Source: Halobacteriales archaeon SW_7_65_23
Lineage (GTDB): Archaea > Halobacteriota > Halobacteria > Halobacteriales > Haloarculaceae
Direction of reading: 5' to 3'
Length of the DNA: 54,483 nt
Assembly: GCA_003022725.1 (NCBI GenBank)
Contig: PXSQ01000081.1
Location: 1-54,483 of the forward strand
The notes beneath the pieces are model-generated. The model was not told where the DNA came from. It was given only the letters and a program-made list of their open reading frames with translations, and ran no database searches. Below are positions 1 to 54,483 of the stretch, piece after piece. Position 1 is the stretch's first letter. Each line of letters starts with the position of its first letter. The translations under genes and the position numbers were made by a program.

Positions 1-66
1 CCATCCCGGACGACGCAAGTAACGCAGGGAGCGAAGCGACCGAGTAACGCAGCGAGTCCCGGATGG
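1..66. repeat. Imperfect inverted repeat with internal direct repeats
   Basis: The first 11 bases and the bases at 56-66 form an inverted repeat with one mismatch (ccatcccggac against gtcccggatgg). Between them a short unit resembling gtaacgcagsgag occurs twice. No coding potential is seen. It abuts the 60-bp repeat array and may be part of the same intergenic element. Confidence 0.5.
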
Positions 67-70
67 TCGA

Positions 71-260
71 GCGGGCGGGGGCTTTCAAGACGCAAGGGAC
101 AGTGAGAACTGGAACGACTGCTCCAAGAAAGCGGGCGGGGGCTTTCAGCACGCAAGACGCCACGATAGTAGTTCGTTAAATTCCTAGAGAGCGGACGGGG
201 GCTTTCAGCACGCAAGGCACTCCGGTAGCAATCCCTCTCATTCCTAGCGAGGGGGCGGAA
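71..260. repeat. 60-bp-period direct repeat array, 3 copies plus a partial
   Basis: A unit of about 26 bases beginning gcgggcgggggctttca and ending acgcaag occurs at 71-96, 131-156 and 191-216, so the spacing is exactly 60 bases each time. A decayed fourth start is near 251. Part of the intervening sequence is also repeated: ttcctag is at 181 and 241, and a degenerate ctccaag is at 121. The 'spacers' are therefore not unique sequence, which argues for a degenerate tandem repeat rather than a CRISPR. No cas gene is in the window. Confidence 0.7.
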
Positions 261-310
261 AAATCACCAGAATATCAGCACCCACCACCCCAAAACAGCA
301 CCATCCGCTC

Positions 311-625
311 TCACCCGTCGAACCCGAACACGGACTGCAGTTCGGCTTCGATCTCGGCCTGGTACCGATCGAGCACCGCCGAAAGCGTCTCGTCGTCGAC
401 GATCACGCCGGAGAGCTCCCGGTCCTCTGGCAGTTCGACGCGGAACTCGCCGTCGCCCTCGTAGAACGGCTCGCTCTCGGCGAGCAGCTGCTGGTCGATG
501 GCGTGGACCACCTCGGAGTTGTAGGCGTCGTTCATTGTCTCGAACGCCTGGCGGTAGGCTCGCTGGAGCTCCGGGAAGTAGTGCTCGTACTTGTCCTCGA
601 ACTTCTCGGGATCGAACTCGGTCAT
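311..625 (-). CDS. Small acidic haloarchaeal protein of unknown function
   Basis: The protein has 104 residues starting at the ATG at 625 (MTEFDPEKFED). The frame stays open further upstream, but the upstream part is arginine-rich and does not look like haloarchaeal protein. The product is very acidic, predicted mostly helical, and has no membrane segment or cysteine motif. It resembles the small uncharacterised families (DUF5783 type) conserved across Halobacteria; that family assignment is from memory of the sequence style. It runs away from the repeat array and is followed on the same strand, upstream, by a short hydrophobic ORF. No function can be inferred. Confidence 0.8.
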   Translation of the reverse strand: MTEFDPEKFEDKYEHYFPELQRAYRQAFETMNDAYNSEVVHAIDQQLLAESEPFYEGDGEFRVELPEDRELSGVIVDDETLSAVLDRYQAEIEAELQSVFGFDG

Positions 626-721
626 CGGTGGAGGTAACGGACCGACCGGCAAATCCCTATTGCTTCGGCTCCAGCAGCGTCGGACGGAGACATCCCCTCC
701 TCGATCCGGCACTGTCAGCCA

Positions 722-838
722 CTATTTCGAGGGGTTCTGGCTCTGCTTTTGCGGGAGGTAGATCGTGATGTAGCTGACGAACACGACGCCGAGCACGCCG
801 CCGGCGACGAGCCAGTAGACGATGTCGACGGCACGCAA
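722..838 (-). CDS. Possible 38-residue single-helix membrane peptide
   Basis: The end of a long arginine-rich frame turns sharply hydrophobic. From a TTG at 838 the peptide reads 38 residues with one membrane helix (IVYWLVAGGVLGVVFVSYIT) and a short polar tail. The composition contrasts with the spurious upstream frame, which is why I believe only this part is real. There is no ATG, so the start could lie somewhat further upstream. It sits about 100 bases upstream of the 104-residue acidic protein on the same strand. Function is unknown. Confidence 0.4.
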   Translation of the reverse strand: MRAVDIVYWLVAGGVLGVVFVSYITIYLPQKQSQNPSK

Positions 839-1081
839 CGCCGACAGGAGCGCAGTGAGGCCTGGCTGGCCGTCGACCGCGGCTACGTACTCCCTCGTCC
901 CCGGCCGACTTACCCTTTTCTCCGCGTCTGCCCGCTCTCGCCCGCTCCGGCCTCCGTTCGTCCGGCTTCCGGCGCCCGGCCGGAACCAACAGGTTGGGGA
1001 AACACATTCAGGGGTCGCCGCTGAAACGGGTGGTATGCAGTCCGACCTGGCGCACGCTCGACACTCCGGGGTGGCAGCGCG

Positions 1082-1795
1082 ATGGTGATTGATCCGAGCG
1101 TCGACTCGCCGGCGTTTCTCGCACTGCTCGGCGTGCACATCCTCGCCGGACTCGTCGCGCTGGGTGCCGGACTCGTCGCGATCACGACGACGAAAGGCGG
1201 CCGACGACACAACGCAGCCGGCAGGCTGTACGTGCTGACGATGGTGGGCGTCGTCGTGACCGCTGTCCCGCTCGCGATCTGGGTGGGGAACTGGTTTCTG
1301 CTTGCGATCGCGGTGTTCAGCGGCTACCTGGTGTTCGGCGGCTACCGGGTGATCCAGCGCCGGCGAGCCGGCCTCACCGACCCGACGGTCCGCGACTACG
1401 CCGGCCACGGGACGATGCTCGCGGCCGGGGCGACCATGATCGCCGGCGGCGGCTGGCAACTCCTGCGCGGGCCCGTCGGCCTGGCACCCGCGCTCGTCGT
1501 GTTCGGCGCTATCGGCTGTAGCCTCGCGGCCGTCGCGTTGCGAGAGACGCGCCAGCCGCCCGCCGAGCAGCCACCCTGGGTCGGCACCCACATCACGTTC
1601 ATGGGCGGCGGGTACATCGCGACCGTCACCGCGACCGTCACGGTCAACCTCACTATGCTCCCGCCGCTTGTCCGCTGGCTCGGCCCGACGGCGGTCGGCG
1701 TCCCGCTGATCGTCTACGCCACGCGCACCTACGTCCCGCGGTTCAGCCGGCCCGACCGGACGGACGACAGCGGGCCCGACCCGACAGATCAGTGA
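1082..1795 (+). CDS. DUF2306-like multi-pass membrane protein
   Basis: The product has 237 residues with about six or seven hydrophobic helices. It has the arrangement seen in DUF2306-type proteins: an N-terminal helix beginning near His-Ile-Leu-Ala-Gly, then a short loop containing RRHNAAGRLYV, where the His and Gly-Arg-Leu-Tyr pattern is typical, then several more helices and a charged tail. The ATG at 1082 gives the first helix within 15 residues. The family has no settled function. Its stop overlaps by 7 bases the stop of the convergent regulator gene, so the two may share a termination region. The family call is moderate; the membrane character is clear. Confidence 0.7.
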   Translation: MVIDPSVDSPAFLALLGVHILAGLVALGAGLVAITTTKGGRRHNAAGRLYVLTMVGVVVTAVPLAIWVGNWFLLAIAVFSGYLVFGGYRVIQRRRAGLTDPTVRDYAGHGTMLAAGATMIAGGGWQLLRGPVGLAPALVVFGAIGCSLAAVALRETRQPPAEQPPWVGTHITFMGGGYIATVTATVTVNLTMLPPLVRWLGPTAVGVPLIVYATRTYVPRFSRPDRTDDSGPDPTDQ

Positions 1796-2346
1796 CCGCG
1801 CTCGCGAGCCGCCGGCTTCTCGGGTCGCGGGAGGTCCTCGATCGCGGGATCGATCGCGAGGTACTCCTCGACAGCCCGGAGCGCGTTCGTCGCGGTCACA
1901 CCGTCGTGCTGGCCGATGCCCAGCACCGCCCCGACGTCCCGGCTCCGGAGCGTCCCGGCCTGGATCTGTGGCCAGCACTTGACGGCCTGTGCGAGCGCGA
2001 GCGCGCCGTGGCGCCGGACGAGCTTCCGGACGGCGTAGTTCTCGAGCTGGACGGCCATGACTGCCGCGACGCCGGGCGTGACGTGGACTCCCTCGACGAC
2101 GTCGTGGATCGGCTCGGTCTCGTAGCCCTCCCCCGTCTCGTGTACGAGGCCGTGGGCGTGCAGGCGGTCCACCGCGAACCGCGCCTGGCGTTCGTTCTGG
2201 CCGACGGCCTCGACGTACGTGGCGACCGTCGCCGGGCCGTGTCTGAACAGCCACGCGTACGCGTGGCAGGCGTCCGGTTCGTCGAGCAGGAACGCAGCCG
2301 GCGAGCGGGTCCGGTCTGATCGGAGATCGGCGTTTCCGAGCGACAT
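1789..2346 (-). CDS. Winged-helix DNA-binding protein, probable regulator
   Basis: The product has 185 residues from the ATG at 2346 (MSLGNADLRS). Residues about 20-85 look like a winged helix: a helix, a TYVEAVGQNERQARFAVDRL recognition region, then a His-Gly-Leu-Val turn and wing. The second half is helical and ends with a conserved-looking ATNALRAVEEYLAID segment. Many haloarchaeal genomes carry such regulators next to small membrane proteins. It is convergent with the DUF2306-like gene and divergent from the DoxX-like gene, about 160 bases apart, so it could control either or itself. No ligand-binding motif is recognised. Confidence 0.7.
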   Translation of the reverse strand: MSLGNADLRSDRTRSPAAFLLDEPDACHAYAWLFRHGPATVATYVEAVGQNERQARFAVDRLHAHGLVHETGEGYETEPIHDVVEGVHVTPGVAAVMAVQLENYAVRKLVRRHGALALAQAVKCWPQIQAGTLRSRDVGAVLGIGQHDGVTATNALRAVEEYLAIDPAIEDLPRPEKPAARERGH

Positions 2347-2471
2347 GCACCTCGCTCTTCGACTGGAGGGTGTTAACTCTTTCATCCGACTCGGCAGATT
2401 CGCGGCCGCGGTTCGTGCCCGGCGCTGCCCCTGCCGGTACAGCACCAGCGTAAAACTGCCCTGACACCAGG

Positions 2472-2480
2472 CTTTATGTC
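2472..2480 (+). promoter_or_regulatory. Putative TATA box of the DoxX-like gene
   Basis: An AT-rich ctttatgtc lies about 30 bases before the ATG at 2508 in otherwise GC-rich sequence. That spacing fits a short-leader archaeal promoter. Confidence 0.4.
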
Positions 2481-2507
2481 CAGTGTTGACATTCACCCAA
2501 CGAACGG

Positions 2508-2975
2508 ATGGTCCCAGATCAACTCCCCGAACAGCTCCGGTCGTACCAGGAGCAGTTCAACGAGATCGACGCGGCGATCGCCGGGGCGATGGACCGGTGG
2601 AGCATCCCCGTGTTGCGGGTCGCAGTCTCGGTCGTCTTCATCTGGTTCGGGGCGCTGAAGGTGTTCGACGTCAGCCCGGCGGCCGACCTCGTCTCGCGGA
2701 CGGTGTACTTCTTCCCGCCGGAAGTGTTCGTCCCGATCCTGGGGGTCTGGGAGGTTGTGATCGGGATCTGTCTGCTGTACCGCCCGCTGATCCGGCTCGG
2801 GATCTTCCTGCTGTTCCTGCAGCTTCCCGGCACCTTCCTGCCGGTGATCCTCCTCCCAGAGGTCGTGTTCCAGACGTTCCCCCACGCCCTGACGGTCGAG
2901 GGGCAGTACATCGCCAAGAACCTGGTTATTATCGGCGCTGCGCTGGTCATCGGCGGCAGCGTCCGTAGCGAGTAG
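2508..2975 (+). CDS. DoxX-family membrane protein
   Basis: The product has 155 residues. A soluble N-terminal helix (about residues 1-30) is followed by four membrane helices: VLRVAVSVVFIWFGALKVF, then a stretch around FVPILGVWEVVIGI, then FLLFLQLPGTFLPVIL, and finally NLVIIGAALVIGG. The WFGALKVF and GxWE-V-IG motifs are characteristic of DoxX/DoxD-like and related four-helix proteins. The family is associated with quinone or thiol redox at the membrane in some organisms, but this member has no cysteines. It is convergent with the RecJ-like gene, with 29 bases between stops. Confidence 0.75.
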   Translation: MVPDQLPEQLRSYQEQFNEIDAAIAGAMDRWSIPVLRVAVSVVFIWFGALKVFDVSPAADLVSRTVYFFPPEVFVPILGVWEVVIGICLLYRPLIRLGIFLLFLQLPGTFLPVILLPEVVFQTFPHALTVEGQYIAKNLVIIGAALVIGGSVRSE

Positions 2976-3004
2976 CTGCCGGTCCACCCGCGACGGCTGG
3001 GGTG

Positions 3005-4432
3005 TCACCCCTCCAGCTGCTCGGCGACGAGGGCGTCGGCTTCCGCGACGAAGGACTCCTCCTCCCCGGCGGGGATCGTCGCGCCGGCGGCGATGTCGTG
3101 GCCGCCGCCGTCGCCGCCGACCGCCCGCGATGCCTCGCCCATCACCGCCGAGAGGTCCAGCCCCTGCCCGACGAGCCGGCCGGTCCCGCGCGAGGACACC
3201 TTCGTCTCCTCGTCGTTCTTGCGGGCGAACGCGAGGATCGGCCGGTCGGGATCGACGCCGTCGACGCCCAGGGCCATCCCCGCGACGATGCCGACGATGG
3301 TCTCCCGGATCTCCTCGCCGGCGTCGAACCACTGGACGTACTCCTCGCGCTCGACGCCGGCCCGTTTGACCGTTTCCAGCCCCTCCGAGAGGTTCCGCCG
3401 GTGGTTCGCAAGCAGCCGCCGCGCGCGGTCGAACGCCGCCTCGCGGTCGCCGAGACAGACCGCCAGCCCGACATCGGCCCGTTCGTAGCGGGCCGTCGCG
3501 TTCAGCAGCGTCGAGAACTCGCTGGCGTCCCGCAGCTCCGTCCCCGGCTGCTCGCGCGTGAGCGTGTACGTCGTCCCGACGAGGCGCTCGGCCTTGTTCG
3601 CGGGCACGCCGCGCGTGATCGCCCGCTGGAGCAGCGCGCTCGCGACTGTCCGTTTCTCCTCATCGGAGAGGTCGACCCAGCGCCGCCAGTCGCCGCTGGC
3701 CTGCAGCTCCACCGGCAGGTCCTGCAGGAACGAAACCGCCCCCTGCTCGTCGTTGGTGATCCCCGGGATCCGGACCTCGCTTGCGTACTCAAGCAGCTTC
3801 GGCAGCGGTCGCGTCTGCTTGCCGTACAGCGCCAGGTCGGTCCCCTCCTTGAGGACGCCCGCCTCCGCACCCTCCTCGACGATTGCCCGGTTGGCGCCGA
3901 CGAGTTTGCCGTCGACTGCCTGCATGTCGCCGACGGCGCCGACGACCGCCAGCGCCGCCAGATCGCGGTTGTCGGACTCGGACTCCCCGTCGTCGGCGGC
4001 TGCGAGCGCTCGCGCGAGTACGTACGTCGCGCCGGCGCCCGACAGCTCCGACGCGCCGTCGATCCCCTCCAGTAGCGGGTTGAGGTGGGACTCGGTCGTC
4101 GCCTCCGCGGGCTGGTGGTGGTCCGCGATCACCGGCTCGAAGTCGCCGGCGTCCTCGTGGGCCGCGATGGCGTCGAGCTGGCCGCTCCCGAAGTCGGTGA
4201 ACAGCACCGTACCGAACTCGCGGGCAGCGAGGTCGGCGATCTCGGCGTCGTCGAGCTGCTTTTTGAAACACACCTCGTGGGTGATGCCCGCCCGCGCCAG
4301 CCCCGTCGACGCGATCGCAGCGCTGGTCAGCCCGTCGGCGTCGATGTGTGAGGCGAGCAGGACGGCGTCAGCCTCGCGCAACCGGCGAGCGCAGGCCGCC
4401 GCACGCGCGTCGAGTTCCGGTACCGGTCCCAT
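3005..4432 (-). CDS. RecJ-like DHH-family phosphoesterase
   Basis: This 475-residue protein has the full DHH-superfamily layout. Motif I is HIDADG at residues 29-34, motif II is an Asp in LFTDFGSG near 80, and the DHH triad is at 104-106. A further Asp lies in VGAVGDMQ. The C-terminal DHHA1 domain ends with GGDGGGHDIAAGATIP. These residues bind two metal ions in family enzymes that hydrolyse phosphodiester bonds, either as single-strand exonucleases (RecJ, archaeal GAN) or as nanoRNases. Haloarchaea carry several paralogues, and the sequence alone does not tell which role this one has. The ATG at 4432 follows an AT-poor upstream region, so no promoter is evident. Confidence 0.88.
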   Translation of the reverse strand: MGPVPELDARAAACARRLREADAVLLASHIDADGLTSAAIASTGLARAGITHEVCFKKQLDDAEIADLAAREFGTVLFTDFGSGQLDAIAAHEDAGDFEPVIADHHQPAEATTESHLNPLLEGIDGASELSGAGATYVLARALAAADDGESESDNRDLAALAVVGAVGDMQAVDGKLVGANRAIVEEGAEAGVLKEGTDLALYGKQTRPLPKLLEYASEVRIPGITNDEQGAVSFLQDLPVELQASGDWRRWVDLSDEEKRTVASALLQRAITRGVPANKAERLVGTTYTLTREQPGTELRDASEFSTLLNATARYERADVGLAVCLGDREAAFDRARRLLANHRRNLSEGLETVKRAGVEREEYVQWFDAGEEIRETIVGIVAGMALGVDGVDPDRPILAFARKNDEETKVSSRGTGRLVGQGLDLSAVMGEASRAVGGDGGGHDIAAGATIPAGEEESFVAEADALVAEQLEG

Positions 4433-4582
4433 TATCTGGCGTTGGCGCGGCTTCCGACTTAAGTTTCCGGACCGACGACCGCCACCCGCGGGAAACCGGC
4501 TGTCAGCGGCGCCGCATGGCGACTGCCGGCGGGGAAATCCGACACCACAATTCTACTCTCTGCGCACGCGTCCGCGAATCAG

Positions 4583-4693
4583 TTACGGATTCTCTTGCTT
4601 GAGCTCTTTTTTCTCCTGCTCAAGTTGATCAACACGATCTTCGAGAGCAGTGAGTCGTTCAAGCAGTTGCTCCACTTTCTCGTCAGTGACCAT
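4583..4693 (-). CDS. 36-residue coiled-coil micropeptide
   Basis: A clean ATG-to-TAA frame encodes 36 residues (MVTDEKVEQLLERLTALEDR and onward). Leucine/valine heptads are spaced as in a parallel coiled coil and Glu/Lys is abundant. Codon use is more AT-rich than in the neighbours. Similar heptad segments form the N-termini of some haloarchaeal transposases, so this may be a remnant rather than an independent gene. A strong nested hairpin (4710-4780) lies just upstream of its start. Confidence 0.45.
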   Translation of the reverse strand: MVTDEKVEQLLERLTALEDRVDQLEQEKKELKQENP

Positions 4694-4709
4694 CGTAACT
4701 CCCCTCGAC

Positions 4710-4780
4710 CAGTGCAGACGACGCGGGACGGTCTCCCAGCCGGAGACCGTCCCTCGGAGAACACCCTGTCGTCTGCATTG
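4710..4780. other. Nested perfect hairpin (two concentric inverted repeats)
   Basis: The inner stem gggacggtctcc (4725-4736) pairs perfectly with ggagaccgtccc (4742-4753) over a 5-base loop. An outer arm at 4710-4722 pairs with 4768-4780 with one mismatch. The result is an interrupted stem of 25 base pairs. It lies between the coiled-coil micropeptide and the TFB gene. It could be the end of a vanished insertion element, a structured RNA or an operator. Confidence 0.6.
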
Positions 4781-4847
4781 CTCTACCGTCAGGTCAGGAG
4801 CAACTTACGAGAGAGTGGCGAAATCGTTGTGGGGCTAAACACGTACC

Positions 4848-4892
4848 AGTTACTTATATCGGTATAAATTATTTGGTCAGAAAAATTTATTC
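4848..4892. promoter_or_regulatory. AT-rich promoter region between micropeptide and TFB genes
   Basis: Within about 45 bases there are two TATA-like runs on the plus strand (acttatatcggtataaat and aaaaatttattca), the most AT-rich stretch nearby. On the minus strand the same segment reads tttataccgatataag. It probably holds the promoter for one or both divergent genes; the TFB ATG is 80-110 bases further on, so that mRNA would have a leader. Confidence 0.4.
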
Positions 4893-4971
4893 AATTCCGC
4901 ACTCAGCATTAGATGCGAACGACAGCGTGACAGGTACGGGGGGTACTGCCCGGCCACGACCAGAGGTATCC

Positions 4972-5792
4972 ATGCGCGCAGACACTGCCAGCAACACGAC
5001 CAGGTGTACCGAATGTGGGGGCAAGGTGCGGACGATCGGAGCCGAGGAGGTGTGCAACCGGTGTGGGCTCGTGCTCGCCGAGCAGGGGATCGACCACGGG
5101 CCCGAGTGGCGGTCGCTCGACGACGAGGTCGACCGGCGGGCGAGCGGTCGACGGTCGACGCCCGATCGCGCCAGCTCTTCCGGATGCGCCGCCAGCATAG
5201 GCGTGCCCAGATCGGATCCAAGCGCGAGCGCAACAGGGTGTACGCGTTCACCGAGATCCAGCGGCTGACCGGCGCGCTGGGGCTCCCCCGGTCGCTCGAC
5301 GAGGGGGCGTGTGCGCTGTTCGAGTCCGCCCAGCGCGAGGAACTGCTGTACGGACGGACAATCGAGGGATTCGCCGCAGCGGCGGTGTACGCGACCTGCC
5401 GGGCGCGCTCGATCGCGCGAACCATGGAGGAGATCAGCGCTGTCGCAAAGGCGGACAGACGCGAACTCAAGACAGCCTACGACGCACTGAACCGCGATCT
5501 CGGCCTCAGCGTCGGGCCGGTCGATCCGGCCGAGTTCCTGCCGCGGTACGCGTCACGGCTCGATCTCGAGCCCGCTGTCGAGCGCAGAGCTCACGAGTAC
5601 GCCACGGCGCTACACGAACACGGCAAACTGTGTGGCAAGAAACCCAGCGGCGTCGCGGCCGCCTGTCTCTACAGAGCGGCCGCCGACCTGGAGGTGACAC
5701 TCACCCAGCAAAACGCCGCCGACGTCGCGAACGTCTCCCGGATGACGATCCGCTCGACGGTCGAGCAACTCGACTCGCTCCCGTCGGCGTAG
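4972..5792 (+). pseudogene. tfb: Transcription factor B (TFB)-like gene, frameshifted
   Basis: The first frame from the ATG at 4972 gives the TFB zinc ribbon (CTECGGKV...EVCNRCGLV, C-x2-C...C-x2-C) and the GPEWRSLDD segment that follows it in TFBs. Between about 5140 and 5165 the reading must change frame. From there to 5792 the other frame gives both cyclin-like core repeats (RVYAFTEIQRLTGALGLP...RTIEGFAAAAVYATCR, then KPSGVAAACLYRAA...VSRMTIRSTVEQL). Roughly 30 residues of the usual B-reader/linker are also missing at the junction, where cggtcgac is tandemly repeated. TFB recruits RNA polymerase to TATA-bound TBP, and haloarchaea carry many paralogues. It is either a decayed paralogue or a sequence error. 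Confidence 0.8.
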
Positions 5793-6101
5793 TACCTCGG
5801 AGAAGAAATTGAAGAACTCGTAGATGCAGGAAGTCCCCGGCTGTCATCGGCGGCGGAGCCGCCGATTGCTCGGGAAGCTCCGCTTCCCGGTGCTCGACTC
5901 GGGGGCACCGGCAGATTCCCTTCGGTCGTCTGCCGAGGTCACGCTTGCTTCGCTCGCGTGACCCTCGCTGCGCGCTTCGCTCTCCGCCTGGCGAACGAAG
6001 CGTAGCGAAGTGAGCGCAGTTGAGCGACCTGGGGCGTTCTCTGTCTCGGACCTGCTGTTTCATCTCTCCCAGATTCCTCAATAGCTTCTGTGAATTACCA
6101 G
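5793..6101. other. Non-coding convergent intergenic region with three stem-loops
   Basis: Three strong hairpins lie in a row: 5846-5866 (9-bp stem, 3-base loop), 5871-5889 (8-bp stem, 3-base loop) and 5937-5963 (8-bp stem). They are followed by loosely palindromic gcttcgct/agcgaag sequence to about 6016. No gene is seen. It sits between the 3' ends of the TFB-like gene and the GLUG protein gene, so bidirectional termination is plausible. A mobile-element end or structured RNA is another possibility. Confidence 0.5.
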
Positions 6102-8411
6102 TTATTCGCGGTTCGAGCCCCGCCGCAGCGTCAGCGACGGCGGGGCACCGTCGTCGGTCCCGCCGTTCTCGTCACCGTTGCCGTCGTCCTCGACGCTCGC
6201 TGACTCGGACTGTTCGTCGCCGTCGACGCGCGCGCTGTACGTGATCGACTCCGCGTCAGCGACGGGTGCAGTCGCGGTGACCTCGGTCGTCTCGCCGCCG
6301 GCGAGCGACACCGTCTCTGTGGCGACAGTCTCGCCGCCGACGGTGATCTCCAGCTGGGTCGTCCCCTCCATCTCACCGGTGTTTTCGACGGTTGCGGTGA
6401 TTTCGATCGTCCCGCCAGCCTCGACCGACTCCGGGCCGTCGAGCGCCGCGACGCTGAACGACGCGGGAGCAACGACGTCAGTCGTGGCACGCTCACTGGA
6501 GTCACGGTACGCGACAGTGTGTTCGACGGACTCTCCGGCCGAATCCGGCGCGGTTTCGGTGAATGTGACCGTCGAACTCCCGGGTTCGAGAGTCACGACC
6601 CGCTCCTGTTCGTCGTCGCCGACCGCATATGTGATCGCGATAGCCAGCTCGACGTCGACCTCGTTCTCGAAGGACGCCTCGATCTCGTACACCTCGCCGG
6701 CAGTGACGGCGTCAGGTGCGGTGACGTCGTTCAGCGTGACGGCCGTCCCGTAGACGACCGTGAGCGCTCCGACGTCGGTCTCGCCGACGCTGACATCGTA
6801 CTCGCCGGGGCCCTCGTCGACGTTCCAGCCGAGGGTGACCGTCTCCTCGTCGTCGGCCGCGACCGTCACCGTTTCGTTGACGACTTCCTCGCCCTCGACA
6901 GTCACCGCGACGGGGGCGGAGCCGGGGACGTCACCGGGGTTCTCGAGTGTCGCCACGACGGCCGCCCCGGAGCCCGAGACGGTGCCCTCGGCGGCGAGGG
7001 TGGCGTTGACCAGCGAGACCGCCGCCGGCGCCTGCACCGCGATCGTCGCGCTGTCGCTGAACTCGCCGACGGAGGCCGTCACGTCCGTCTCGCCGGCGGC
7101 CCGCGCTTCGATGCGGCCCTCCTCGACAGTCGCCACGCTGGTATCGACGTCGTAGCTCGCCGTTTCCGACGCGGTCACCGTCCGTCCGTCGTTGAGGTCG
7201 ACCGTGACGGTTGCCCGCGTCACGTTCCCGGCGACGACCGGCGAGTCGGCGATCGCCAGTTCTGCGCCACGGAGCTGCCAGTCGAACACCGGGTAGCTGT
7301 CGGTGGCCGTCCAGGTCGCCTCGTCGTAGAAGTCATGCTCTGTGGCTGCGAGGCCGGTCAGCTCGTCCGTGGACGCACCCTGGATCGCGGCGGAGCCGCC
7401 GCCGATCCCGTTTTCCTGGCCAGTGGCGTCCCTGTCCCAGGGAAGATCCGACGGCGATGGGCCCCCGAGTCGCCCGATGACCCCGCCGACGTTGAACGTG
7501 CCCTCGACCGGCCCGGCGGCAAACGAACTGCTCGCGTCGACCTGGAGGTGGCCGACCAGCCCGCCGACGTTCCCGTTGCCGTCCACGTGACCCGTCGCGT
7601 ACGTCGTTTCGATCAATTCGTCGCCGGCGTCCGGCCACGAATACCCGACGAGTCCGCCCACGCTGTTCTCCCCGGAGACGTTTCCGGTGGCGTAGGAGTT
7701 CGTAACCGTCCCGTGGAGCGTCCCGATCAACCCGCCGACGTTTCGCGTACCGCTGACGGCCTCTACCGCGTACGACCCGGTGACGTCACCGCCGTTGTCA
7801 CCGACGAGCCCGCCGACCGCCTCCGTCCCGCTGACGGTCGCCCGGGACGTGCTTTCGGTGACCGTCCCGTCGTTGACCCCGGCGACGCCGCCGACTGCGT
7901 TCCCGCCCGAGACTTCGCCGCTCACCGAGACGTTCCGGATCGTTCCCTCGTTGGCGCCGACTACGACGGCCGTGTGCCGAACGCCGTCGATCTCCGCTGC
8001 CTCGAACGCGACGTTCTCGACGACGCCGGTTGACTTCCCGATCACCGCCTCGTTCTCGGACGACCGATCGATCGTCAGCCCGCGGATAGTGTGCCCCTGT
8101 CCGTCGAGCGACCCGGTGAAGCTGGTAGCGACCCCGGGTCCGGCAGTCCCGATCGGCTCGAAGCCGTCGCCCCCGTTCCAGTCGCCCGTCTCACTGGCGT
8201 CGATGTCGTTGCCGAGCTCGTAGTGTGCGTCGAGATCGTCCTCCATTGCCTGTAACTCCTCGGCGTCTGTGATCACGTAGGGATCGTCCGCAGTCCCCGA
8301 CCCCTCCATCTCCTGGAGCGTCGACCCGCCGGTAACTATCCCCATTCCGGCGGCGACGAACCCCAGCGCAAACAGACACCCCAGAACGACCGTCGCGGTA
8401 GTTCTTGCCAT
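6102..8411 (-). CDS. Secreted surface protein with GLUG repeats and CARDB-like domains
   Basis: This 769-residue protein starts with a hydrophobic signal segment (VVLGCLFALGFVAAGMGIV). A SGTADDPYVIT motif typical of extracellular adhesin-like proteins follows near residue 38. Residues about 130-330 hold at least five GLUG-type repeats (VGGLVG-x-N/T...SYATG-V-G). Next come a BIG2-like Ig domain (DGRTVTASETASYDV) and three CARDB-like domains at roughly 465-545, 550-635 and 640-720. The C-terminus is a low-complexity Asp/Gly/Asn stretch and then SLTLRRGSNRE. I see no PGF-CTERM, sortase signal or membrane anchor, so it is either released or its end has been altered. Such proteins mediate surface attachment; the ligand is unknown. 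Confidence 0.85.
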   Translation of the reverse strand: MARTTATVVLGCLFALGFVAAGMGIVTGGSTLQEMEGSGTADDPYVITDAEELQAMEDDLDAHYELGNDIDASETGDWNGGDGFEPIGTAGPGVATSFTGSLDGQGHTIRGLTIDRSSENEAVIGKSTGVVENVAFEAAEIDGVRHTAVVVGANEGTIRNVSVSGEVSGGNAVGGVAGVNDGTVTESTSRATVSGTEAVGGLVGDNGGDVTGSYAVEAVSGTRNVGGLIGTLHGTVTNSYATGNVSGENSVGGLVGYSWPDAGDELIETTYATGHVDGNGNVGGLVGHLQVDASSSFAAGPVEGTFNVGGVIGRLGGPSPSDLPWDRDATGQENGIGGGSAAIQGASTDELTGLAATEHDFYDEATWTATDSYPVFDWQLRGAELAIADSPVVAGNVTRATVTVDLNDGRTVTASETASYDVDTSVATVEEGRIEARAAGETDVTASVGEFSDSATIAVQAPAAVSLVNATLAAEGTVSGSGAAVVATLENPGDVPGSAPVAVTVEGEEVVNETVTVAADDEETVTLGWNVDEGPGEYDVSVGETDVGALTVVYGTAVTLNDVTAPDAVTAGEVYEIEASFENEVDVELAIAITYAVGDDEQERVVTLEPGSSTVTFTETAPDSAGESVEHTVAYRDSSERATTDVVAPASFSVAALDGPESVEAGGTIEITATVENTGEMEGTTQLEITVGGETVATETVSLAGGETTEVTATAPVADAESITYSARVDGDEQSESASVEDDGNGDENGGTDDGAPPSLTLRRGSNRE

Positions 8412-8450
8412 TTCACCACCAAGTGAGGGCGGTGTGGCTAAAAACTCCGT

Positions 8451-8557
8451 CGCTCATCCCGATGAGTAATAACCCGAGTTCAGACGAGACGGATGAGCTG
8501 TCGAGAGTACGAATTTTGAACTGATTTGAGTCGAGTTACGGCTCATCGGGATGAGCG
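8451..8557. promoter_or_regulatory. Pair of palindromic sites in inverted orientation
   Basis: The 16 bases cgctcatcccgatgag (8451-8466) recur as the perfect reverse complement at 8542-8557. Each copy is itself nearly palindromic (ctcatc-2-gatgag). A weaker ggatgag lies between them near 8491. They occupy the divergent promoter region between the GLUG protein gene and the Nudix gene, so they may be operator sites or the ends of a 107-bp foldback element. Confidence 0.5.
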
Positions 8558-8580
8558 AAGAATTACAGCCACCAGTATGA
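8552..8580 (-). repeat. TGATACTG-type dispersed repeat, copy 1
   Basis: Read on the minus strand, this matches the sequence at 41751-41780 over almost 30 bases (tgatactggtggctgtaattct). The shared sequence includes the tgagc end, so it is a true dispersed repeat. It lies just upstream of the Nudix gene. Confidence 0.6.
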
Positions 8581-8636
8581 ATTGCCACCTGATCGCGCTC
8601 CACAACGCACATGAGCCACCTCCACGAGTCGAGGAT

Positions 8637-9101
8637 ATGGAGACGACGCGGCACTTCGTGGCGACAGTTTACGTCGTCAACGACGGGGCGGTAGCGTTGC
8701 ACGAGCACGACCGACTCGGCATGTGGCTCCCCCCAGGCGGCCACGTCGAACAGGACGAACTCCCCCACGAGGCGGCCAGGCGGGAGGTCCGTGAGGAACT
8801 GGGGCTGGATGTCGAGCTGGTCGCCCCCGTCGACGACCTCCAGTCGCCGACTGCCCTGTCGATCCCGAAGCCCCAGCACTTCCTGCTGGAAGATATCAAC
8901 GTCTGCGACGGCGAGGTCGGCCACCAGCACGTCGACTTCGTCTACTACGGGACGGTCGGGAGCCGCGACCTGGACCCGGCGCCGGGCGAAGCTGCCGCCG
9001 AGGAGTGGGAGTGGTTCACCGCGGCGGCGCTGCAACGGCGGGCCGACGACCTCGAACCGGACGTCGTCGAGGCGGGCCGGCGGGCGATCGACGCCGTCTG
9101 A
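8637..9101 (+). CDS. Nudix hydrolase
   Basis: The product has 154 residues from the ATG at 8637 (METTRHFVAT). The Nudix box fits the consensus exactly at residues 35-57: Gly35, Glu41, Arg49-Glu50, Glu53-Glu54 and Gly56. Enzymes of this fold hydrolyse nucleoside diphosphates linked to another moiety, using Mg2+ held by the box glutamates. The N-terminal HFVATVYVVNDGAVAL strand and the C-terminal EEWEWF motif are typical of small housekeeping or damaged-nucleotide hydrolases, but substrate cannot be read from sequence. The frame is open further upstream, but that part overlaps the palindromic elements and is not convincing protein. Confidence 0.88.
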   Translation: METTRHFVATVYVVNDGAVALHEHDRLGMWLPPGGHVEQDELPHEAARREVREELGLDVELVAPVDDLQSPTALSIPKPQHFLLEDINVCDGEVGHQHVDFVYYGTVGSRDLDPAPGEAAAEEWEWFTAAALQRRADDLEPDVVEAGRRAIDAV

Positions 9102-9159
9102 ATCGGCCGATTCGTCGGGGTGTTCCGCGGCTATACCTCTTTTCACTAATTGCTGGCTC

Positions 9160-9269
9160 ATACTGTCGAACGTAACTCTGTGTCACATCGTGACACTCTC
9201 CTGGCTGTATTCGCACGGGTGGACGGCTGAACGTGACGCGTGACTCCACGAAATTACGTCCGACAGTAT
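9160..9269. repeat. 110-bp foldback element with 16-bp terminal inverted repeats
   Basis: The left end atactgtcgaacgtaa (9160-9175) and the right end ttacgtccgacagtat (9254-9269) are inverted repeats with 15 of 16 matches. Inside is a perfect short palindrome (tgtcac-atc-gtgaca near 9181). The terminal motif recurs at 20729-20744. The length and terminal repeats suggest a MITE-like non-autonomous element between the Nudix and YihY genes. Confidence 0.6.
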
Positions 9270-9378
9270 CAGAACTGTTGTGAGCGCTGCTGGCTCCATC
9301 CACTGCGTTGATGGAGAACGCTCCCGGCGCGCACTTGCCAGCAAGCATACTTTCAGAGCGGACTACTAACTTGCCTGT

Positions 9379-10476
9379 ATGGTATCGGTCTCCGACACAC
9401 GGAGGTTCGTGAAACGGGTCTACACGAACTTCTCCGAAAAGAACGTACCGTTCATGGCGGCGGGCATCGCGTACAGCGCGTTCATCTCGCTGGCACCGCT
9501 TTTGATCCTCCTCTTTCTCGTACTCGCCCTGGCTGGTGGTGGCTTGGAGACCCGGATCGTCGAGGTCGCCAATCAGCGGCTGCCAGGACCGATCGCGGAT
9601 GTCGTCCAGCAGATGTTCCAGGAACAATCCGGCGTCAGCAGCGCCTCGGCCGTCGGGCTCGTCGTCCTGGTCTGGGGGGCGCTGAAGATCTTCCGGGGTC
9701 TCGACACGGCGTTTTCGGAGATCTACGAGACCGTCGACGACAACTCGTTTCTGGACAAACTGGGGGACAGCGTCGTCGTCCTCTTCGGTCTCGGGATCGC
9801 GGTGATTGCCACGGTCGGGACGAGTGCCGCGTTTGCCGCCTTCTCGGGCGTGATCCCCTTCACCGGGCTCATCACGCCACTGGTGTTGCTCAGCGGACTC
9901 ATCGTCGCGTTCCTCCCGATGTACTACGTCTTCCCCGATTGCGAGCTGGGCGTACGGGATGTCCTCCCCGGCGCACTGTTCGCCGCGGTCGGCTGGACGG
10001 CGTTCCAGAGCCTCTTCCAGGCGTACCTCGCGTTCTCCGACCCCGGATCGGGGAGCTTCGCCGGCAGCATCATCGTCGTGATCACCTACCTCTACTTCTC
10101 GGCGCTCGTCCTCCTCCTCGGCGCCGTCGTCAACGCAGTGATCGGCGGGCACGCCTCGGGCCGGCCCGGCGGCGTCGGCGAGGGGGCCAGGCCACACCAG
10201 TTGCGGCGCGAGGCGTCGCTCGACCGGGCGGAACTCGACACCTACCTCCGAACGTTGCGCGATCGACTCACGAGCAGCTCCGACAGAGACAGACCCGTCG
10301 AGGGACGGTTGTACCCGAAACCCGACGGTAACGTCCACATCGTCGAATACGTGATCGAAGACGACGACGAGGGCCGCCGGTGGACGGTCGAACTCAGTTG
10401 GACGCCCGCCTCCGATTCGCGGATCGACCGGTCCGAGGAACTGGTCGCTGGCCCGGCCGAGGACGAACGCCAGTAG
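9379..10476 (+). CDS. YihY/BrkB-family inner membrane protein
   Basis: The product has 365 residues. After a basic N-terminal helix (VKRVYTNFSEKNVPFMAAGIA) come about six membrane helices, including the diagnostic AYSAFISLAPLLILL, WGALKIFRGLD and YYVFPDCELGVRDVLPGAL segments of the YihY/UPF0761 family. The family was once called ribonuclease BN, which was later found to be wrong; it is a transport-like membrane family of unsettled role. Residues after about 260 form an acidic soluble tail ending VELSWTPASDSRIDRSEE, a haloarchaeal extension. It is convergent with carB, with a 328-base gap holding a foldback repeat. Confidence 0.88.
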   Translation: MVSVSDTRRFVKRVYTNFSEKNVPFMAAGIAYSAFISLAPLLILLFLVLALAGGGLETRIVEVANQRLPGPIADVVQQMFQEQSGVSSASAVGLVVLVWGALKIFRGLDTAFSEIYETVDDNSFLDKLGDSVVVLFGLGIAVIATVGTSAAFAAFSGVIPFTGLITPLVLLSGLIVAFLPMYYVFPDCELGVRDVLPGALFAAVGWTAFQSLFQAYLAFSDPGSGSFAGSIIVVITYLYFSALVLLLGAVVNAVIGGHASGRPGGVGEGARPHQLRREASLDRAELDTYLRTLRDRLTSSSDRDRPVEGRLYPKPDGNVHIVEYVIEDDDEGRRWTVELSWTPASDSRIDRSEELVAGPAEDERQ

Positions 10477-10639
10477 CGGTTTGAAACTGAAAAACAGCCG
10501 ATCTCGCCCGGTGATCTCAGCTTCCAGACGTCCAGTCCCTTTTCGGTCCGGACGATCACGCGACGGCCTCGGCTGCGGTTCGCGACCGGCTCCAGGGGCG
10601 GGATCTCGATCCGGACAGCCGCCGGGGCGCTGTTCAGCC

Positions 10640-10743
10640 TGATACTGATTGTTGTGAGTCTTTACCGCCGGGGAGTCACAATTCGTGGGCTCCAGCCCGC
10701 GAACCAACCGTTCACGTGAGGTGGTCACGAAAATAATCAGTAT
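10640..10743. repeat. Foldback intergenic repeat between YihY and carB 3' ends
   Basis: It begins tgatactgattgttgtgag and ends with the inverted form ataatcagtat (10733-10743). An inner palindrome gtgggctccagcccgcg and a ttgtgagtc/gagtcacaa pair lie between. The stretch ccgccggggag...attcgtggg (10665-10689) is nearly identical to 20359-20381. It sits between two convergent genes. The rest of the 10477-10804 gap shows no convincing gene. Confidence 0.65.
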
Positions 10744-10804
10744 GAGTGCGGGTCTGCTTCGGACCAGCACTGACTCGACGCAGACTGCCGCCAGCAGAGG
10801 GCCG

Positions 10805-13800
10805 TTACGTGCTCCGCCAGGGCAGGCGGTCGCGGGTCGACTCGCGGCGGTGCTCGAGTACTGACTCCGCCCAGGAGAGCGCATCGTTGAGCACCTCGGT
10901 CGGGTCGTCCTCGAACTCGAACTCGGCCACGTGGTCGAGGTCGGCGTCCTCGTGGCCGCCGATCACGTGGGTCGTCTGCCGGTTGCGGTCGGCGGGCACC
11001 AGCCGCGCGAGGACGTTGTTGTGGGCTTTCGCCGTCTCGTACTCGGTCAGCCGCTGGGACGGGTCGCGGTCGATCAAAATCGAGAACCGGGAGAGCATCA
11101 TGTACGTGGCCGTGTTCCCTTCCTCGGTCCGGCCCTCGATCGCCGGCAGTTCGTCGGCGATCCGGGCGTTGTAGCCGTGGTCGGCCAGCTCGTCCTGAAC
11201 CGCCTGCAGTTCCGCGGTGTCGGCGTCCGCGCTCGACGTCAGCAGCACCGATTGGTCGACAGTGTCGAGCACCGCATCCAACGCGTCGACGAAGGCGTCA
11301 CGCTGGGCCTCGTCGACGCCGAGCGCGCCGAGGTAGCCCGCGTCGGCGATCCCCCGCAGCGTCTCGACCTGGGTCCGCAGGTCCTCGCGGTCCTTGGGCT
11401 GGCCCCAATACTCCCGGAGCTTCGGCCGGTCGTCGATCGGCTCGACGTCGATCGGCTCCTCGGAGTGGCGGATCGCCTCCAGTGACGCCTGCGCGCTCTC
11501 GATCGTCGAGAAGTAGGTGATCGTCTCCTCGACGCACACCTCCAGGACGTCGCGCTCCCGGGAGATCACGAGGTCGATCTCGCCGTCGCGCAGCGCCTGC
11601 TTGACCGCGTCGGTGTCCGGGTAGTCGTCCAGCTCCTGCACGTCGAAGAACTCCTCGAAGCCCGCTACCGGCAGGTCGATGATCGCCGTGCCCTCCAGCG
11701 GGATCGGCTTGCCGACGCACATCTGGGCTTTCTGGTAGGCCTTGCCGAACGTATCGGCGGTGCCCATCACCTCGCCGGTCGACTTCATCTCCGGGCCGAG
11801 GCGCGGATCGCTGCCCGGCAGGCGGTCGAACGGCAGGACGACCTCCTTGACGCTGACCTGCTCGGGGATCTGCTCCTCGTAGTCGAGTTCGTCGAGGCTG
11901 GCACCGGCCATCACCTTCGCTGCGATCTTGGCGATCGGGACGCCCGTCGCTTTCGAGACGAACGGCACCGTCCGCGAGGAGCGGGGGTTGGCCTCCAGCA
12001 CGTACACCTCGCCATCCCTCACGGCGAGCTGGACGTTCAGCAGGCCCACTGTATCGAGCGCCCGGGCGATGTCCTCGGTGACCTTGCGCACGCGGCGGTT
12101 GACCTCCCGGCCCAGCGAGCGCGGCGGGATCATACACGAGGAGTCGCCGGAGTGGATGCCGGCGGTCTCGACGTGCTCCATCACGCCGCCGATGAGGACG
12201 TTCTCGCCGTCGGAGACGGCGTCGACATCGAGTTCGACGGCGTCGGCGAGGAACTCGTCGATCAGGATCGGCTTGTCCGGCGACACCCTGACCGCTTCCT
12301 CGATGTACGTCTCGAGGTCCTCGTCGTTGTAGACGACCTCCATCGCGCGCCCGCCGAGCACGTACGAGGGCCGGACGAGCACGGGGTAGCCGATCTCGTG
12401 AGCCAGTTCCAGCGCTTCCGCCTTGCTCGTGGCGGTGCCGCCGTCGGCCTGGGCGATCCCGAGGTCGTCCATCAGGCGGTTGAACCGGTCGCGGTCTTCC
12501 GCGAGGTCCATCGCGTCGACGGAGGTGCCGAGGACCTCGCAGTCGAGGCCGCGGCGCTGTAGTTCGTCCTCGAGCGGGCGGCCGATGTCGACGCTGGTCT
12601 GGCCGCCGAACTGGACCATGACGCCGTCGGCGTTGGTCGCTGCGATCACGTCGGCGACCTCCTCGGCGGTGATCGGCTCGAAGAACAGGCCGTCGGAGGT
12701 GTCGTAGTCCGTCGACACCGTCTCGGGGTTGTTGTTGACGACGTGGGCGTCGATGCCCATCTCCCGGAGCGCGTCGATGGCGTGGACCGAGCAGTAGTCG
12801 AACTCGACGCCCTGGCCGATGCGGATCGGGCCGCCGCCGACGACCACGACGCTCTCGACGTCGCGGTCGACCCTGAGTTCGTCGCGGTTCAGGCCCGAGA
12901 TGGGATCGCGGGCGGAGTAGTAGTACGGCGTCGACGCCCGGAACTCGCCGGCGCAAGTGTCGACCAGCTTGAAGTCCCGGTCGGAGGTTTCGGCGTCGAC
13001 CTGCTCGACGGTGACCGCGCCGCCGTCGGTCGCGGCGGACTCCTCGACGGCGTCGGAACCGCTCGGCGTACCACTCCCGGATCTCCGTGAGTTCGACGAC
13101 CTCCTCGACGCTGTACCCGCGGTCGAACGCCTCGAACATCGCGTACGGGCGGTCGGGGGTCGGCGTCGCCAGGTAGTCCGCTTCGAGTTCCGCGTCGCTG
13201 ACCTTCCCCCAGTCGACGGCGGGGTCGTACTCCGAGGAGCGCAGCGCCTTCAACAGCGACTCCTCGAACGTGCGGCCGATCGCCATCGCCTCGCCGGTGG
13301 ACTTCATCGCCGGCCCCAGTTCGAACGCGACGTCGCGGAACTTGTCTTTGGGCCAGCGCGGCACCTTCGTCACGACGTAGTCGATGGCTGGCTCGAAGGC
13401 GGCGGTCGTCTCGCCGGTGATCTCGTTTTCGATCTCGTGGAGGCGCTTGCCCAGCGCGACCTTCGCGGTGACGCGGGCGATCGGGTAGCCGGTCGCCTTC
13501 GAGGCCAGCGCCGACGAGCGGGAGACGCGGGGGTTGACCTCGACGACGCGGTACTCGCCGCTGGGCGTGCCGTCGTCGCGCCAGGCGAACTGGATGTTAC
13601 AGCCGCCCTGGATGCCGAGTTCCCGGATCACCTTCAAGGCGGTGTTGCGCATGATCTGGTGGCCCTCGTCGGGGATCACCTGGCTCGGGGTGACGACCAT
13701 CGACTCCCCGGTGTGGATGCCCATCGGGTCCAGGTTCTCCATGTTGCAGATGATAATACAGGAGTCGTCGGCGTCGCGCATCACCTCGTACTCCAGTTCG

Positions 13801-14441
13801 ATCCAGCCGTCGATGGATTCGGTGATCATCACGCGGTCGTCCCGCGAGAGGTTCAGCCCCTTCCGAACCTGCCCTTCGAGTTCGTCCATGTCGTCGATGA
13901 CTCCCGACCCGGCGCCCCCCAACGTGTAGGTGGTTCGCATGATGACCGGCAGCCCCCCGACTGCCTCGACGGCGTCCTCCACCTCGTCCATCGAGTCGAT
14001 GGTGATGGACTCGGGCACTGGTTCGTCGATCTCCTCCATCCGCTGGCGGAACATGTCGCGGTCCTCGGTGGCATAGATGGTGTCCAGCGGCGTGCCCATC
14101 ACGTCGACGTTGTACTCCTCCAGCACGCCTTCCTCGGCGAGTTCGGCGGTGACGTTCAGCCCGGTCTGGCCACCCAGTCCAGCGATCACGCCGTCGGGGC
14201 GCTCCTTGCGGATGATCTCCGCGATGGCTTCGGTGTTGATCGGCTCGATGTACACCTCGTCGGCCATGTCCGGGTCGGTCATAATCGTCGCGGGGTTGGA
14301 GTTGACCAGCACGACTCTGGCTCCCTCCTCGCGCAGTGCGCGACACGCCTGTGCCCCCGAGTAGTCGAACTCGGCGGCCTGCCCGATCTGAATCGGCCCG
14401 CTCCCGATCAGCAGGATCGTCCGGTCCTCGTTCTCTGTCAT
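10805..14441 (-). pseudogene. carB: Carbamoyl-phosphate synthase large chain, with out-of-frame internal deletion
   Basis: From the ATG at 14441 the first frame encodes the carboxyphosphate half (LLIGSGPIQIGQAAEFDYSG, GGLPVIMRTTYTLGGAGSG, VEVNPRVSRSSALASKATG) and runs to IREWYAERF near 13055. From there the other frame carries on through VDTCAGEF, the second ATP-grasp half (VVGGGPIRIGQGVEFDYCSV) and the C-terminal MGS-like domain to 10805. At the junction roughly 30 or more residues of the oligomerisation domain are absent compared with what I know of CarB, and the frame changes. Both halves are otherwise intact and well conserved. The enzyme makes carbamoyl phosphate for arginine and pyrimidines, so real loss would be costly; a sequence or assembly deletion is likely. 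No carA is in the window. Confidence 0.9.
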
Positions 14442-14592
14442 TACCCAGGGGGAGTCCGTACATCGTAATAAACCCGACGAAAGGGTACGAAACTCGCAAC
14501 CGAATTTCGAATATCGTATGCCTCGCGTTTACACGGTGAGTGTTGACACTGCGCGAGATTCGCGGAGATAGCAACTGTTATGTAAATCAGAG

Positions 14593-14667
14593 CGGAGCGG
14601 ACGGGATTTGAACCCGCGACCTGAGGCTCCGGAAGCCCCCGCGCTGTCCAAGCTACGCTACCGCCCC
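14593..14667 (-). tRNA. tRNA-Arg(CCG)
   Basis: On the minus strand a full cloverleaf folds. The acceptor is GGGGCGG with CCGCTCC (one G-U), then U8-A9, a D-arm GCG...CGC, an anticodon stem GGGGC/GCCTC with loop TTCCGGA (anticodon CCG), a five-base variable loop and a T-arm GCGGG-TTCAAAT-CCCGT. The CCA end is not encoded. There is no intron. Confidence 0.93.
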
Positions 14668-14718
14668 TCAAATTGGAAGAAACCTTCGATCAAAGTAGTT
14701 CTGTCGATGTTGTTTGGA

Positions 14719-14738
14719 CATCTTCATTGATGAAGATG
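14719..14738. other. Short perfect hairpin
   Basis: catcttca and tgaagatg form an 8-bp stem around a ttga loop. It lies between the tRNA-Arg gene and the tRNA-like remnant and may be a processing or termination structure. Confidence 0.35.
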
Positions 14739-14756
14739 GGTTGACCGGGACAGTGC

Positions 14757-14806
14757 ACTGCCGATTCCGGATCAAAAGGTTGGGGGTTCAAACCCCGCAG
14801 GCAGTC
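14757..14806 (+). tRNA. tRNA-like remnant lacking the D-arm
   Basis: actgcc (14757-14762) pairs with ggcagt (14800-14805) as an acceptor stem. A T-arm (GGGGG-TTCAAAC-CCCGC) and a five-base variable region are in normal register. Counting back from the T-arm, the seven bases 14765-14771 (TTCCGGA) fall exactly at the anticodon-loop position. The whole D-arm and most of the 5' anticodon stem are missing. This looks like a tRNA gene that lost about 24 bases. The apparent anticodon would be CCG. Confidence 0.35.
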
Positions 14807-14900
14807 TACCATCTGGCCTCGTGGGTCAGACGCTACTCTCGCTGCCCCGGTTTGTTCCACCGGCGCCTTTTCGGTCACGGAGCACGTAGCTCTGACACGC

Positions 14901-15779
14901 ATGCAGTGGCAATCTGACTGGGGCCTTCGCGCCCGCATGGGCGTGACGATGTTCCTCCTGTTCGCGCTGTACATCGTCTTCTTCGCCGGGGTGTGGCTAT
15001 ACACCGGCGGGAGCATCCTCGTCGCCGCACTGCTGATCGGCGGCTTCTCGCTGGTCCAGTATTACTACAGCGACAAACTCGTTCTGCGATCGATGGGCGC
15101 ACAGGCCGTCGAGCGCGAGGAGTACCCGCAGTTACACGGGATGGTCCAGCGCCTCTCCCAGCAGGCCGACCTGCCGGAACCGACCGTCGCTGTCGCCGAC
15201 GACAAGGTACCCAACGCCTTCGCGACCGGCCGGAACCAGGGCAACGCCGTGGTCTGCGTGACGTCGGGCCTGCTGAACACGCTCGACGAGGAGGAACTGG
15301 AGGGCGTGGTCGCCCACGAACTCGCCCACATCAAAAACCGGGACATGATGGTGATGACCATCGCCTCCTTCCTGGCGACGCTGGCGTTCCTGTTCTTCCG
15401 GTGGGGCGCCTTTTTCGGCGGCGGCCGGCGTGGCCGGGGCGGGGGCGGTATCATCGTCGCAATCCTGCTGTCGTTAGTCGTCTGGATCGTCAGCTACCTG
15501 CTGATCCGGGCGCTCTCGCGGTACCGCGAGTACGCGGCCGACCGCGGCGCGGCGGCGATCACCGGCAACCCCCTCGGGCTGGCCAGCGCGCTGATCGAGA
15601 TCTCCGACGAGATGGAGAAGTTGCCAAAGCGGGACATGCGCGAGGAGGCGGAGATGAACGCGCTGTTCATCGTGCCGATCTCGAAGGGAGCCATCGCGAA
15701 GCTGTTCCGCACACACCCGCCGACCGAGAAGCGCGTCGAACAGCTTCGGCGGCTCGATCGGGGAATCGAACGCCGCTGA
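14901..15779 (+). CDS. htpX: HtpX-like M48 membrane metalloprotease
   Basis: The product has 292 residues. Two N-terminal membrane helices (about 15-55) precede a cytosolic catalytic domain with the zinc site HELAH at residues 139-143. Two further helices follow (about 155-205), then RYREYAADRGAAAITG, which carries the third zinc ligand Glu. This is the order found in HtpX, which degrades damaged membrane proteins. The C-terminal THPPTEKRVEQL motif is also typical of the family. The ATG at 14901 lies directly after the tRNA region. Length matches the family. Confidence 0.93.
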   Translation: MQWQSDWGLRARMGVTMFLLFALYIVFFAGVWLYTGGSILVAALLIGGFSLVQYYYSDKLVLRSMGAQAVEREEYPQLHGMVQRLSQQADLPEPTVAVADDKVPNAFATGRNQGNAVVCVTSGLLNTLDEEELEGVVAHELAHIKNRDMMVMTIASFLATLAFLFFRWGAFFGGGRRGRGGGGIIVAILLSLVVWIVSYLLIRALSRYREYAADRGAAAITGNPLGLASALIEISDEMEKLPKRDMREEAEMNALFIVPISKGAIAKLFRTHPPTEKRVEQLRRLDRGIERR

Positions 15780-15834
15780 CCGCCGCTGACCCCGTCGGTA
15801 ACTTGATCGCCTACAAACGACGTTGGAGAGGCGG

Positions 15835-15978
15835 TCAGCGTCGTTCGGTCCGCGAGACCAGCCCCACCAGTTCGCCGTCCTCGACGACCAGCAGCCGGCC
15901 GATGTCGTGTTCCTGCAACGTCCGGAGCGCGTCCATCGCTTCCGTCTCCGACGAGGTCGTCAGCAATACTGAGATCAA
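15835..15978 (-). pseudogene. C-terminal fragment of a CBS-domain protein
   Basis: About 47 codons read as the end of a CBS domain: ETEAMDALRTLQEHDIGRL followed by LVVEDGELVGLVSRTERR and a stop. The same sequence pattern closes the CBS pair of haloarchaeal site-2-protease/CBS proteins. There is no upstream partner; past about 15978 the frame runs into unrelated AT-rich sequence. It is a truncated remnant downstream of, and convergent with, htpX. Confidence 0.6.
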
Positions 15979-16088
15979 CTGACAGGTCGTGTGAAATGAT
16001 ACATAACTAGTCATCAGTTATAAACTATCCTTCACAGGTCAGGGTCAGCCACCCGATCGGGAGTCATGACTGGATTGCGACTACAACA

Positions 16089-16097
16089 TCTATAAGT
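16089..16097 (+). promoter_or_regulatory. Putative TATA box
   Basis: tctataagt lies 28-30 bases before the ATG at 16122, the spacing expected for a leaderless haloarchaeal transcript. Confidence 0.45.
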
Positions 16098-16121
16098 TGT
16101 CAGCCAGACGAACTGGTATCG

Positions 16122-16274
16122 ATGGAGAACGGCATCGTCCTCTTCGCGACAATCGCAGCTGCTGTACTGGCAGTAACAGCCTTCATCACACTCGCGATGG
16201 AACTGCACGTACTGTCGGGCACACTGTTCGTCTTGACCGCGTTCGCGATCTATATCAGGGAAACCAAGAAGTGA
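16122..16274 (+). CDS. 50-residue two-helix membrane protein
   Basis: A clean ATG-to-TGA frame of 50 residues consists of two hydrophobic helices (IVLFATIAAAVLAVTAFITL and LSGTLFVLTAFAIYI) joined by AMELHV, with a basic RETKK end that suggests both termini are cytosolic by the positive-inside rule. It has its own TATA-like box, and the universal stress protein gene follows on the same strand after 124 bases. I recognise no family. The length is ordinary for small haloarchaeal membrane proteins that are often overlooked. Confidence 0.6.
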   Translation: MENGIVLFATIAAAVLAVTAFITLAMELHVLSGTLFVLTAFAIYIRETKK

Positions 16275-16398
16275 GTCTGCCCGAGCGCATCGCCCATTCC
16301 GGGTGAGGTAGCGTCGACCCCGACTCAAAATGACAGACTAGATCACTATGATTAACTATTTTATTTACACCTGAGAACGGCCACACGGGTGAACAAGC

Positions 16399-16827
16399 AT
16401 GTACGACAGTATTCTCATCCCGACCGACGGGAGCGAGGAGGCAGCACAAGCGGTCACACACGGGCTCGAGCTCGCAGAGGCGTTCGACGCGAAAGTCCAC
16501 GCACTGTACGTGGTCGAGAACAAAGCAACGTACATCCTCACGGCGGAACTCGACGACGAGGAGATGGAGGAGTACAAAGACTACGGGCGGGGCGTGGTGA
16601 AGACGGTCGCTGATGAGGCCGCCGACATAGGTCTGGATTCGACCGGCGTGATCAGAGTTGGCCGGATTGCCGAAGAGATCGCGGAGTACGCCGAGGACAA
16701 CGAGATCGACAAGATCGTCATGGGGAGACGCGGGCGCGGCGCCATCGAACAGTACCTCGGAAGCACCTCCGAGAAGGTCATCCGGATGACAGACATTCCG
16801 GTCACGGTCGTCGGCACGGAGCTGTAA
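16399..16827 (+). CDS. Universal stress protein, UspA family
   Basis: The product has 142 residues, a single Usp domain. It starts MYDSILIPTDGSEEA, with the conserved Asp near residue 10 in the ATP-binding fold. It ends with the ATP-binding signature G-x2-G-x9-G-S (GRRGRGAIEQYLGSTSEKV) and the IPVTVVG strand. Members with this signature bind ATP and usually dimerise. In haloarchaea these proteins often accompany osmolyte transporters, and a BCCT gene lies 1.5 kb downstream, though on the other strand. An AT-rich ttttattta near 16359 probably holds the TATA box. Confidence 0.92.
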   Translation: MYDSILIPTDGSEEAAQAVTHGLELAEAFDAKVHALYVVENKATYILTAELDDEEMEEYKDYGRGVVKTVADEAADIGLDSTGVIRVGRIAEEIAEYAEDNEIDKIVMGRRGRGAIEQYLGSTSEKVIRMTDIPVTVVGTEL

Positions 16828-16884
16828 CGGCTCCCTGTCGTGTGTTACCAACGCTCTTGAGTCTGGAGCGCGTTAGGACTCTGT

Positions 16885-17106
16885 ATGTTCGAACACGTCG
16901 TTCAGGGGCTGGCAGTCCTGGAGTTCGCATTCTCCATCGCCCTGATAGCGGGGGCACTGCTGTTGCTCGGTGGGCTCGTTTCGTTCGCGGTCTTCGCCTA
17001 CAAGACGACCAGAGGTGATGGGATGAAAGACCCGAGGGAGGCGATGCCGGAAAACGACGACGAACTTACGGAAGGTGACTCCGACGACGAATGGGACTAC
17101 TACTGA
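16885..17106 (+). CDS. 73-residue single-pass membrane protein
   Basis: Residues about 12-40 form one long hydrophobic helix (FAFSIALIAGALLLLGGLVS). A short basic patch (YKTTR) follows, then a very acidic tail ending in DSDDEWDYY. The architecture suggests an N-out, C-in small membrane protein. It lies 57 bases after the universal stress protein gene on the same strand and could be co-transcribed. I recognise no family, and the acidic aromatic tail is the only notable feature. Confidence 0.65.
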   Translation: MFEHVVQGLAVLEFAFSIALIAGALLLLGGLVSFAVFAYKTTRGDGMKDPREAMPENDDELTEGDSDDEWDYY

Positions 17107-17245
17107 TCCCCCTCCGTCCGGCTCAACCGGCCGTTCGGCGTCCTGTCCAGGGAGTCGAACACAGCGCCCGTCAAAACCGGCCGAGCCAGCGGTTCAACTG
17201 CCACAATCGGACCCCTTATTTCGGTCGAAGCCCAACAGATGCTTG

Positions 17246-17656
17246 ATGATTGAGAAGTTAAAGAAGTACGCGATGCTTCTCGTCGATCCCCCGTGGACGA
17301 AAGACGGGCCGGAGAACTTCACGCTGGCGGTGCCGGAGGCCCACAGCACGTTCAAACGGGGGGACTCCGGGTGGGCCAACCGACCCCCGGCCATCGTTCA
17401 GTGCCCGAGCTGCATTAGCCTGTTCACACACGAGTTCGCCAACGACTACATCGACTGTCCTACCTGTCAGTTCGAACTTCCGCCGGAGGAGTTCGCCGAG
17501 CTACAGCTCGAGGCGTTACTGTGTCCGAACTGTGAGCGCGAGCTGGATCACGGGATCCGACACCCCGGCATGCTCGACGTTCCGGAGTGGGCCTCCTGTA
17601 CTGACTGCCAGTACCACTGGGAGTACCTCCACGACTACGAAAACGGAACGCACTGA
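17246..17656 (+). CDS. Double zinc-ribbon protein of unknown function
   Basis: The product has 136 residues from the ATG at 17246 (MIEKLKKYAM). The frame is open upstream, but that part is low-complexity. Four CxxC knuckles are present: CPSC with CPTC about 20 residues later, and CPNC with CTDC about 25 residues later. Two zinc ribbons are therefore likely. Between them is an acidic PPEEFAELQLEAL helix. Such haloarchaeal proteins are usually predicted to bind nucleic acid or a protein partner, but nothing here tells which. Confidence 0.7.
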   Translation: MIEKLKKYAMLLVDPPWTKDGPENFTLAVPEAHSTFKRGDSGWANRPPAIVQCPSCISLFTHEFANDYIDCPTCQFELPPEEFAELQLEALLCPNCERELDHGIRHPGMLDVPEWASCTDCQYHWEYLHDYENGTH

Positions 17657-17756
17657 TCGGATCGATCCGCCAGTCGGTCGGAGTTCGCGGTCCTGGTTTC
17701 ACGCCCCGGCCATCGGTGGGGAGAGATATTTCAATCACTCGTCCCTAGTACAGACA

Positions 17757-18050
17757 ATGAGTGATGAACCCAAAACTGCCCCAGGCCCGATCGCCGACAG
17801 AACGTTCGAGCGCGGGTTCAAGCTCGCGGCGATAGCGGGAGCTATCGGGGTCGCCCTCCTCTACGTGATCGGCCCGTTCACGCTGTCCAGCGGGTCGGAA
17901 CTCGTGTTCGCGTCTCTCCTGTATCCGATCTATCTCCTGTCGATCGCGGTCGTCCTTGCCGTGTGGCTGGGCTATCCAACAGACGAACGGGACCTCGAGC
18001 GGGTGTACGAGACGCCTGACGCGGAAAACGGGGAGACACCGGAGCGGTGA
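17757..18050 (+). CDS. 97-residue two-helix membrane protein
   Basis: The ATG at 17757 (MSDEPKTAPG) gives 97 residues. Two hydrophobic helices, about 22-42 and 50-72 (LVFASLLYPIYLLSIAVVLA), are followed by an acidic C-terminal tail. The short gap before it is GC-rich with an AT-rich gatatttcaatca about 35 bases upstream of the start that could be a promoter. It is convergent with the BCCT transporter, and a foldback element lies in the 227-base gap between them. No family is recognised. Confidence 0.65.
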   Translation: MSDEPKTAPGPIADRTFERGFKLAAIAGAIGVALLYVIGPFTLSSGSELVFASLLYPIYLLSIAVVLAVWLGYPTDERDLERVYETPDAENGETPER

Positions 18051-18199
18051 GGTCGCGGCGGTCCTGCACTGCCGGCGGACATCGTTGACGCCTTCGACGA
18101 CGCTCTCGCAGGGTCCTCGACGTGGCTCCGGGGCTCACCGGGTCGACTCCAAACCAACGACGGCAATGAAAAGAGGGCGTACAGCGCCGCAACGTCGGA

Positions 18200-18275
18200 G
18201 TGATTATTGTGACTGTGTACCGGGCCGACCGCACACGGGCGCGCGACCGATCCCGGAACGACTCACAATAATCAC
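18200..18275. terminator. Foldback repeat at the 3' end of the BCCT gene
   Basis: Perfect 13-base arms gtgattattgtga (18200-18212) and tcacaataatcac (18263-18275) flank a GC-rich loop that includes cgggccgacc. The element ends 2 bases from the BCCT stop. The arm motif is shared with the elements at 10640 and 37199. The position between convergent genes suggests a bidirectional terminator, though it is clearly also a repeat. Confidence 0.55.
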
Positions 18276-18277
18276 GA

Positions 18278-20053
18278 TCAGTCGGTCGGTTCCCCTTCCG
18301 ACTCGGAGATGTCCGTCACGACTTCGCCGCCCGCTCTGTCGATGACGAGTTCGCCCTCCTCGGCCATCTCCTGGACGCGGTCCTGGAACTCCTCGGATTC
18401 GAGGACTTCATACTCCGTCTGTAACCCTCTCTTTATCGCGTACATCATGAACACGAGGATGAACGCGAACGGCAGCCCCGTCGAGATGGCAGCTGCCTGC
18501 AAGGCGTCCAGCGCCGTCTCACCGCCAGCGATCAGCAGCGTCGACGCGACGACACCTTCGGTGACCGCCCAGAAGATGCGCATCGTGACCGGCGCGTCGT
18601 GCTTGCCGCCGGAGGTCAGGTGATCGATCACCAGCGACCCCGAGTCAGAGGACGTGATGAAGAACGTGCTCGTCAGCAGGATCGCCGCGCCTGACAGGAT
18701 CAGCGTTCCGGGCATCTCTGCGAACATGGCGAACATCGCCACTTCAGTGCCAAGGCCTTCCTCGATCATCGGGCCGGCGATCGCTCCGGCGGTTCCCTCG
18801 CTGAGCTCCATGTTGAGCGCGGTGCCGCCGAGTGTCGCGAACCAGACGACCGAGAACAGCACCGGCAGGATCATCACGCCGCCGATGAACTCACGGACCG
18901 TCCGGCCTTTCGAGATGCGGGCGATGAACATGCCGACGAACGGCGACCAGGCGATCCACCACGCCCAGTAGAAGATCGTCCAGTCGCCGGTGAAGCCGTC
19001 GTACGCGTACTGCGATCCCGCGCCGAGCGCGCCCGCGTAGAAGGACAACGAGAAGAAGTTGCCCAGGTACCCGCCCAGGCCCTGAGGCAGCAGGCCCAGG
19101 ATGAACAGCGTCGGGCCCATCACCATCACCGACGCCAGCAGCGTGAGCATCAGCCCGAGGTTCAGGTTACTCAGGCGGCGGACGCCGCCGTCCAGGCCGG
19201 CCGCGACCGACATCACCGCGATGCCGGTGACGACCGCGATGATGCCGACCTGCACGGCCGTGCTCGTGGGGACTGCCGGTGCCGCTGCGGCGTTCTCCCC
19301 GAGGAAGTTGAGCCCCGCGTTGATCTGCAACGCGCCGAGCCCGAGCGACGTCACGAGGCCGAACAGCGTCGCGAACACCGTCAGGATGTCGATGATGTGG
19401 CCGGGCCAGCCGTAGATCCGCTCGCCCAGCACGGGCCAGAAGATCGACCGGAAGGTCAGCGGAAGCCCGCGGTTGAACGAGAAGAAGGCCAGTGATAACC
19501 CGACCAGCGCGTATATCGCCCACGGGTGAAAGCCCCAGTGGAACAGTGCGACTGCCATCGCGACCTCACTCGCGGCGGCGGTGCCCGCCTCCGCGCCGAG
19601 ATGCGGGAAGTTCAGGTGCCAGATCGGTTCGCCGACGCCGAAGAACATGAGGCCGATCCCCATGCCGGCGCTGAACAGCATCGCGACCCACGATATGTCG
19701 CTAAACTCCTTGTCGGCGTCAACACCGCCCAGCCTGATCTTGCCGTACTTGCTCAGCGCGAGATAGACCATGAAGATGATAAAGAGGTTCGCCGCGAGGA
19801 TGAAGAACCAGCCGAAGTTGGCGATTGCTCCACCCCGCACGTCGAGGTACAGTTGATTTGCCGTATCAGGTGCCAACAGCGAAAACGCGATGAAAAACAG
19901 GACGACGCCCGCCGAGATGAAAAACACCTGCGGGTGCACGTCGAACCCGTACCCCTGCCAGTTGGTGTCGCCTGGTTCGCGATCCGTCTCTGCGTGGAAC
20001 AGCTCTACCTGTAACCCGTCCCCGAACCCGTCGTCATCATCACTCCCACTCAT
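18278..20053 (-). CDS. BCCT-family transporter (betaine/carnitine/choline type)
   Basis: This 591-residue protein has about twelve membrane helices. Signatures of the BCCT family are clear: AMLFSAGMGIGLMFFGVGEP (the glycine-rich helix involved in Na+ coupling in BetP-type members), ALFHWGFHPWAIY, and the WTIFYWAWWIAWSPFVGMF helix that carries the tryptophan box for the quaternary ammonium group. A conserved TSSDSGSLVIDHL follows. The C-terminus is acidic, about 60 residues. The substrate is probably glycine betaine or a relative, by family. A GGAGG ribosome-binding site stands 6 bases before the ATG, unusual enough here to suggest a leadered mRNA, and a 21-codon ORF overlaps the start. Confidence 0.93.
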   Translation of the reverse strand: MSGSDDDDGFGDGLQVELFHAETDREPGDTNWQGYGFDVHPQVFFISAGVVLFFIAFSLLAPDTANQLYLDVRGGAIANFGWFFILAANLFIIFMVYLALSKYGKIRLGGVDADKEFSDISWVAMLFSAGMGIGLMFFGVGEPIWHLNFPHLGAEAGTAAASEVAMAVALFHWGFHPWAIYALVGLSLAFFSFNRGLPLTFRSIFWPVLGERIYGWPGHIIDILTVFATLFGLVTSLGLGALQINAGLNFLGENAAAAPAVPTSTAVQVGIIAVVTGIAVMSVAAGLDGGVRRLSNLNLGLMLTLLASVMVMGPTLFILGLLPQGLGGYLGNFFSLSFYAGALGAGSQYAYDGFTGDWTIFYWAWWIAWSPFVGMFIARISKGRTVREFIGGVMILPVLFSVVWFATLGGTALNMELSEGTAGAIAGPMIEEGLGTEVAMFAMFAEMPGTLILSGAAILLTSTFFITSSDSGSLVIDHLTSGGKHDAPVTMRIFWAVTEGVVASTLLIAGGETALDALQAAAISTGLPFAFILVFMMYAIKRGLQTEYEVLESEEFQDRVQEMAEEGELVIDRAGGEVVTDISESEGEPTD

Positions 20054-20115
20054 TGTTTACCTCCGATCCATCCGTTGTCGTGTTGTCGTTTGCGAGTCAT
20101 AGTTTGTGTTGCCAT
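20050..20115 (-). CDS. 21-codon upstream ORF overlapping the BCCT start
   Basis: From the ATG at 20115 a 21-residue basic peptide is encoded (beginning MATQTMTRKR). Its TGA overlaps the BCCT start codon as ATGA. The BCCT Shine-Dalgarno (ggaggt) lies within its last codons. A TATA-like gtttatacc is about 75 bases upstream. Stop-start overlap of this kind usually couples translation. It could be a regulatory leader peptide, or chance in a short leader. Confidence 0.35.
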   Translation of the reverse strand: MATQTMTRKRQHDNGWIGGKQ

Positions 20116-20336
20116 TGTGGTTAGTGTGTTCTTTCTACCGGCATTGACCTTGCCACTCGCTAACGCGGTTCGGAGTGAATGTTGGTATAAACTTCAGTGC
20201 TTCGAAAATCATAACAGAATAAACAGTAATAGTTTCATCTCATTACGGCTGTAAATCCGTTCGGTCAACGTGTATAGAGGTATGTATGTTCATGTGAGTA
20301 AAATATATTTTTCGGAAAACTGGGGCTCCTGTCATC

Positions 20337-20381
20337 GTGATCGTTGGGACTCTTTGCCGCCGGGGAGCCACGATTCGTGGG
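20337..20381. repeat. Partial copy of the foldback repeat at 10640
   Basis: gtgatcgttgggactctttg is followed by ccgccggggagccacgattcgtggg, which differs by only a few bases from 10647-10689. It ends 2 bases from the stop of the zinc-ribbon gene, again a 3' position. The rest of the 20116-20383 gap is AT-rich and holds the BCCT promoter but no other gene. Confidence 0.6.
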
Positions 20382-20383
20382 AT

Positions 20384-20677
20384 TCAGAACCACACGAACA
20401 GCGAACCGAGGCGGTACGGTCTTGCGACGAACGCGAGCACGAACGTCCCGAACGTAAACAGGAAAGACACGGCCGCAAGCCGCACGAGCAGCGGTCCCAG
20501 CGACGGGACCAGCATCGTGAACGTCATCGACACGACGACCAGCATCAGGAACCCCATCGCGACGCGGAGCCCCGCTTCCTTCGGTTTGAACCCACAGCTC
20601 GGGCAGGTGCGTTCCCCACCCTCCAGTTTGTACCCGCAGCGCTGACAGTCCAACGTCCTATCGGGAATCGAAACCAT
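20384..20677 (-). CDS. Zinc-ribbon protein with two membrane helices
   Basis: The product has 97 residues from the ATG at 20677 (MVSIPDRTLD). The N-terminal ribbon reads CQRCGYKLEGGERTCPSCGF (CxxC-x10-CxxC). Two helices follow (VAMGFLMLVVVSMTFTMLV and LLVRLAAVSFLFTFGTFVLAF), and the protein ends GSLFVWF. Small ribbon-plus-helix proteins of this form are frequent in Halobacteria, and their role is unknown. The longer upstream frame is arginine/threonine-rich and overlaps another repeat and ORF, so I reject it. Confidence 0.7.
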   Translation of the reverse strand: MVSIPDRTLDCQRCGYKLEGGERTCPSCGFKPKEAGLRVAMGFLMLVVVSMTFTMLVPSLGPLLVRLAAVSFLFTFGTFVLAFVARPYRLGSLFVWF

Positions 20678-20726
20678 TCGAACTGCGTTACGTTCGGGAG
20701 GCTGACTGATAAAACCGAGTGTGTCC

Positions 20727-20780
20727 TGATACTGTCGGACGTGAATTCGAGTTTTCACGTACGTACAGCCATCAGTATCA
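20727..20780. repeat. 54-bp foldback with TGATACTG ends
   Basis: tgatactg (20727-20734) and cagtatca (20773-20780) are perfect inverted ends. Read on the minus strand, the right half (tgatactgatggctgtacgt and onward) matches 42848-42887 closely. The left half (gatactgtcggacgt) matches the ends of the 9160-9269 element. The terminal TGA on the minus strand is the stop codon of the 59-residue ORF. Confidence 0.6.
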
Positions 20781-20957
20781 GTCGCGGCGCCGCGGCCGCG
20801 TGACTGGCACGAGGCTACCACGGCGGCGCAGCAGGTTCTCGAGGAACCGGCTGACACGGCCAGGTTCGCGGCTCGGCTGCGGCGCACCGGGGAGGTAGTA
20901 CGGAACATCGTCGTTCGTCTCTTCACTGTTCGACGTCTCGTCGATTCTTTCACTCAT
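20778..20957 (-). CDS. 59-residue small acidic/basic protein
   Basis: The frame runs from the ATG at 20957 to a TGA at 20778-20780. It encodes an acidic first third (MSERIDETSNSEETNDD), a PYYLPGAPQPSREPGR linker and an arginine-rich end. The bipolar charge pattern is common in small haloarchaeal proteins. Its stop codon belongs to the TGATACTG foldback element, so the original C-terminus may have been different. No family is recognised. Confidence 0.45.
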   Translation of the reverse strand: MSERIDETSNSEETNDDVPYYLPGAPQPSREPGRVSRFLENLLRRRGSLVPVTRPRRRD

Positions 20958-21116
20958 ACGCTTCGTGCTTGGTACCCTACGGGTTTAACTATTGTGAAAT
21001 TATCTTTCGATATGAAGAATCATTATTAATTTTTGTGAATCCGTCACACGGTCTGGACGGCAGCGAAGCGTCGCCCGGCGGTATCTTTTTCGGCTCATTC
21101 GACCTCATGGGACACG

Positions 21117-21527
21117 ATGGTGGATCTTCCCTGGCGAGGCGAGGAAGCCGACGAGGCCGGGTCCGTTCCTGACGACGGTGCCGACGGGGAGCCGATCGTC
21201 ACGTGCCAGTTCCAGGACGGAACGCTGCGGGTGTACAGCGACGTCATCGACATTGACCGCTCGTCGCGGTCGAAGTTCGAGGACAAGGAGATCCCTCTGT
21301 CCGAGGTCCGTGGTGTCACCTACTCGAAGCGGCTGGTCATCAGCTACATCCAGATCGACCAGGTCGGGGTCGAGACCGACACCGCAAGCCGGCTGTCGAC
21401 GCCGGTCGACGAGAACACCCTGCACCTCGGCCGTGGCAAGCGCTCGTGTGCGAAGCGGGCACGCGACGCGATCCGGCAGCGACGCTACGCACTACCGCAG
21501 CATTCTCCGCGACGTCGTGGACCCTGA
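21117..21527 (+). CDS. PH-like-domain haloarchaeal protein, C-terminus uncertain
   Basis: The product has 136 residues. After an acidic N-terminus come alternating strands (IVTCQFQDGTLRVYSDVIDI, IPLSEVRGVTYSKRLVISYI, IDQVGVETDTASRLSTP) and a final helix RSCAKRARDAIRQR, a layout like the bacterial PH-type domain. The last 15 residues (after about 21480) are arginine/proline-rich and overlap folP by 188 bases on the other strand. I think the true stop has been removed by a deletion that also fused the folP 3' end. Function is unknown. Confidence 0.65.
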   Translation: MVDLPWRGEEADEAGSVPDDGADGEPIVTCQFQDGTLRVYSDVIDIDRSSRSKFEDKEIPLSEVRGVTYSKRLVISYIQIDQVGVETDTASRLSTPVDENTLHLGRGKRSCAKRARDAIRQRRYALPQHSPRRRGP

Positions 21528-23865
21528 CGACGTCCGCACCGCGTTCGGCCGCCATCGCGGTCAGGGCGAGCGTCGGGGCGAGCCGCTCACCGCTCCCGCA
21601 GCCGACGTGGTCGTACATCGACTTCCTGGAGTGGCCGACCATCACCGGACAGCCCAGCGCGTCGAACTCCGCAACACGGTCGACGAGTTCGAACGACTCC
21701 GCGGGGCGCTTGCCGAACCCACAGCCCGGGTCGACGACGATCTGCTCCCGGTCGATGCCGGCCTGCTCGGCGAGCAGGACCCGCTCGTTCAGTTCGTAGA
21801 GGACGTCCTCGACGACGTCGCCGTACGACGCGCTGCGGCCCGGATCGACGGGCGCAGAGAGGCTGTGCATCAGTATTAGCGACGCGTCGTGCTCGGCGAC
21901 GACGAACCGCATCTCAGGGTCTGAGAGCCCGGAGACGTCGTTGACGACGTCGGCACCCGCGGCGAGTGCGGCGTCGGCGACCGCCGCTTTCCGCGTATCG
22001 ACCGAAACGGGAACGTCGAGCGACGAGAGTGCCTCGATGACGGGGACGACCCGTTCGATCTCCTCCTCGACCGACACCGGATCGGCCCCGGGCCGGGTGC
22101 TCTCGCCGCCGACGTCGACCACGTCCGCGCCTTCGGCGACCATCTCTTCGGCGCGCTCGACCGCCGCGTCTAGCCGGTCGTACTCGCCGCCGTCGTAGAA
22201 GCTGTCGGGCGTGACGTTCAGGATGCCCATCACGGCCGTCCGGTTCGTCCCGACGAGGTCCCACGACCCCGACCGTGACCCGCCCCCGCCGACCGCTGTA
22301 CGGAGCTGTCTGGCGACCTGGGCGAGTCCGTTGCCCTCCTCGGCGATGGCGTCGGCGAGCGTCCGGAGCTGTGGCCCGGTCCCCGAGAGCACCGTCACGA
22401 CGAACTTGCCCGGGGCACCCTTCGTGGAGCGCAGGCACGTCCCGCCGATCGCCTCAAGGTGCTCCGCGACGGTCCTGGCCTGTTCTCTGCGCAGATATGC
22501 GTTGAACACCCGCGTGTCGACGTCCTCGACGGTCGCTTCCTCGAACGCCGCGCCGGTGAAGACGGCGTCCCTGCGCAGCCGCCGGCCGCGGTCTTTCGGG
22601 ACCAGCAGCCGCGTCCAGCGGTCCCGCGCCTCCGCGACCGCGTACAGCGAGCCAGTCACGAGCACGAAGTCGTCCGGATCGGCGGCCGCGATGGCCCGCT
22701 CGGTCGCCTCCGGCACCGACGGGACCTGGTGGACCGTGTCGGCGTGTCCCTCGAACGTCGCCGCGAGGGCGGCCGGGTCCGCCGCGCGGTCGTTGTCTGG
22801 CCGCGTGGTGTACGCGGTGTCGACGTCGGGATACGCCGCCACCATCCGCTCGTGGTCCTTGTCGCCCATTGCCGCAAACACCACGTGCAGGTCGTTGTAC
22901 TCGTACCGGCCCACGAGGTCGCGCAGGGTCGCGGCGGCCCCGGGGTTATGCGAGCCGTCGAGCACGACCGTGGGGTCGGTCGAGCGGATCTCGAATCGGC
23001 CCGGCCACGTTGCGCCCTGTAGCCCATCGGCGATCGTCGAGGTCGACAGGTCGGCGACCTGCCGCGCCAGCACCGACGCGACGCCCGCGTTCGTCGCCTG
23101 GTGGGCGCCCAGAAGCGGCAGCCGACTCTCCAGCGCCCAGTCCGTGCCCGTGATCGAGACGTGGCTCTCGATTTCAGAGCGCATCCCGTCCTCGACCGCG
23201 TGCACGTCCGCGTCGGGCCCGCCGACGGTGACGACGTCCGTCTCCTCACGGATCGCCGCCAGCGCGTCCCCGCTGGTCCCCGTGACCAGCGGTGCTCCCG
23301 ACGGTTCAACTTGCGCCTTGTCACGGGCGATCTCCTCGACGGTTTCGCCCAGCAGCTCCGTGTGCTCCAGGCTGACGCTGGTGACGGCAGCGGCGACCGG
23401 GTCGACCACGCTGGTCGCGTCGTAGCGCCCGCCGATACCGACCTCCAGCACCCCGACGTCGACGTCCGCGGCGCCGAAGTGGGCGATCGCCAGCGTCGTC
23501 AGCACCTCGAAGTGCGTGGGCATGTCGTCGTCGGCCCGGAGGCGCTCGATGCAGGGCTTGAGCTCCGTGACGAGCTCGGCGAGCCGTTCCTTAGGGATCT
23601 TCCGGCCGTTGACGCGGACCTGCTCGCGGACGTCGTTCAGCCGGGGCGAGGTGAACAGTCCCACGTCCAGCCCGCCGGTCCTGAGGGCGCTGTCGAGTAT
23701 CCGGGCGGTGCTCCCCTTGCCGTTCGAGCCCGCGATCTGCACCCACTCGACGTCGTCCTGCGGGTCGCCGAGGTGGGCAAGCATCCGTGCCGTCGTGTCC
23801 AGCCCGAGCTTCGGCCGGTGTTGCTGCAGGGAAGTGAGATAGTCGGCTGCTTCGTGATACTCCAT
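21340..23865 (-). CDS. folCP: Fused dihydrofolate synthase (FolC) - dihydropteroate synthase (FolP)
   Basis: From the ATG at 23865 (MEYHEAADYL) the protein has 841 residues. The N-terminal half is FolC: the P-loop GSNGKGSTARILD, LFTSPRLNDVREQV, the ATP/Mg site GVLEVGIGGRYDATS, and a Mur-ligase C domain with VVLDGSHNPGAAATL. The C-terminal half is FolP: MGILNVTPDSFYDGG, DVGGESTRPGADPVS, DPGCGFGKR and VGHSRKSM. The pair catalyses two consecutive steps of folate synthesis. Such a FolCP fusion is known from Haloferax. The last 40 or so residues (after RVHDVAENAAVV) are arginine/serine-rich and overlap the convergent gene, so the natural end is probably missing. The frame upstream of 23865 is not protein-like. 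Confidence 0.92.
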   Translation of the reverse strand: MEYHEAADYLTSLQQHRPKLGLDTTARMLAHLGDPQDDVEWVQIAGSNGKGSTARILDSALRTGGLDVGLFTSPRLNDVREQVRVNGRKIPKERLAELVTELKPCIERLRADDDMPTHFEVLTTLAIAHFGAADVDVGVLEVGIGGRYDATSVVDPVAAAVTSVSLEHTELLGETVEEIARDKAQVEPSGAPLVTGTSGDALAAIREETDVVTVGGPDADVHAVEDGMRSEIESHVSITGTDWALESRLPLLGAHQATNAGVASVLARQVADLSTSTIADGLQGATWPGRFEIRSTDPTVVLDGSHNPGAAATLRDLVGRYEYNDLHVVFAAMGDKDHERMVAAYPDVDTAYTTRPDNDRAADPAALAATFEGHADTVHQVPSVPEATERAIAAADPDDFVLVTGSLYAVAEARDRWTRLLVPKDRGRRLRRDAVFTGAAFEEATVEDVDTRVFNAYLRREQARTVAEHLEAIGGTCLRSTKGAPGKFVVTVLSGTGPQLRTLADAIAEEGNGLAQVARQLRTAVGGGGSRSGSWDLVGTNRTAVMGILNVTPDSFYDGGEYDRLDAAVERAEEMVAEGADVVDVGGESTRPGADPVSVEEEIERVVPVIEALSSLDVPVSVDTRKAAVADAALAAGADVVNDVSGLSDPEMRFVVAEHDASLILMHSLSAPVDPGRSASYGDVVEDVLYELNERVLLAEQAGIDREQIVVDPGCGFGKRPAESFELVDRVAEFDALGCPVMVGHSRKSMYDHVGCGSGERLAPTLALTAMAAERGADVVRVHDVAENAAVVRSVAAGSRRVPASHTSACHGRGAGCSRRPASTAGLRCRSRPRPGRSGCS

Positions 23866-24075
23866 ACCACATGTCCCCGGTGGGCTCCTGATTAAGCTAT
23901 CGGGCCGCTGGCCCCCGGAAAGCCGGCGTCCACGCGGGTCCAGCGAAACACAATCAATCACAGCACTGATCTGTTGTGCAAATCCGCAGATGCAGACCTG
24001 TAGCGGCCACATCCTTTCCGACCTATGTCAGATATACGAACCCTCATGAGGCGATGGGAGAGACGTACACGTAGG

Positions 24076-25803
24076 ATGTCACCAGACGACGACACACAGG
24101 AGCCGATTCCAACGGACTACGAACTCGCACAATCCACTGACATGGAGCCGATCTGGGAGCTGGTCGAACCCTGGGGCCTCGGGCTCGACGACCTCCAGTA
24201 CTTCGGGGAATACACCGCGAAAGTCAAACACCACGCCATCGATCGCCTCCGGGATCAGGCCGAGGACCGCGAGCAGAACCTCGTACTGGTAACGGGGATG
24301 ACGCCGACGCCGAAAGGCGAGGGGAAGACAGTAACGACTGTCGGCCTGGGCCAGACGCTCAACCACCTCGGCGAGGAGACGATGACGGCGATCCGGGAGC
24401 CGTCGCTGGGCCCGGTGTTCGGCGTCAAGGGCGGCGCGGCCGGCGGCGGGCGCTCGCAGGTGCTCCCGATGGAGGACATCAACCTCCACTTCACCGGCGA
24501 CCTCCACGCGCTCACCTCCGCGCACAACCTGATCGCCGCGATGCTCGACGCCCGCCTCTCGCAGGGCAACGACCTCGACATCAACGTCAACGAGGTCGCC
24601 TGGAAGCGCGCCCTGGACATGAACGACCGCGCGCTACGCAAGACGGTCGTCGGCCTCGGCGGCAAAAGCGGCGGCACGCCCCGCGAGGACGGGTTCGAAC
24701 TGACCGCGGCCTCGGAACTGATGGCGGTGCTCTGCCTGGCGACGGACCTGGCGGATCTCAAAGAGCGCGTCGCCCGGATCATCGTCGCCTACGATTCCGA
24801 GGGCGACCCGATCACGGTCGACGACATCGAGGCCACCGGGCCGGCCACGATGCTGCTCCGGGACGCGATCAAGCCCAACGTCGTCCAGACCATCGAGGGG
24901 ACGCCCGCGTTCGTCCACGGCGGGCCGTTCGCCAACATCGCCCACGGGACGAACTCGCTGATCGCCGACAAGGCGGCGTTCGGCATGGCCGACTACCTCG
25001 TCACCGAGGCCGGGTTCGGCTCGGACCTGGGCGCCGAGAAGTTCATGAACGTTGTCTGCCGGATGGGCGACATGGTGCCCAACGCCGTCGTGCTGGTCTC
25101 CTCGATCCGGGCGCTGAAGTACCACGGGCTGGAGCAGTGGCCCGTCGACTACGACGAGATCGACGAGGCGGGCGTCGACGCGGTCGAGGCCGGGTTCGAG
25201 AACCTCGACAAGCACGTCTCGAACCTCCAGCAGTTCGGCGTCCCGATCGTGGTCGCGGTCAACCGCTTCCCGGACGACTCCGACGAGGAGATCCGGACCG
25301 TCATCGACCACTGCCGGGACAGACTGGGCGTCAAGGCGGCCGCCTCCGAGGTGTTCGAGAAGGGCAGCGAGGGCGGCGTCGACCTCGGCGAACGCGTGAT
25401 TGCCGCAGTCGACGAGAGCAACGAGTCCGAGTTCGAGTTCCTCTACGACGAGGACGACCCGATCGAGGAGAAGATCGAGACAGTCGCGACGGACATCTAC
25501 GGCGCCGACGGCGTCAAGTTCACCGGCGGCGCGCTCGACGACATCGAGCGCATGAACGGCCTCGGCTTCGGGGACGTCCCCGTGGTCATGTCCAAGACGT
25601 TCCACTCGCTGAGCGACGACGCCAGCAAGAAAGGCGCCCCGAGCGGGTGGGAACTGGAGATCAGCGAGGTGTACCCCTCGGCCGGTGCCGGGTTCATCGT
25701 CGCCCTCACCGCCGACGCGCTGACAATGCCGGGGCTGCCACAGCGCCCCGCCGCCGCCGACATGGACATCGACGAGGACGGCAACATCTCCGGGCTGTTC
25801 TGA
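24076..25803 (+). CDS. fhs: Formate-tetrahydrofolate ligase
   Basis: From the ATG at 24076 the product has 575 residues (an in-frame ATG at 24025 would add 17 basic residues that I doubt). The ATP site GMTPTPKGEGKT is at about 75-84, followed by the family's REPSLGPVFGVKGGAAGGG motif. FTGDLHALTSAHNL and EGTPAFVHGGPFANIAHGTNS also belong to it, and the end MPGLPQRPAA is typical. It interconverts formate plus ATP and 10-formyl-THF. In a catabolic setting it can run backward and recover ATP. It is divergent from folCP with a 210-base gap. The sequence looks complete. Confidence 0.96.
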   Translation: MSPDDDTQEPIPTDYELAQSTDMEPIWELVEPWGLGLDDLQYFGEYTAKVKHHAIDRLRDQAEDREQNLVLVTGMTPTPKGEGKTVTTVGLGQTLNHLGEETMTAIREPSLGPVFGVKGGAAGGGRSQVLPMEDINLHFTGDLHALTSAHNLIAAMLDARLSQGNDLDINVNEVAWKRALDMNDRALRKTVVGLGGKSGGTPREDGFELTAASELMAVLCLATDLADLKERVARIIVAYDSEGDPITVDDIEATGPATMLLRDAIKPNVVQTIEGTPAFVHGGPFANIAHGTNSLIADKAAFGMADYLVTEAGFGSDLGAEKFMNVVCRMGDMVPNAVVLVSSIRALKYHGLEQWPVDYDEIDEAGVDAVEAGFENLDKHVSNLQQFGVPIVVAVNRFPDDSDEEIRTVIDHCRDRLGVKAAASEVFEKGSEGGVDLGERVIAAVDESNESEFEFLYDEDDPIEEKIETVATDIYGADGVKFTGGALDDIERMNGLGFGDVPVVMSKTFHSLSDDASKKGAPSGWELEISEVYPSAGAGFIVALTADALTMPGLPQRPAAADMDIDEDGNISGLF

Positions 25804-25819
25804 CCGTCGGCGGCAGGCG

Positions 25820-26200
25820 CTACTCCGTCGTCGCGATCGCTTCGATCTCGACGGCTGCACCTTTCGGCACCGCGTCGACGCCGACCGCGCTGCGTGCCGG
25901 CGGCTCCGCCTCGAAGAACTCGCTGTAGGCCTCGTTGAACGCGTCGAAGTCGTCGATGTCGTCGAGGTACACCGTCGTCTTCAGCACGTCCGACAGCGAG
26001 TACCCCTCGGATTCGAGGATCGCCTCAACGTTTCTGAGACACTGGCGGGTCTGGTCGCCGACTGGCTCGTCGTCGAGGAGTTCGCCGTCGGTCGTCAGCG
26101 GGAGCTGTCCTGCCGTGATGAAGAGGTCGCCGTTCGTCGTCGCCTGGCTGTACGCGCCCACTGCTGTCGGTGCGTCGGCCGTGTTGATCACACGCTTCAT
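25820..26200 (-). CDS. ridA: RidA-family (YjgF/UK114) protein
   Basis: The product has 126 residues, the usual family length. Conserved pieces are APTAVGAYSQA, ITAGQLPL, NVEAILESEGYSLSDVLKTTVYLDD and the PPARSAVGVDAVPKGAAVEIEAIA end, where the Arg binds the carboxylate of the imine substrate. RidA hydrolyses reactive enamine/imine intermediates released by PLP-dependent dehydratases. That fits a gene neighbourhood with a threonine/serine dehydratase, although that gene is 27 kb away. It is convergent with fhs with 16 bases between stops. Confidence 0.93.
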   Translation of the reverse strand: MKRVINTADAPTAVGAYSQATTNGDLFITAGQLPLTTDGELLDDEPVGDQTRQCLRNVEAILESEGYSLSDVLKTTVYLDDIDDFDAFNEAYSEFFEAEPPARSAVGVDAVPKGAAVEIEAIATTE

Positions 26201-26352
26201 GGCTCACGGTTCCGGTGACGCCCTGTTAAATCCCCGCCGGCGCCTCAGTCTGAAACGTCGCCGACGTGTTGTGTTCGGGCTGCTGTCGGGGAGACGAGCC
26301 GGCCGACAGTCGCTGCCAGTGCCTTCCGCTGGCGTCGCGTGCGGGCGCGCAG

Positions 26353-26420
26353 GGTGGCGATCGGCCCCGTCGCCCGGCGATGGGCGGCGATCGGCCCCAT
26401 CCCTCGGCGATGGGCGGCGA
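26353..26420. repeat. 30-bp tandem repeat upstream of the K+ channel gene
   Basis: A unit close to gggcggcgatcggcccc plus atccctcggcgat occurs about 2.3 times with a 30-base period. It ends just before the TATA-like gattttta (26423-26430), which is about 28 bases ahead of the ATG at 26455. The remainder of 26201-26352 shows no gene. Confidence 0.6.
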
Positions 26421-26454
26421 CCGATTTTTACATCAGTGCGAGAATACGTGAGTC

Positions 26455-27681
26455 ATGGCCGACAGCCCGGACGACGCGCTGGAGCAAGCCATCGAGGAGC
26501 TGTTTTACCCCCACGAGATGGTTCCGTTCGTCAACTGGGACGAGTTCTCGGGGGCGAAACCGGCCGTCGTGCTGACCGGCGTCGTGACGGGGCTGTCGTT
26601 CGTGACGGGGCTGTCGAACCTCAGCCAGACGACGGTCCTGCTGGAGGGGCCGCTGGCGCCGGTGATGCCAGCCGCGGAGCTGTTCGCACGGTTCGCGGGG
26701 GTGCTGGGGGCGTTCATCCTCGGTCTCGTGACGTTCGGTCTCCAGCGGCGCAAGCGACTCGCGTTCCGGGTCGCACTCCTCGTGCTCCCGGTGCTGGCAC
26801 TGCTGCCGCTGACCACGTTGCAGACGACGGACATCCCGCTGTTCCTGGTGCTGTGTGTGACGTATCCGCTGTTGCTCTGGAACCGCCACCGGTTCGACAA
26901 GTCGATCGACCTCTCGCCGCTGCAGATCGCGTCGCTGTTCTCGATCGTGGGCGTCGTCGTCTACGGGACGATGGGTGCCTACGGCCTCAGAGAGCAGTTC
27001 ATCGACGTGAACGGGTGGGGTGATGCGATCTACTACGTGATCGTCACGATCGCGACCGTGGGATACGGCGACATCACCCCAGTCACCCCCGTGGCGAAGT
27101 GGTTCTCGCTCTCGATCATTCTCTTCGGGACTGGCGCGTTCACGGTCGCAGTGGGCGCGCTCCTCGGTCCGGCAATCGAATCCCGCATGGCTGCAGCATT
27201 CGGAAACATGACAGCAGAAGAACTCTCACTCCTCGAGGATCACGTGGTGGTCCTCGGCTACGGCGAAGTCACCGAATCGTTGCTGCAATCACTCGACGGT
27301 GAAACCGACCTGGTCGTCGTGACGTCGGACTCCGACGTCGCCTCGTCGCTGGACTCGGAGGGGATCAACGTCCTCACGGGCGACCCGACCGACGAGGAGG
27401 TCCTGGAGGATGCAGGCCTGGACATCGCCCGCGGCGCCGTCGTCGGGAGCGACGACGATGCGACCGACGTCCTCTCGGTCATCGCGGCGAAAAACGTCGC
27501 GCCGGACGTCCGCGTCGTCGCCGGCGCCAACAGCCAGAAACACGTCGAGAAACTCATCTCGGTCGGCGCCGACAGGGTGATCAACCCCCACCAGATCGGC
27601 GGCCGGCTCCTGGGTGCGTCGATCCTCGACGAGGAGGCGGAGCTGGCCTTGACTGACGTGTTCGAGGAAGATGACGCCTGA
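26455..27681 (+). CDS. Potassium channel with C-terminal TrkA-N (RCK) domain
   Basis: The 408-residue protein has a soluble start, about four helices, and then an ion-channel module: helix around IASLFSIVGVVVYGT, pore loop with the selectivity filter TVGYGD and a final helix SIILFGTGAFTVAVGAL. From about residue 265 a TrkA-N fold begins (VVVLGYGEVTESLLQSL, the dinucleotide-binding Gly motif in the form G-x-G). It ends GADRVINPHQIGGRLL. RCK domains gate such channels with nucleotide or ions. K+ handling is central in salt-in haloarchaea. A similarly oriented membrane gene follows 59 bases later. Confidence 0.92.
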   Translation: MADSPDDALEQAIEELFYPHEMVPFVNWDEFSGAKPAVVLTGVVTGLSFVTGLSNLSQTTVLLEGPLAPVMPAAELFARFAGVLGAFILGLVTFGLQRRKRLAFRVALLVLPVLALLPLTTLQTTDIPLFLVLCVTYPLLLWNRHRFDKSIDLSPLQIASLFSIVGVVVYGTMGAYGLREQFIDVNGWGDAIYYVIVTIATVGYGDITPVTPVAKWFSLSIILFGTGAFTVAVGALLGPAIESRMAAAFGNMTAEELSLLEDHVVVLGYGEVTESLLQSLDGETDLVVVTSDSDVASSLDSEGINVLTGDPTDEEVLEDAGLDIARGAVVGSDDDATDVLSVIAAKNVAPDVRVVAGANSQKHVEKLISVGADRVINPHQIGGRLLGASILDEEAELALTDVFEEDDA

Positions 27682-27740
27682 CCAGGGGTAACCGCCAGGT
27701 TTTTGCCGAAACCTGATAACATTCTAACTAGCCTCCACCG

Positions 27741-28889
27741 ATGACGGATGACAGAACCGCCGCCCTGATACCCAGCGGTATCGCCATCGGTATGCTGCTT
27801 CCGCTCGTCGCTGCCCTGGCGTTCCACGAGATCCTCTCGTTGTACCTCACTGGTCGAACGTTCACGTACGTCGTCGGCGCGGCGTTCGCGCTCGTCGCCT
27901 GGGCGTGCATGACGGCGCTCGACTTAGACCAGGTCGACGCCGCCGTCTGGTCCGTCATCCTGCCCTGGGTCGTCGCCTTCGGCGCGCTGATGCTGCTGTT
28001 GCTGGCTGGCCAGCCTGACGGGTTCACGTACCTGTTCGGCGATGCCGGGGACGCGGGCAGGTACGCCGGCGCCTACATGATCGCTGGCCTCGCAGCCGTC
28101 GCCGGTGCGCGCGGACTCGACCGCCTTTCGGCGGACGTGGCGTGGCTCCCACAACCACGGTCGATCGCACTCGGTGTTCTCGTCGTCGCAGCGCTTGGTG
28201 TGGTCGTCTTCGCCGGATCGCTCCAGGTGTCGGCGAGTTCGGCGTCGGTGGCGGACGTCCAGCCGGGGGTCAGCGGCTACTACGACTCCTCGTTGAACGT
28301 GACGATCAAGGACGGGCACGAGACGGTGCGCCTCCACGTGACGTCGCCCGATGGGGAGACCTACAGGACGCGGGTTACCGGATCAGATGGACGGGGGGAG
28401 ACGGCGACAGTTCCCGTCGAGTTCCGCCACCTGGGCAGACATCCCACAGCCGGTCGCTACCAGGTCGAACTGACGTCCGTCCTCGGAGTTACCGTGGACT
28501 CGGCGACGTACACGGTCGAGAAACCGCCGTCGCCGGCGATCGTGGCCGTCGAGACGGCCGGACCGGGTGAGGAGCTTGACCTGGCCACGTCGTCGCTGTC
28601 GTCCGAACTCCGGCCGAGCGCCGGCCCCACACACCCGGCGACGCGGGTCGCCATCGTGTTCGCAAACCGGGGTGACGTCGGGGCATTGTTCCGCAGCCGT
28701 CTGGTCATCGACGGGGAGCCGACCAGGGGTCGCGACGTCTTCGCCGGCCCCGGCGAACGGGCAGCGAACGTCGTGGCTCTCTCGGACGAGGACGTCGAAC
28801 GCATCCACGAGACGACTGAGGGCACGGTCACTGTGGAGGTCCGCTACCGCGACGACGTGGTGACCCGGGAGGTACAGTTGCCCGAGTAG
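27741..28889 (+). CDS. Four- to six-helix membrane protein with an extracellular beta domain, function unknown
   Basis: The product has 382 residues. Residues about 10-160 contain several hydrophobic helices (AIGMLLPLVAALAFHEIL, YVVGAAFALVAWACM, WSVILPWVVAFGALMLLLL) and a last one, IALGVLVVAALGVVVFAG. The remaining 215 residues are polar with Ig-like beta strands (VRLHVTSPDGETYRTRV, TAGRYQVELTSVLGVTV, TVTVEVRYRDDVVTREV). It therefore looks like a membrane anchor with an exposed Ig-like domain. I do not recognise the family. It lies 59 bases downstream of the K+ channel gene and may share its transcript. Confidence 0.65.
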   Translation: MTDDRTAALIPSGIAIGMLLPLVAALAFHEILSLYLTGRTFTYVVGAAFALVAWACMTALDLDQVDAAVWSVILPWVVAFGALMLLLLAGQPDGFTYLFGDAGDAGRYAGAYMIAGLAAVAGARGLDRLSADVAWLPQPRSIALGVLVVAALGVVVFAGSLQVSASSASVADVQPGVSGYYDSSLNVTIKDGHETVRLHVTSPDGETYRTRVTGSDGRGETATVPVEFRHLGRHPTAGRYQVELTSVLGVTVDSATYTVEKPPSPAIVAVETAGPGEELDLATSSLSSELRPSAGPTHPATRVAIVFANRGDVGALFRSRLVIDGEPTRGRDVFAGPGERAANVVALSDEDVERIHETTEGTVTVEVRYRDDVVTREVQLPE

Positions 28890-29014
28890 GAATTCTATGA
28901 CGGATAGCGTGTGCAAACCTGGGGCCACGCTTCGGAGCGTTCTACGGGTGATCAGCCTCCGGACCGACGGTGGTGCTATCCTCTACCCCTTCCAGTTCTG
29001 ACAGCTGTGGTTTT

Positions 29015-29125
29015 GTACAGCCAGACGTGATTCAGTTGAGCCATGCCGTTTCAAATCCCGTTGTTCGGGGCATGACACAGCCGAGAGACTGTCCTGGCAC
29101 CGGACAGAGTCACGTCTGGCTGTAC
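29015..29125 (+). mobile_element. 111-bp MITE-like element, copy 1
   Basis: Perfect 16-base terminal inverted repeats (gtacagccagacgtga at 29015-29030 and its complement at 29110-29125) enclose non-coding sequence. It is closely similar along its whole length to 42920-43030 and, inverted, to 41793-41903, and all three are exactly 111 bases. A TA dinucleotide is part of each end. There is no ORF inside, so it would be non-autonomous. Confidence 0.75.
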
Positions 29126-29166
29126 ATGCCAAGAGCTAACTGACCACACGTGCAGGTATCGGTCGA

Positions 29167-31023
29167 ATGACGACAGACGGGGTCAGTGCCGCAGAGCAGG
29201 TCCTCGCGAAGGTACTGTTACCGCTGTGCGTGCTCTCCGGCGCGCTCGTTCTGTCGGGGTTTTTCTTCCCCGCATTCGTCGGCAACGCCGTCTCCGGGGA
29301 GTCCTGGCTGGCCGTCTCGCTCCTGTTTTTCAGTTCAGGGCTGGGGTATCTATCGGTCCTACCGTACGATCCCGACGACCAGAGCCCGCCCGGCGAACCG
29401 GTGGTGCTCCGGATCAGACGGACGCGGCTCGTCAACGTCGTCCGCGAGTTTGTGACCAGACAGGATCCGATCGTCCTGCTGGCGCCGGTCACCGTGTTTG
29501 TGCTGTTTCTGTGTCTCCAGATCGCGTTCCCGGAGACGGTGGGGCGGGAGGTCGATAACGTCGCCGGCGGCATCCTGACCGAAGGTGGCCCGGTGTTTCT
29601 CGGTGCCGTCTTCCTGGCGGTCCTCTACTGTCTGTTCTTGCTCGTCGGTCCCTGGGGGGAGGTCAAACTCGGCGGCCCGGACACCGAGCCGAGCTACACC
29701 TACCCGATGTACTTCACGCTGATCTTCACCGCCGGCATCGCGGCCGGGATCGTGTTCTGGGGGCCTGCGGAGGCCCTGTTTCACTACCAGACGCCGCCGC
29801 CGTACTTCGACGCGGCGCCGGAGTCGGGGGCGGCGATCGACGGGGCGCTGACGTACGTGCTGTTTCACTGGGGGTTCTCTGCCTGGAGCGCGTACACCGT
29901 GATCGGCGTTCCCATCGCGTACTTCGTGTTCAAGCGCGGCGCGCCGCTGCGGGTGTCGACGATCCTGGCCCCGTTTCTCGGCGTCGACGGGCTGGATTCG
30001 GTCTGGAGCAGGCTGGTGGACACGCTCGCGGTGTTCGCGACCATCGGCGGGATCGCGACGTCCATCGCGCTGGTGAGCGAGCAGTTCCTCACCGGGATCG
30101 CGTCCAAGTGGGACGTCTCCTCGGGCGAGATCGGCCCGGTGCTGTTCGTCGGCGGGCTCACGATCATCTTCGTGCTCTCGGCGGCGTCGGGCATCCACCG
30201 GGGGATCCGCCGCATCGCCGCGCTCAACGTCGTGCTGTTCGGCCTCTTCGCGCTGATCCTGGTCGGGATCGGCCCGCGCTCGTTCGTGCTTGAGCGCGCC
30301 ACCGGCGCGGTCGGGAGCTACGCCGTGAACTTCGTCCCGATGAGCCTGTACGCCGGGGGGCAGTGGGTCGCCGACTGGACGGTCTGGAACTGGTCGTGGT
30401 GGTTCTCCTGGGCGCCCTTCGCCGGCCTGTTCATCGCCGCTGTCTCGCGGGGCCGGCGGATCAGGACCGTCGTGCTGACCAGCGTCGTCGCCACCTCGGC
30501 CGCGTCGATGGTCTGGTTCCTCCTGCTGGGCGGGACGTCGCTGTTCGTCCAGCACTCCGGGGAGGCGGATATCCTCGCCGTGATCGCTGACTACGCCAGC
30601 TCGGAAGCTGTGGCGGGCTACCCCCTGTTCGGGGCGCTCCCGCTGACCGAGCTGCTCACCTTCCTCTTCCTGTCGCTGATCGTGGTGTTCATGGCCACCT
30701 CCGCCGACACGTCGACGCTCGTCGTCGCGATCCTCTCGACGCGCCGCGGTCTCGCCCCGTCGACTGGCAGCATCGTCTTCTGGGGCGTTTTCCAGGGCGC
30801 CGTCGCTGTCTCCGTGCTGATCGTCGGCGGCTCCGAGACACTGCAGGCGATTTCCGTCCTGACCGGCGGCCCGTTCGCGGTGCTCACGCTGGTCTCGCTC
30901 GGCGCGCTCACGCTGACGCTGTACCGCAACGAACGCGGCCACCAGTCGCTGGTCGGCCGCGCCCGCGACCGACTGCCGACGATCCAGACCCACCACGACC
31001 TCGACCCGCCCGACGAGGACTGA
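29167..31023 (+). CDS. Second BCCT-family transporter
   Basis: The product has 618 residues with about twelve to fourteen helices. The first 60 residues hold two extra helices not seen in the other BCCT protein here. Family motifs are present: IFTAGIAAGIVFWGPAEALFH, VLFHWGFSAWSAY, WTVWNWSWWFSWAPFAGLFI and ATSADTSTLVVAIL. The helix equivalent to GMGIG in Na+-coupled members reads GIAAGI, so ion coupling may differ. By family it carries betaine, choline or carnitine-like compounds. It begins 41 bases after the MITE-like element and is convergent with the trpG/pabA gene with only 6 bases between. Confidence 0.92.
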   Translation: MTTDGVSAAEQVLAKVLLPLCVLSGALVLSGFFFPAFVGNAVSGESWLAVSLLFFSSGLGYLSVLPYDPDDQSPPGEPVVLRIRRTRLVNVVREFVTRQDPIVLLAPVTVFVLFLCLQIAFPETVGREVDNVAGGILTEGGPVFLGAVFLAVLYCLFLLVGPWGEVKLGGPDTEPSYTYPMYFTLIFTAGIAAGIVFWGPAEALFHYQTPPPYFDAAPESGAAIDGALTYVLFHWGFSAWSAYTVIGVPIAYFVFKRGAPLRVSTILAPFLGVDGLDSVWSRLVDTLAVFATIGGIATSIALVSEQFLTGIASKWDVSSGEIGPVLFVGGLTIIFVLSAASGIHRGIRRIAALNVVLFGLFALILVGIGPRSFVLERATGAVGSYAVNFVPMSLYAGGQWVADWTVWNWSWWFSWAPFAGLFIAAVSRGRRIRTVVLTSVVATSAASMVWFLLLGGTSLFVQHSGEADILAVIADYASSEAVAGYPLFGALPLTELLTFLFLSLIVVFMATSADTSTLVVAILSTRRGLAPSTGSIVFWGVFQGAVAVSVLIVGGSETLQAISVLTGGPFAVLTLVSLGALTLTLYRNERGHQSLVGRARDRLPTIQTHHDLDPPDED

Positions 31024-31029
31024 CCGGTA

Positions 31030-31602
31030 TCAACTGCCTGCGACCGAGGTACAGAAGTTCTCGACGATCCGCTTGCCCGCGTCCGTGAGGATGCTCTCGG
31101 GGTGGAACTGGACCCCGATCTGTGGGCTGTCGACGTGTCGGACACCCATCACGACGCCCTGCTCGTCGGTGGTGTAGGCTGTCTCGATCAACTCCTCGGG
31201 CAGGTCCTCGCGCTCGACGGCCAACGAGTGGTACCGGCCGACCTCGAAGGGGTTGGCGACGCCCTCGTACAGGCCGCGGCCGTCGTGGGTGATCTCCGAT
31301 GGCTTGCCGTGGACCACGTCCGGGGCGTGCCCGACCGCCGCCCCGTGGGCCGCACATAGCGCCTGGTGGCCCAGACAGACGCCCAGCGCGGGGTAGTCGG
31401 TCTCGGCGAACACGTCGATGGAGACGCCGGCCTCCTGTGGCGTTCCAGGACCCGGCGAGACGACGATCCCATCGGGGTCCAGCTCGCGGATTCCCTCGAC
31501 GTCGATGGCGTCGTTGCGGCGGACCTCGACCGGCGCGAACTCGCCGACGTACTGGACGAGGTTGTACGCGAAGGAGTCGTAGTTGTCGACGATGAGGATC
31601 AT
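31030..31602 (-). CDS. Anthranilate / aminodeoxychorismate synthase glutamine amidotransferase subunit
   Basis: The 190-residue protein is a class I glutamine amidotransferase. It starts [18 protein letters not shown], has the oxyanion strand [13 protein letters not shown] and nucleophile Cys76 in GVCLGHQAL. The His-Glu pair is in GVQFHPES. It supplies ammonia to the chorismate-binding subunit. Its ATG overlaps the stop of that subunit as ATGA, so the two are translationally coupled. TrpG and PabA cannot be separated on sequence alone. The setting among folate genes favours p-aminobenzoate synthesis, and the absence of other trp genes agrees. Confidence 0.9.
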
Positions 31603-33025
31603 CGGACGCCCTCCGCGGTCCCGGTCTCGATCGCGAACGAACCGCCCTCCCCGAGCGCCTCGTCGACGGCGGTCACGAGGGCGCGGGCTTTGTCCAGCGT
31701 CTCCTGGTACTCCCGTTCCGGGTCGGAGTCGTGGACGATGCCGCTGCCGACGCGGAGGCGGTACTCCCCCTGGTGGTGGACCAGCGTCCGGATCGTGATG
31801 TTCAGCGTCGCCCGACCGTCGAAGCCGAACACTCCCATGCTGCCGGTGTAGGGCCCGCGGCGGGTCAGTTCCACCTCGTCGATGATCTCCATCGTCCGGG
31901 GCTTTGGCGCGCCGGTGATCGTCCCGCCGGGGAAGACGGCTGCGACCGCGTCCGCGATGCCGGCGTCGTCGCGCAGTTCTCCCTCGATCAGCGAGACGAG
32001 GTGCATCACCTCCGAGTAGCGGTCGACGCGCCGGTACTCGGTCACGTCGACGGTCCCGTACGTACAGACCCTCCCGAGGTCGTTGCGTTCGAGGTCGACC
32101 AGCATCGCGTGCTCGGCGCGCTCCTTTTCGTCGGTCGTGAGGTCCTGCTCAAGATCCGCGTCCGCTGCTGGGGTGTCCCCACGCGGTCGCGTCCCTGCGA
32201 TGGGTTCAGTGAGGAGGCGGTCGCCGTCGACGTCGAGCAGCAGTTCCGGGCTGGCGCTGACCAGATCGACGCCTGGGAACTCCATGAGCCCGGAGTACGG
32301 CGCCGGGTTCACCTGCCGCAACGCGTCGAAGGTGTCGACCGGGTGGACCGACGCCGGGGCGACCAGCCGGTGGGAGACGTTTGTCTGGAACGTGTCCCCG
32401 TCCCTGACGTACTGCTTGATCGTCCGGACGCGGTCGGTGAACGCCGCCTTCCCACACTCGCTTTCGAACGTCGCCTGGCGGGCCGCGGTCGGCCGCGACT
32501 GGACGGCAGTGTCGCCGTTGACGGCCGCTGTGGCCAGCGACCTCGCACTCTCTACCGCCTCCTCGTACGCGGCGGCAGGCGACTCCCCGACGACCGGGCA
32601 GGCCGTGACGTGAAGCTCCACGTCGCCCTCGTGGGGTTCCTGCCAGGCGGCGACTGTGTCGAACACGCCGAGCTGGACCCGCGGGAGGCCGTCGGAGTAC
32701 GTCGTCTCCGGGATCTCCTCGAGCTCCCGGGCGACGTCGTAGGAGAGCCACCCGAACGCGCCGCAGGGGTACGGGACCTCGCAGTCGCGGCCGACTGGAC
32801 GGTCAGGAGTTTGACGGGCTCCACGCCGAAGTACCCCCAGCCGTCCTGGCCGCCGGTGGTTTCGAGGTAGAACCCTTCGCTGTCACGGCCCCGGGCGCGA
32901 CGGTAGGCCGCAAAGGGGTCCCCGACAGTGATTCGGGCCTCGACCGGGACGCGCGCCCCCGCCGGGGCCGACGCCGCGGTCTCGACGAACGCCGCTCGGT
33001 CGGTCACGATGCGTACCTGACTCAT
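31599..33025 (-). pseudogene. Anthranilate / aminodeoxychorismate synthase component I with out-of-frame deletion
   Basis: The first frame from the ATG at 33025 ([10 protein letters not shown]) reaches [17 protein letters not shown]. After about 32790 a different frame continues [20 protein letters not shown] and then the full chorismate-binding domain: [66 protein letters not shown] and [19 protein letters not shown]. About 30-40 residues are missing between the two parts compared with relatives. All catalytic residues remain. It would make anthranilate (TrpE) or aminodeoxychorismate (PabB). It is coupled to the amidotransferase gene by a 3-base overlap. I suspect a sequence deletion rather than true decay. 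Confidence 0.85.
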
Positions 33026-33163
33026 TGTCTCTCGGTCCTGGAGGCCCGGCAAACGTGCCCCCGGTTGCTGCTTTACATCTACACAGTTCTACCCGAAAAA
33101 TCTTGCGTAGGTCATCTAAGAGGGTCTGATATTGTGTGTTTGAACGTAAATGGGCGGTTATCG

Positions 33164-33209
33164 CTGGGAATATACAGGGGAGTATTTCAAAGGGTGGAGT
33201 ATTCCCCAG
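33164..33209. promoter_or_regulatory. Inverted repeat in the folD upstream region
   Basis: ctgggaatat (33164-33173) and gtattccccag (33199-33209) form an imperfect inverted repeat about 25 bases apart. It lies 93 bases before the folD ATG, in the 276-base gap shared with the divergent trpE/pabB gene. A regulator site is possible. No other feature is evident in the gap. Confidence 0.3.
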
Positions 33210-33301
33210 CAGCCGTTAAGACGCCGTGGGCAGTGGTGGGCACCGAGAACGACGCCGGCTCGCAGCCGCTGCTGAGCGACCGGCGCCGATCGAGAGATAC
33301 C

Positions 33302-34240
33302 ATGACTACGATAATCGACGGGAACGCGATCGCGGACGGGATCAGAGCCGACCTGACAGACTGCGTCGACGAGCTCGTGGCGGCGGGCACCAGGCCCGGA
33401 CTGGCCACGATCCTGATGAGCGACGACGACGCCAGCGAGACGTACGTCTCAATGAAACACCGCGCCTGCAAGGAGATGGGGATCGAGAACATTCACGACG
33501 AGATCGACCCGTCGGAGCCGGCCGAGGTGCTGTTCGAGCGCATCGACGACCTGAATGAGGACCCGTCCGTCCACGGGATCCTCGTCCAGATGCCGGTGCC
33601 CGACCACGTCGAAAAACGGGCGGTCCTGGAGCGGATCGACCCGCTGAAAGACGTCGACGCCTTCCACCCCGAGAACGTCGGCCGGATGGTCGCGGGCCAC
33701 GCCCGGTACAAACCCTGTACCCCCCACGGGATCCAGAAGATCCTGGCCGCCGAGGGGATCGAGACGGAAGGCAAGGATGCGGTGGTCGTCGGCCGCTCGG
33801 ACATCGTCGGCAAGCCGATGGCGAACCTGCTTGTCCAGTACGGCGAGGGCGGCAACGCGACGACGACTGTCTGTCACTCGCGGACCCAGGACCTCCCGGA
33901 GAAGACGCGCGACGCCGACATCGTGATCGCGGCGGCGGGCGTCCCGGAGATGATCGACGGCTCGATGCTCTCCAACGGCGTGGTCGTCATCGACGTCGGG
34001 GTCAACCGCGTCGAGGTCTCCGAACGGCGTTCGGAGGGCAGTCAGACTGAGTCTGACGAGGCCGACACAGAGAAAGGGTACGAACTCGTCGGCGACGTCG
34101 AGTTCGAGAGCGCGAGGGAGAAAGCCAGCGCCATCACCCCCGTTCCCGGCGGCGTCGGGCCGCTCACCATTGCGATGCTCACCTACAACACCGTCAAGGC
34201 AGCGAGCCTGCAGGCCGGCGTCGACGTCGATCTGCCGTAG
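33302..34240 (+). CDS. folD: Methylenetetrahydrofolate dehydrogenase / methenyl-THF cyclohydrolase
   Basis: From the ATG at 33302 (MTTIIDGNAI) the product has 312 residues, slightly above the usual 280-300. The catalytic Lys52 is in SETYVSMKHRACKEMG. Other conserved pieces are GILVQMPVP, PLKDVDAFHP and the NADP-binding GRSDIVGKPMANLL. The end ITPVPGGVGPLTIAMLTYNT is also family-typical. An acidic insertion (SERRSEGSQTESDEADTEKG) before the last domain explains the extra length. The enzyme interconverts methylene-, methenyl- and formyl-THF in two steps. It stands between MetF and formate-THF ligase in function. Confidence 0.96.
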   Translation: MTTIIDGNAIADGIRADLTDCVDELVAAGTRPGLATILMSDDDASETYVSMKHRACKEMGIENIHDEIDPSEPAEVLFERIDDLNEDPSVHGILVQMPVPDHVEKRAVLERIDPLKDVDAFHPENVGRMVAGHARYKPCTPHGIQKILAAEGIETEGKDAVVVGRSDIVGKPMANLLVQYGEGGNATTTVCHSRTQDLPEKTRDADIVIAAAGVPEMIDGSMLSNGVVVIDVGVNRVEVSERRSEGSQTESDEADTEKGYELVGDVEFESAREKASAITPVPGGVGPLTIAMLTYNTVKAASLQAGVDVDLP

Positions 34241-34389
34241 GACGCGTTCTGCCGTCGTGTGCCACACCGCTGTTTGACTGTCATACGTACGACCGTATCA
34301 AACACCAGGATCGGAGAGCCAAATCTTCATATCCCACGCGGCACCGACTAGCATACGAGCGGGACAGGAGCCTCGCGCGGACCCCCACA

Positions 34390-35103
34390 ATGTCGATTAC
34401 AGCCACAGTTCACATCCAGCACGACCGCCTCTCGTTGATCCCGACCGTCAAGTCTCTCCAGGGAGTGAACGTCCGGGTGATCACCCAGGTCAACACGGAT
34501 CCGGAAGTTTCTTACTTCCCGTTTCTGGTCGAGTACCGCGACCGCCGGGAACTGGAACAGGTGCTCGATTCCGACCCGACCGTTGAGGCGTATGAACTCG
34601 TCGACTGGGCCGACCAGCAGGGGATCTACTACGTCGAGCACTCCCCGGAGACGAAGCTCATCAGCACCGTCGTGACGGAGGTCAACGGGTTCCTCGTCGA
34701 GTCCGAAACCACGGACGGCGGCTGGCTGGTTCGGGTGTTGCTGCCCGAGCGGTCGGCGCTCAACGCGATCTGGGAGTACACCAGCGAGGAGAACATCAGC
34801 TTCGAGATCATCGACGTGTACGCCAACGAATACGCCGTGGGATCGGAGTCCTACGGCCTGACCGACGAACAGCGGACGGCGCTCCAGGCCGCCTACGAGA
34901 TGGGGTACTTCTTCGAACCCCGGGAGACCTCCCTGGAGGAGATCGCCGAGGAGATGGACCTCTCCTCGACGGCGATGAGCGGCCGCCTGCGACAGTTCAA
35001 CAATCCGACACTGATTCGGGCTGGGTGTGCAAATATCCCTCTGGCAATAAACGGAGGGAATAGTTCACAGTATCTTTTATACAGGTCTGCAGCGTCGTTC
35101 TAG
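34390..35103 (+). CDS. Bat-type (HTH_10) transcriptional regulator, C-terminus altered
   Basis: The product has 237 residues. The N-terminal half is the mixed alpha/beta sensor domain seen in bacterio-opsin-activator-like haloarchaeal regulators (ending around EVNGFLVESETTDGGWLVRV). The C-terminal HTH begins LTDEQRTALQAAYEMGYFFEPRETSLEEIAEEMDLSSTAMSGRLR, which is the HTH_10 signature. Directly after SGRLR the usual last helix is replaced by unrelated residues (QFNNPTLIRAGCANIPL) read from what looks like intergenic DNA. A deletion at about 34995 is likely. It lies just upstream of the DmdA/GcvT-like gene in the same direction and is a candidate regulator of it. Confidence 0.8.
   Translation: MSITATVHIQHDRLSLIPTVKSLQGVNVRVITQVNTDPEVSYFPFLVEYRDRRELEQVLDSDPTVEAYELVDWADQQGIYYVEHSPETKLISTVVTEVNGFLVESETTDGGWLVRVLLPERSALNAIWEYTSEENISFEIIDVYANEYAVGSESYGLTDEQRTALQAAYEMGYFFEPRETSLEEIAEEMDLSSTAMSGRLRQFNNPTLIRAGCANIPLAINGGNSSQYLLYRSAASF
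35074..35083 (+). promoter_or_regulatory. Putative TATA box of the GcvT/DmdA-like gene
   Basis: cttttataca lies about 27-30 bases ahead of the ATG at 35108. Given this spacing the transcript is probably leaderless. It is read through in the altered end of the Bat-type gene, which supports that end being non-native. Confidence 0.5.
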
Positions 35104-35107
35104 GGGA

Positions 35108-36490
35108 ATGTCAGATAACGACCACCCGAACTATCCCAGTGTGGATCAGTCCGACCGCATCGTCCCGAGAAATCTCCGGCAAACCGGCGATCCGGGCATC
35201 GAGATGCTGGTGTCGACGCGCGTGCGCAAGTCTCCGTTCTTTCACAAGTCCTTCGGCGAGAACGGCGCCTGGCGGTGTACGGTGTACAACCGGCTCTACC
35301 ACCCGCGTGGGCTCGTTGAACCGGAAGACGGCGGCGCCATGGCCGAGTACGAGGCGCTGACCAACAGCGTCACGATCTGGGACGTGGCTGTCGAGCGCCA
35401 GATCCGCGTGAAAGGGCCCGACGCCGAGGCGCTCACCAACTACGTCGTCACCCGCGACGTGAGCACGATGGACGCGATGGACGGGAAGTACGTCATCCTC
35501 TGCAACGAGGACGGCGGCGTGCTGAACGACCCGGTGTTGCTGCGGCCCGAGGAGGACGAGTTCTGGTTCTCGATCTCGGACTCCACGCTGATGCAGTGGT
35601 TGCAGGGTGTCAACGTCGGCATGGACTTCGACGTCGAGATCGACGAGATCGACGTTGCGCCGATGCAGATCCAGGGGCCGCTCTCGGAGGACGTCATGAT
35701 CGACGTCGTCGGCGAGGAGGTCAGCGAGATCCCGTACTACGGGCTGATGGAGGCCGAGATCGACGGCTGTGAGGTGCTGATCAGCCAGACCGGCTTCTCC
35801 GGGGAGAAAGGGTACGAGGTCTACGTCAAAAACGCCATGGAGAACGCCGAGCGGGTCTGGGACCCGGTCCACGACAGCGTCGTCGAACACGGCGGGATGC
35901 AGATCGCGCCCGGCCACCACCGCCGGATCGCCGCCGGTATCATGTCCTGGGGGCAGGACCTCGACCACGAGACCTCGCCGTTCCAGGTCAACCTCGGCTA
36001 CCAGGTGCCCGACGACAAGGACGCCGACTACATCGGCAAGGAGGCGCTCGAACGCCAGCAGGAGCTGATCGAGAACGGCGAGTACCCGTTCAACCACAAG
36101 CTGATCGGGCTGAAGATCGCCGGCGAACCGATCCGCGACTACGCCCCGGACTTCTGGCTGATCTCGGACCCCGACACAGGCGAGGAGGTCGGCTACCTGA
36201 CCTCGCCGTGGTACAACCCCGACCTCGAGACGAACATCGGGATGGGGTTCGTGCCCGCCGACATGCTCCAGGAGGAGACCGACGTGCCGCTGAACGACGA
36301 GATCTACGACGCGGATCTCGACCTGGAGTTCCAGGTCCATCTGCCCGACGAGTACGCCGAGGAACCGGGTGAACCGGTGTTCGCGACGACCGCGAAGGTG
36401 CCGTTTAAGGAATCGGTCAACCCAAGCGCACGCGAGCAGGCCAAGCTCGGCGCCAAACGCGAGGCCGAAGCCAACGAAAACGACGACTGA
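35108..36490 (+). CDS. GcvT-family THF-dependent methyltransferase, DmdA-like
   Basis: This 460-residue protein has the aminomethyltransferase fold (GCV_T domain, about 55-320, and C-terminal barrel, about 340-440). Several segments recall DMSP demethylase DmdA more than glycine-cleavage GcvT: SPFF near the start, CTVYNRLYHPRG, WDVAVERQIRVKGPDAEAL, TRDVSTMDAMDGKYVILCNEDGGVLNDPVLLR, FWFSISDSTLMQW and the RIAAGIMSWGQDLDHETSPFQ region where DmdA has LLSYGNDM-ENPFE. DmdA moves a methyl group from DMSP to THF, giving 5-methyl-THF. Here the substrate could be DMSP, glycine betaine or another methylated compound. It has its own promoter after a Bat-type regulator. Confidence 0.8.
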   Translation: MSDNDHPNYPSVDQSDRIVPRNLRQTGDPGIEMLVSTRVRKSPFFHKSFGENGAWRCTVYNRLYHPRGLVEPEDGGAMAEYEALTNSVTIWDVAVERQIRVKGPDAEALTNYVVTRDVSTMDAMDGKYVILCNEDGGVLNDPVLLRPEEDEFWFSISDSTLMQWLQGVNVGMDFDVEIDEIDVAPMQIQGPLSEDVMIDVVGEEVSEIPYYGLMEAEIDGCEVLISQTGFSGEKGYEVYVKNAMENAERVWDPVHDSVVEHGGMQIAPGHHRRIAAGIMSWGQDLDHETSPFQVNLGYQVPDDKDADYIGKEALERQQELIENGEYPFNHKLIGLKIAGEPIRDYAPDFWLISDPDTGEEVGYLTSPWYNPDLETNIGMGFVPADMLQEETDVPLNDEIYDADLDLEFQVHLPDEYAEEPGEPVFATTAKVPFKESVNPSAREQAKLGAKREAEANENDD

Positions 36491-36614
36491 TCGCGGCGTC
36501 GCTGTTCCTCGACACTCCAGTCTCCCGTTTTCGCGTCACACCGGGACAGCAGCTGCGGTCCGCAGAGGGGATTGCGATCGCTACCGCGAGGGAGCGACGG
36601 ATCCGGGTGTTCCG

Positions 36615-37049
36615 TCAGATCCGGAGATGGGCCGGCGGGTCGACGGCCTGTAGCTGTTCGAGCATCTCGAGGCGGTCCTCCTCGACCCACACCTCGGCGA
36701 TCTGTCCGTTCTCGACCCGGTACATCGCCATCCCGGTCCACTCGACCGCCTGGCCCGTCGGCTCGACGTCCTGGAGTTCGGCGCTCTGGGTCCCGCGAGC
36801 CGAGTACCGGACGGCTACTGTGTCGCCCTCGGCGATCATCGCCTCGGTGCTGCCCTCGTAGTCCGGGAACGTCTCGAAGTACGACTCGAGAAATTCGACG
36901 ACCTCGTCGGGTCCGTGGAGTTCCTCGTGAACCCCGTGTTCGACCACGTCATCGGCGAGCAGTTCCCTGAGCGTCTCCTCGTCCCTGTCGCTGAACGCTC
37001 GCAGATAGCGCCGGACGAGATCTGCCGTGTTTGTGTCTGTTGTTGCCAT
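36615..37049 (-). CDS. SnoaL-like / NTF2-fold ester-cyclase family protein
   Basis: From the ATG at 37049 (MATTDTNTAD) the product has 144 residues. The pattern is that of the SnoaL-like polyketide-cyclase group: an N-terminal VRRYLRAFSDRDEETLRELLADDVVEHG, then FLESYFETFPDYEGSTEAMIAEGDTVAVRY, and TGMAMYRVENGQIAEVWVEED. These small cone-shaped NTF2-fold proteins are often hydrolases, isomerases or binding proteins, and the family gives no specific substrate here. It is transcribed against the DmdA-like gene and has a short AT-containing upstream gap. Confidence 0.85.
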   Translation of the reverse strand: MATTDTNTADLVRRYLRAFSDRDEETLRELLADDVVEHGVHEELHGPDEVVEFLESYFETFPDYEGSTEAMIAEGDTVAVRYSARGTQSAELQDVEPTGQAVEWTGMAMYRVENGQIAEVWVEEDRLEMLEQLQAVDPPAHLRI

Positions 37050-37198
37050 CGTATCACCTCGGTGGGTACTCCGGTCGTCGCCCGCTGGCACCGGAGCACA
37101 ACCAACTGTTCGGCGGGGGTCGTGTTAATTGTTTGCTATGCACATGGAAGTGGCGTTGTTCACTCGTGACCGTCCGTGTGAGCCGACGGCTGCTCTCA

Positions 37199-37245
37199 CA
37201 CTGATTGTTGTGAGTATTTTCACCATCACATCGCAATCAGTATCA
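37199..37245. repeat. TGATACTG foldback at the glyA stop codon
   Basis: cactgattgttgtgag at the left matches 10645-10659. The right end caatcagtatca is its inverted partner. Read on the minus strand the element begins TGATACTGATTG, and that first TGA is the stop codon of glyA. Confidence 0.65.
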
Positions 37246-38502
37246 GGGCTCGCTCTCGTCGTAGAGCGGGTAGCGGTCGGTGAGTTCGTCCACGCGGTCA
37301 CGCACGCGGTGGCGGACAGCCCCGTCGTCCGGATCGTCGACGACCTCGACGATGAGGTCTGCGACCTCGCGACAGGCTGCCTCGTCGAAGCCGCGGGTGG
37401 TGAGTGCGGGCGTCCCGGCGCGGATCCCCGACGGATTGAACGCCGAGCGGCTCTCGCCCGGCACCGTGTTGGCGTTGAGGACGATCCCCGCGTCCTCGAG
37501 CGCTTCCTCGACCTCCTTCCCTGTGGTGTCGGGGTGGGACGGGCGCAGGTCTACGAGCACGAGATGGGTGTCGGTGCCACCCGAGACGAGTTCGAGGCCG
37601 TGCTCGGCGAGCCGTTCGCCCAGCGCCGCCGCGTTGGCGACGACCTGCTCGGCGTAGTCCTGGAAGCCCGGTTCGAGCGCTTCGCCGAAGCCGACGGCCT
37701 TGCCGGCGATGTTGTGCAGCAGCGGGCCGCCCTGGGCGCCGGGGAACACCGCGCTGTCGACGTCGTCGGCGTGTTCCTCGTCGCACATGATGATGCCGCC
37801 CCGGCCGGACCGGATCGTCTTGTGGGTTGACCCTGTCACGAAGTCCGCGATCCCGACCGGCGAGGAGTGGACGCCCGCGGCGACCAGCCCCGTCGTGTGG
37901 GCGATGTCGGCCACGTGATAGGCGCCGACCGCGTCCGCGGCCGCCTGAAAGCGCTCCCAATCGACATCGCGGGGGTACGCCGAGAATCCGGAGACGATGA
38001 TGTCGGGCTTGATCTCCTCGGCTTTCTCGCGCATCGCCTCGTAGTCAATGTAGCCTGTGTCGGGATCGACGTGGTACTGCGAAACGTCGTACACCTGCCC
38101 GGCGAAATTCGCGGGATGGCCGTGGCTGAGGTGGCCGCCGTGGGTCAGATCCAGCGAGAGGATCTTGTCGCCGGGCTCGAGCATCGCCAGGTAGACACCC
38201 ATGTTCGCCTGCGAGCCCGAGTGAGGCTGGACGTTAACGTGGTCTGCACCCCACAGCTCCTTCGCGCGGTCGATGGCGAGTTGTTCGACGTCGTCGGCGT
38301 ACTCACAGCCCCCGTAGTATCGCCCGCCTGGGTACCCTTCGGCGTAGTTGTTCGTCAGTTCGGAGCTCTGTGCTTCCATGACCGTCTGGGAGACGTGGTT
38401 CTCGCTGGCAATCATCGCCAGTGTGTCGTTCTGCCGCGCCCGCTCGCCGTCGAGCGCGTCGGCGACCGCCGGATCACGCCTGCGGACTCTGTCGTAGCCC
38501 AT
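37243..38502 (-). CDS. glyA: Serine hydroxymethyltransferase
   Basis: From the ATG at 38502 (MGYDRVRRRD) the protein has 419 residues, the family size. Conserved elements: LAMIASENHVSQTV, NNYAEGYPGGRYYGG, VQPHSGSQANMGVYLA, DLTHGGHLSHG, DIAHTTGLVAAGVHSSP and the PLP lysine K228 in TGSTHKTIRSGRGG. It interconverts serine and glycine using methylene-THF. In this neighbourhood it can both consume methylene-THF produced by demethylation and turn glycine into serine. Its stop codon is the TGA of a foldback repeat, so the native end could have been a few residues different. No internal deletion is evident. Confidence 0.96.
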   Translation of the reverse strand: MGYDRVRRRDPAVADALDGERARQNDTLAMIASENHVSQTVMEAQSSELTNNYAEGYPGGRYYGGCEYADDVEQLAIDRAKELWGADHVNVQPHSGSQANMGVYLAMLEPGDKILSLDLTHGGHLSHGHPANFAGQVYDVSQYHVDPDTGYIDYEAMREKAEEIKPDIIVSGFSAYPRDVDWERFQAAADAVGAYHVADIAHTTGLVAAGVHSSPVGIADFVTGSTHKTIRSGRGGIIMCDEEHADDVDSAVFPGAQGGPLLHNIAGKAVGFGEALEPGFQDYAEQVVANAAALGERLAEHGLELVSGGTDTHLVLVDLRPSHPDTTGKEVEEALEDAGIVLNANTVPGESRSAFNPSGIRAGTPALTTRGFDEAACREVADLIVEVVDDPDDGAVRHRVRDRVDELTDRYPLYDESEP

Positions 38503-38636
38503 GCCCGACCTACAGCGGTGGACGATCAATAATCTGTGGCCGCCAAGAATTATCAGAGAGTCGTCTGATTAAGCCGTCGTCGGCAAAACGTACCCGATTC
38601 CATACCAGTCGGGAAGTATAGAATTACGGCGTTTTC

Positions 38637-39406
38637 TCAGCCCTGGAGTCGCCCGCGGCGCCAGTCTTCGGTGTCCTTGGTCTGGTTGAACGTATAGATG
38701 TGGATCCCGCTGATCTTGTACTCCTCGTCGTCGGCATAGGGGCCGAGACCATCGACCAGTTCGTCGGGCTTGTACGTCCCCCGGGAGCCGACGATCTGGC
38801 GGACGAAATCGACTACGCCGGTCGTCTTCTTGAGGAACTTCACGGAGTCACCGACGCCGACTTTCCGGGAGATCTGCAGCAGCCGACTGTACTTCATGAC
38901 GCCCGGGATCCCCACTTCGACGGGGAGGTCGACGCCGCGACCCCTGATTTTCTCGATCCACTCGATCACTCGAGGAACTCGTGTCCTTCGGGGTACCCGG
39001 TGATCCCGACCTCCTCGAAGCTGTATTCGGTTTCGTCGAGCGCCACGAGCAGCTCGTAGGCGGACTCGAACTCGCCGACCGGTTCCTCGCGGTCGCCGCC
39101 CGGGACGAAGATGTCGGTGACGCCAGCCTCGGTGAGCCGGCGGGCGATCTCCTCGAGGTGGTCCCTGTCCTCTACGTACCGCGCGGCGATGTGGGGGACG
39201 GGTTTGTACCCGTCCGCCGCGGCCTGTTCGGACCGCTCGACCGTCCGTTCGATCCCGAGCTGCGGCGAGGTCGTGATCGCGATCGTCGCCCCGTCGGGCA
39301 GGTACGTTACTTCGTCGTCGAAGCTGTCGAACGGCATCAGCTCGAACCGAGCGTCGCGGAGCAGCGCGTCCGCCCCGTCCGATCGCGAGAGCGTCTGTTG
39401 TGCCAT
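38637..39406 (-). pseudogene. metF: Methylenetetrahydrofolate reductase with out-of-frame deletion
   Basis: The first frame from the ATG at 39406 gives MAQQTLSRSD..., ITTSPQLGIERTVERSEQAA, the folate-site DIFVPGGDREEPVGEF and GITGYPEGHEFLE before a stop overlapping a second frame. That second frame (from about 38969) continues WIEKIRGRGVDLPVEVGIPGVM, ISRKVGVGDSVKFLKK and GIHIYTFNQTKDTEDWRR to 38637. Together they are MetF lacking about 25-30 residues that include the family's QLCYD-type strand. The enzyme interconverts 5-methyl- and 5,10-methylene-THF with FAD. It is the step needed to oxidise methyl groups delivered as 5-methyl-THF. Breakage is at a short tcgag direct repeat. Confidence 0.85.
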
Positions 39407-39464
39407 CTGTTGCTTTATAAAGGGCTTCCGCTACTTTTCTCTGTGGGTGCTCCTCCGAACATGT

Positions 39465-40484
39465 TTATATACTCCCAGCGGGCTCGACCGTCTCGGGCGT
39501 ACACTGGCGGATCCGCTTGGCGACGGTGTGGTACGTCGGGGTCGTCCGGGACTCGGCCCTGACGCGGTGTAACACCAGATCCAGCAGGTTCAGCTGCCGC
39601 AGGAGCTCCCGCGTCTGCTCTTCGGTCAGATCGAGCTTCTGGGTTACCTCGTGCGCGCTGCGGGAGCCCACCACCGCGTCGGCGATGTCCGTGATCGTGA
39701 CCTCCGCCGGCAGCCCGATCCCGTCCGTGATCAGCTGCTCGTCGGGGATCGTCTCCAGCGGGTCGTCGGCCGTCGCCGGGGACGGGTCGGTGGTGTCGAC
39801 CTCCTCGCCGTCGTCGCCGCGGCTCCGCTGGCGGGTCTCGTAGGACTCGGGCTCGTGGATCTCGGCCTCGATCATGTACCGCCGGACCGTCTCCGCGGAG
39901 ACGTCCATCTCGATCTCCCGGCTCATCTCCTCGAACGTCTCGCAGGTCTCGTAGAGCCGTTCGAGGTATGGGGTGTCCTCGTAGGGGGGGACGGACTCGT
40001 CGCGGACCCTCGCCAGCGGGTCCTCGTCAGGTCTATCCTCTCTCACGGCTCCGGCCCTGTCGATGGCTCCCCGCGTGGTCCTGTGGTGTGGTGCCGGCTG
40101 TTCGTCGACGAGGCTCACCTCTGTCTCCCCGTCGGGTGGACGGATCGCGAGGTCGACGTCGACGATCAGCATGCCGTCCTCGGTCACCGAGAGGGACTCC
40201 CCGCTCTCGATCGTGACGTCGTCCGTCGACGGGAGCGAAAGCAGATCTGAGGGGTCCAGCTCGACCTGGAACCCGCCCTCGGCCGTGAACCTCGCGTCCG
40301 TCGCCGTCACGCCCGATTCCTCGGCGGTCGCCGAACAGAGCGATACCACCAGTTCGAGGCTGGCCCGGAGGACACCACCACTCGCCTCACCTGACACGGC
40401 TTCGACGTTGCGAACGGCCGCCCCGTGAGCCTCGTAGTGTTCCGTAATGTCCGAAAGGACATCGAATGTGTTTCTCACGTCCAT
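39465..40484 (-). CDS. Predicted haloarchaeal DNA-binding regulator
   Basis: I take the ATG at 40484 (MDVRNTFDVLSD), giving 339 residues. An in-frame ATG at 40517 lies only about 10 bases from a TATA-like catatacg, too close for that start. The first 130 residues form an alpha/beta domain with Ser/Asp-rich strands. About 165-215 looks like a helix-turn-helix (LYETCETFEEMSREIEMDVS then AETVRRYMIEAEIHEP). The last 80 residues contain another HTH-like region (TITDIADAVVGSRSAHEVTQ). No enzyme motif is seen. It lies upstream of metF on the same strand and could regulate the C1 genes, but that is only positional. I do not recognise a named family. Confidence 0.65.
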   Translation of the reverse strand: MDVRNTFDVLSDITEHYEAHGAAVRNVEAVSGEASGGVLRASLELVVSLCSATAEESGVTATDARFTAEGGFQVELDPSDLLSLPSTDDVTIESGESLSVTEDGMLIVDVDLAIRPPDGETEVSLVDEQPAPHHRTTRGAIDRAGAVREDRPDEDPLARVRDESVPPYEDTPYLERLYETCETFEEMSREIEMDVSAETVRRYMIEAEIHEPESYETRQRSRGDDGEEVDTTDPSPATADDPLETIPDEQLITDGIGLPAEVTITDIADAVVGSRSAHEVTQKLDLTEEQTRELLRQLNLLDLVLHRVRAESRTTPTYHTVAKRIRQCTPETVEPAGSI

Positions 40485-40732
40485 AACCTTGTGTACATAT
40501 GACACACTGTTGTTCATAATCGTATATGTGGAACAGATAACCCATTCAAGTCGGCCCCCGTATGAAGGCCCCGAACAAGTTCGGGTGGCGATCGCTGGGG
40601 CGCGGTGCTGACGGGTGTGTTAGGCGTCGCTCCCGGGCACTCGAACGGCTGTGACACTCCACGAACCCTTGGGAAGTTGAAACCATCTGGGAACGCCGCG
40701 AGGCCGGTAACTCGACCCGGGGCACGTGTCGC

Positions 40733-41680
40733 TCACTCGACGCGCCGGCCGACCGCGGCGAGTCGCTCCCCCGCCACGACGACGCCCTCGCGGGTCAGCG
40801 AGTACGCGACGCCGCTGTCCGTGACCGTAACTGTCTGAAGTCGCTCGTACGACGACGGGCAGTAGATCGTTCCGAGTTCGCTTCCAGCCTCGAGGGGGTC
40901 ACCGACTCCGACGTCGGGCCGCAACTCGAACAGCCCCGACGCCTGTGCCGCCGTCCGCTCGGGGTCGTCCCGGAGCACTGTCTGCTCCGGCGGCGGCTCG
41001 GGACTACCGGCGAGGACGTCGAGTTCCCGCAGCAGGTTCCGGACGCCCCGTACCCCAGCATCGACGGCGTCGTGGCTCACCTGGCGGCTGTTCTCGAGTT
41101 CGACCGCGACCGCGGGGATGTCGGCCTCTGCTGCGGCCGTCCGCAGCTTCCCGCCTGGGGTGTCCTCGGGGTCGTCGACGAGCAGGTACTCCGTGCCGAA
41201 TACCTCCGCGAGCCGGCGCGCGTCCGGGTCGCCCTCGGTCACTCTGACGTGTTCGAGCATGTCCGCGGTCCCGGTGTGCAGGTCGACGATGGCGTCGGCG
41301 GCCGAGACGAGTTCCCAGAGCTCGGCTGCGAGCCGCTCCTGGAAGGTGCCGGCGTCGTCACCGGGCCATACCCGGTTCATGTTCGGGTTCACCACGTCGA
41401 ACTCGGGCGGGGCGCCGTACGACCGATGGTCGAACGCCGGCCGGTTCGCCAGCGGCACCGCGACGACGGTGCCCGCCAGTTCTGTGTCCAGTAATTCCTC
41501 GTGCAACCGCCGGAGCGTCGCCGGTCCGTTGAGTTCAATCCCGTGCTGTGCGGCCTGGGCATACACGGTTGGCCCGTCACCACCCTCGTAGCGGTGGACG
41601 GTGACGGCGACGTCTGCCCCCGACGGAAGCCGTCCTAACGTCCGTTCGCTGGTCGTGTAGGTCGCTGGTTCGTGAGTCAT
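40733..41680 (-). CDS. Succinylglutamate desuccinylase / aspartoacylase-family deacylase
   Basis: The product has 315 residues. The zinc site starts with His46 and Glu49 in AAQHGIELNGP, and the third ligand His is in AIVDLHTGTADML. The NPNMNRVWPGDD segment with the substrate-binding Asn-Arg is typical of this M14-like amidohydrolase family. A catalytic Glu is probably in VAVELENSRQ. A C-terminal beta domain follows (GLFELRPDVGVGDPLEAGSELG). Members remove acyl groups from N-acyl amino acids, or from ectoine-type intermediates in the DoeB subgroup. The substrate here is not determined. The 40485-40732 gap upstream of its stop holds no convincing gene. Confidence 0.85.
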   Translation of the reverse strand: MTHEPATYTTSERTLGRLPSGADVAVTVHRYEGGDGPTVYAQAAQHGIELNGPATLRRLHEELLDTELAGTVVAVPLANRPAFDHRSYGAPPEFDVVNPNMNRVWPGDDAGTFQERLAAELWELVSAADAIVDLHTGTADMLEHVRVTEGDPDARRLAEVFGTEYLLVDDPEDTPGGKLRTAAAEADIPAVAVELENSRQVSHDAVDAGVRGVRNLLRELDVLAGSPEPPPEQTVLRDDPERTAAQASGLFELRPDVGVGDPLEAGSELGTIYCPSSYERLQTVTVTDSGVAYSLTREGVVVAGERLAAVGRRVE

Positions 41681-41750
41681 TCAGTCCGTTCCCGGTCTGC
41701 GGTGGTCGAAGGACCCTCCCTATTTTTCGAGTGGTCGTTACTGTCTCCGA

Positions 41751-41780
41751 TGATACTGGTGGCTGTAATTCTTTTGCTCA
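41751..41780 (+). repeat. TGATACTG-type dispersed repeat
   Basis: tgatactggtggctgtaatt followed by cttttgctca matches the reverse complement of 8552-8580. It directly abuts the left arm of the 145-bp inverted pair that brackets the SDR gene. Confidence 0.6.
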
Positions 41781-41921
41781 CCAGTCTCTGCTAGACAGCC
41801 AGACGTGACTCCGTCCAGTGCCAGGACAGTCCATCGGCTGTGTCATGACCCGACTAACGGGAGTTGGGACGGCATGGTGTACCTGAATCACGTCTGGCTG
41901 TCTATCTGCGGAGGCAGACCC
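41777..41921 (-). mobile_element. Left 145-bp arm with a 111-bp MITE-like core, inverted copy
   Basis: The 111-bp core is 41793-41903, with perfect 16-base ends (agacagccagacgtga and complement). The core plus 16 and 18 flanking bases is the near-perfect reverse complement of 42902-43046. Only scattered single-base differences are seen over the 145 bases. The sequence has no ORF. Together with the right arm it brackets the SDR gene like a composite element. Confidence 0.75.
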
Positions 41922-42061
41922 AAATCCTCGTTTCGGTCGGGGATCGCCTGCGGGGGCGGCGGATCTTGCCCTCGCGCTACTCGCTGACTCTGTTTCTCCG
42001 CAGTGTGACACGATGTGCTGCCGGCAGGAGAATTTTACCGGGACTGGTCGTAGTGGCTTGT

Positions 42062-42850
42062 ATGGAGTTGGACCTCACCGGCAACGTGGCCCTCGTAACG
42101 GGCAGCGGGACAGGCCTCGGACACGCGTGTGCCGAAGCGCTCTCACGGCAGGGAGTCGACGTCGCACTCGCGAGCCCGAACATCGACGACCTGGCGTACG
42201 CGAGCGATCGCCTCCACGCACTCGGCGACGGCGACATCTTCTCCCTCGAAGCCGACGTCCGCGACCCCGGGCAGATCGGGTCGTTCGTCGACGAAACTGT
42301 CGCCCAGTACGGCGGCATCGACCACCTCGTGACCGGGCCGCGGCCGCTGGAGCCGACCGCGCTCGCCGACGTCACTGACGAGCACTGGTTCCGGGCGTTC
42401 GACCGGAGCTTCATGAGCGTCGTCTGGACGCTGCGCGAGGCGTACCCACACCTCGACGAGTCCCGCCACGGGACGGTCGTCAACGTGACCAGCCCCGCGA
42501 TCGGACCGCTCGCCGACGAACTCGGCGTCGCGAACTCGTTCAGGGGCGCGGTCACCGGCCTCACACGGACGGCGGCACACGCACTCGCCCCCTCGGTCCG
42601 CGTCAACGCTGTGCTCCCGGGGCCACACGATATCGAGGACATGAAACTGCTGTTGACTGAGCTCGTCGACGCTGGCTACTACGACTCCCTCGACGACGCC
42701 TGGGCCGAACTGCTCCGCGAGACGCCGTTCGACTCGCCCGGCGACCCGCTCGATCTCGGTAAAGCCGTCGCCTTCCTCTCGAGTGACCACGCAGGGTTCA
42801 TCAACGGGACTGTCCTCCGGGTCGACGGTGGTTCGATGGCCGGGGACTGA
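42062..42850 (+). CDS. SDR-family oxidoreductase with degenerate catalytic motif
   Basis: From the ATG at 42062 (MELDLTGNVA) the product has 262 residues. The NAD(P) site TGSGTGLG is at residues 13-20, and the last part (VAFLSSDHAGFINGTVLRVDGG) is that of classical FabG-like SDRs. The catalytic region reads NVTSPAI...GVANSFRGAVTGLTR where most SDRs have S...YxxxK. The Tyr and Lys are replaced by Ala/Asn and Arg. A divergent SDR subfamily with this replacement exists, so function may be altered rather than lost. The gene is the only cargo between two inverted MITE-like arms. Its stop TGA is the first codon of a TGATACTG repeat. Confidence 0.85.
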   Translation: MELDLTGNVALVTGSGTGLGHACAEALSRQGVDVALASPNIDDLAYASDRLHALGDGDIFSLEADVRDPGQIGSFVDETVAQYGGIDHLVTGPRPLEPTALADVTDEHWFRAFDRSFMSVVWTLREAYPHLDESRHGTVVNVTSPAIGPLADELGVANSFRGAVTGLTRTAAHALAPSVRVNAVLPGPHDIEDMKLLLTELVDAGYYDSLDDAWAELLRETPFDSPGDPLDLGKAVAFLSSDHAGFINGTVLRVDGGSMAGD

Positions 42851-42887
42851 TACTGGTGGCTATACGTACGTGAACACTCGAATTGAG
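42848..42887 (+). repeat. TGATACTG repeat at the SDR stop codon
   Basis: tgatactggtggctatacgt and the following 20 bases match the minus strand of 20741-20780 with few differences. The first three bases are the SDR stop codon. Confidence 0.6.
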
Positions 42888-42901
42888 AATCCAGGTGGAA
42901 C

Positions 42902-43046
42902 GGGTCTGTCTCCGCAGATAGACAGCCAGACGTGATTCAGGTACGCCATGCCGTCCCAACTCTCGTTGTTCGGGTCATGACACAGCCGATGGACTGTCCT
43001 GGCACTGGACGGAGTCACGTCTGGCTGTCTAACAGAGACTGGTGAG
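42902..43046 (+). mobile_element. Right 145-bp arm with a 111-bp MITE-like core
   Basis: The core is 42920-43030 with perfect 16-base terminal inverted repeats. It matches 29015-29125 in the same orientation and 41793-41903 in the opposite one. The rest of the 42851-43302 gap contains AT-rich sequence (ttatatttc near 43101, catttatgagtc near 43174) that should hold the promoter of the following flavoprotein gene. Confidence 0.75.
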
Positions 43047-43302
43047 ACTGTCGATCGGATGAACGCAGTCGCCGGCCACGACATAACCTCCAAAGGAGCT
43101 TATATTTCTTGGATTGTGCAGGCTACGCCGCCGCAGCAGCCGCCCAGCTCCCTCGTCGTGACCGACACGCTACATTTATGAGTCAATTTAAGTGACGGAC
43201 GGATATCTCTTTGAACATGACAAGGCAGGCAACTGGCTGCCGAGCAGTCACTGACAGTGTTGACCACGGACAGCACCGACGAGCTTCACCGGGTGAGTGC
43301 CG

Positions 43303-45828
43303 ATGAGCAGTACCGAACTGCCGTCAAGTGCACGCACCGTCGTCCTGGGCGCAGGGATCGTCGGCAACAGTCTCGTCTACCACCTCTCCCGGCTGGGGCG
43401 CGACGACATCGTCCAGATCGACAAGGGGCCGCTACCGGACCCCGGCGGATCGACGGGACACGCGTCGAACTTCCTGATGCCGCTGGAGCACTCCAAGGAG
43501 ATGGCGTTTCTCACGGACGACTCCATCGCACAGTACGACGAGATGGGGCAGTTCACGCTCAGCGAGGGGATCGAGGTCGCGCGGACCGAGGAACGGCTCA
43601 AGGAGATGAAACGCCAGCTCGGGAGCGCCAGGTCCTGGGGGCAGGAGGGGCGCATCATCGGCCCCGAGGAAGTGAAAGAGAAGGTGCCGTTCATCAACGG
43701 GGAAGTCATCAAGGGGGGACTCTACCAGCCCAACGCCGGGACCTGTGACCCGCTCCGGGCCGGCGAGATCATGCGCGAGCGGACCGAGGAGAACACCGAC
43801 GGTTACCAGATCTTCCCGAACACGGAGGTGCTGGACCTGCACGTCGAGGGCGGCGAGATCCAGGCCGTCGAGACCGACCGCGGCACGATCGAAGCGGACG
43901 AGGTCGTCATCGCCGCCGGGCTCTGGAGCAACAAACTCGCCAAGATGGCCGACAAACGCATTCCGCTCACCCCGGCCGTCCACCAGCTGATCAGCGTCGG
44001 CCCGATCGACCGGTTCGAGGAAAAGGAGGGCGAGATCGGCTACCCCATCGTGCGCGACGTCGACACGCAGATGTACGAGCGGATGCACGGTAACGACCTC
44101 GAGGTCGGCTCCTACCAGCACCGGCCGATCATCTACGACATCGATGAGATCCTCTCGATCGACGAAGCGCCACTGTCGCCGACGCAGCCGCCGCTGACCG
44201 AGGACGCGTTCGACCAGTCGATGCAGGACGCCCTCGAGCTGATGCCGGAGATCCTCGACGATCCCGGGGCGGGGATCCGCCACGAGATCGACGGCCTGCT
44301 GTCGGTGACGCCCGACGGGATGCCGACTGTCGGTCCCATGGACGGCGTCGACGGCCTGTGGGCCTGTTCGGCGATCTGGATCAAGGAAGCGCCGGCGTTC
44401 GGCAAGAACGTCGCCCAGTGGATGGTCCGGGGCTACCCCGACGTCGACCTCCACGCCTCGAACGTCAATCGGTTCCACAACTACGGGACCTCCGACACGT
44501 TCATCAAAAACCGCGGCGCGGAGGGGTACAAGAAGATCTACGGCATCGTCCACCCTGCCGAGCAGTGGCAGACCTCCCGGGAAGTCCGAACCAGCCCGTT
44601 TTACAGCCGCCAGCAGGACCTCGACGCGCGCTTTTTCGAGACCGGCGGCTGGGAACGGCCGCGCTGGTACAAATCGAACGAGGATCTCGTCCGGAAGTAT
44701 CACGACGAACTCGAAGGCCTGTTCCGGGCCGACGAGTGGGACCAGCGGTGGTGGTCGCCGACGATCCTCGGGGAACACCTCCACATGCGCGACCACGTCG
44801 CAATGGTCGGCGACATGGGCTTTGGAAAGTTCGACGTCTACGGCGCCGACGCCGTCGAATTCATGGAGAAGATGCACGTCGGGCGCGCCGACGTCGACGT
44901 GGGCAAGACCGTCTACACGCCGGTCCTGGCCGAAAACGGCGGGTTCGTCTCGGACCTGACCTTCGCTCGCCTCGGCGAGAACCACTACCGCATCATCACC
45001 GGCGGCTCGGTGGCCGGCTCGGACCTGCAGTGGTACCGGAGCAACGCGCCCGACAGCGTCACGGTCGTCGACAAGTCCGAGGCGCTGTGTACGCTCGGCG
45101 TCTGGGGCCCCGACGCCCGCAATGTCGTCGACAGCGTCACCGAGGAGGACATGTCTGACGAGGCGTTCCCGCCGTACACTGCCCAGCACATCACTATCGG
45201 CGAGGTCGACGCGTGGGCGATGCGGCTCTCTTACGTCGGCGAACTCGGCTGGGAGATCTACGTCCCAGCAGCTCAGGGCGGGAGCCTCTGGGACACCATC
45301 GCCGAAGCCGGCGAGGAGTACGACATCCGCCCGGTCGGCATGGGCGTCTACGGCGCCACGGGCCGCATGGAGAAAGGCTACCGGCTGTTCGGCCACGAGC
45401 TCGAGGTCGAGTACAACCCCTCTGAGGCCGGGCTCACCTTCCACGGCACCAAGGACGCCGACTTCATCGGCAAGGACGCCTACGTGGAGGCGCTGGAGGA
45501 GGACGACGCCGCGAAGCTGTGTACGCTGACCGTCGACGACCACACCTCCTCGGACGGCACCCGCCGCTTCATGCTCGGCGAGGAGCCCATCCTCGACCAG
45601 GACGGCAACGTGCTGATCGACGACGAGGGCCGTCGCTCGTACGTCACGAGCGCCGCAACCGGCCCCTCCGTCGGCAAGCACATCCTGCTCGCGTACATCC
45701 CCTCGGAGCGCGCCCAGGAGGGCAACCAGCTCCAGGTCGAGTACTTCGACGAGACGTACCCGGTGACGATCGAGGTCGTGGGCAGCCGGCCGCTGTTCGA
45801 CCCGAACAACCAGCGGATCCGGAGCTAG
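43303..45828 (+). CDS. Dimethylglycine/sarcosine dehydrogenase-family flavoprotein, paralogue 1
   Basis: The product has 841 residues from the ATG at 43303 (a GTG two codons earlier is possible). Domains in order: an FAD-binding DAO domain (LGAGIVGNSLVYHLSRLG, GxGxxG, about 12-390), the FAO_M linker, a GCV_T folate-type domain (about 460-740) and a GCV_T_C barrel. His53 in GGSTGHASNF is at the position where the mammalian enzymes attach FAD covalently. It is the most divergent of the three paralogues here. In this family, N-methyl groups are oxidised and passed to THF as methylene-THF, with electrons going to ETF. etfBA follow 190 bases downstream. Confidence 0.9.
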   Translation: MSSTELPSSARTVVLGAGIVGNSLVYHLSRLGRDDIVQIDKGPLPDPGGSTGHASNFLMPLEHSKEMAFLTDDSIAQYDEMGQFTLSEGIEVARTEERLKEMKRQLGSARSWGQEGRIIGPEEVKEKVPFINGEVIKGGLYQPNAGTCDPLRAGEIMRERTEENTDGYQIFPNTEVLDLHVEGGEIQAVETDRGTIEADEVVIAAGLWSNKLAKMADKRIPLTPAVHQLISVGPIDRFEEKEGEIGYPIVRDVDTQMYERMHGNDLEVGSYQHRPIIYDIDEILSIDEAPLSPTQPPLTEDAFDQSMQDALELMPEILDDPGAGIRHEIDGLLSVTPDGMPTVGPMDGVDGLWACSAIWIKEAPAFGKNVAQWMVRGYPDVDLHASNVNRFHNYGTSDTFIKNRGAEGYKKIYGIVHPAEQWQTSREVRTSPFYSRQQDLDARFFETGGWERPRWYKSNEDLVRKYHDELEGLFRADEWDQRWWSPTILGEHLHMRDHVAMVGDMGFGKFDVYGADAVEFMEKMHVGRADVDVGKTVYTPVLAENGGFVSDLTFARLGENHYRIITGGSVAGSDLQWYRSNAPDSVTVVDKSEALCTLGVWGPDARNVVDSVTEEDMSDEAFPPYTAQHITIGEVDAWAMRLSYVGELGWEIYVPAAQGGSLWDTIAEAGEEYDIRPVGMGVYGATGRMEKGYRLFGHELEVEYNPSEAGLTFHGTKDADFIGKDAYVEALEEDDAAKLCTLTVDDHTSSDGTRRFMLGEEPILDQDGNVLIDDEGRRSYVTSAATGPSVGKHILLAYIPSERAQEGNQLQVEYFDETYPVTIEVVGSRPLFDPNNQRIRS

Positions 45829-45880
45829 CGGCCGCGTCGGACCGTTCGTCGTGGAGTCGTCGCTGACGGTCTCAGGCCGT

Positions 45881-45968
45881 CGCGCTGACGGGTCGGCGTG
45901 ATCAGACGCTGCAGGTGGTGCCGCCGCGCCGACGGGTCGGTGCGATCGAACGCGGCAGGTGCCGCCGC
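45881..45968. repeat. 44-bp imperfect tandem duplication
   Basis: A unit beginning cgcgctgacgggtcggcgtg is followed at once by a similar one beginning cgcgccgacgggtcggtgcg. The second copy starts at 45925 and agrees at most positions. It lies in the gap between the flavoprotein gene and etfB. Confidence 0.55.
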
Positions 45969-46020
45969 GAGACAACCGAGCAACTGAAACGAAACACGAT
46001 CCTACGATACACGAGAGAAC

Positions 46021-46791
46021 ATGAACGTACTAGCCTGTTTGAAGCGCGTCCCGAACACCGGGGCGAAGATCGTACTGACCGAGGACCAACAGGAGATCGA
46101 CACGACGAACCTGGGCTTTACGATGAGCCCACACGAGGAGTGTGCCGTCGAGGAGGCGGTCCAGATCGTCGAGGAGCACGGCGGCTCCGCGACGGCGCTG
46201 ACGCTCGGCTCTGCGGAGGCGACCGAGCAGGTCAGGACTGCCATTGCGATGCAGGCCGACGAGGGCGTGTTGCTCGAAACTGACGGCGAGGAGTGGAGCC
46301 CCCGCAACACCGCCGGGGCGATCGCGGAATTCGTCCGGGACCGCCAGGAGGACGGCGGCGGGTTCGACCTCCTGCTGTTCGGCAACGAGTCGGCCGACGC
46401 CGGCAACTACCAGGTCGGCGTCCGTGTGGCCCGCGAGCTGGGGTTGCCGATCGTGACCAGCATCAAGTCGCTCTCTGTCGAGGACGGCGCCGTAGTCGCC
46501 GAGCGCGAGATCCCACGCGGCTCTGAAGTGTACGAGCTCGACCTGCCGGCCGTCGTCGCCGTCAAGGAGGGGCTGAACGAGCCGCGGTACGCCTCGATGC
46601 GCGCCCGGATGCAGGCCCGCAGGCAGGAAGTCGAACACGTCACGCCCGAACGGCGGACCGACGCCGGCCTCAAGAAGATCCGGCTCGAGAGCCCCGAGAC
46701 GGAGGACAGCGAAACAGAGATCCTCGGCCACGGGCCGGAGGCGGTGCCCGAAATCGTCCGCGTGCTCGAAGACGAGCTGGAGGTGATCTGA
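46021..46791 (+). CDS. etfB: Electron transfer flavoprotein beta subunit
   Basis: The product has 256 residues. It starts MNVLACLKRVPNTGAKI and contains NLGFTMSPHEECAVEEAVQI, LLLFGNESADAGNYQVGVRVARELGLP and the signature VVAVKEGLNEPRYASMRARMQARRQ of EtfB, which includes the recognition-loop region for partner dehydrogenases. EtfB binds AMP and supports the FAD in EtfA. The gene is 2 bases from etfA, so they form a tight operon. Its placement between DMGDH-like genes suggests it takes electrons from them; this is the known partnership in mitochondria and many bacteria. Confidence 0.96.
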   Translation: MNVLACLKRVPNTGAKIVLTEDQQEIDTTNLGFTMSPHEECAVEEAVQIVEEHGGSATALTLGSAEATEQVRTAIAMQADEGVLLETDGEEWSPRNTAGAIAEFVRDRQEDGGGFDLLLFGNESADAGNYQVGVRVARELGLPIVTSIKSLSVEDGAVVAEREIPRGSEVYELDLPAVVAVKEGLNEPRYASMRARMQARRQEVEHVTPERRTDAGLKKIRLESPETEDSETEILGHGPEAVPEIVRVLEDELEVI

Positions 46792-46793
46792 CC

Positions 46794-47762
46794 ATGGTTC
46801 TCATCTTCGTCGAACACGACGGCGGCAAGCCCGCGGACAGCTCGCTGGAGATGCTCACGCTCGCGCGCGACGTCGCCGACCAGCTGGACGCCCCGGTCGA
46901 GGCCGCCGTCTTCGGTGACGGGGAGGGCCTGGCCGACGAACTCGGGCAGTTCGGCGTCGAGGCGATCCACGTGGTCGACTACGACGGCGTCGAGACGTAC
47001 GCGCCGATAGCGTGGGCGGAGAGCCTCGATCAACTCGCCTCCGCAGTGGAGCCGGAGGCCGTCGTCGCGCCCGGCAGCGAGCGCGGCCACGAGGTGCTCG
47101 CCCACCTCGGCGCCAGCCGCGACATCCCGATGGCGGCGAACTGCCTCGACGTGACGGTCGGCGACGCCTACGAGGTCGAACGACAGCGGTGGGGCGGGAC
47201 GCTGCTCGAACACGCCCGCCTCTCGGGCGATCCGAAGCTGCTGACGGCCGCCAAGAACGAACTGACGGTAGCGCCCGCCGCGGAGTCGGCCGAGCCGGCG
47301 GTCGAGCCGTTCACGCCGGAGCTGACCGACGATGACCTGGCCGTTCGGATCGACCGGATCGAAGAATCCGACGAGGAAGGCATCCCGCTGGGCGAAGCCC
47401 GGATCGTGGTCAGCGGCGGCCGCGGCGTCGGGAGCGCCGAGGACTTCGACCAGCTCGAGGAGCTGGCTGACCTGCTCGACGCCGCCGTGGGCGCATCACG
47501 TGCCGCCGTCAACGAGGGCTGGCGGAGCCACGACGACCAGGTCGGCCAGACCGGCGCCAAGATCTCGCCGACGCTGTACATCCCCTGCGGGATCAGCGGT
47601 GCCGTCCAGCACATGGTCGGCGCGAAAGGGTCGGAGTACATCCTGCCGATCAACACCGATCCGGAGGCCGCCATCATCGGCCACGCCGACTACGCCGTCA
47701 TCGGCGACCTCCACGAGGTCGTGCCGGAACTGAACGAGACGCTCCGCGAACGGTCGGACTGA
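46794..47762 (+). CDS. etfA: Electron transfer flavoprotein alpha subunit
   Basis: The product has 322 residues. The C-terminal FAD domain is canonical: VVSGGRGVGSAEDFDQLEEL, AVGASRAAVNEGW, QVGQTGAKISPTLYIPCGISGAVQHMVG and INTDPEAAIIGHADYAVIGDLHEVVP. The N-terminal domain is acidic. The conserved Arg in GGRGVG and the QTG motif contact the flavin. The pair passes electrons to the quinone pool through an ETF-quinone oxidoreductase, which is not in this window. Directly after its stop begin two sets of short tandem repeats. Confidence 0.96.
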   Translation: MVLIFVEHDGGKPADSSLEMLTLARDVADQLDAPVEAAVFGDGEGLADELGQFGVEAIHVVDYDGVETYAPIAWAESLDQLASAVEPEAVVAPGSERGHEVLAHLGASRDIPMAANCLDVTVGDAYEVERQRWGGTLLEHARLSGDPKLLTAAKNELTVAPAAESAEPAVEPFTPELTDDDLAVRIDRIEESDEEGIPLGEARIVVSGGRGVGSAEDFDQLEELADLLDAAVGASRAAVNEGWRSHDDQVGQTGAKISPTLYIPCGISGAVQHMVGAKGSEYILPINTDPEAAIIGHADYAVIGDLHEVVPELNETLRERSD

Positions 47763-47900
47763 TCCGGACGAGCCGAACGATCGGAGCGATCCGGGCGGTC
47801 CGAACGATCGGAGCGATCCGGGCGATCCGAACAGTCCGGTCATCTGGACTGTCCGGTCGTCTGGACTGCCCGGTCGTCTGGACTGCCCGGACTGCCCGGG
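47761..47900. repeat. Two adjacent short tandem arrays (27-bp x3 and 17-bp x3)
   Basis: Units of 27 bases starting gatccgg(a/g)cg lie at 47761, 47788 and 47815 (the last diverging). Then 17-base units tctggactg(t/c)ccggtcg lie at 47843, 47860 and 47877. The first unit overlaps the etfA stop codon. The remaining gap to 48090 has no clear gene. Confidence 0.65.
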
Positions 47901-48090
47901 CGACATATCCAAGACGTCTCACACAGGCTGAACGGTGAGTTCGTCATCCTGGGAGGTTGTGCCGCTTTCCCGACAGAGTTTTCCGTATCGACGCCAGCCG
48001 TCCGGTTCAGCCGTCCGGACAGCTGATACGTTGCAATCGGGAACGTGCTGGCGGTAGGTATTTCCGGGACGATTCCTGAGGCCCGGATGA

Positions 48091-50670
48091 ATGAGGACGA
48101 CAGAGCGCCTGCCCGAGGAGGCAGGCACGGTGATCGTCGGAGCAGGAATCGTCGGCTGCAACGTCGCCTACCAGCTGACACAGCTCGGCCGCGAGGACGT
48201 CGTCGTCGTCGACCAGGGGCCGATGCCCACGACCGGCGGCTCCTCGACGCACGCGCCGGGGATCATGTTCCAGACCGCGGAGCCGAAGGAACTCACGCAG
48301 TTCGCTAACTACAGCCGACAGCTGTACTCCCAGCTGGAGGGCGCCGATGGCCAGCAGGCGTACAACGAGACCGGCGGTATCGAGGTCGCCCGCAGCGAGG
48401 AGCGCATGGCGTTTCTAAAGCGCCGCGTCGAGTGGGCCCACGCCTGGGGGATCGAGGACCCACAGCTGCTCAGCCCGGGCGAGGTGACCGACCACCTGCC
48501 GCTGGTAGACGAAGAGGAGATCCTCGGCGGGTACTACTCGCCGACTGACGGCCAGGTGTCGGGCGTCGTCGCCTGCGACGCGCTCGCCCGCGAGGCGATG
48601 GAGCGCGGCGCGGAGTTCGTCCCGCACACCCGCACCGAGGACGTCCACATGTCTGACGGCGCGGTCCAGGGTGTCGTGACCGAGAACGGCACCATCGAGT
48701 GTGACGAGGTCGTCATTGCGACGAACATCTGGGCGCGCCAGCTCGGCGAGCAGATCGGCGTCCACCTGCCGGTGACGCCGGTCGAACACCAGTACACGAT
48801 GACTGAGCCGCTTGAGGAGTTGTCCGACAGCGCGGTCGACGTCACCGACCACCCGCTGTTCGAGAACTACGAGAACGTCTCCGGCGAGAAGGCTAAACGG
48901 CTGCTGGTCGGACCCGACCGCCCCATCCTCCGGGACCAGGACAACGCGATGTACTACCGGACCCACGGGGACTCCTACGGGATCGGGTCGTACAACCACG
49001 AGCCGCTCGTCCCCGACCCCGAAGAGCTCAGCGGCAACGACCCCGAGGGCGAACAGGGCTCCGTCCGGGAGTTCACCGACTACCACATGGACAACCCGAC
49101 ACATCCCGACCGCCCGCACAAGGCCCCCCGGCAGGCCAGCGATGAACTCCTGCCCGCGACGGCCGGCAAGGAACTGGAGTTCAGGTACAACGGGATGTTC
49201 GCCGAGTCGCCGAACGGCCTGCCGGTGCTGGGCCCCGTCCAGCAGTACGAGGGACTCTGGACCGCGGCGGCGATCTGGGTCACCCACGCCGGCGGCGCCG
49301 CCAAGGCGCTCGCCGAGTGGATGGAAAACGGCGTCCCGCGGCTGCCCGACGGGCCGATCGACCTCGCGCGGTGTAACGTCAACCGCTTCGACGAGCACGA
49401 GGGCAGCTGGGAGTTCGCCCGCGACATCGGCGGCGAGGAGTACCGCATCGTCTACAACGTGATGCACCCAAAGTGGGTGTGGACCGAGCACCAGCGCGAC
49501 ATCCGGCGGACGCCGATGTATCACTCCCACCAGAAGTACGACGCCGAACTGTGGACCGAAGCCGGCTGGGAGGAGCCACAGTGGTTCGAGTCCAACGAGG
49601 ATCTCCTCGAGCGCTACGAGGACCGGATCCCGGACCGCCACGGCTGGGAAGGCACGTACTGGTCGCCCATTGAGGGCGCCGAGGCACTCCACGTCCGCGA
49701 GCACGTGGGGCTCCACGACATGACGTCGTTCAACAAGGTCGAGGTGATCGGCGCCGACGCCGGCGAGTACCTCCAGTACCTCTGTACGAACGACATCGAC
49801 CTCGACGTGGGCGACATCACGTACACGCTCATGTGCAACGAGGGCGGGGGCGTCCGCGCGGACGTGACAGTCACGCGGACCGACGACGACCGCTACCTCG
49901 TGTTGACGACCGGCCGCGAGGTCGGGAACAACCACGTCGCGTGGATCCGCGACCGGGCGCCGGCGGGCGTCGTCGTCAACGACGTCACCTCCAGCCTCGC
50001 GGCGATGGTCTGTACGGGCCCGGACGCCCGCAAGGTGCTCTCGAAAGTGATGGACACCGACCTCTCGGACGAGGCGTTCCCGTTCTACACGAGCGAGGAG
50101 ACGTTCGTGAAGAACGTCCCGGTCCGGGCGCTTCGAGTCTCGTATGCGGGCGAACTCGGCTGGGAGCTGTACACCCCCTCGGAGTACGGCGAACGCCTCT
50201 GGGAGCACGTGCTCGCCGCCGGCAAGGAGTACGATATCCGGCCGTACGGCAACGGCGCGCTGGACGCCCTCCGCATCGAGAAAGGGTTCCGGCTGTGGGG
50301 TGAGGACCTCCACACCGAGCACAACCCCTACGAGGCTGACCTGGGCTGGGCGGTCGATCTCGAAACTGACTTCGTCGGCAAGGAGGCGGTGGCCGCGGCG
50401 GCCGACGGCGACAACATCGACCACAAGGTCGCCTGCCTGACGCTGGACGACGAGGAGGAGACAATCCTCGACGACCGGCCGGTGTTCGCGCCCGGCGAGG
50501 ACGAGGCGCTGGGCTACGTCCACAGCGCCGAGTACGGCTACACCGTCGGCGCCTGCGTCGCTTACACCTACCTGCCGCCGGAGTACGCCGACCCCGGCAC
50601 CGACGTGGAGATCCTCTACGAGAGCGACCGCTACGCCGCGACGGTCCGCGAGGAACCGCTGCTCGACTGA
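48091..50670 (+). CDS. Dimethylglycine/sarcosine dehydrogenase-family flavoprotein, paralogue 2
   Basis: The protein has 859 residues. The FAD site is VGAGIVGCNVAYQLTQLG near residue 16, and the candidate covalent-FAD residue is His54 in GGSSTHAPGIMF. The DAO domain runs to about 400 (GLPVLGPVQQYEGLWTAAAIW is the closing FAD segment). FAO_M and GCV_T (ALHVREHVGLHDMTSFNKVEV, VRALRVSYAGELGWELY) follow, and the GCV_T_C barrel ends at the C-terminus. It is complete and serves as a template for judging paralogue 3, from which it is clearly distinct. By family it oxidatively removes an N-methyl group from dimethylglycine or sarcosine with THF as acceptor. Confidence 0.92.
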   Translation: MRTTERLPEEAGTVIVGAGIVGCNVAYQLTQLGREDVVVVDQGPMPTTGGSSTHAPGIMFQTAEPKELTQFANYSRQLYSQLEGADGQQAYNETGGIEVARSEERMAFLKRRVEWAHAWGIEDPQLLSPGEVTDHLPLVDEEEILGGYYSPTDGQVSGVVACDALAREAMERGAEFVPHTRTEDVHMSDGAVQGVVTENGTIECDEVVIATNIWARQLGEQIGVHLPVTPVEHQYTMTEPLEELSDSAVDVTDHPLFENYENVSGEKAKRLLVGPDRPILRDQDNAMYYRTHGDSYGIGSYNHEPLVPDPEELSGNDPEGEQGSVREFTDYHMDNPTHPDRPHKAPRQASDELLPATAGKELEFRYNGMFAESPNGLPVLGPVQQYEGLWTAAAIWVTHAGGAAKALAEWMENGVPRLPDGPIDLARCNVNRFDEHEGSWEFARDIGGEEYRIVYNVMHPKWVWTEHQRDIRRTPMYHSHQKYDAELWTEAGWEEPQWFESNEDLLERYEDRIPDRHGWEGTYWSPIEGAEALHVREHVGLHDMTSFNKVEVIGADAGEYLQYLCTNDIDLDVGDITYTLMCNEGGGVRADVTVTRTDDDRYLVLTTGREVGNNHVAWIRDRAPAGVVVNDVTSSLAAMVCTGPDARKVLSKVMDTDLSDEAFPFYTSEETFVKNVPVRALRVSYAGELGWELYTPSEYGERLWEHVLAAGKEYDIRPYGNGALDALRIEKGFRLWGEDLHTEHNPYEADLGWAVDLETDFVGKEAVAAAADGDNIDHKVACLTLDDEEETILDDRPVFAPGEDEALGYVHSAEYGYTVGACVAYTYLPPEYADPGTDVEILYESDRYAATVREEPLLD

Positions 50671-50842
50671 TCCCTTCCGGGGAACTCGACTCGCGGCGAC
50701 CGGGACATTCCTGCCGCAGAAACATCGTTTCGGCTCCCTGTCAATCTGTGGTTGCACTCCACACCGCTCGTCGGGGCTGGTTCGCCGCGATCCGTCTACC
50801 AGTGAATTTAACATCGTGACAGGCCCTCGTGTATCAAACGAC

Positions 50843-53222
50843 ATGGAACGCACGGAACCCCCACCGCAGGTACAGACGCTGGTCGTCGGTGCCGGCGCCG
50901 TCGGGTGTAGCGTCGCGTATCATCTGACGGAACTGGGCGCCGAGGACGTGGCGGTCATCGACCAGGGACCGCTCCCGGTGACAGGCGGCTCGTCGGTGCA
51001 CGCGCCGGGGATCATCTTCCAGACGTCCCCCTCGAAGGTACAGACGAAGACGGCCCACTACACGAGCCGGCTGCTCGCCGACGCGGGCGTCTACGACGAG
51101 GTCGGCGGGATTGAGGTCGCCCGCAGCGAGCGGCGCATGGACTTCCTGCGCCGTCGCAAGGAGTGGGCGACCTCCTACGGCCTGCCGGACCCGCAACTCC
51201 TCTCGCCGGCCGAGGTGACCGAGCACCTCCCGCTGGTAAACGAGGAGGAGATCCTGGGCGGGTACTACTCGCCGACCGACGGCCGCGTCGACGGGATCGG
51301 CGCCCTGCAATGGTACATGGAGTACAGCGACGCCGCCTTCTACGGCAACACCACCGTCGAGGACCTGGAGGTGGCGGGCGGCGAGATCCAGGCTGTCGTC
51401 ACCGACCGCGGCCGCATCGAGTGCGACCGGTGCGTGATGGCGACGAACAACTGGGGGTACCAGACCGGCCAGCTCGCGGGGATCGACCTCCCCATCGCGC
51501 CGGTCGAACACCAGTACGTCGTCACCGAACCGCTGCCGGAGCTGTCGGAGTTCGCCAGCTCGGTCGACGAGCACACCGCGGGCCTGGAGGTGCCCGGCGA
51601 TCGCTCGATCCAGGAGGCGATGAGCCAGGGGCCAACCCGCCCGGTCGGCCGCGACCAGGACCACTCGCTGTACTTCCGCACCCACGGCGACGCGCTCGGG
51701 ATGGGGTCGTACAACCACGAGACGCTGTCGGTCGACCCCGAGGAGATGGGCACAAACAGCGAGGACCGGCAGGCTTCGGTGCGCGGGTTCACGGAGGAGC
51801 ACTGGACGGAGCCGACTCACCGCCACCGCGACAAATCGGCAAAGCAGGCGTTCGACGAACTGCTGCCGGCCAGCGCCGACGCGTCCTACGAGGCGACCGA
51901 GAACGGCATCTTCGTGGGTGTCCCGCGGCTCCCCTCCGGACCGGTCAACACCGGCGGCATCCACGTCCGGCGGTTCGAACCGCACGCCGGCGAGAAGGAG
52001 TACTTCGTCGACCGCGGCGCGACCCGCTACGAGCAGGTGTACAGCATCGTCGAACCCCGGTGGCAGCCCGACGACCACCGCGGCCTGCGCACCAGCCCGT
52101 TCTACCACCAGCAGCAGGAACTGGGGGCGGAGTTCTACCAGTCCGGCGGCTGGGAGTCGCCGCAGTACTACGAGCACAACGCGGACCTCCTAGAGCGCTA
52201 CGAGGACCGGATCCCCGAGCAGGACGGCTGGCAGGCGATCAACCGCTCGCCGATCGAGGGCGCCGAACACATCCACACCCGCGAGCACGTCTCGATGTTC
52301 GACATGACGACGTTCTCCTCGATCGAGGTCTCGGGCGACGGCGCCCGTGCCTTCCTCCAGCGGATGTGTTCGAACGACATCGACATCGACATCGGGCAGG
52401 TCCGGTACTCGCTGCTGCTCAACGAGGGCGGCACCATCCTCGCGGACGTGACTGTCGTCAAACTCGACGAGGAGGAGTACGTGGTCACGACCGGCGGGGG
52501 CAACTCCCCCGGGATCCACGGCGGAGGGCGGCCGGTCGACGATCGGGCTGTGGGGGCCGAAATCGCGGCTGCTGCTCCAGCGGTGTACCGACGCCGACGT
52601 GACCAACAGCGGGTTCCCGTACTTCCGCGCGAAACAGATGTACGTCGGCGAAGTGCCGGTGCTTGCGCTGCGGGTCTCCTACGTGGGCGAACTCGGCTGG
52701 GAGCTGTGGGCGCCCGTCGAGTACGGCCAGCGGCTCTGGGAGACGCTGTGGGAGGCCGGCCAGGATCTCGACGTCCGGCCGATGGGCGGCGGCGCCTTGA
52801 GTTCGATGCGCCTCGAGAAAGGCTACCGGCTGTGGGGCACCGACATCGACACGGACTCCAACCCCTTCGAGGCGGGGCTGCCCTTTGCGGTCGACATGGA
52901 CACCGACTTCGTCGGCAAGGAGGCGCTCGCCCAGGCCCGCGAGGCTGGCATCGACAACCGCATCACGCCCCTCACCCTCGACGATTCGACGGACATCATG
53001 CTCAGCGGCCGTCCGGTGATGAAGGACGGCGAGGCGATCGGGTACGTCCAGGCGGGCAACTACGGCTACACCCTCGGCGAGTCCATCGCCTACACGTACG
53101 TCCCCGACGAGTACGCAGAGGCGGGGACGTCGGTCACCGTGCAGTGTGAGGGCCAGCGCTACGACGCGACGATCCGGGACGAACCGCTGTTCGATCCGGG
53201 CCGGGACAAGATCATCAGATAG
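50843..53222 (+). pseudogene. Dimethylglycine/sarcosine dehydrogenase-family flavoprotein, paralogue 3, with two internal deletions
   Basis: From the ATG at 50843 (MERTEPPPQV) it follows paralogue 2 closely: VVGAGAVGCSVAYHLTELG, His53 in GGSSVHAPGIIF. At about 51915 an in-frame gap of some 40 residues removes the end of the FAD domain (NGIF joins directly to VGVPRLPSGPV). At about 52525 a second gap, of about 20 residues, also shifts the frame. The other frame continues STIGLWGPKSRLLLQRCTDA, LALRVSYVGELGWELW and the GCV_T_C barrel to 53222. If both deletions are real the protein cannot function; if they are sequence errors it is a third intact enzyme. It is 172 bases after paralogue 2. Confidence 0.88.
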
Positions 53223-53271
53223 CCAGTGACACCGTCACCAGAACGACCATGACATCGACAATACAGAACCC

Positions 53272-54483
53272 ATGACTTCGCCAGACTCGGAGGAACTCCC
53301 CGTCCAGTACGAGGACATCGAACGGGCACGCGAGCGGATCGACGACGACACCGTCGTCAAGGAGACGCCGGTCGAGCAGAGCACGTCGCTCGGCGAGTTC
53401 GTCGGCGGCGACGTGTACCTGAAGATGGAGCACCTCCAGTGGACGGGGTCGTTCAAGACCCGCGGCGCGTACAACAAGATCGTCCAGGACGTCGAGCGCG
53501 GCGTCGAGGAGTTCGTCGCCGCGAGCGCGGGCAACCACGCCCAGGGCGTCGCGCTCGCGGCCACGCGGTGTGGCGCGGACTCGACGATCTTCATGCCCGA
53601 GAACGCGCCACAGACGAAAATCGACGCGACGCGGGGGTACGGCGCGACGGTCGAACTCGTGGGCCAGGACTTCCAGAAGACGATGGCCCACGCCAAGGAG
53701 GTCGTCCAGGACCGTGACGCCGAGTTCGTCCACGCCTACGACGACACGGACATCATCGCGGGCCAGGGGACGCTCGGCACCGAGATGTACCACGACCACC
53801 CCAACGTGGAAACGGTGGTGGTGCCGATCGGCGGCGGCGGCCTCATCAGCGGCATCTCGACGGCGATCAAACACCTCTCGCCCGAGACCCGGGTCGTCGG
53901 CGTCCAGGCTACCGGCGCCGAGACCGTCCACAAGAGCCTCGACAAGGGAATCCCGGTGACGCTCGACGAGGTCGACACCATCGCTGACGGGATCGCAACC
54001 GGCGGCATCTCCGAGGCGACGCTCCGGATCATCCAGGCGAACGTCGACGAGGTCGTCACCGTCTCGGACACGGAGATCGCCCGCGCGATCCTCCTGCTGA
54101 TGGAGCGCGCGAAGCAGGTCGTCGAGGGCGCGGGGGCGGCGTCGGTCGCCGCGATCCTGAGCGACGACCTCGACGTCTCCGGCGAGACGGTGATGCCGCT
54201 GCTCTGTGGCGGGAACCTCGATATGACGCAGCTCCAGACGGTGCTGGTCCACGCGCTGACCGAGCGCCAGCAGCTCCTGCGGCTGCGCGTCCGGATCACG
54301 GACCGGCCGGGTGTGCTCGAAGAGATCTCCGGCGTCATCGCCGACTTCAAGGCCAACATCCACGACGTCCGCCACGATCGCTCCGTCGAGGACCTGGAAG
54401 TGGGTGAGGCCTACATCGTGTTCGACGTCGAGACCAGCGGGGCCGAACACGCCGGCAACATCGTCGAGGCGATCCGCGACCAC
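53272..54483 (+). CDS. ilvA: Threonine/serine ammonia-lyase, cut by the window end
   Basis: The reading frame from the ATG at 53272 stays open for 404 codons to the window edge. The PLP lysine is K62 in LQWTGSFKTRGAYNKI. SAGNHAQGVALAA and the phosphate loop PIGGGGLISGI follow, then LCGGNLDM. After about residue 330 an ACT domain (LLRLRVRITDRPGVLEEISGVIADF) indicates allosteric control. Threonine dehydratase makes 2-oxobutyrate for isoleucine; many such enzymes also deaminate serine to pyruvate. Next to demethylating flavoproteins and with glyA in the same region, a serine role is attractive. The missing part is at most a few residues. Confidence 0.93.
   Translation, partial: MTSPDSEELPVQYEDIERARERIDDDTVVKETPVEQSTSLGEFVGGDVYLKMEHLQWTGSFKTRGAYNKIVQDVERGVEEFVAASAGNHAQGVALAATRCGADSTIFMPENAPQTKIDATRGYGATVELVGQDFQKTMAHAKEVVQDRDAEFVHAYDDTDIIAGQGTLGTEMYHDHPNVETVVVPIGGGGLISGISTAIKHLSPETRVVGVQATGAETVHKSLDKGIPVTLDEVDTIADGIATGGISEATLRIIQANVDEVVTVSDTEIARAILLLMERAKQVVEGAGAASVAAILSDDLDVSGETVMPLLCGGNLDMTQLQTVLVHALTERQQLLRLRVRITDRPGVLEEISGVIADFKANIHDVRHDRSVEDLEVGEAYIVFDVETSGAEHAGNIVEAIRDH

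Follow-up and report, generated by a model that had tools for sequence, protein, structure and literature searches.

A candidate tetrahydrofolate-linked module for glycine betaine catabolism in haloarchaea, with a DmdA-like protein as putative first demethylase

Glycine betaine (GB) is a common salt-protection molecule, and the Rieske-type glycine betaine monooxygenase GbcAB takes off its first methyl group. Several systems related to this chemistry have been described. GbcAB is an oxygenase that releases formaldehyde, and in the aerobe Ruegeria pomeroyi MtgBCD transfers the GB methyl group to tetrahydrofolate (THF) for oxidation by a dedicated MetF2; the same 2025 paper calls the first GB demethylation mechanisms in marine bacteria "elusive" and a long-standing knowledge gap (PMC12478193). 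DmdA makes 5-methyl-THF through redox-neutral methyl transfer (PMC5395565). In SAR11 bacteria, the aminomethyltransferase SAR11_1265 is a close DmdA relative that adjoins metF and is described as having no known substrate, and a second aminomethyltransferase, SAR11_1303, is postulated to act in GB metabolism (PMC3160333). For haloarchaea, Anderson et al. (2011) found dimethylglycine (DMG) oxidase genes near BCCT transporters in four organisms and suggested use of GB, DMG or sarcosine; a DMG oxidase gene was reported for Haloferax volcanii, and betaine gave no growth enhancement in Haloquadratum walsbyi (PMC3102087).

The window analyzed here is a stretch of 54,483 nt that forms the entire contig PXSQ01000081.1 of a metagenome-assembled genome (MAG; Halobacteriales archaeon SW_7_65_23, 2.63 Mb on 115 contigs, completeness 79%). 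Pfam and NCBIfam profile searches recovered every gene family named in a first-pass annotation of this DNA (Table 1). The genes lie on both strands and thus form a cluster, not a single operon. Of the metF and three DMGDH-type genes claimed, the families are indeed present, but metF and the third DMGDH-type gene are broken. The metF gene is split into frames of 146 and 110 amino acids, with 85 bp absent relative to the closest relative locus (L073, 89-96% DNA identity to the window). Its N-terminal piece matches the NCBIfam model fadh2 at 1.2e-7, under the cut-off, and the pieces show 71-72% identity to metF of an intact relative. DMG3 lacks 126 and 47 bp compared with L073, and the 47-bp gap shifts the frame. 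Since both genes are open in this close relative, the breaks are likely assembly gaps. Among the fetched relatives, metF is a single open frame in 20 and DMG3 an open frame of 849-883 amino acids in 12. The L073 locus also differs in gene content: the SDR-DMGDH-etfBA stretch, DMG1 included, and glyA are missing, and relative to it the 3' end of the HTH_10 regulator gene in the window is altered (difference at about 34991). In the ORF as called (33065-34240), homology to FolD begins at about residue 80.

Table 1. Genes of the proposed module and neighbouring genes in the window, with the matches on which each assignment is based.
Feature	Coordinates	Strand	Evidence or remarks
BCCT1, BCCT-family osmolyte carrier	18278..20053	-	Pfam BCCT 1e-175; NCBIfam betaine_BCCT 509.7 bits, under cut-off 650
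FolC-FolP fusion, folate synthesis	21340..24012	-	Pfam Mur_ligase + Pterin_bind; NCBIfam folC + DHPS above cut-off
FTHFS, formate-tetrahydrofolate ligase	24025..25803	+	Pfam FTHFS 4e-242; NCBIfam 795 bits, above cut-off
BCCT2, second BCCT-family carrier	29167..31023	+	Pfam BCCT 2.1e-131
PabA/TrpG-type glutamine amidotransferase	31030..31602	-	likely aminobenzoate synthesis
PabB/TrpE-type chorismate-binding enzyme	31599..32666	-	Pfam Chorismate_bind; best NCBIfam PabB-clade2 394.8 bits vs cut-off 408.55
FolD, methylene-THF dehydrogenase/cyclohydrolase	about 33302..34240	+	NCBIfam PRK14167 above cut-off
HTH_10 (Bat-like) transcription regulator adjoining dmdL	34390..35103	+	Pfam HTH_10
dmdL, DmdA/GcvT-like protein, proposed glycine betaine:THF methyltransferase	35108..36490	+	Pfam GCV_T 5.5e-41
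SHMT, serine hydroxymethyltransferase (glycine to serine)	37243..38529	-	Pfam SHMT 4.4e-148; NCBIfam above cut-off
metF, 5,10-methylene-THF reductase, interrupted	38637..39406	-	frames 38966-39406 and 38637-38969
Conserved protein, no named family	39465..40517	-	no Pfam/NCBIfam match
AstE/AspA-family deacylase	40733..41680	-	Pfam AstE_AspA_cat 1e-27
DMG1, DMGDH/DMG-oxidase-type flavoprotein with own ETF	43297..45828	+	Pfam DAO + FAO_M + GCV_T + GCV_T_C; DMG oxidase 1pj5 474 bits
etfB	46021..46791	+	Pfam ETF
etfA	46794..47762	+	Pfam ETF + ETF_alpha
DMG2, DMGDH/DMG-oxidase-type flavoprotein	48091..50670	+	Pfam DAO + FAO_M + GCV_T + GCV_T_C; 1pj5 E 1.7e-169
DMG3, second module DMGDH-type flavoprotein, broken	50816..53222	+	frames 50816-52516 and 52452-53222; GCV_T split across both
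Threonine/serine ammonia-lyase (serine to pyruvate)	53272..54483	+	NCBIfam TIGR01127 435.7 bits, above cut-off; cut by contig end

We propose, with a probability of about 0.6, that these genes encode a catabolic route from GB to pyruvate and formate via THF, with dmdL acting first. The BCCT carriers would import GB, and the dmdL protein would transfer one methyl group directly to THF, giving DMG and 5-methyl-THF without cobalamin or O2. MetF would then oxidize 5-methyl-THF to methylene-THF, FolD would convert this to formyl-THF, and FTHFS running in reverse would release formate with formation of ATP. DMG2 and DMG3, and DMG1 with EtfAB, would convert DMG via sarcosine to glycine, also loading THF, after which SHMT and the serine/threonine dehydratase would lead from glycine via serine to pyruvate. 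Folate would be supplied by FolCP and PabAB, in relatives also by DHFR. We infer the reactions, their directions and the substrate of dmdL from protein families, conservation and co-occurrence, which support the THF-linked osmolyte oxidation module of the first-pass annotation.

Phylogenetic profiling, which that annotation had suggested as a check, was done with 145 Halobacteria genomes including the window's own, 30 with dmdL and 115 without; the 29 relatives carry dmdL orthologues of 74-87% identity. All 30 dmdL genomes contain metF, a DMGDH-type match (E <= 1e-60) and FTHFS (one copy with an internal stop), against 1, 12 and 24 of the 115 others, respectively. The four genes thus form a conserved haloarchaeal module. 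FolD, which had been counted as part of the evidence, is present, but it is found in all 145 genomes and its presence is therefore uninformative. With the Pfam MTHFR model, searched separately, hits fell in 30 genomes, i.e., the 29 dmdL relatives and G057, which has metF without dmdL; the broken window copy was missed. The three genera that are mixed for dmdL are mixed for metF in exactly the same way. This tracking implies that the dmdL protein may make 5-methyl-THF. A Mer-like putative methylene-THF reductase was matched in 143 of the 145 genomes (all but G001 and G007; in 142, E was 2e-79 or lower), in a loose search in which no match exceeded the cut-off and E. coli was also matched. Because this reductase is nearly universal, metF looks like an extra enzyme in 28 of the 30 dmdL genomes, as expected for a catabolic role.

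The neighbourhood of dmdL was examined in the fetched flanks of 80 named loci. The metF gene lies within the flank in 66 of them, on either side and either strand, at a median gap of 513 bp. Other neighbours are the HTH_10 regulator (48 loci), the threonine/serine ammonia-lyase (39), the conserved protein encoded at 39465..40517 (36), BCCT1 (25), the AstE/AspA deacylase (20), SHMT (18), PabA (14), BCCT2 (13), FolC-FolP (9) and DMG1 (5). The conserved protein is probably a DNA-binding regulator, as suggested by a conserved C-terminal pattern that includes DVs.ETVRRYMI.

A single chain combines DAO, FAO_M, GCV_T and GCV_T_C domains in DMG1 and DMG2; in DMG3 of the window these are complete only across its two frames. 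The motif GGSTSHAPG of DMG oxidase 1pj5, whose His we take to be the covalent-FAD residue, aligns with GGSSTHAPG in DMG2, GGSTGHASN in DMG1 and SSVHAPG in DMG3 of two relatives. All three also keep an Asp found in 1pj5 but replaced by Ala in chain 3gsi (GGVRADVTV in DMG2, GGFVSDLTF in DMG1, GGILADITV in DMG3 of L042). In seven of the 30 dmdL genomes (G001, G007, G017, G052, G061, G064 and G098) the sole DMGDH-type match is only 36-40% identical to DMG2; therefore DMG2 and DMG3 themselves do not always accompany dmdL.

The genomes that have a DMGDH-type protein without dmdL provide information on the first step. In 11 of these 12, a Rieske oxygenase gene occurs within the same 20 kb, its best copy having 73-77% identity to the pNG700 copy of Haloarcula marismortui, and 10 of the 11 stretches also contain ilvA and a BCCT gene. 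The nearest NCBIfam model of the Rieske proteins is GbcA (betaine monooxygenase), under its cut-off. The exception, G053, has neither dmdL nor a Rieske first-step enzyme. The control genome of Haloferax volcanii matches the Rieske family and gave no MTHFR match. The first-pass annotation had seen no obvious first betaine demethylase other than perhaps the DmdA-like protein; since metF tracks dmdL and a GbcA-nearest Rieske protein replaces it in 11 of 12 genomes, it now is a specific candidate for this step. Displacement is not strict, since six dmdL genomes also hold a Rieske gene, a short one as judged by frame length. In the window's genome neither Rieske PF00848 nor MttB-family PF06253 had a match, absence being no proof in a MAG of this completeness. 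MttB-type methyltransferases occur in six dmdL genomes. For the BHMT route, S-methyl_trans PF02574 matched none of the 145 Halobacteria genomes and nine of 14 control genomes. Points that we counted against the GB reading are the DMSP-like clusters of bacterial relatives, the seven genomes with only a distant DMGDH, the six with a Rieske gene, the six with MttB-type proteins, G053 and G057, the published result for Haloquadratum walsbyi, and the broken state of metF and DMG3 in the window.

The substrate of dmdL could also be DMSP, in which case the protein would be a true haloarchaeal DmdA and the DMGDH part would separately handle betaine derivatives. DmdA is its best named model and, as 3tfh, its best solved relative (phmmer E 9.8e-45, residues 35-385), and the N-D-P-V stretch is common to dmdL and annotated DmdA. 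On three of the plasmids examined, the nearest bacterial relatives (35-37% identity, tblastn) have as neighbours dmdD or genes for acyl-CoA synthetase and enoyl-CoA hydratase, and a 2026 paper deals with BCCT carriers that import DMSP (PMC13270143). On the other hand, dmdL scores 243.9 bits and the Haloarcula copy 244.9 against the DmdA equivalog NF009133, whose cut-off is 410, whereas two annotated DmdA proteins reach 600 and 681. All 22 aligned haloarchaeal proteins read S-G-E-x-G where 3tfh and annotated Roseobacter DmdA (H26, H30) have S-K-Q-G-G, a loop that may set substrate specificity, and a DMGDH-type gene is present in every dmdL genome. The neighbour families common to at least six of the 80 loci included no AMP-ligase, acyl-CoA dehydrogenase or enoyl-CoA hydratase (dmdB/C/D types), in a screen on heuristic ORF calls in which one of eight unlabelled families stayed without identity and rarer cases are possible. 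The failed DmdA cut-off and the lack of recurrent dmdB/C/D-type neighbours make DMSP less likely as the substrate, and we regard this explanation as improbable. Demethylation of another N-methyl compound (choline, carnitine, proline betaine, trimethylamine or DMG) to 5-methyl-THF, followed by the same C1 route, is doubtful too, if slightly less so. The GCV_T superfamily also holds TMAO demethylase and O-demethylases, a paralogue of 65-68% identity in seven genomes (G030, G048, G075, G095, G126, G130 and G135; G030 has it in two parts, at 60 and 71%) indicates diversification of the family, and a creatininase-family gene is near dmdL in seven of the 80 loci. However, the constant partners are of DMGDH type, genes for conversion of glycine to pyruvate are frequent neighbours, and the displacing Rieske protein is nearest to the GB monooxygenase model.

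It is very unlikely that dmdL is a conventional GcvT-like partner protein, accepting methylene groups when glycine or sarcosine is oxidized, and that metF is retained to make methionine. The fold is that of GcvT, and some database records, e.g., those of Haloarcula marismortui and H. hispanica, name the protein glycine cleavage system protein T, but it is only 31% identical to the GcvT of its own genome and stands apart from GcvT in a tree with midpoint root and long branches. Moreover, metF is absent from 114 of the 115 dmdL-less genomes and for 73 Halobacteria genomes the only methionine synthase is reported to be a split MetE (PMC7857596), so metF seems not to be needed for methionine. A chance grouping or general folate neighbourhood, for which the universal FolD and the nearby folate synthesis genes could speak, hardly deserves consideration in view of the co-occurrence and of a neighbourhood kept through rearrangement. 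We consider it somewhat better than an even bet that dmdL represents a new one-protein GB:THF methyltransferase of the GcvT/DmdA superfamily, cobalamin-free and O2-independent, which in haloarchaea would largely be in mutual displacement with a Rieske enzyme before the same downstream pathway.

If this is correct, haloarchaea would obtain energy from an osmolyte that is common among the organisms around them, with a first step that requires neither O2 nor cobalamin. The distribution of metF within Halobacteria would be explained, and the glycine cleavage label of the records mentioned above would be corrected. The proposal is open to testing in cultured strains. The dmdL protein would join Rieske monooxygenase, BHMT and corrinoid Mtg as solutions for the first demethylation of betaine.

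Compared with these and other known systems, dmdL is most similar to DmdA of Pelagibacter (3tfh) and the Roseobacter group, with which it shares the GcvT fold and the proposed reaction type, methyl transfer to THF without redox change. Its D141, which we take to be the catalytic Asp of the GcvT/DmdA THF site, aligns with the Asp of 1woo, of 3tfh and of bacterial DmdA proteins. Besides its score and altered loop, it differs in length (460 residues vs 369) and in its recurrent neighbours, which are metF, DMGDH and ilvA, not dmdBCD. SAR11_1265 and SAR11_1303 resemble it by their published description; they are bacterial, and SAR11 also has Bhmt. The first-pass annotation knew of no described haloarchaeal pathway with this gene set. 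The flavoproteins and carriers, however, are those of Anderson et al. (2011), and Haloarcula marismortui, one of their four organisms, has the cassette on pNG700; a first-step enzyme, a MetF link and a C1 route are not given in the available text of that paper. MtgBCD with MetF2 parallels the proposed module in passing a GB methyl group via THF to a dedicated MetF, but it is cobalamin-dependent and multi-subunit, and this incomplete MAG gave no match to the MttB family. GbcAB catalyzes the same first step as proposed for dmdL and belongs to a different protein family, of which a GbcA-nearest member lies close to DMGDH in 11 haloarchaea that lack dmdL.

The gene set of the window is real and the module is conserved. 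Pfam and NCBIfam scans recovered all the families that the first-pass annotation had named from motifs alone. The window covers contig C81 in full, from a haloarchaeal MAG (2.63 Mb, 115 contigs, 79% complete). The nearest named locus, L073, comes from the MAG Halobacteriales archaeon QS_4_66_20, and its copy of the DmdA/GcvT-like gene, labelled dmdL here, is 98% identical.

The phylogenetic profiling across Halobacteria that the annotation had proposed as a check was carried out on 145 genomes, and dmdL, metF, DMGDH-type genes and the formate-THF ligase (FTHFS) gene co-occur in 30 of 30 dmdL genomes. These comprise the window's own genome and 29 relatives with 74-87% identity. The metF query returned 31 genomes, i.e., all 30 with dmdL (in two pieces for the window's genome) plus G057, while an independent search with Pfam MTHFR gave 30, namely the 29 dmdL relatives and G057, missing the broken window copy. 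DMGDH matches (E up to 1e-60) were found in 42 genomes and FTHFS in 54; both sets include all 30 dmdL genomes, one of these having an FTHFS copy with an internal stop. For seven of the 30 (G001, G007, G017, G052, G061, G064 and G098) the DMGDH match is just 36-40% identical to the window's flavoprotein DMG2, and in G017 and G061 it is a DMG1-type gene with etfBA. Of 58 genera, 13 contain dmdL, and metF is found in these 13 and in one more; in the three genera where only some members have dmdL, the presence of metF follows it. Fisher values for co-occurrence with dmdL are tiny, but the test takes genomes as independent although they are not. Across the phylum, a sample of 294 genomes yielded the dmdL protein (E up to 1e-60) in 11, all within the window's order. 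FolD was dropped as a module marker because it is universal among the Halobacteria searched.

Stretches of up to 20 kb were read around dmdL in all 29 relatives and at six further places with a dmdL paralogue. A frequent order is HTH_10, dmdL, (SHMT), metF, an unknown regulator-like gene, an AstE-like gene, DMG2, DMG3, threonine/serine dehydratase and a BCCT carrier; in some other genomes metF adjoins dmdL in a different arrangement. The stretch read includes metF for 21 of the 29 relatives. Named loci were counted as the best 80 of 498 relatives; they overlap with the genome set (e.g., L079 is G075 and L093 is G051), the two sets not being independent, and L086 and L090 represent one genome, as do L146 and L151. 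Among these best 80 of 498, 66 have metF in the fetched flank of dmdL (for loci with full flanks, 48 of 55). The median gap is 513 bp, and metF lies downstream on the opposite strand in 32, downstream on the same strand in 19, upstream on the same strand in 13 and upstream on the opposite strand in 2. Other neighbours in the same best 80 of 498 are HTH_10 (48), dehydratase (39), the unknown gene (36), DMG3 (34), FolD (29), DMG2 (27), BCCT1 (25), AstE (20), SHMT (18) and FTHFS (17), with DHFR immediately upstream of dmdL in 8 loci and a molybdopterin oxidoreductase, tentatively taken for a formate dehydrogenase, nearby in 7. On the Haloarcula marismortui plasmid pNG700, annotation gives, in order, DHFR, "glycine cleavage system protein T" (dmdL), a short protein with a Tat signal, methylene-THF reductase, a hypothetical protein, an aspartoacylase family protein, FAD oxidoreductase, Rieske oxygenase, a hypothetical protein, FAD oxidoreductase, ilvA, universal stress protein, a hypothetical protein and BCCT, with folP and FTHFS farther along. 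The dmdL protein of H. marismortui is represented by WP_011222745; Haloarcula hispanica, in which deletion mutants are on record (PMC11519228), has dmdL as well. An AstE/AspA-like deacylase gene often lies near dmdL, and seven loci (L075, L081, L094, L098, L099, L121 and L122) have a creatininase-family gene; as a guess, the two may feed in sarcosine from creatine-like compounds.

Two of these genes are interrupted in the window: metF is split into frames of 146 and 110 aa, and the third DMGDH gene, DMG3, changes frame. Both are single open frames in the relatives fetched (20 loci for metF, 12 for DMG3) and open in L073. Alignment with L073, at 89-96% DNA identity across 11 segments, revealed missing stretches in the window (see table). 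Since several of them hit conserved genes, they are probably assembly gaps rather than true deletions. They also alter HTH_10 at its 3' end relative to L073, and the 5-bp gap between HTH_10 and dmdL was therefore rejected as an operon sign. Damage of the same kind seems to affect a carbamoyl-phosphate synthase large-subunit gene. The L073 locus lacks glyA and the SDR-DMG1-etfBA stretch; DMG1 and etfBA recur as a unit in L112, L136, L145, L154 and L162.

Positions of features in the window and of its differences from the close relative's locus L073
Feature	Position	Strand	Observation
Carbamoyl-phosphate synthase large-subunit gene	10805-14441	-	looks frame-shifted
Frame within this gene	11298-14441		match confined to residues 6-463 of 1047
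Second long coding-like frame	10805-13249		overlaps remainder of the gene
Missing stretch	near 32784		76 bp missing vs L073
Further difference	near 34991		less clean difference from L073
dmdL	35108-36490	+	
metF	38970		85 bp missing vs L073
AstE/AspA-like deacylase gene	40733-41680		
SDR-DMG1-etfBA stretch	41864-47762		~6.4 kb, AstE-like gene to DMG2, absent from L073
DMG3	51916		126 bp missing vs L073
DMG3	near 52520		frame change
DMG3	52522		47 bp missing vs L073

MetF interconverts 5-methyl-THF and 5,10-methylene-THF. For this step a haloarchaeal Mer-like enzyme, HVO_1937, has been proposed (PMC8305020). A Mer-family search matched 143 of the 145 genomes, 142 with E values of 2e-79 or lower and G018 with just 9.7e-39; the search was loose, with no match over the curated cut-off and with matches in 10 of 14 control genomes, E. 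coli included. Because a Mer-family match is already there, metF looks like an additional enzyme in 28 of the 30 dmdL genomes, and its distribution points to a putative role in handling 5-methyl-THF produced by dmdL. Only G001 and G007 gave no Mer-family match in this loose search; each has two MTHFR-family matches. Split MetE is reported as the sole methionine synthase in 73 Halobacteria genomes and predicted to take methyl-THF or a similar donor (PMC7857596). For Halodesulfurarchaeum, a proposal of a reductive role has been published (PMC5437934).

Twelve of the 145 genomes have a DMGDH-type protein and no dmdL, and in 11 of them a Rieske oxygenase lies within the same 20 kb, the best copy being 73-77% identical to that of pNG700, with second copies at 61-63% identity in three; none was found in the twelfth, G053. 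These 11 stretches contain dehydratase and BCCT genes in 10 cases and SHMT in 9, and neither metF nor dmdL was found in any of them. The 42 DMGDH genomes divide into 24 with dmdL only, 6 with both, 11 with the Rieske enzyme only and 1 with neither (Fisher 2.9e-5, with genomes taken as independent, which they are not). For the six with both, the short Rieske gene was assigned by frame length, with a sequence check for G051 and G080. Since two unrelated enzymes alternate ahead of the same pathway, we suggest that dmdL and the Rieske oxygenase share one job, the first demethylation of betaine. The NCBIfam family nearest to the pNG700 Rieske protein is the glycine betaine (GB) monooxygenase GbcA, but the score of 132 bits falls below the cut-off (670), and this name is a lead and not a membership. 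The control genome of Haloferax volcanii matches the Rieske family and not MTHFR. As to other first-step routes, BHMT was found in none of the 145 genomes, and MttB-type proteins occur in six, all with dmdL, the window's own genome not being among them. MttB-family methyltransferases share a stretch with FTHFS in L153, L154, L155, L161 and L162.

The closest solved relative of dmdL is Pelagibacter DmdA (3tfh, E 9.8e-45), followed by GcvT. The THF-site Asp is kept (D141), and the motif N-D-P-V is common to dmdL and DmdA, where GcvT has D-D. Bacterial relatives with 35-37% identity in Marivivens, Phaeobacter P30 and Loktanella adjoin dmdD or acyl-CoA synthetase/enoyl-CoA hydratase genes, a setting that favours dmdL being a true DmdA, i.e., a DMSP demethylase. 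We consider this assignment unlikely: on the DmdA equivalog, dmdL scores 243.9 bits, below the cut-off of 410; two proteins annotated as DmdA in Roseobacter lie above it (600 and 681 bits), and bacterial relatives from five other plasmids reach 359-380 bits. Other relatives have different surroundings, one from Lichenihabitans (34%) adjoining metF with FolD and purU downstream, and one from Phaeobacter sp. G2 (31%) lying near a trimethylamine methyltransferase family gene. In a 23-row tree, midpoint-rooted and with long branches meeting, the haloarchaeal sequences cluster together (support 100/99), with all seven bacterial DmdA relatives next to them (93/86). A DmdA study calibrated with a Halobacteriales date calls a single Trp DMSP-specific (PMC7487153); this test was dropped because annotated Roseobacter DmdA proteins carry Tyr at that position.

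A dmdL paralogue (65-68% identity; two pieces of 60 and 71% in G030) is present in seven genomes, all of which also have dmdL, and adjoins it directly in G130. At the seven paralogue loci (L060 and L067-L072) the sole common recognised neighbour is an HTH_10-like regulator, in four of them. Four aligned copies have N-D-F and S-L-G-Q in place of N-D-P and S-W-G-Q, suggesting that the paralogue may act on a different substrate.

For dmdL itself, we favour a conserved module with betaine as the substrate, in which dmdL would move a methyl group directly from GB to THF and all three GB methyl groups would then be oxidised via THF (probability about 0.6). That the genes form some kind of THF-linked module for the catabolism of N-methyl compounds is, in our judgement, very probable. 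The closest solved structure to DMG1 and DMG2 is Arthrobacter DMG oxidase, the conserved His and Asp of which are kept. In searches of open-licence PMC articles, screened by listing, neither this pathway nor a betaine demethylase of the DmdA family turned up for haloarchaea. One paper describes four haloarchaea in which genes resembling DMG oxidase lie near BCCT carriers, suggests use of betaine derivatives, and contains two reports of negative growth, on H. walsbyi and on H. utahensis (PMC3102087). Outside the haloarchaea, SAR11 has a DmdA relative adjoining metF and another relative postulated to act on betaine (PMC3160333), and MtgBCD with MetF2 is a partial precedent (PMC12478193).
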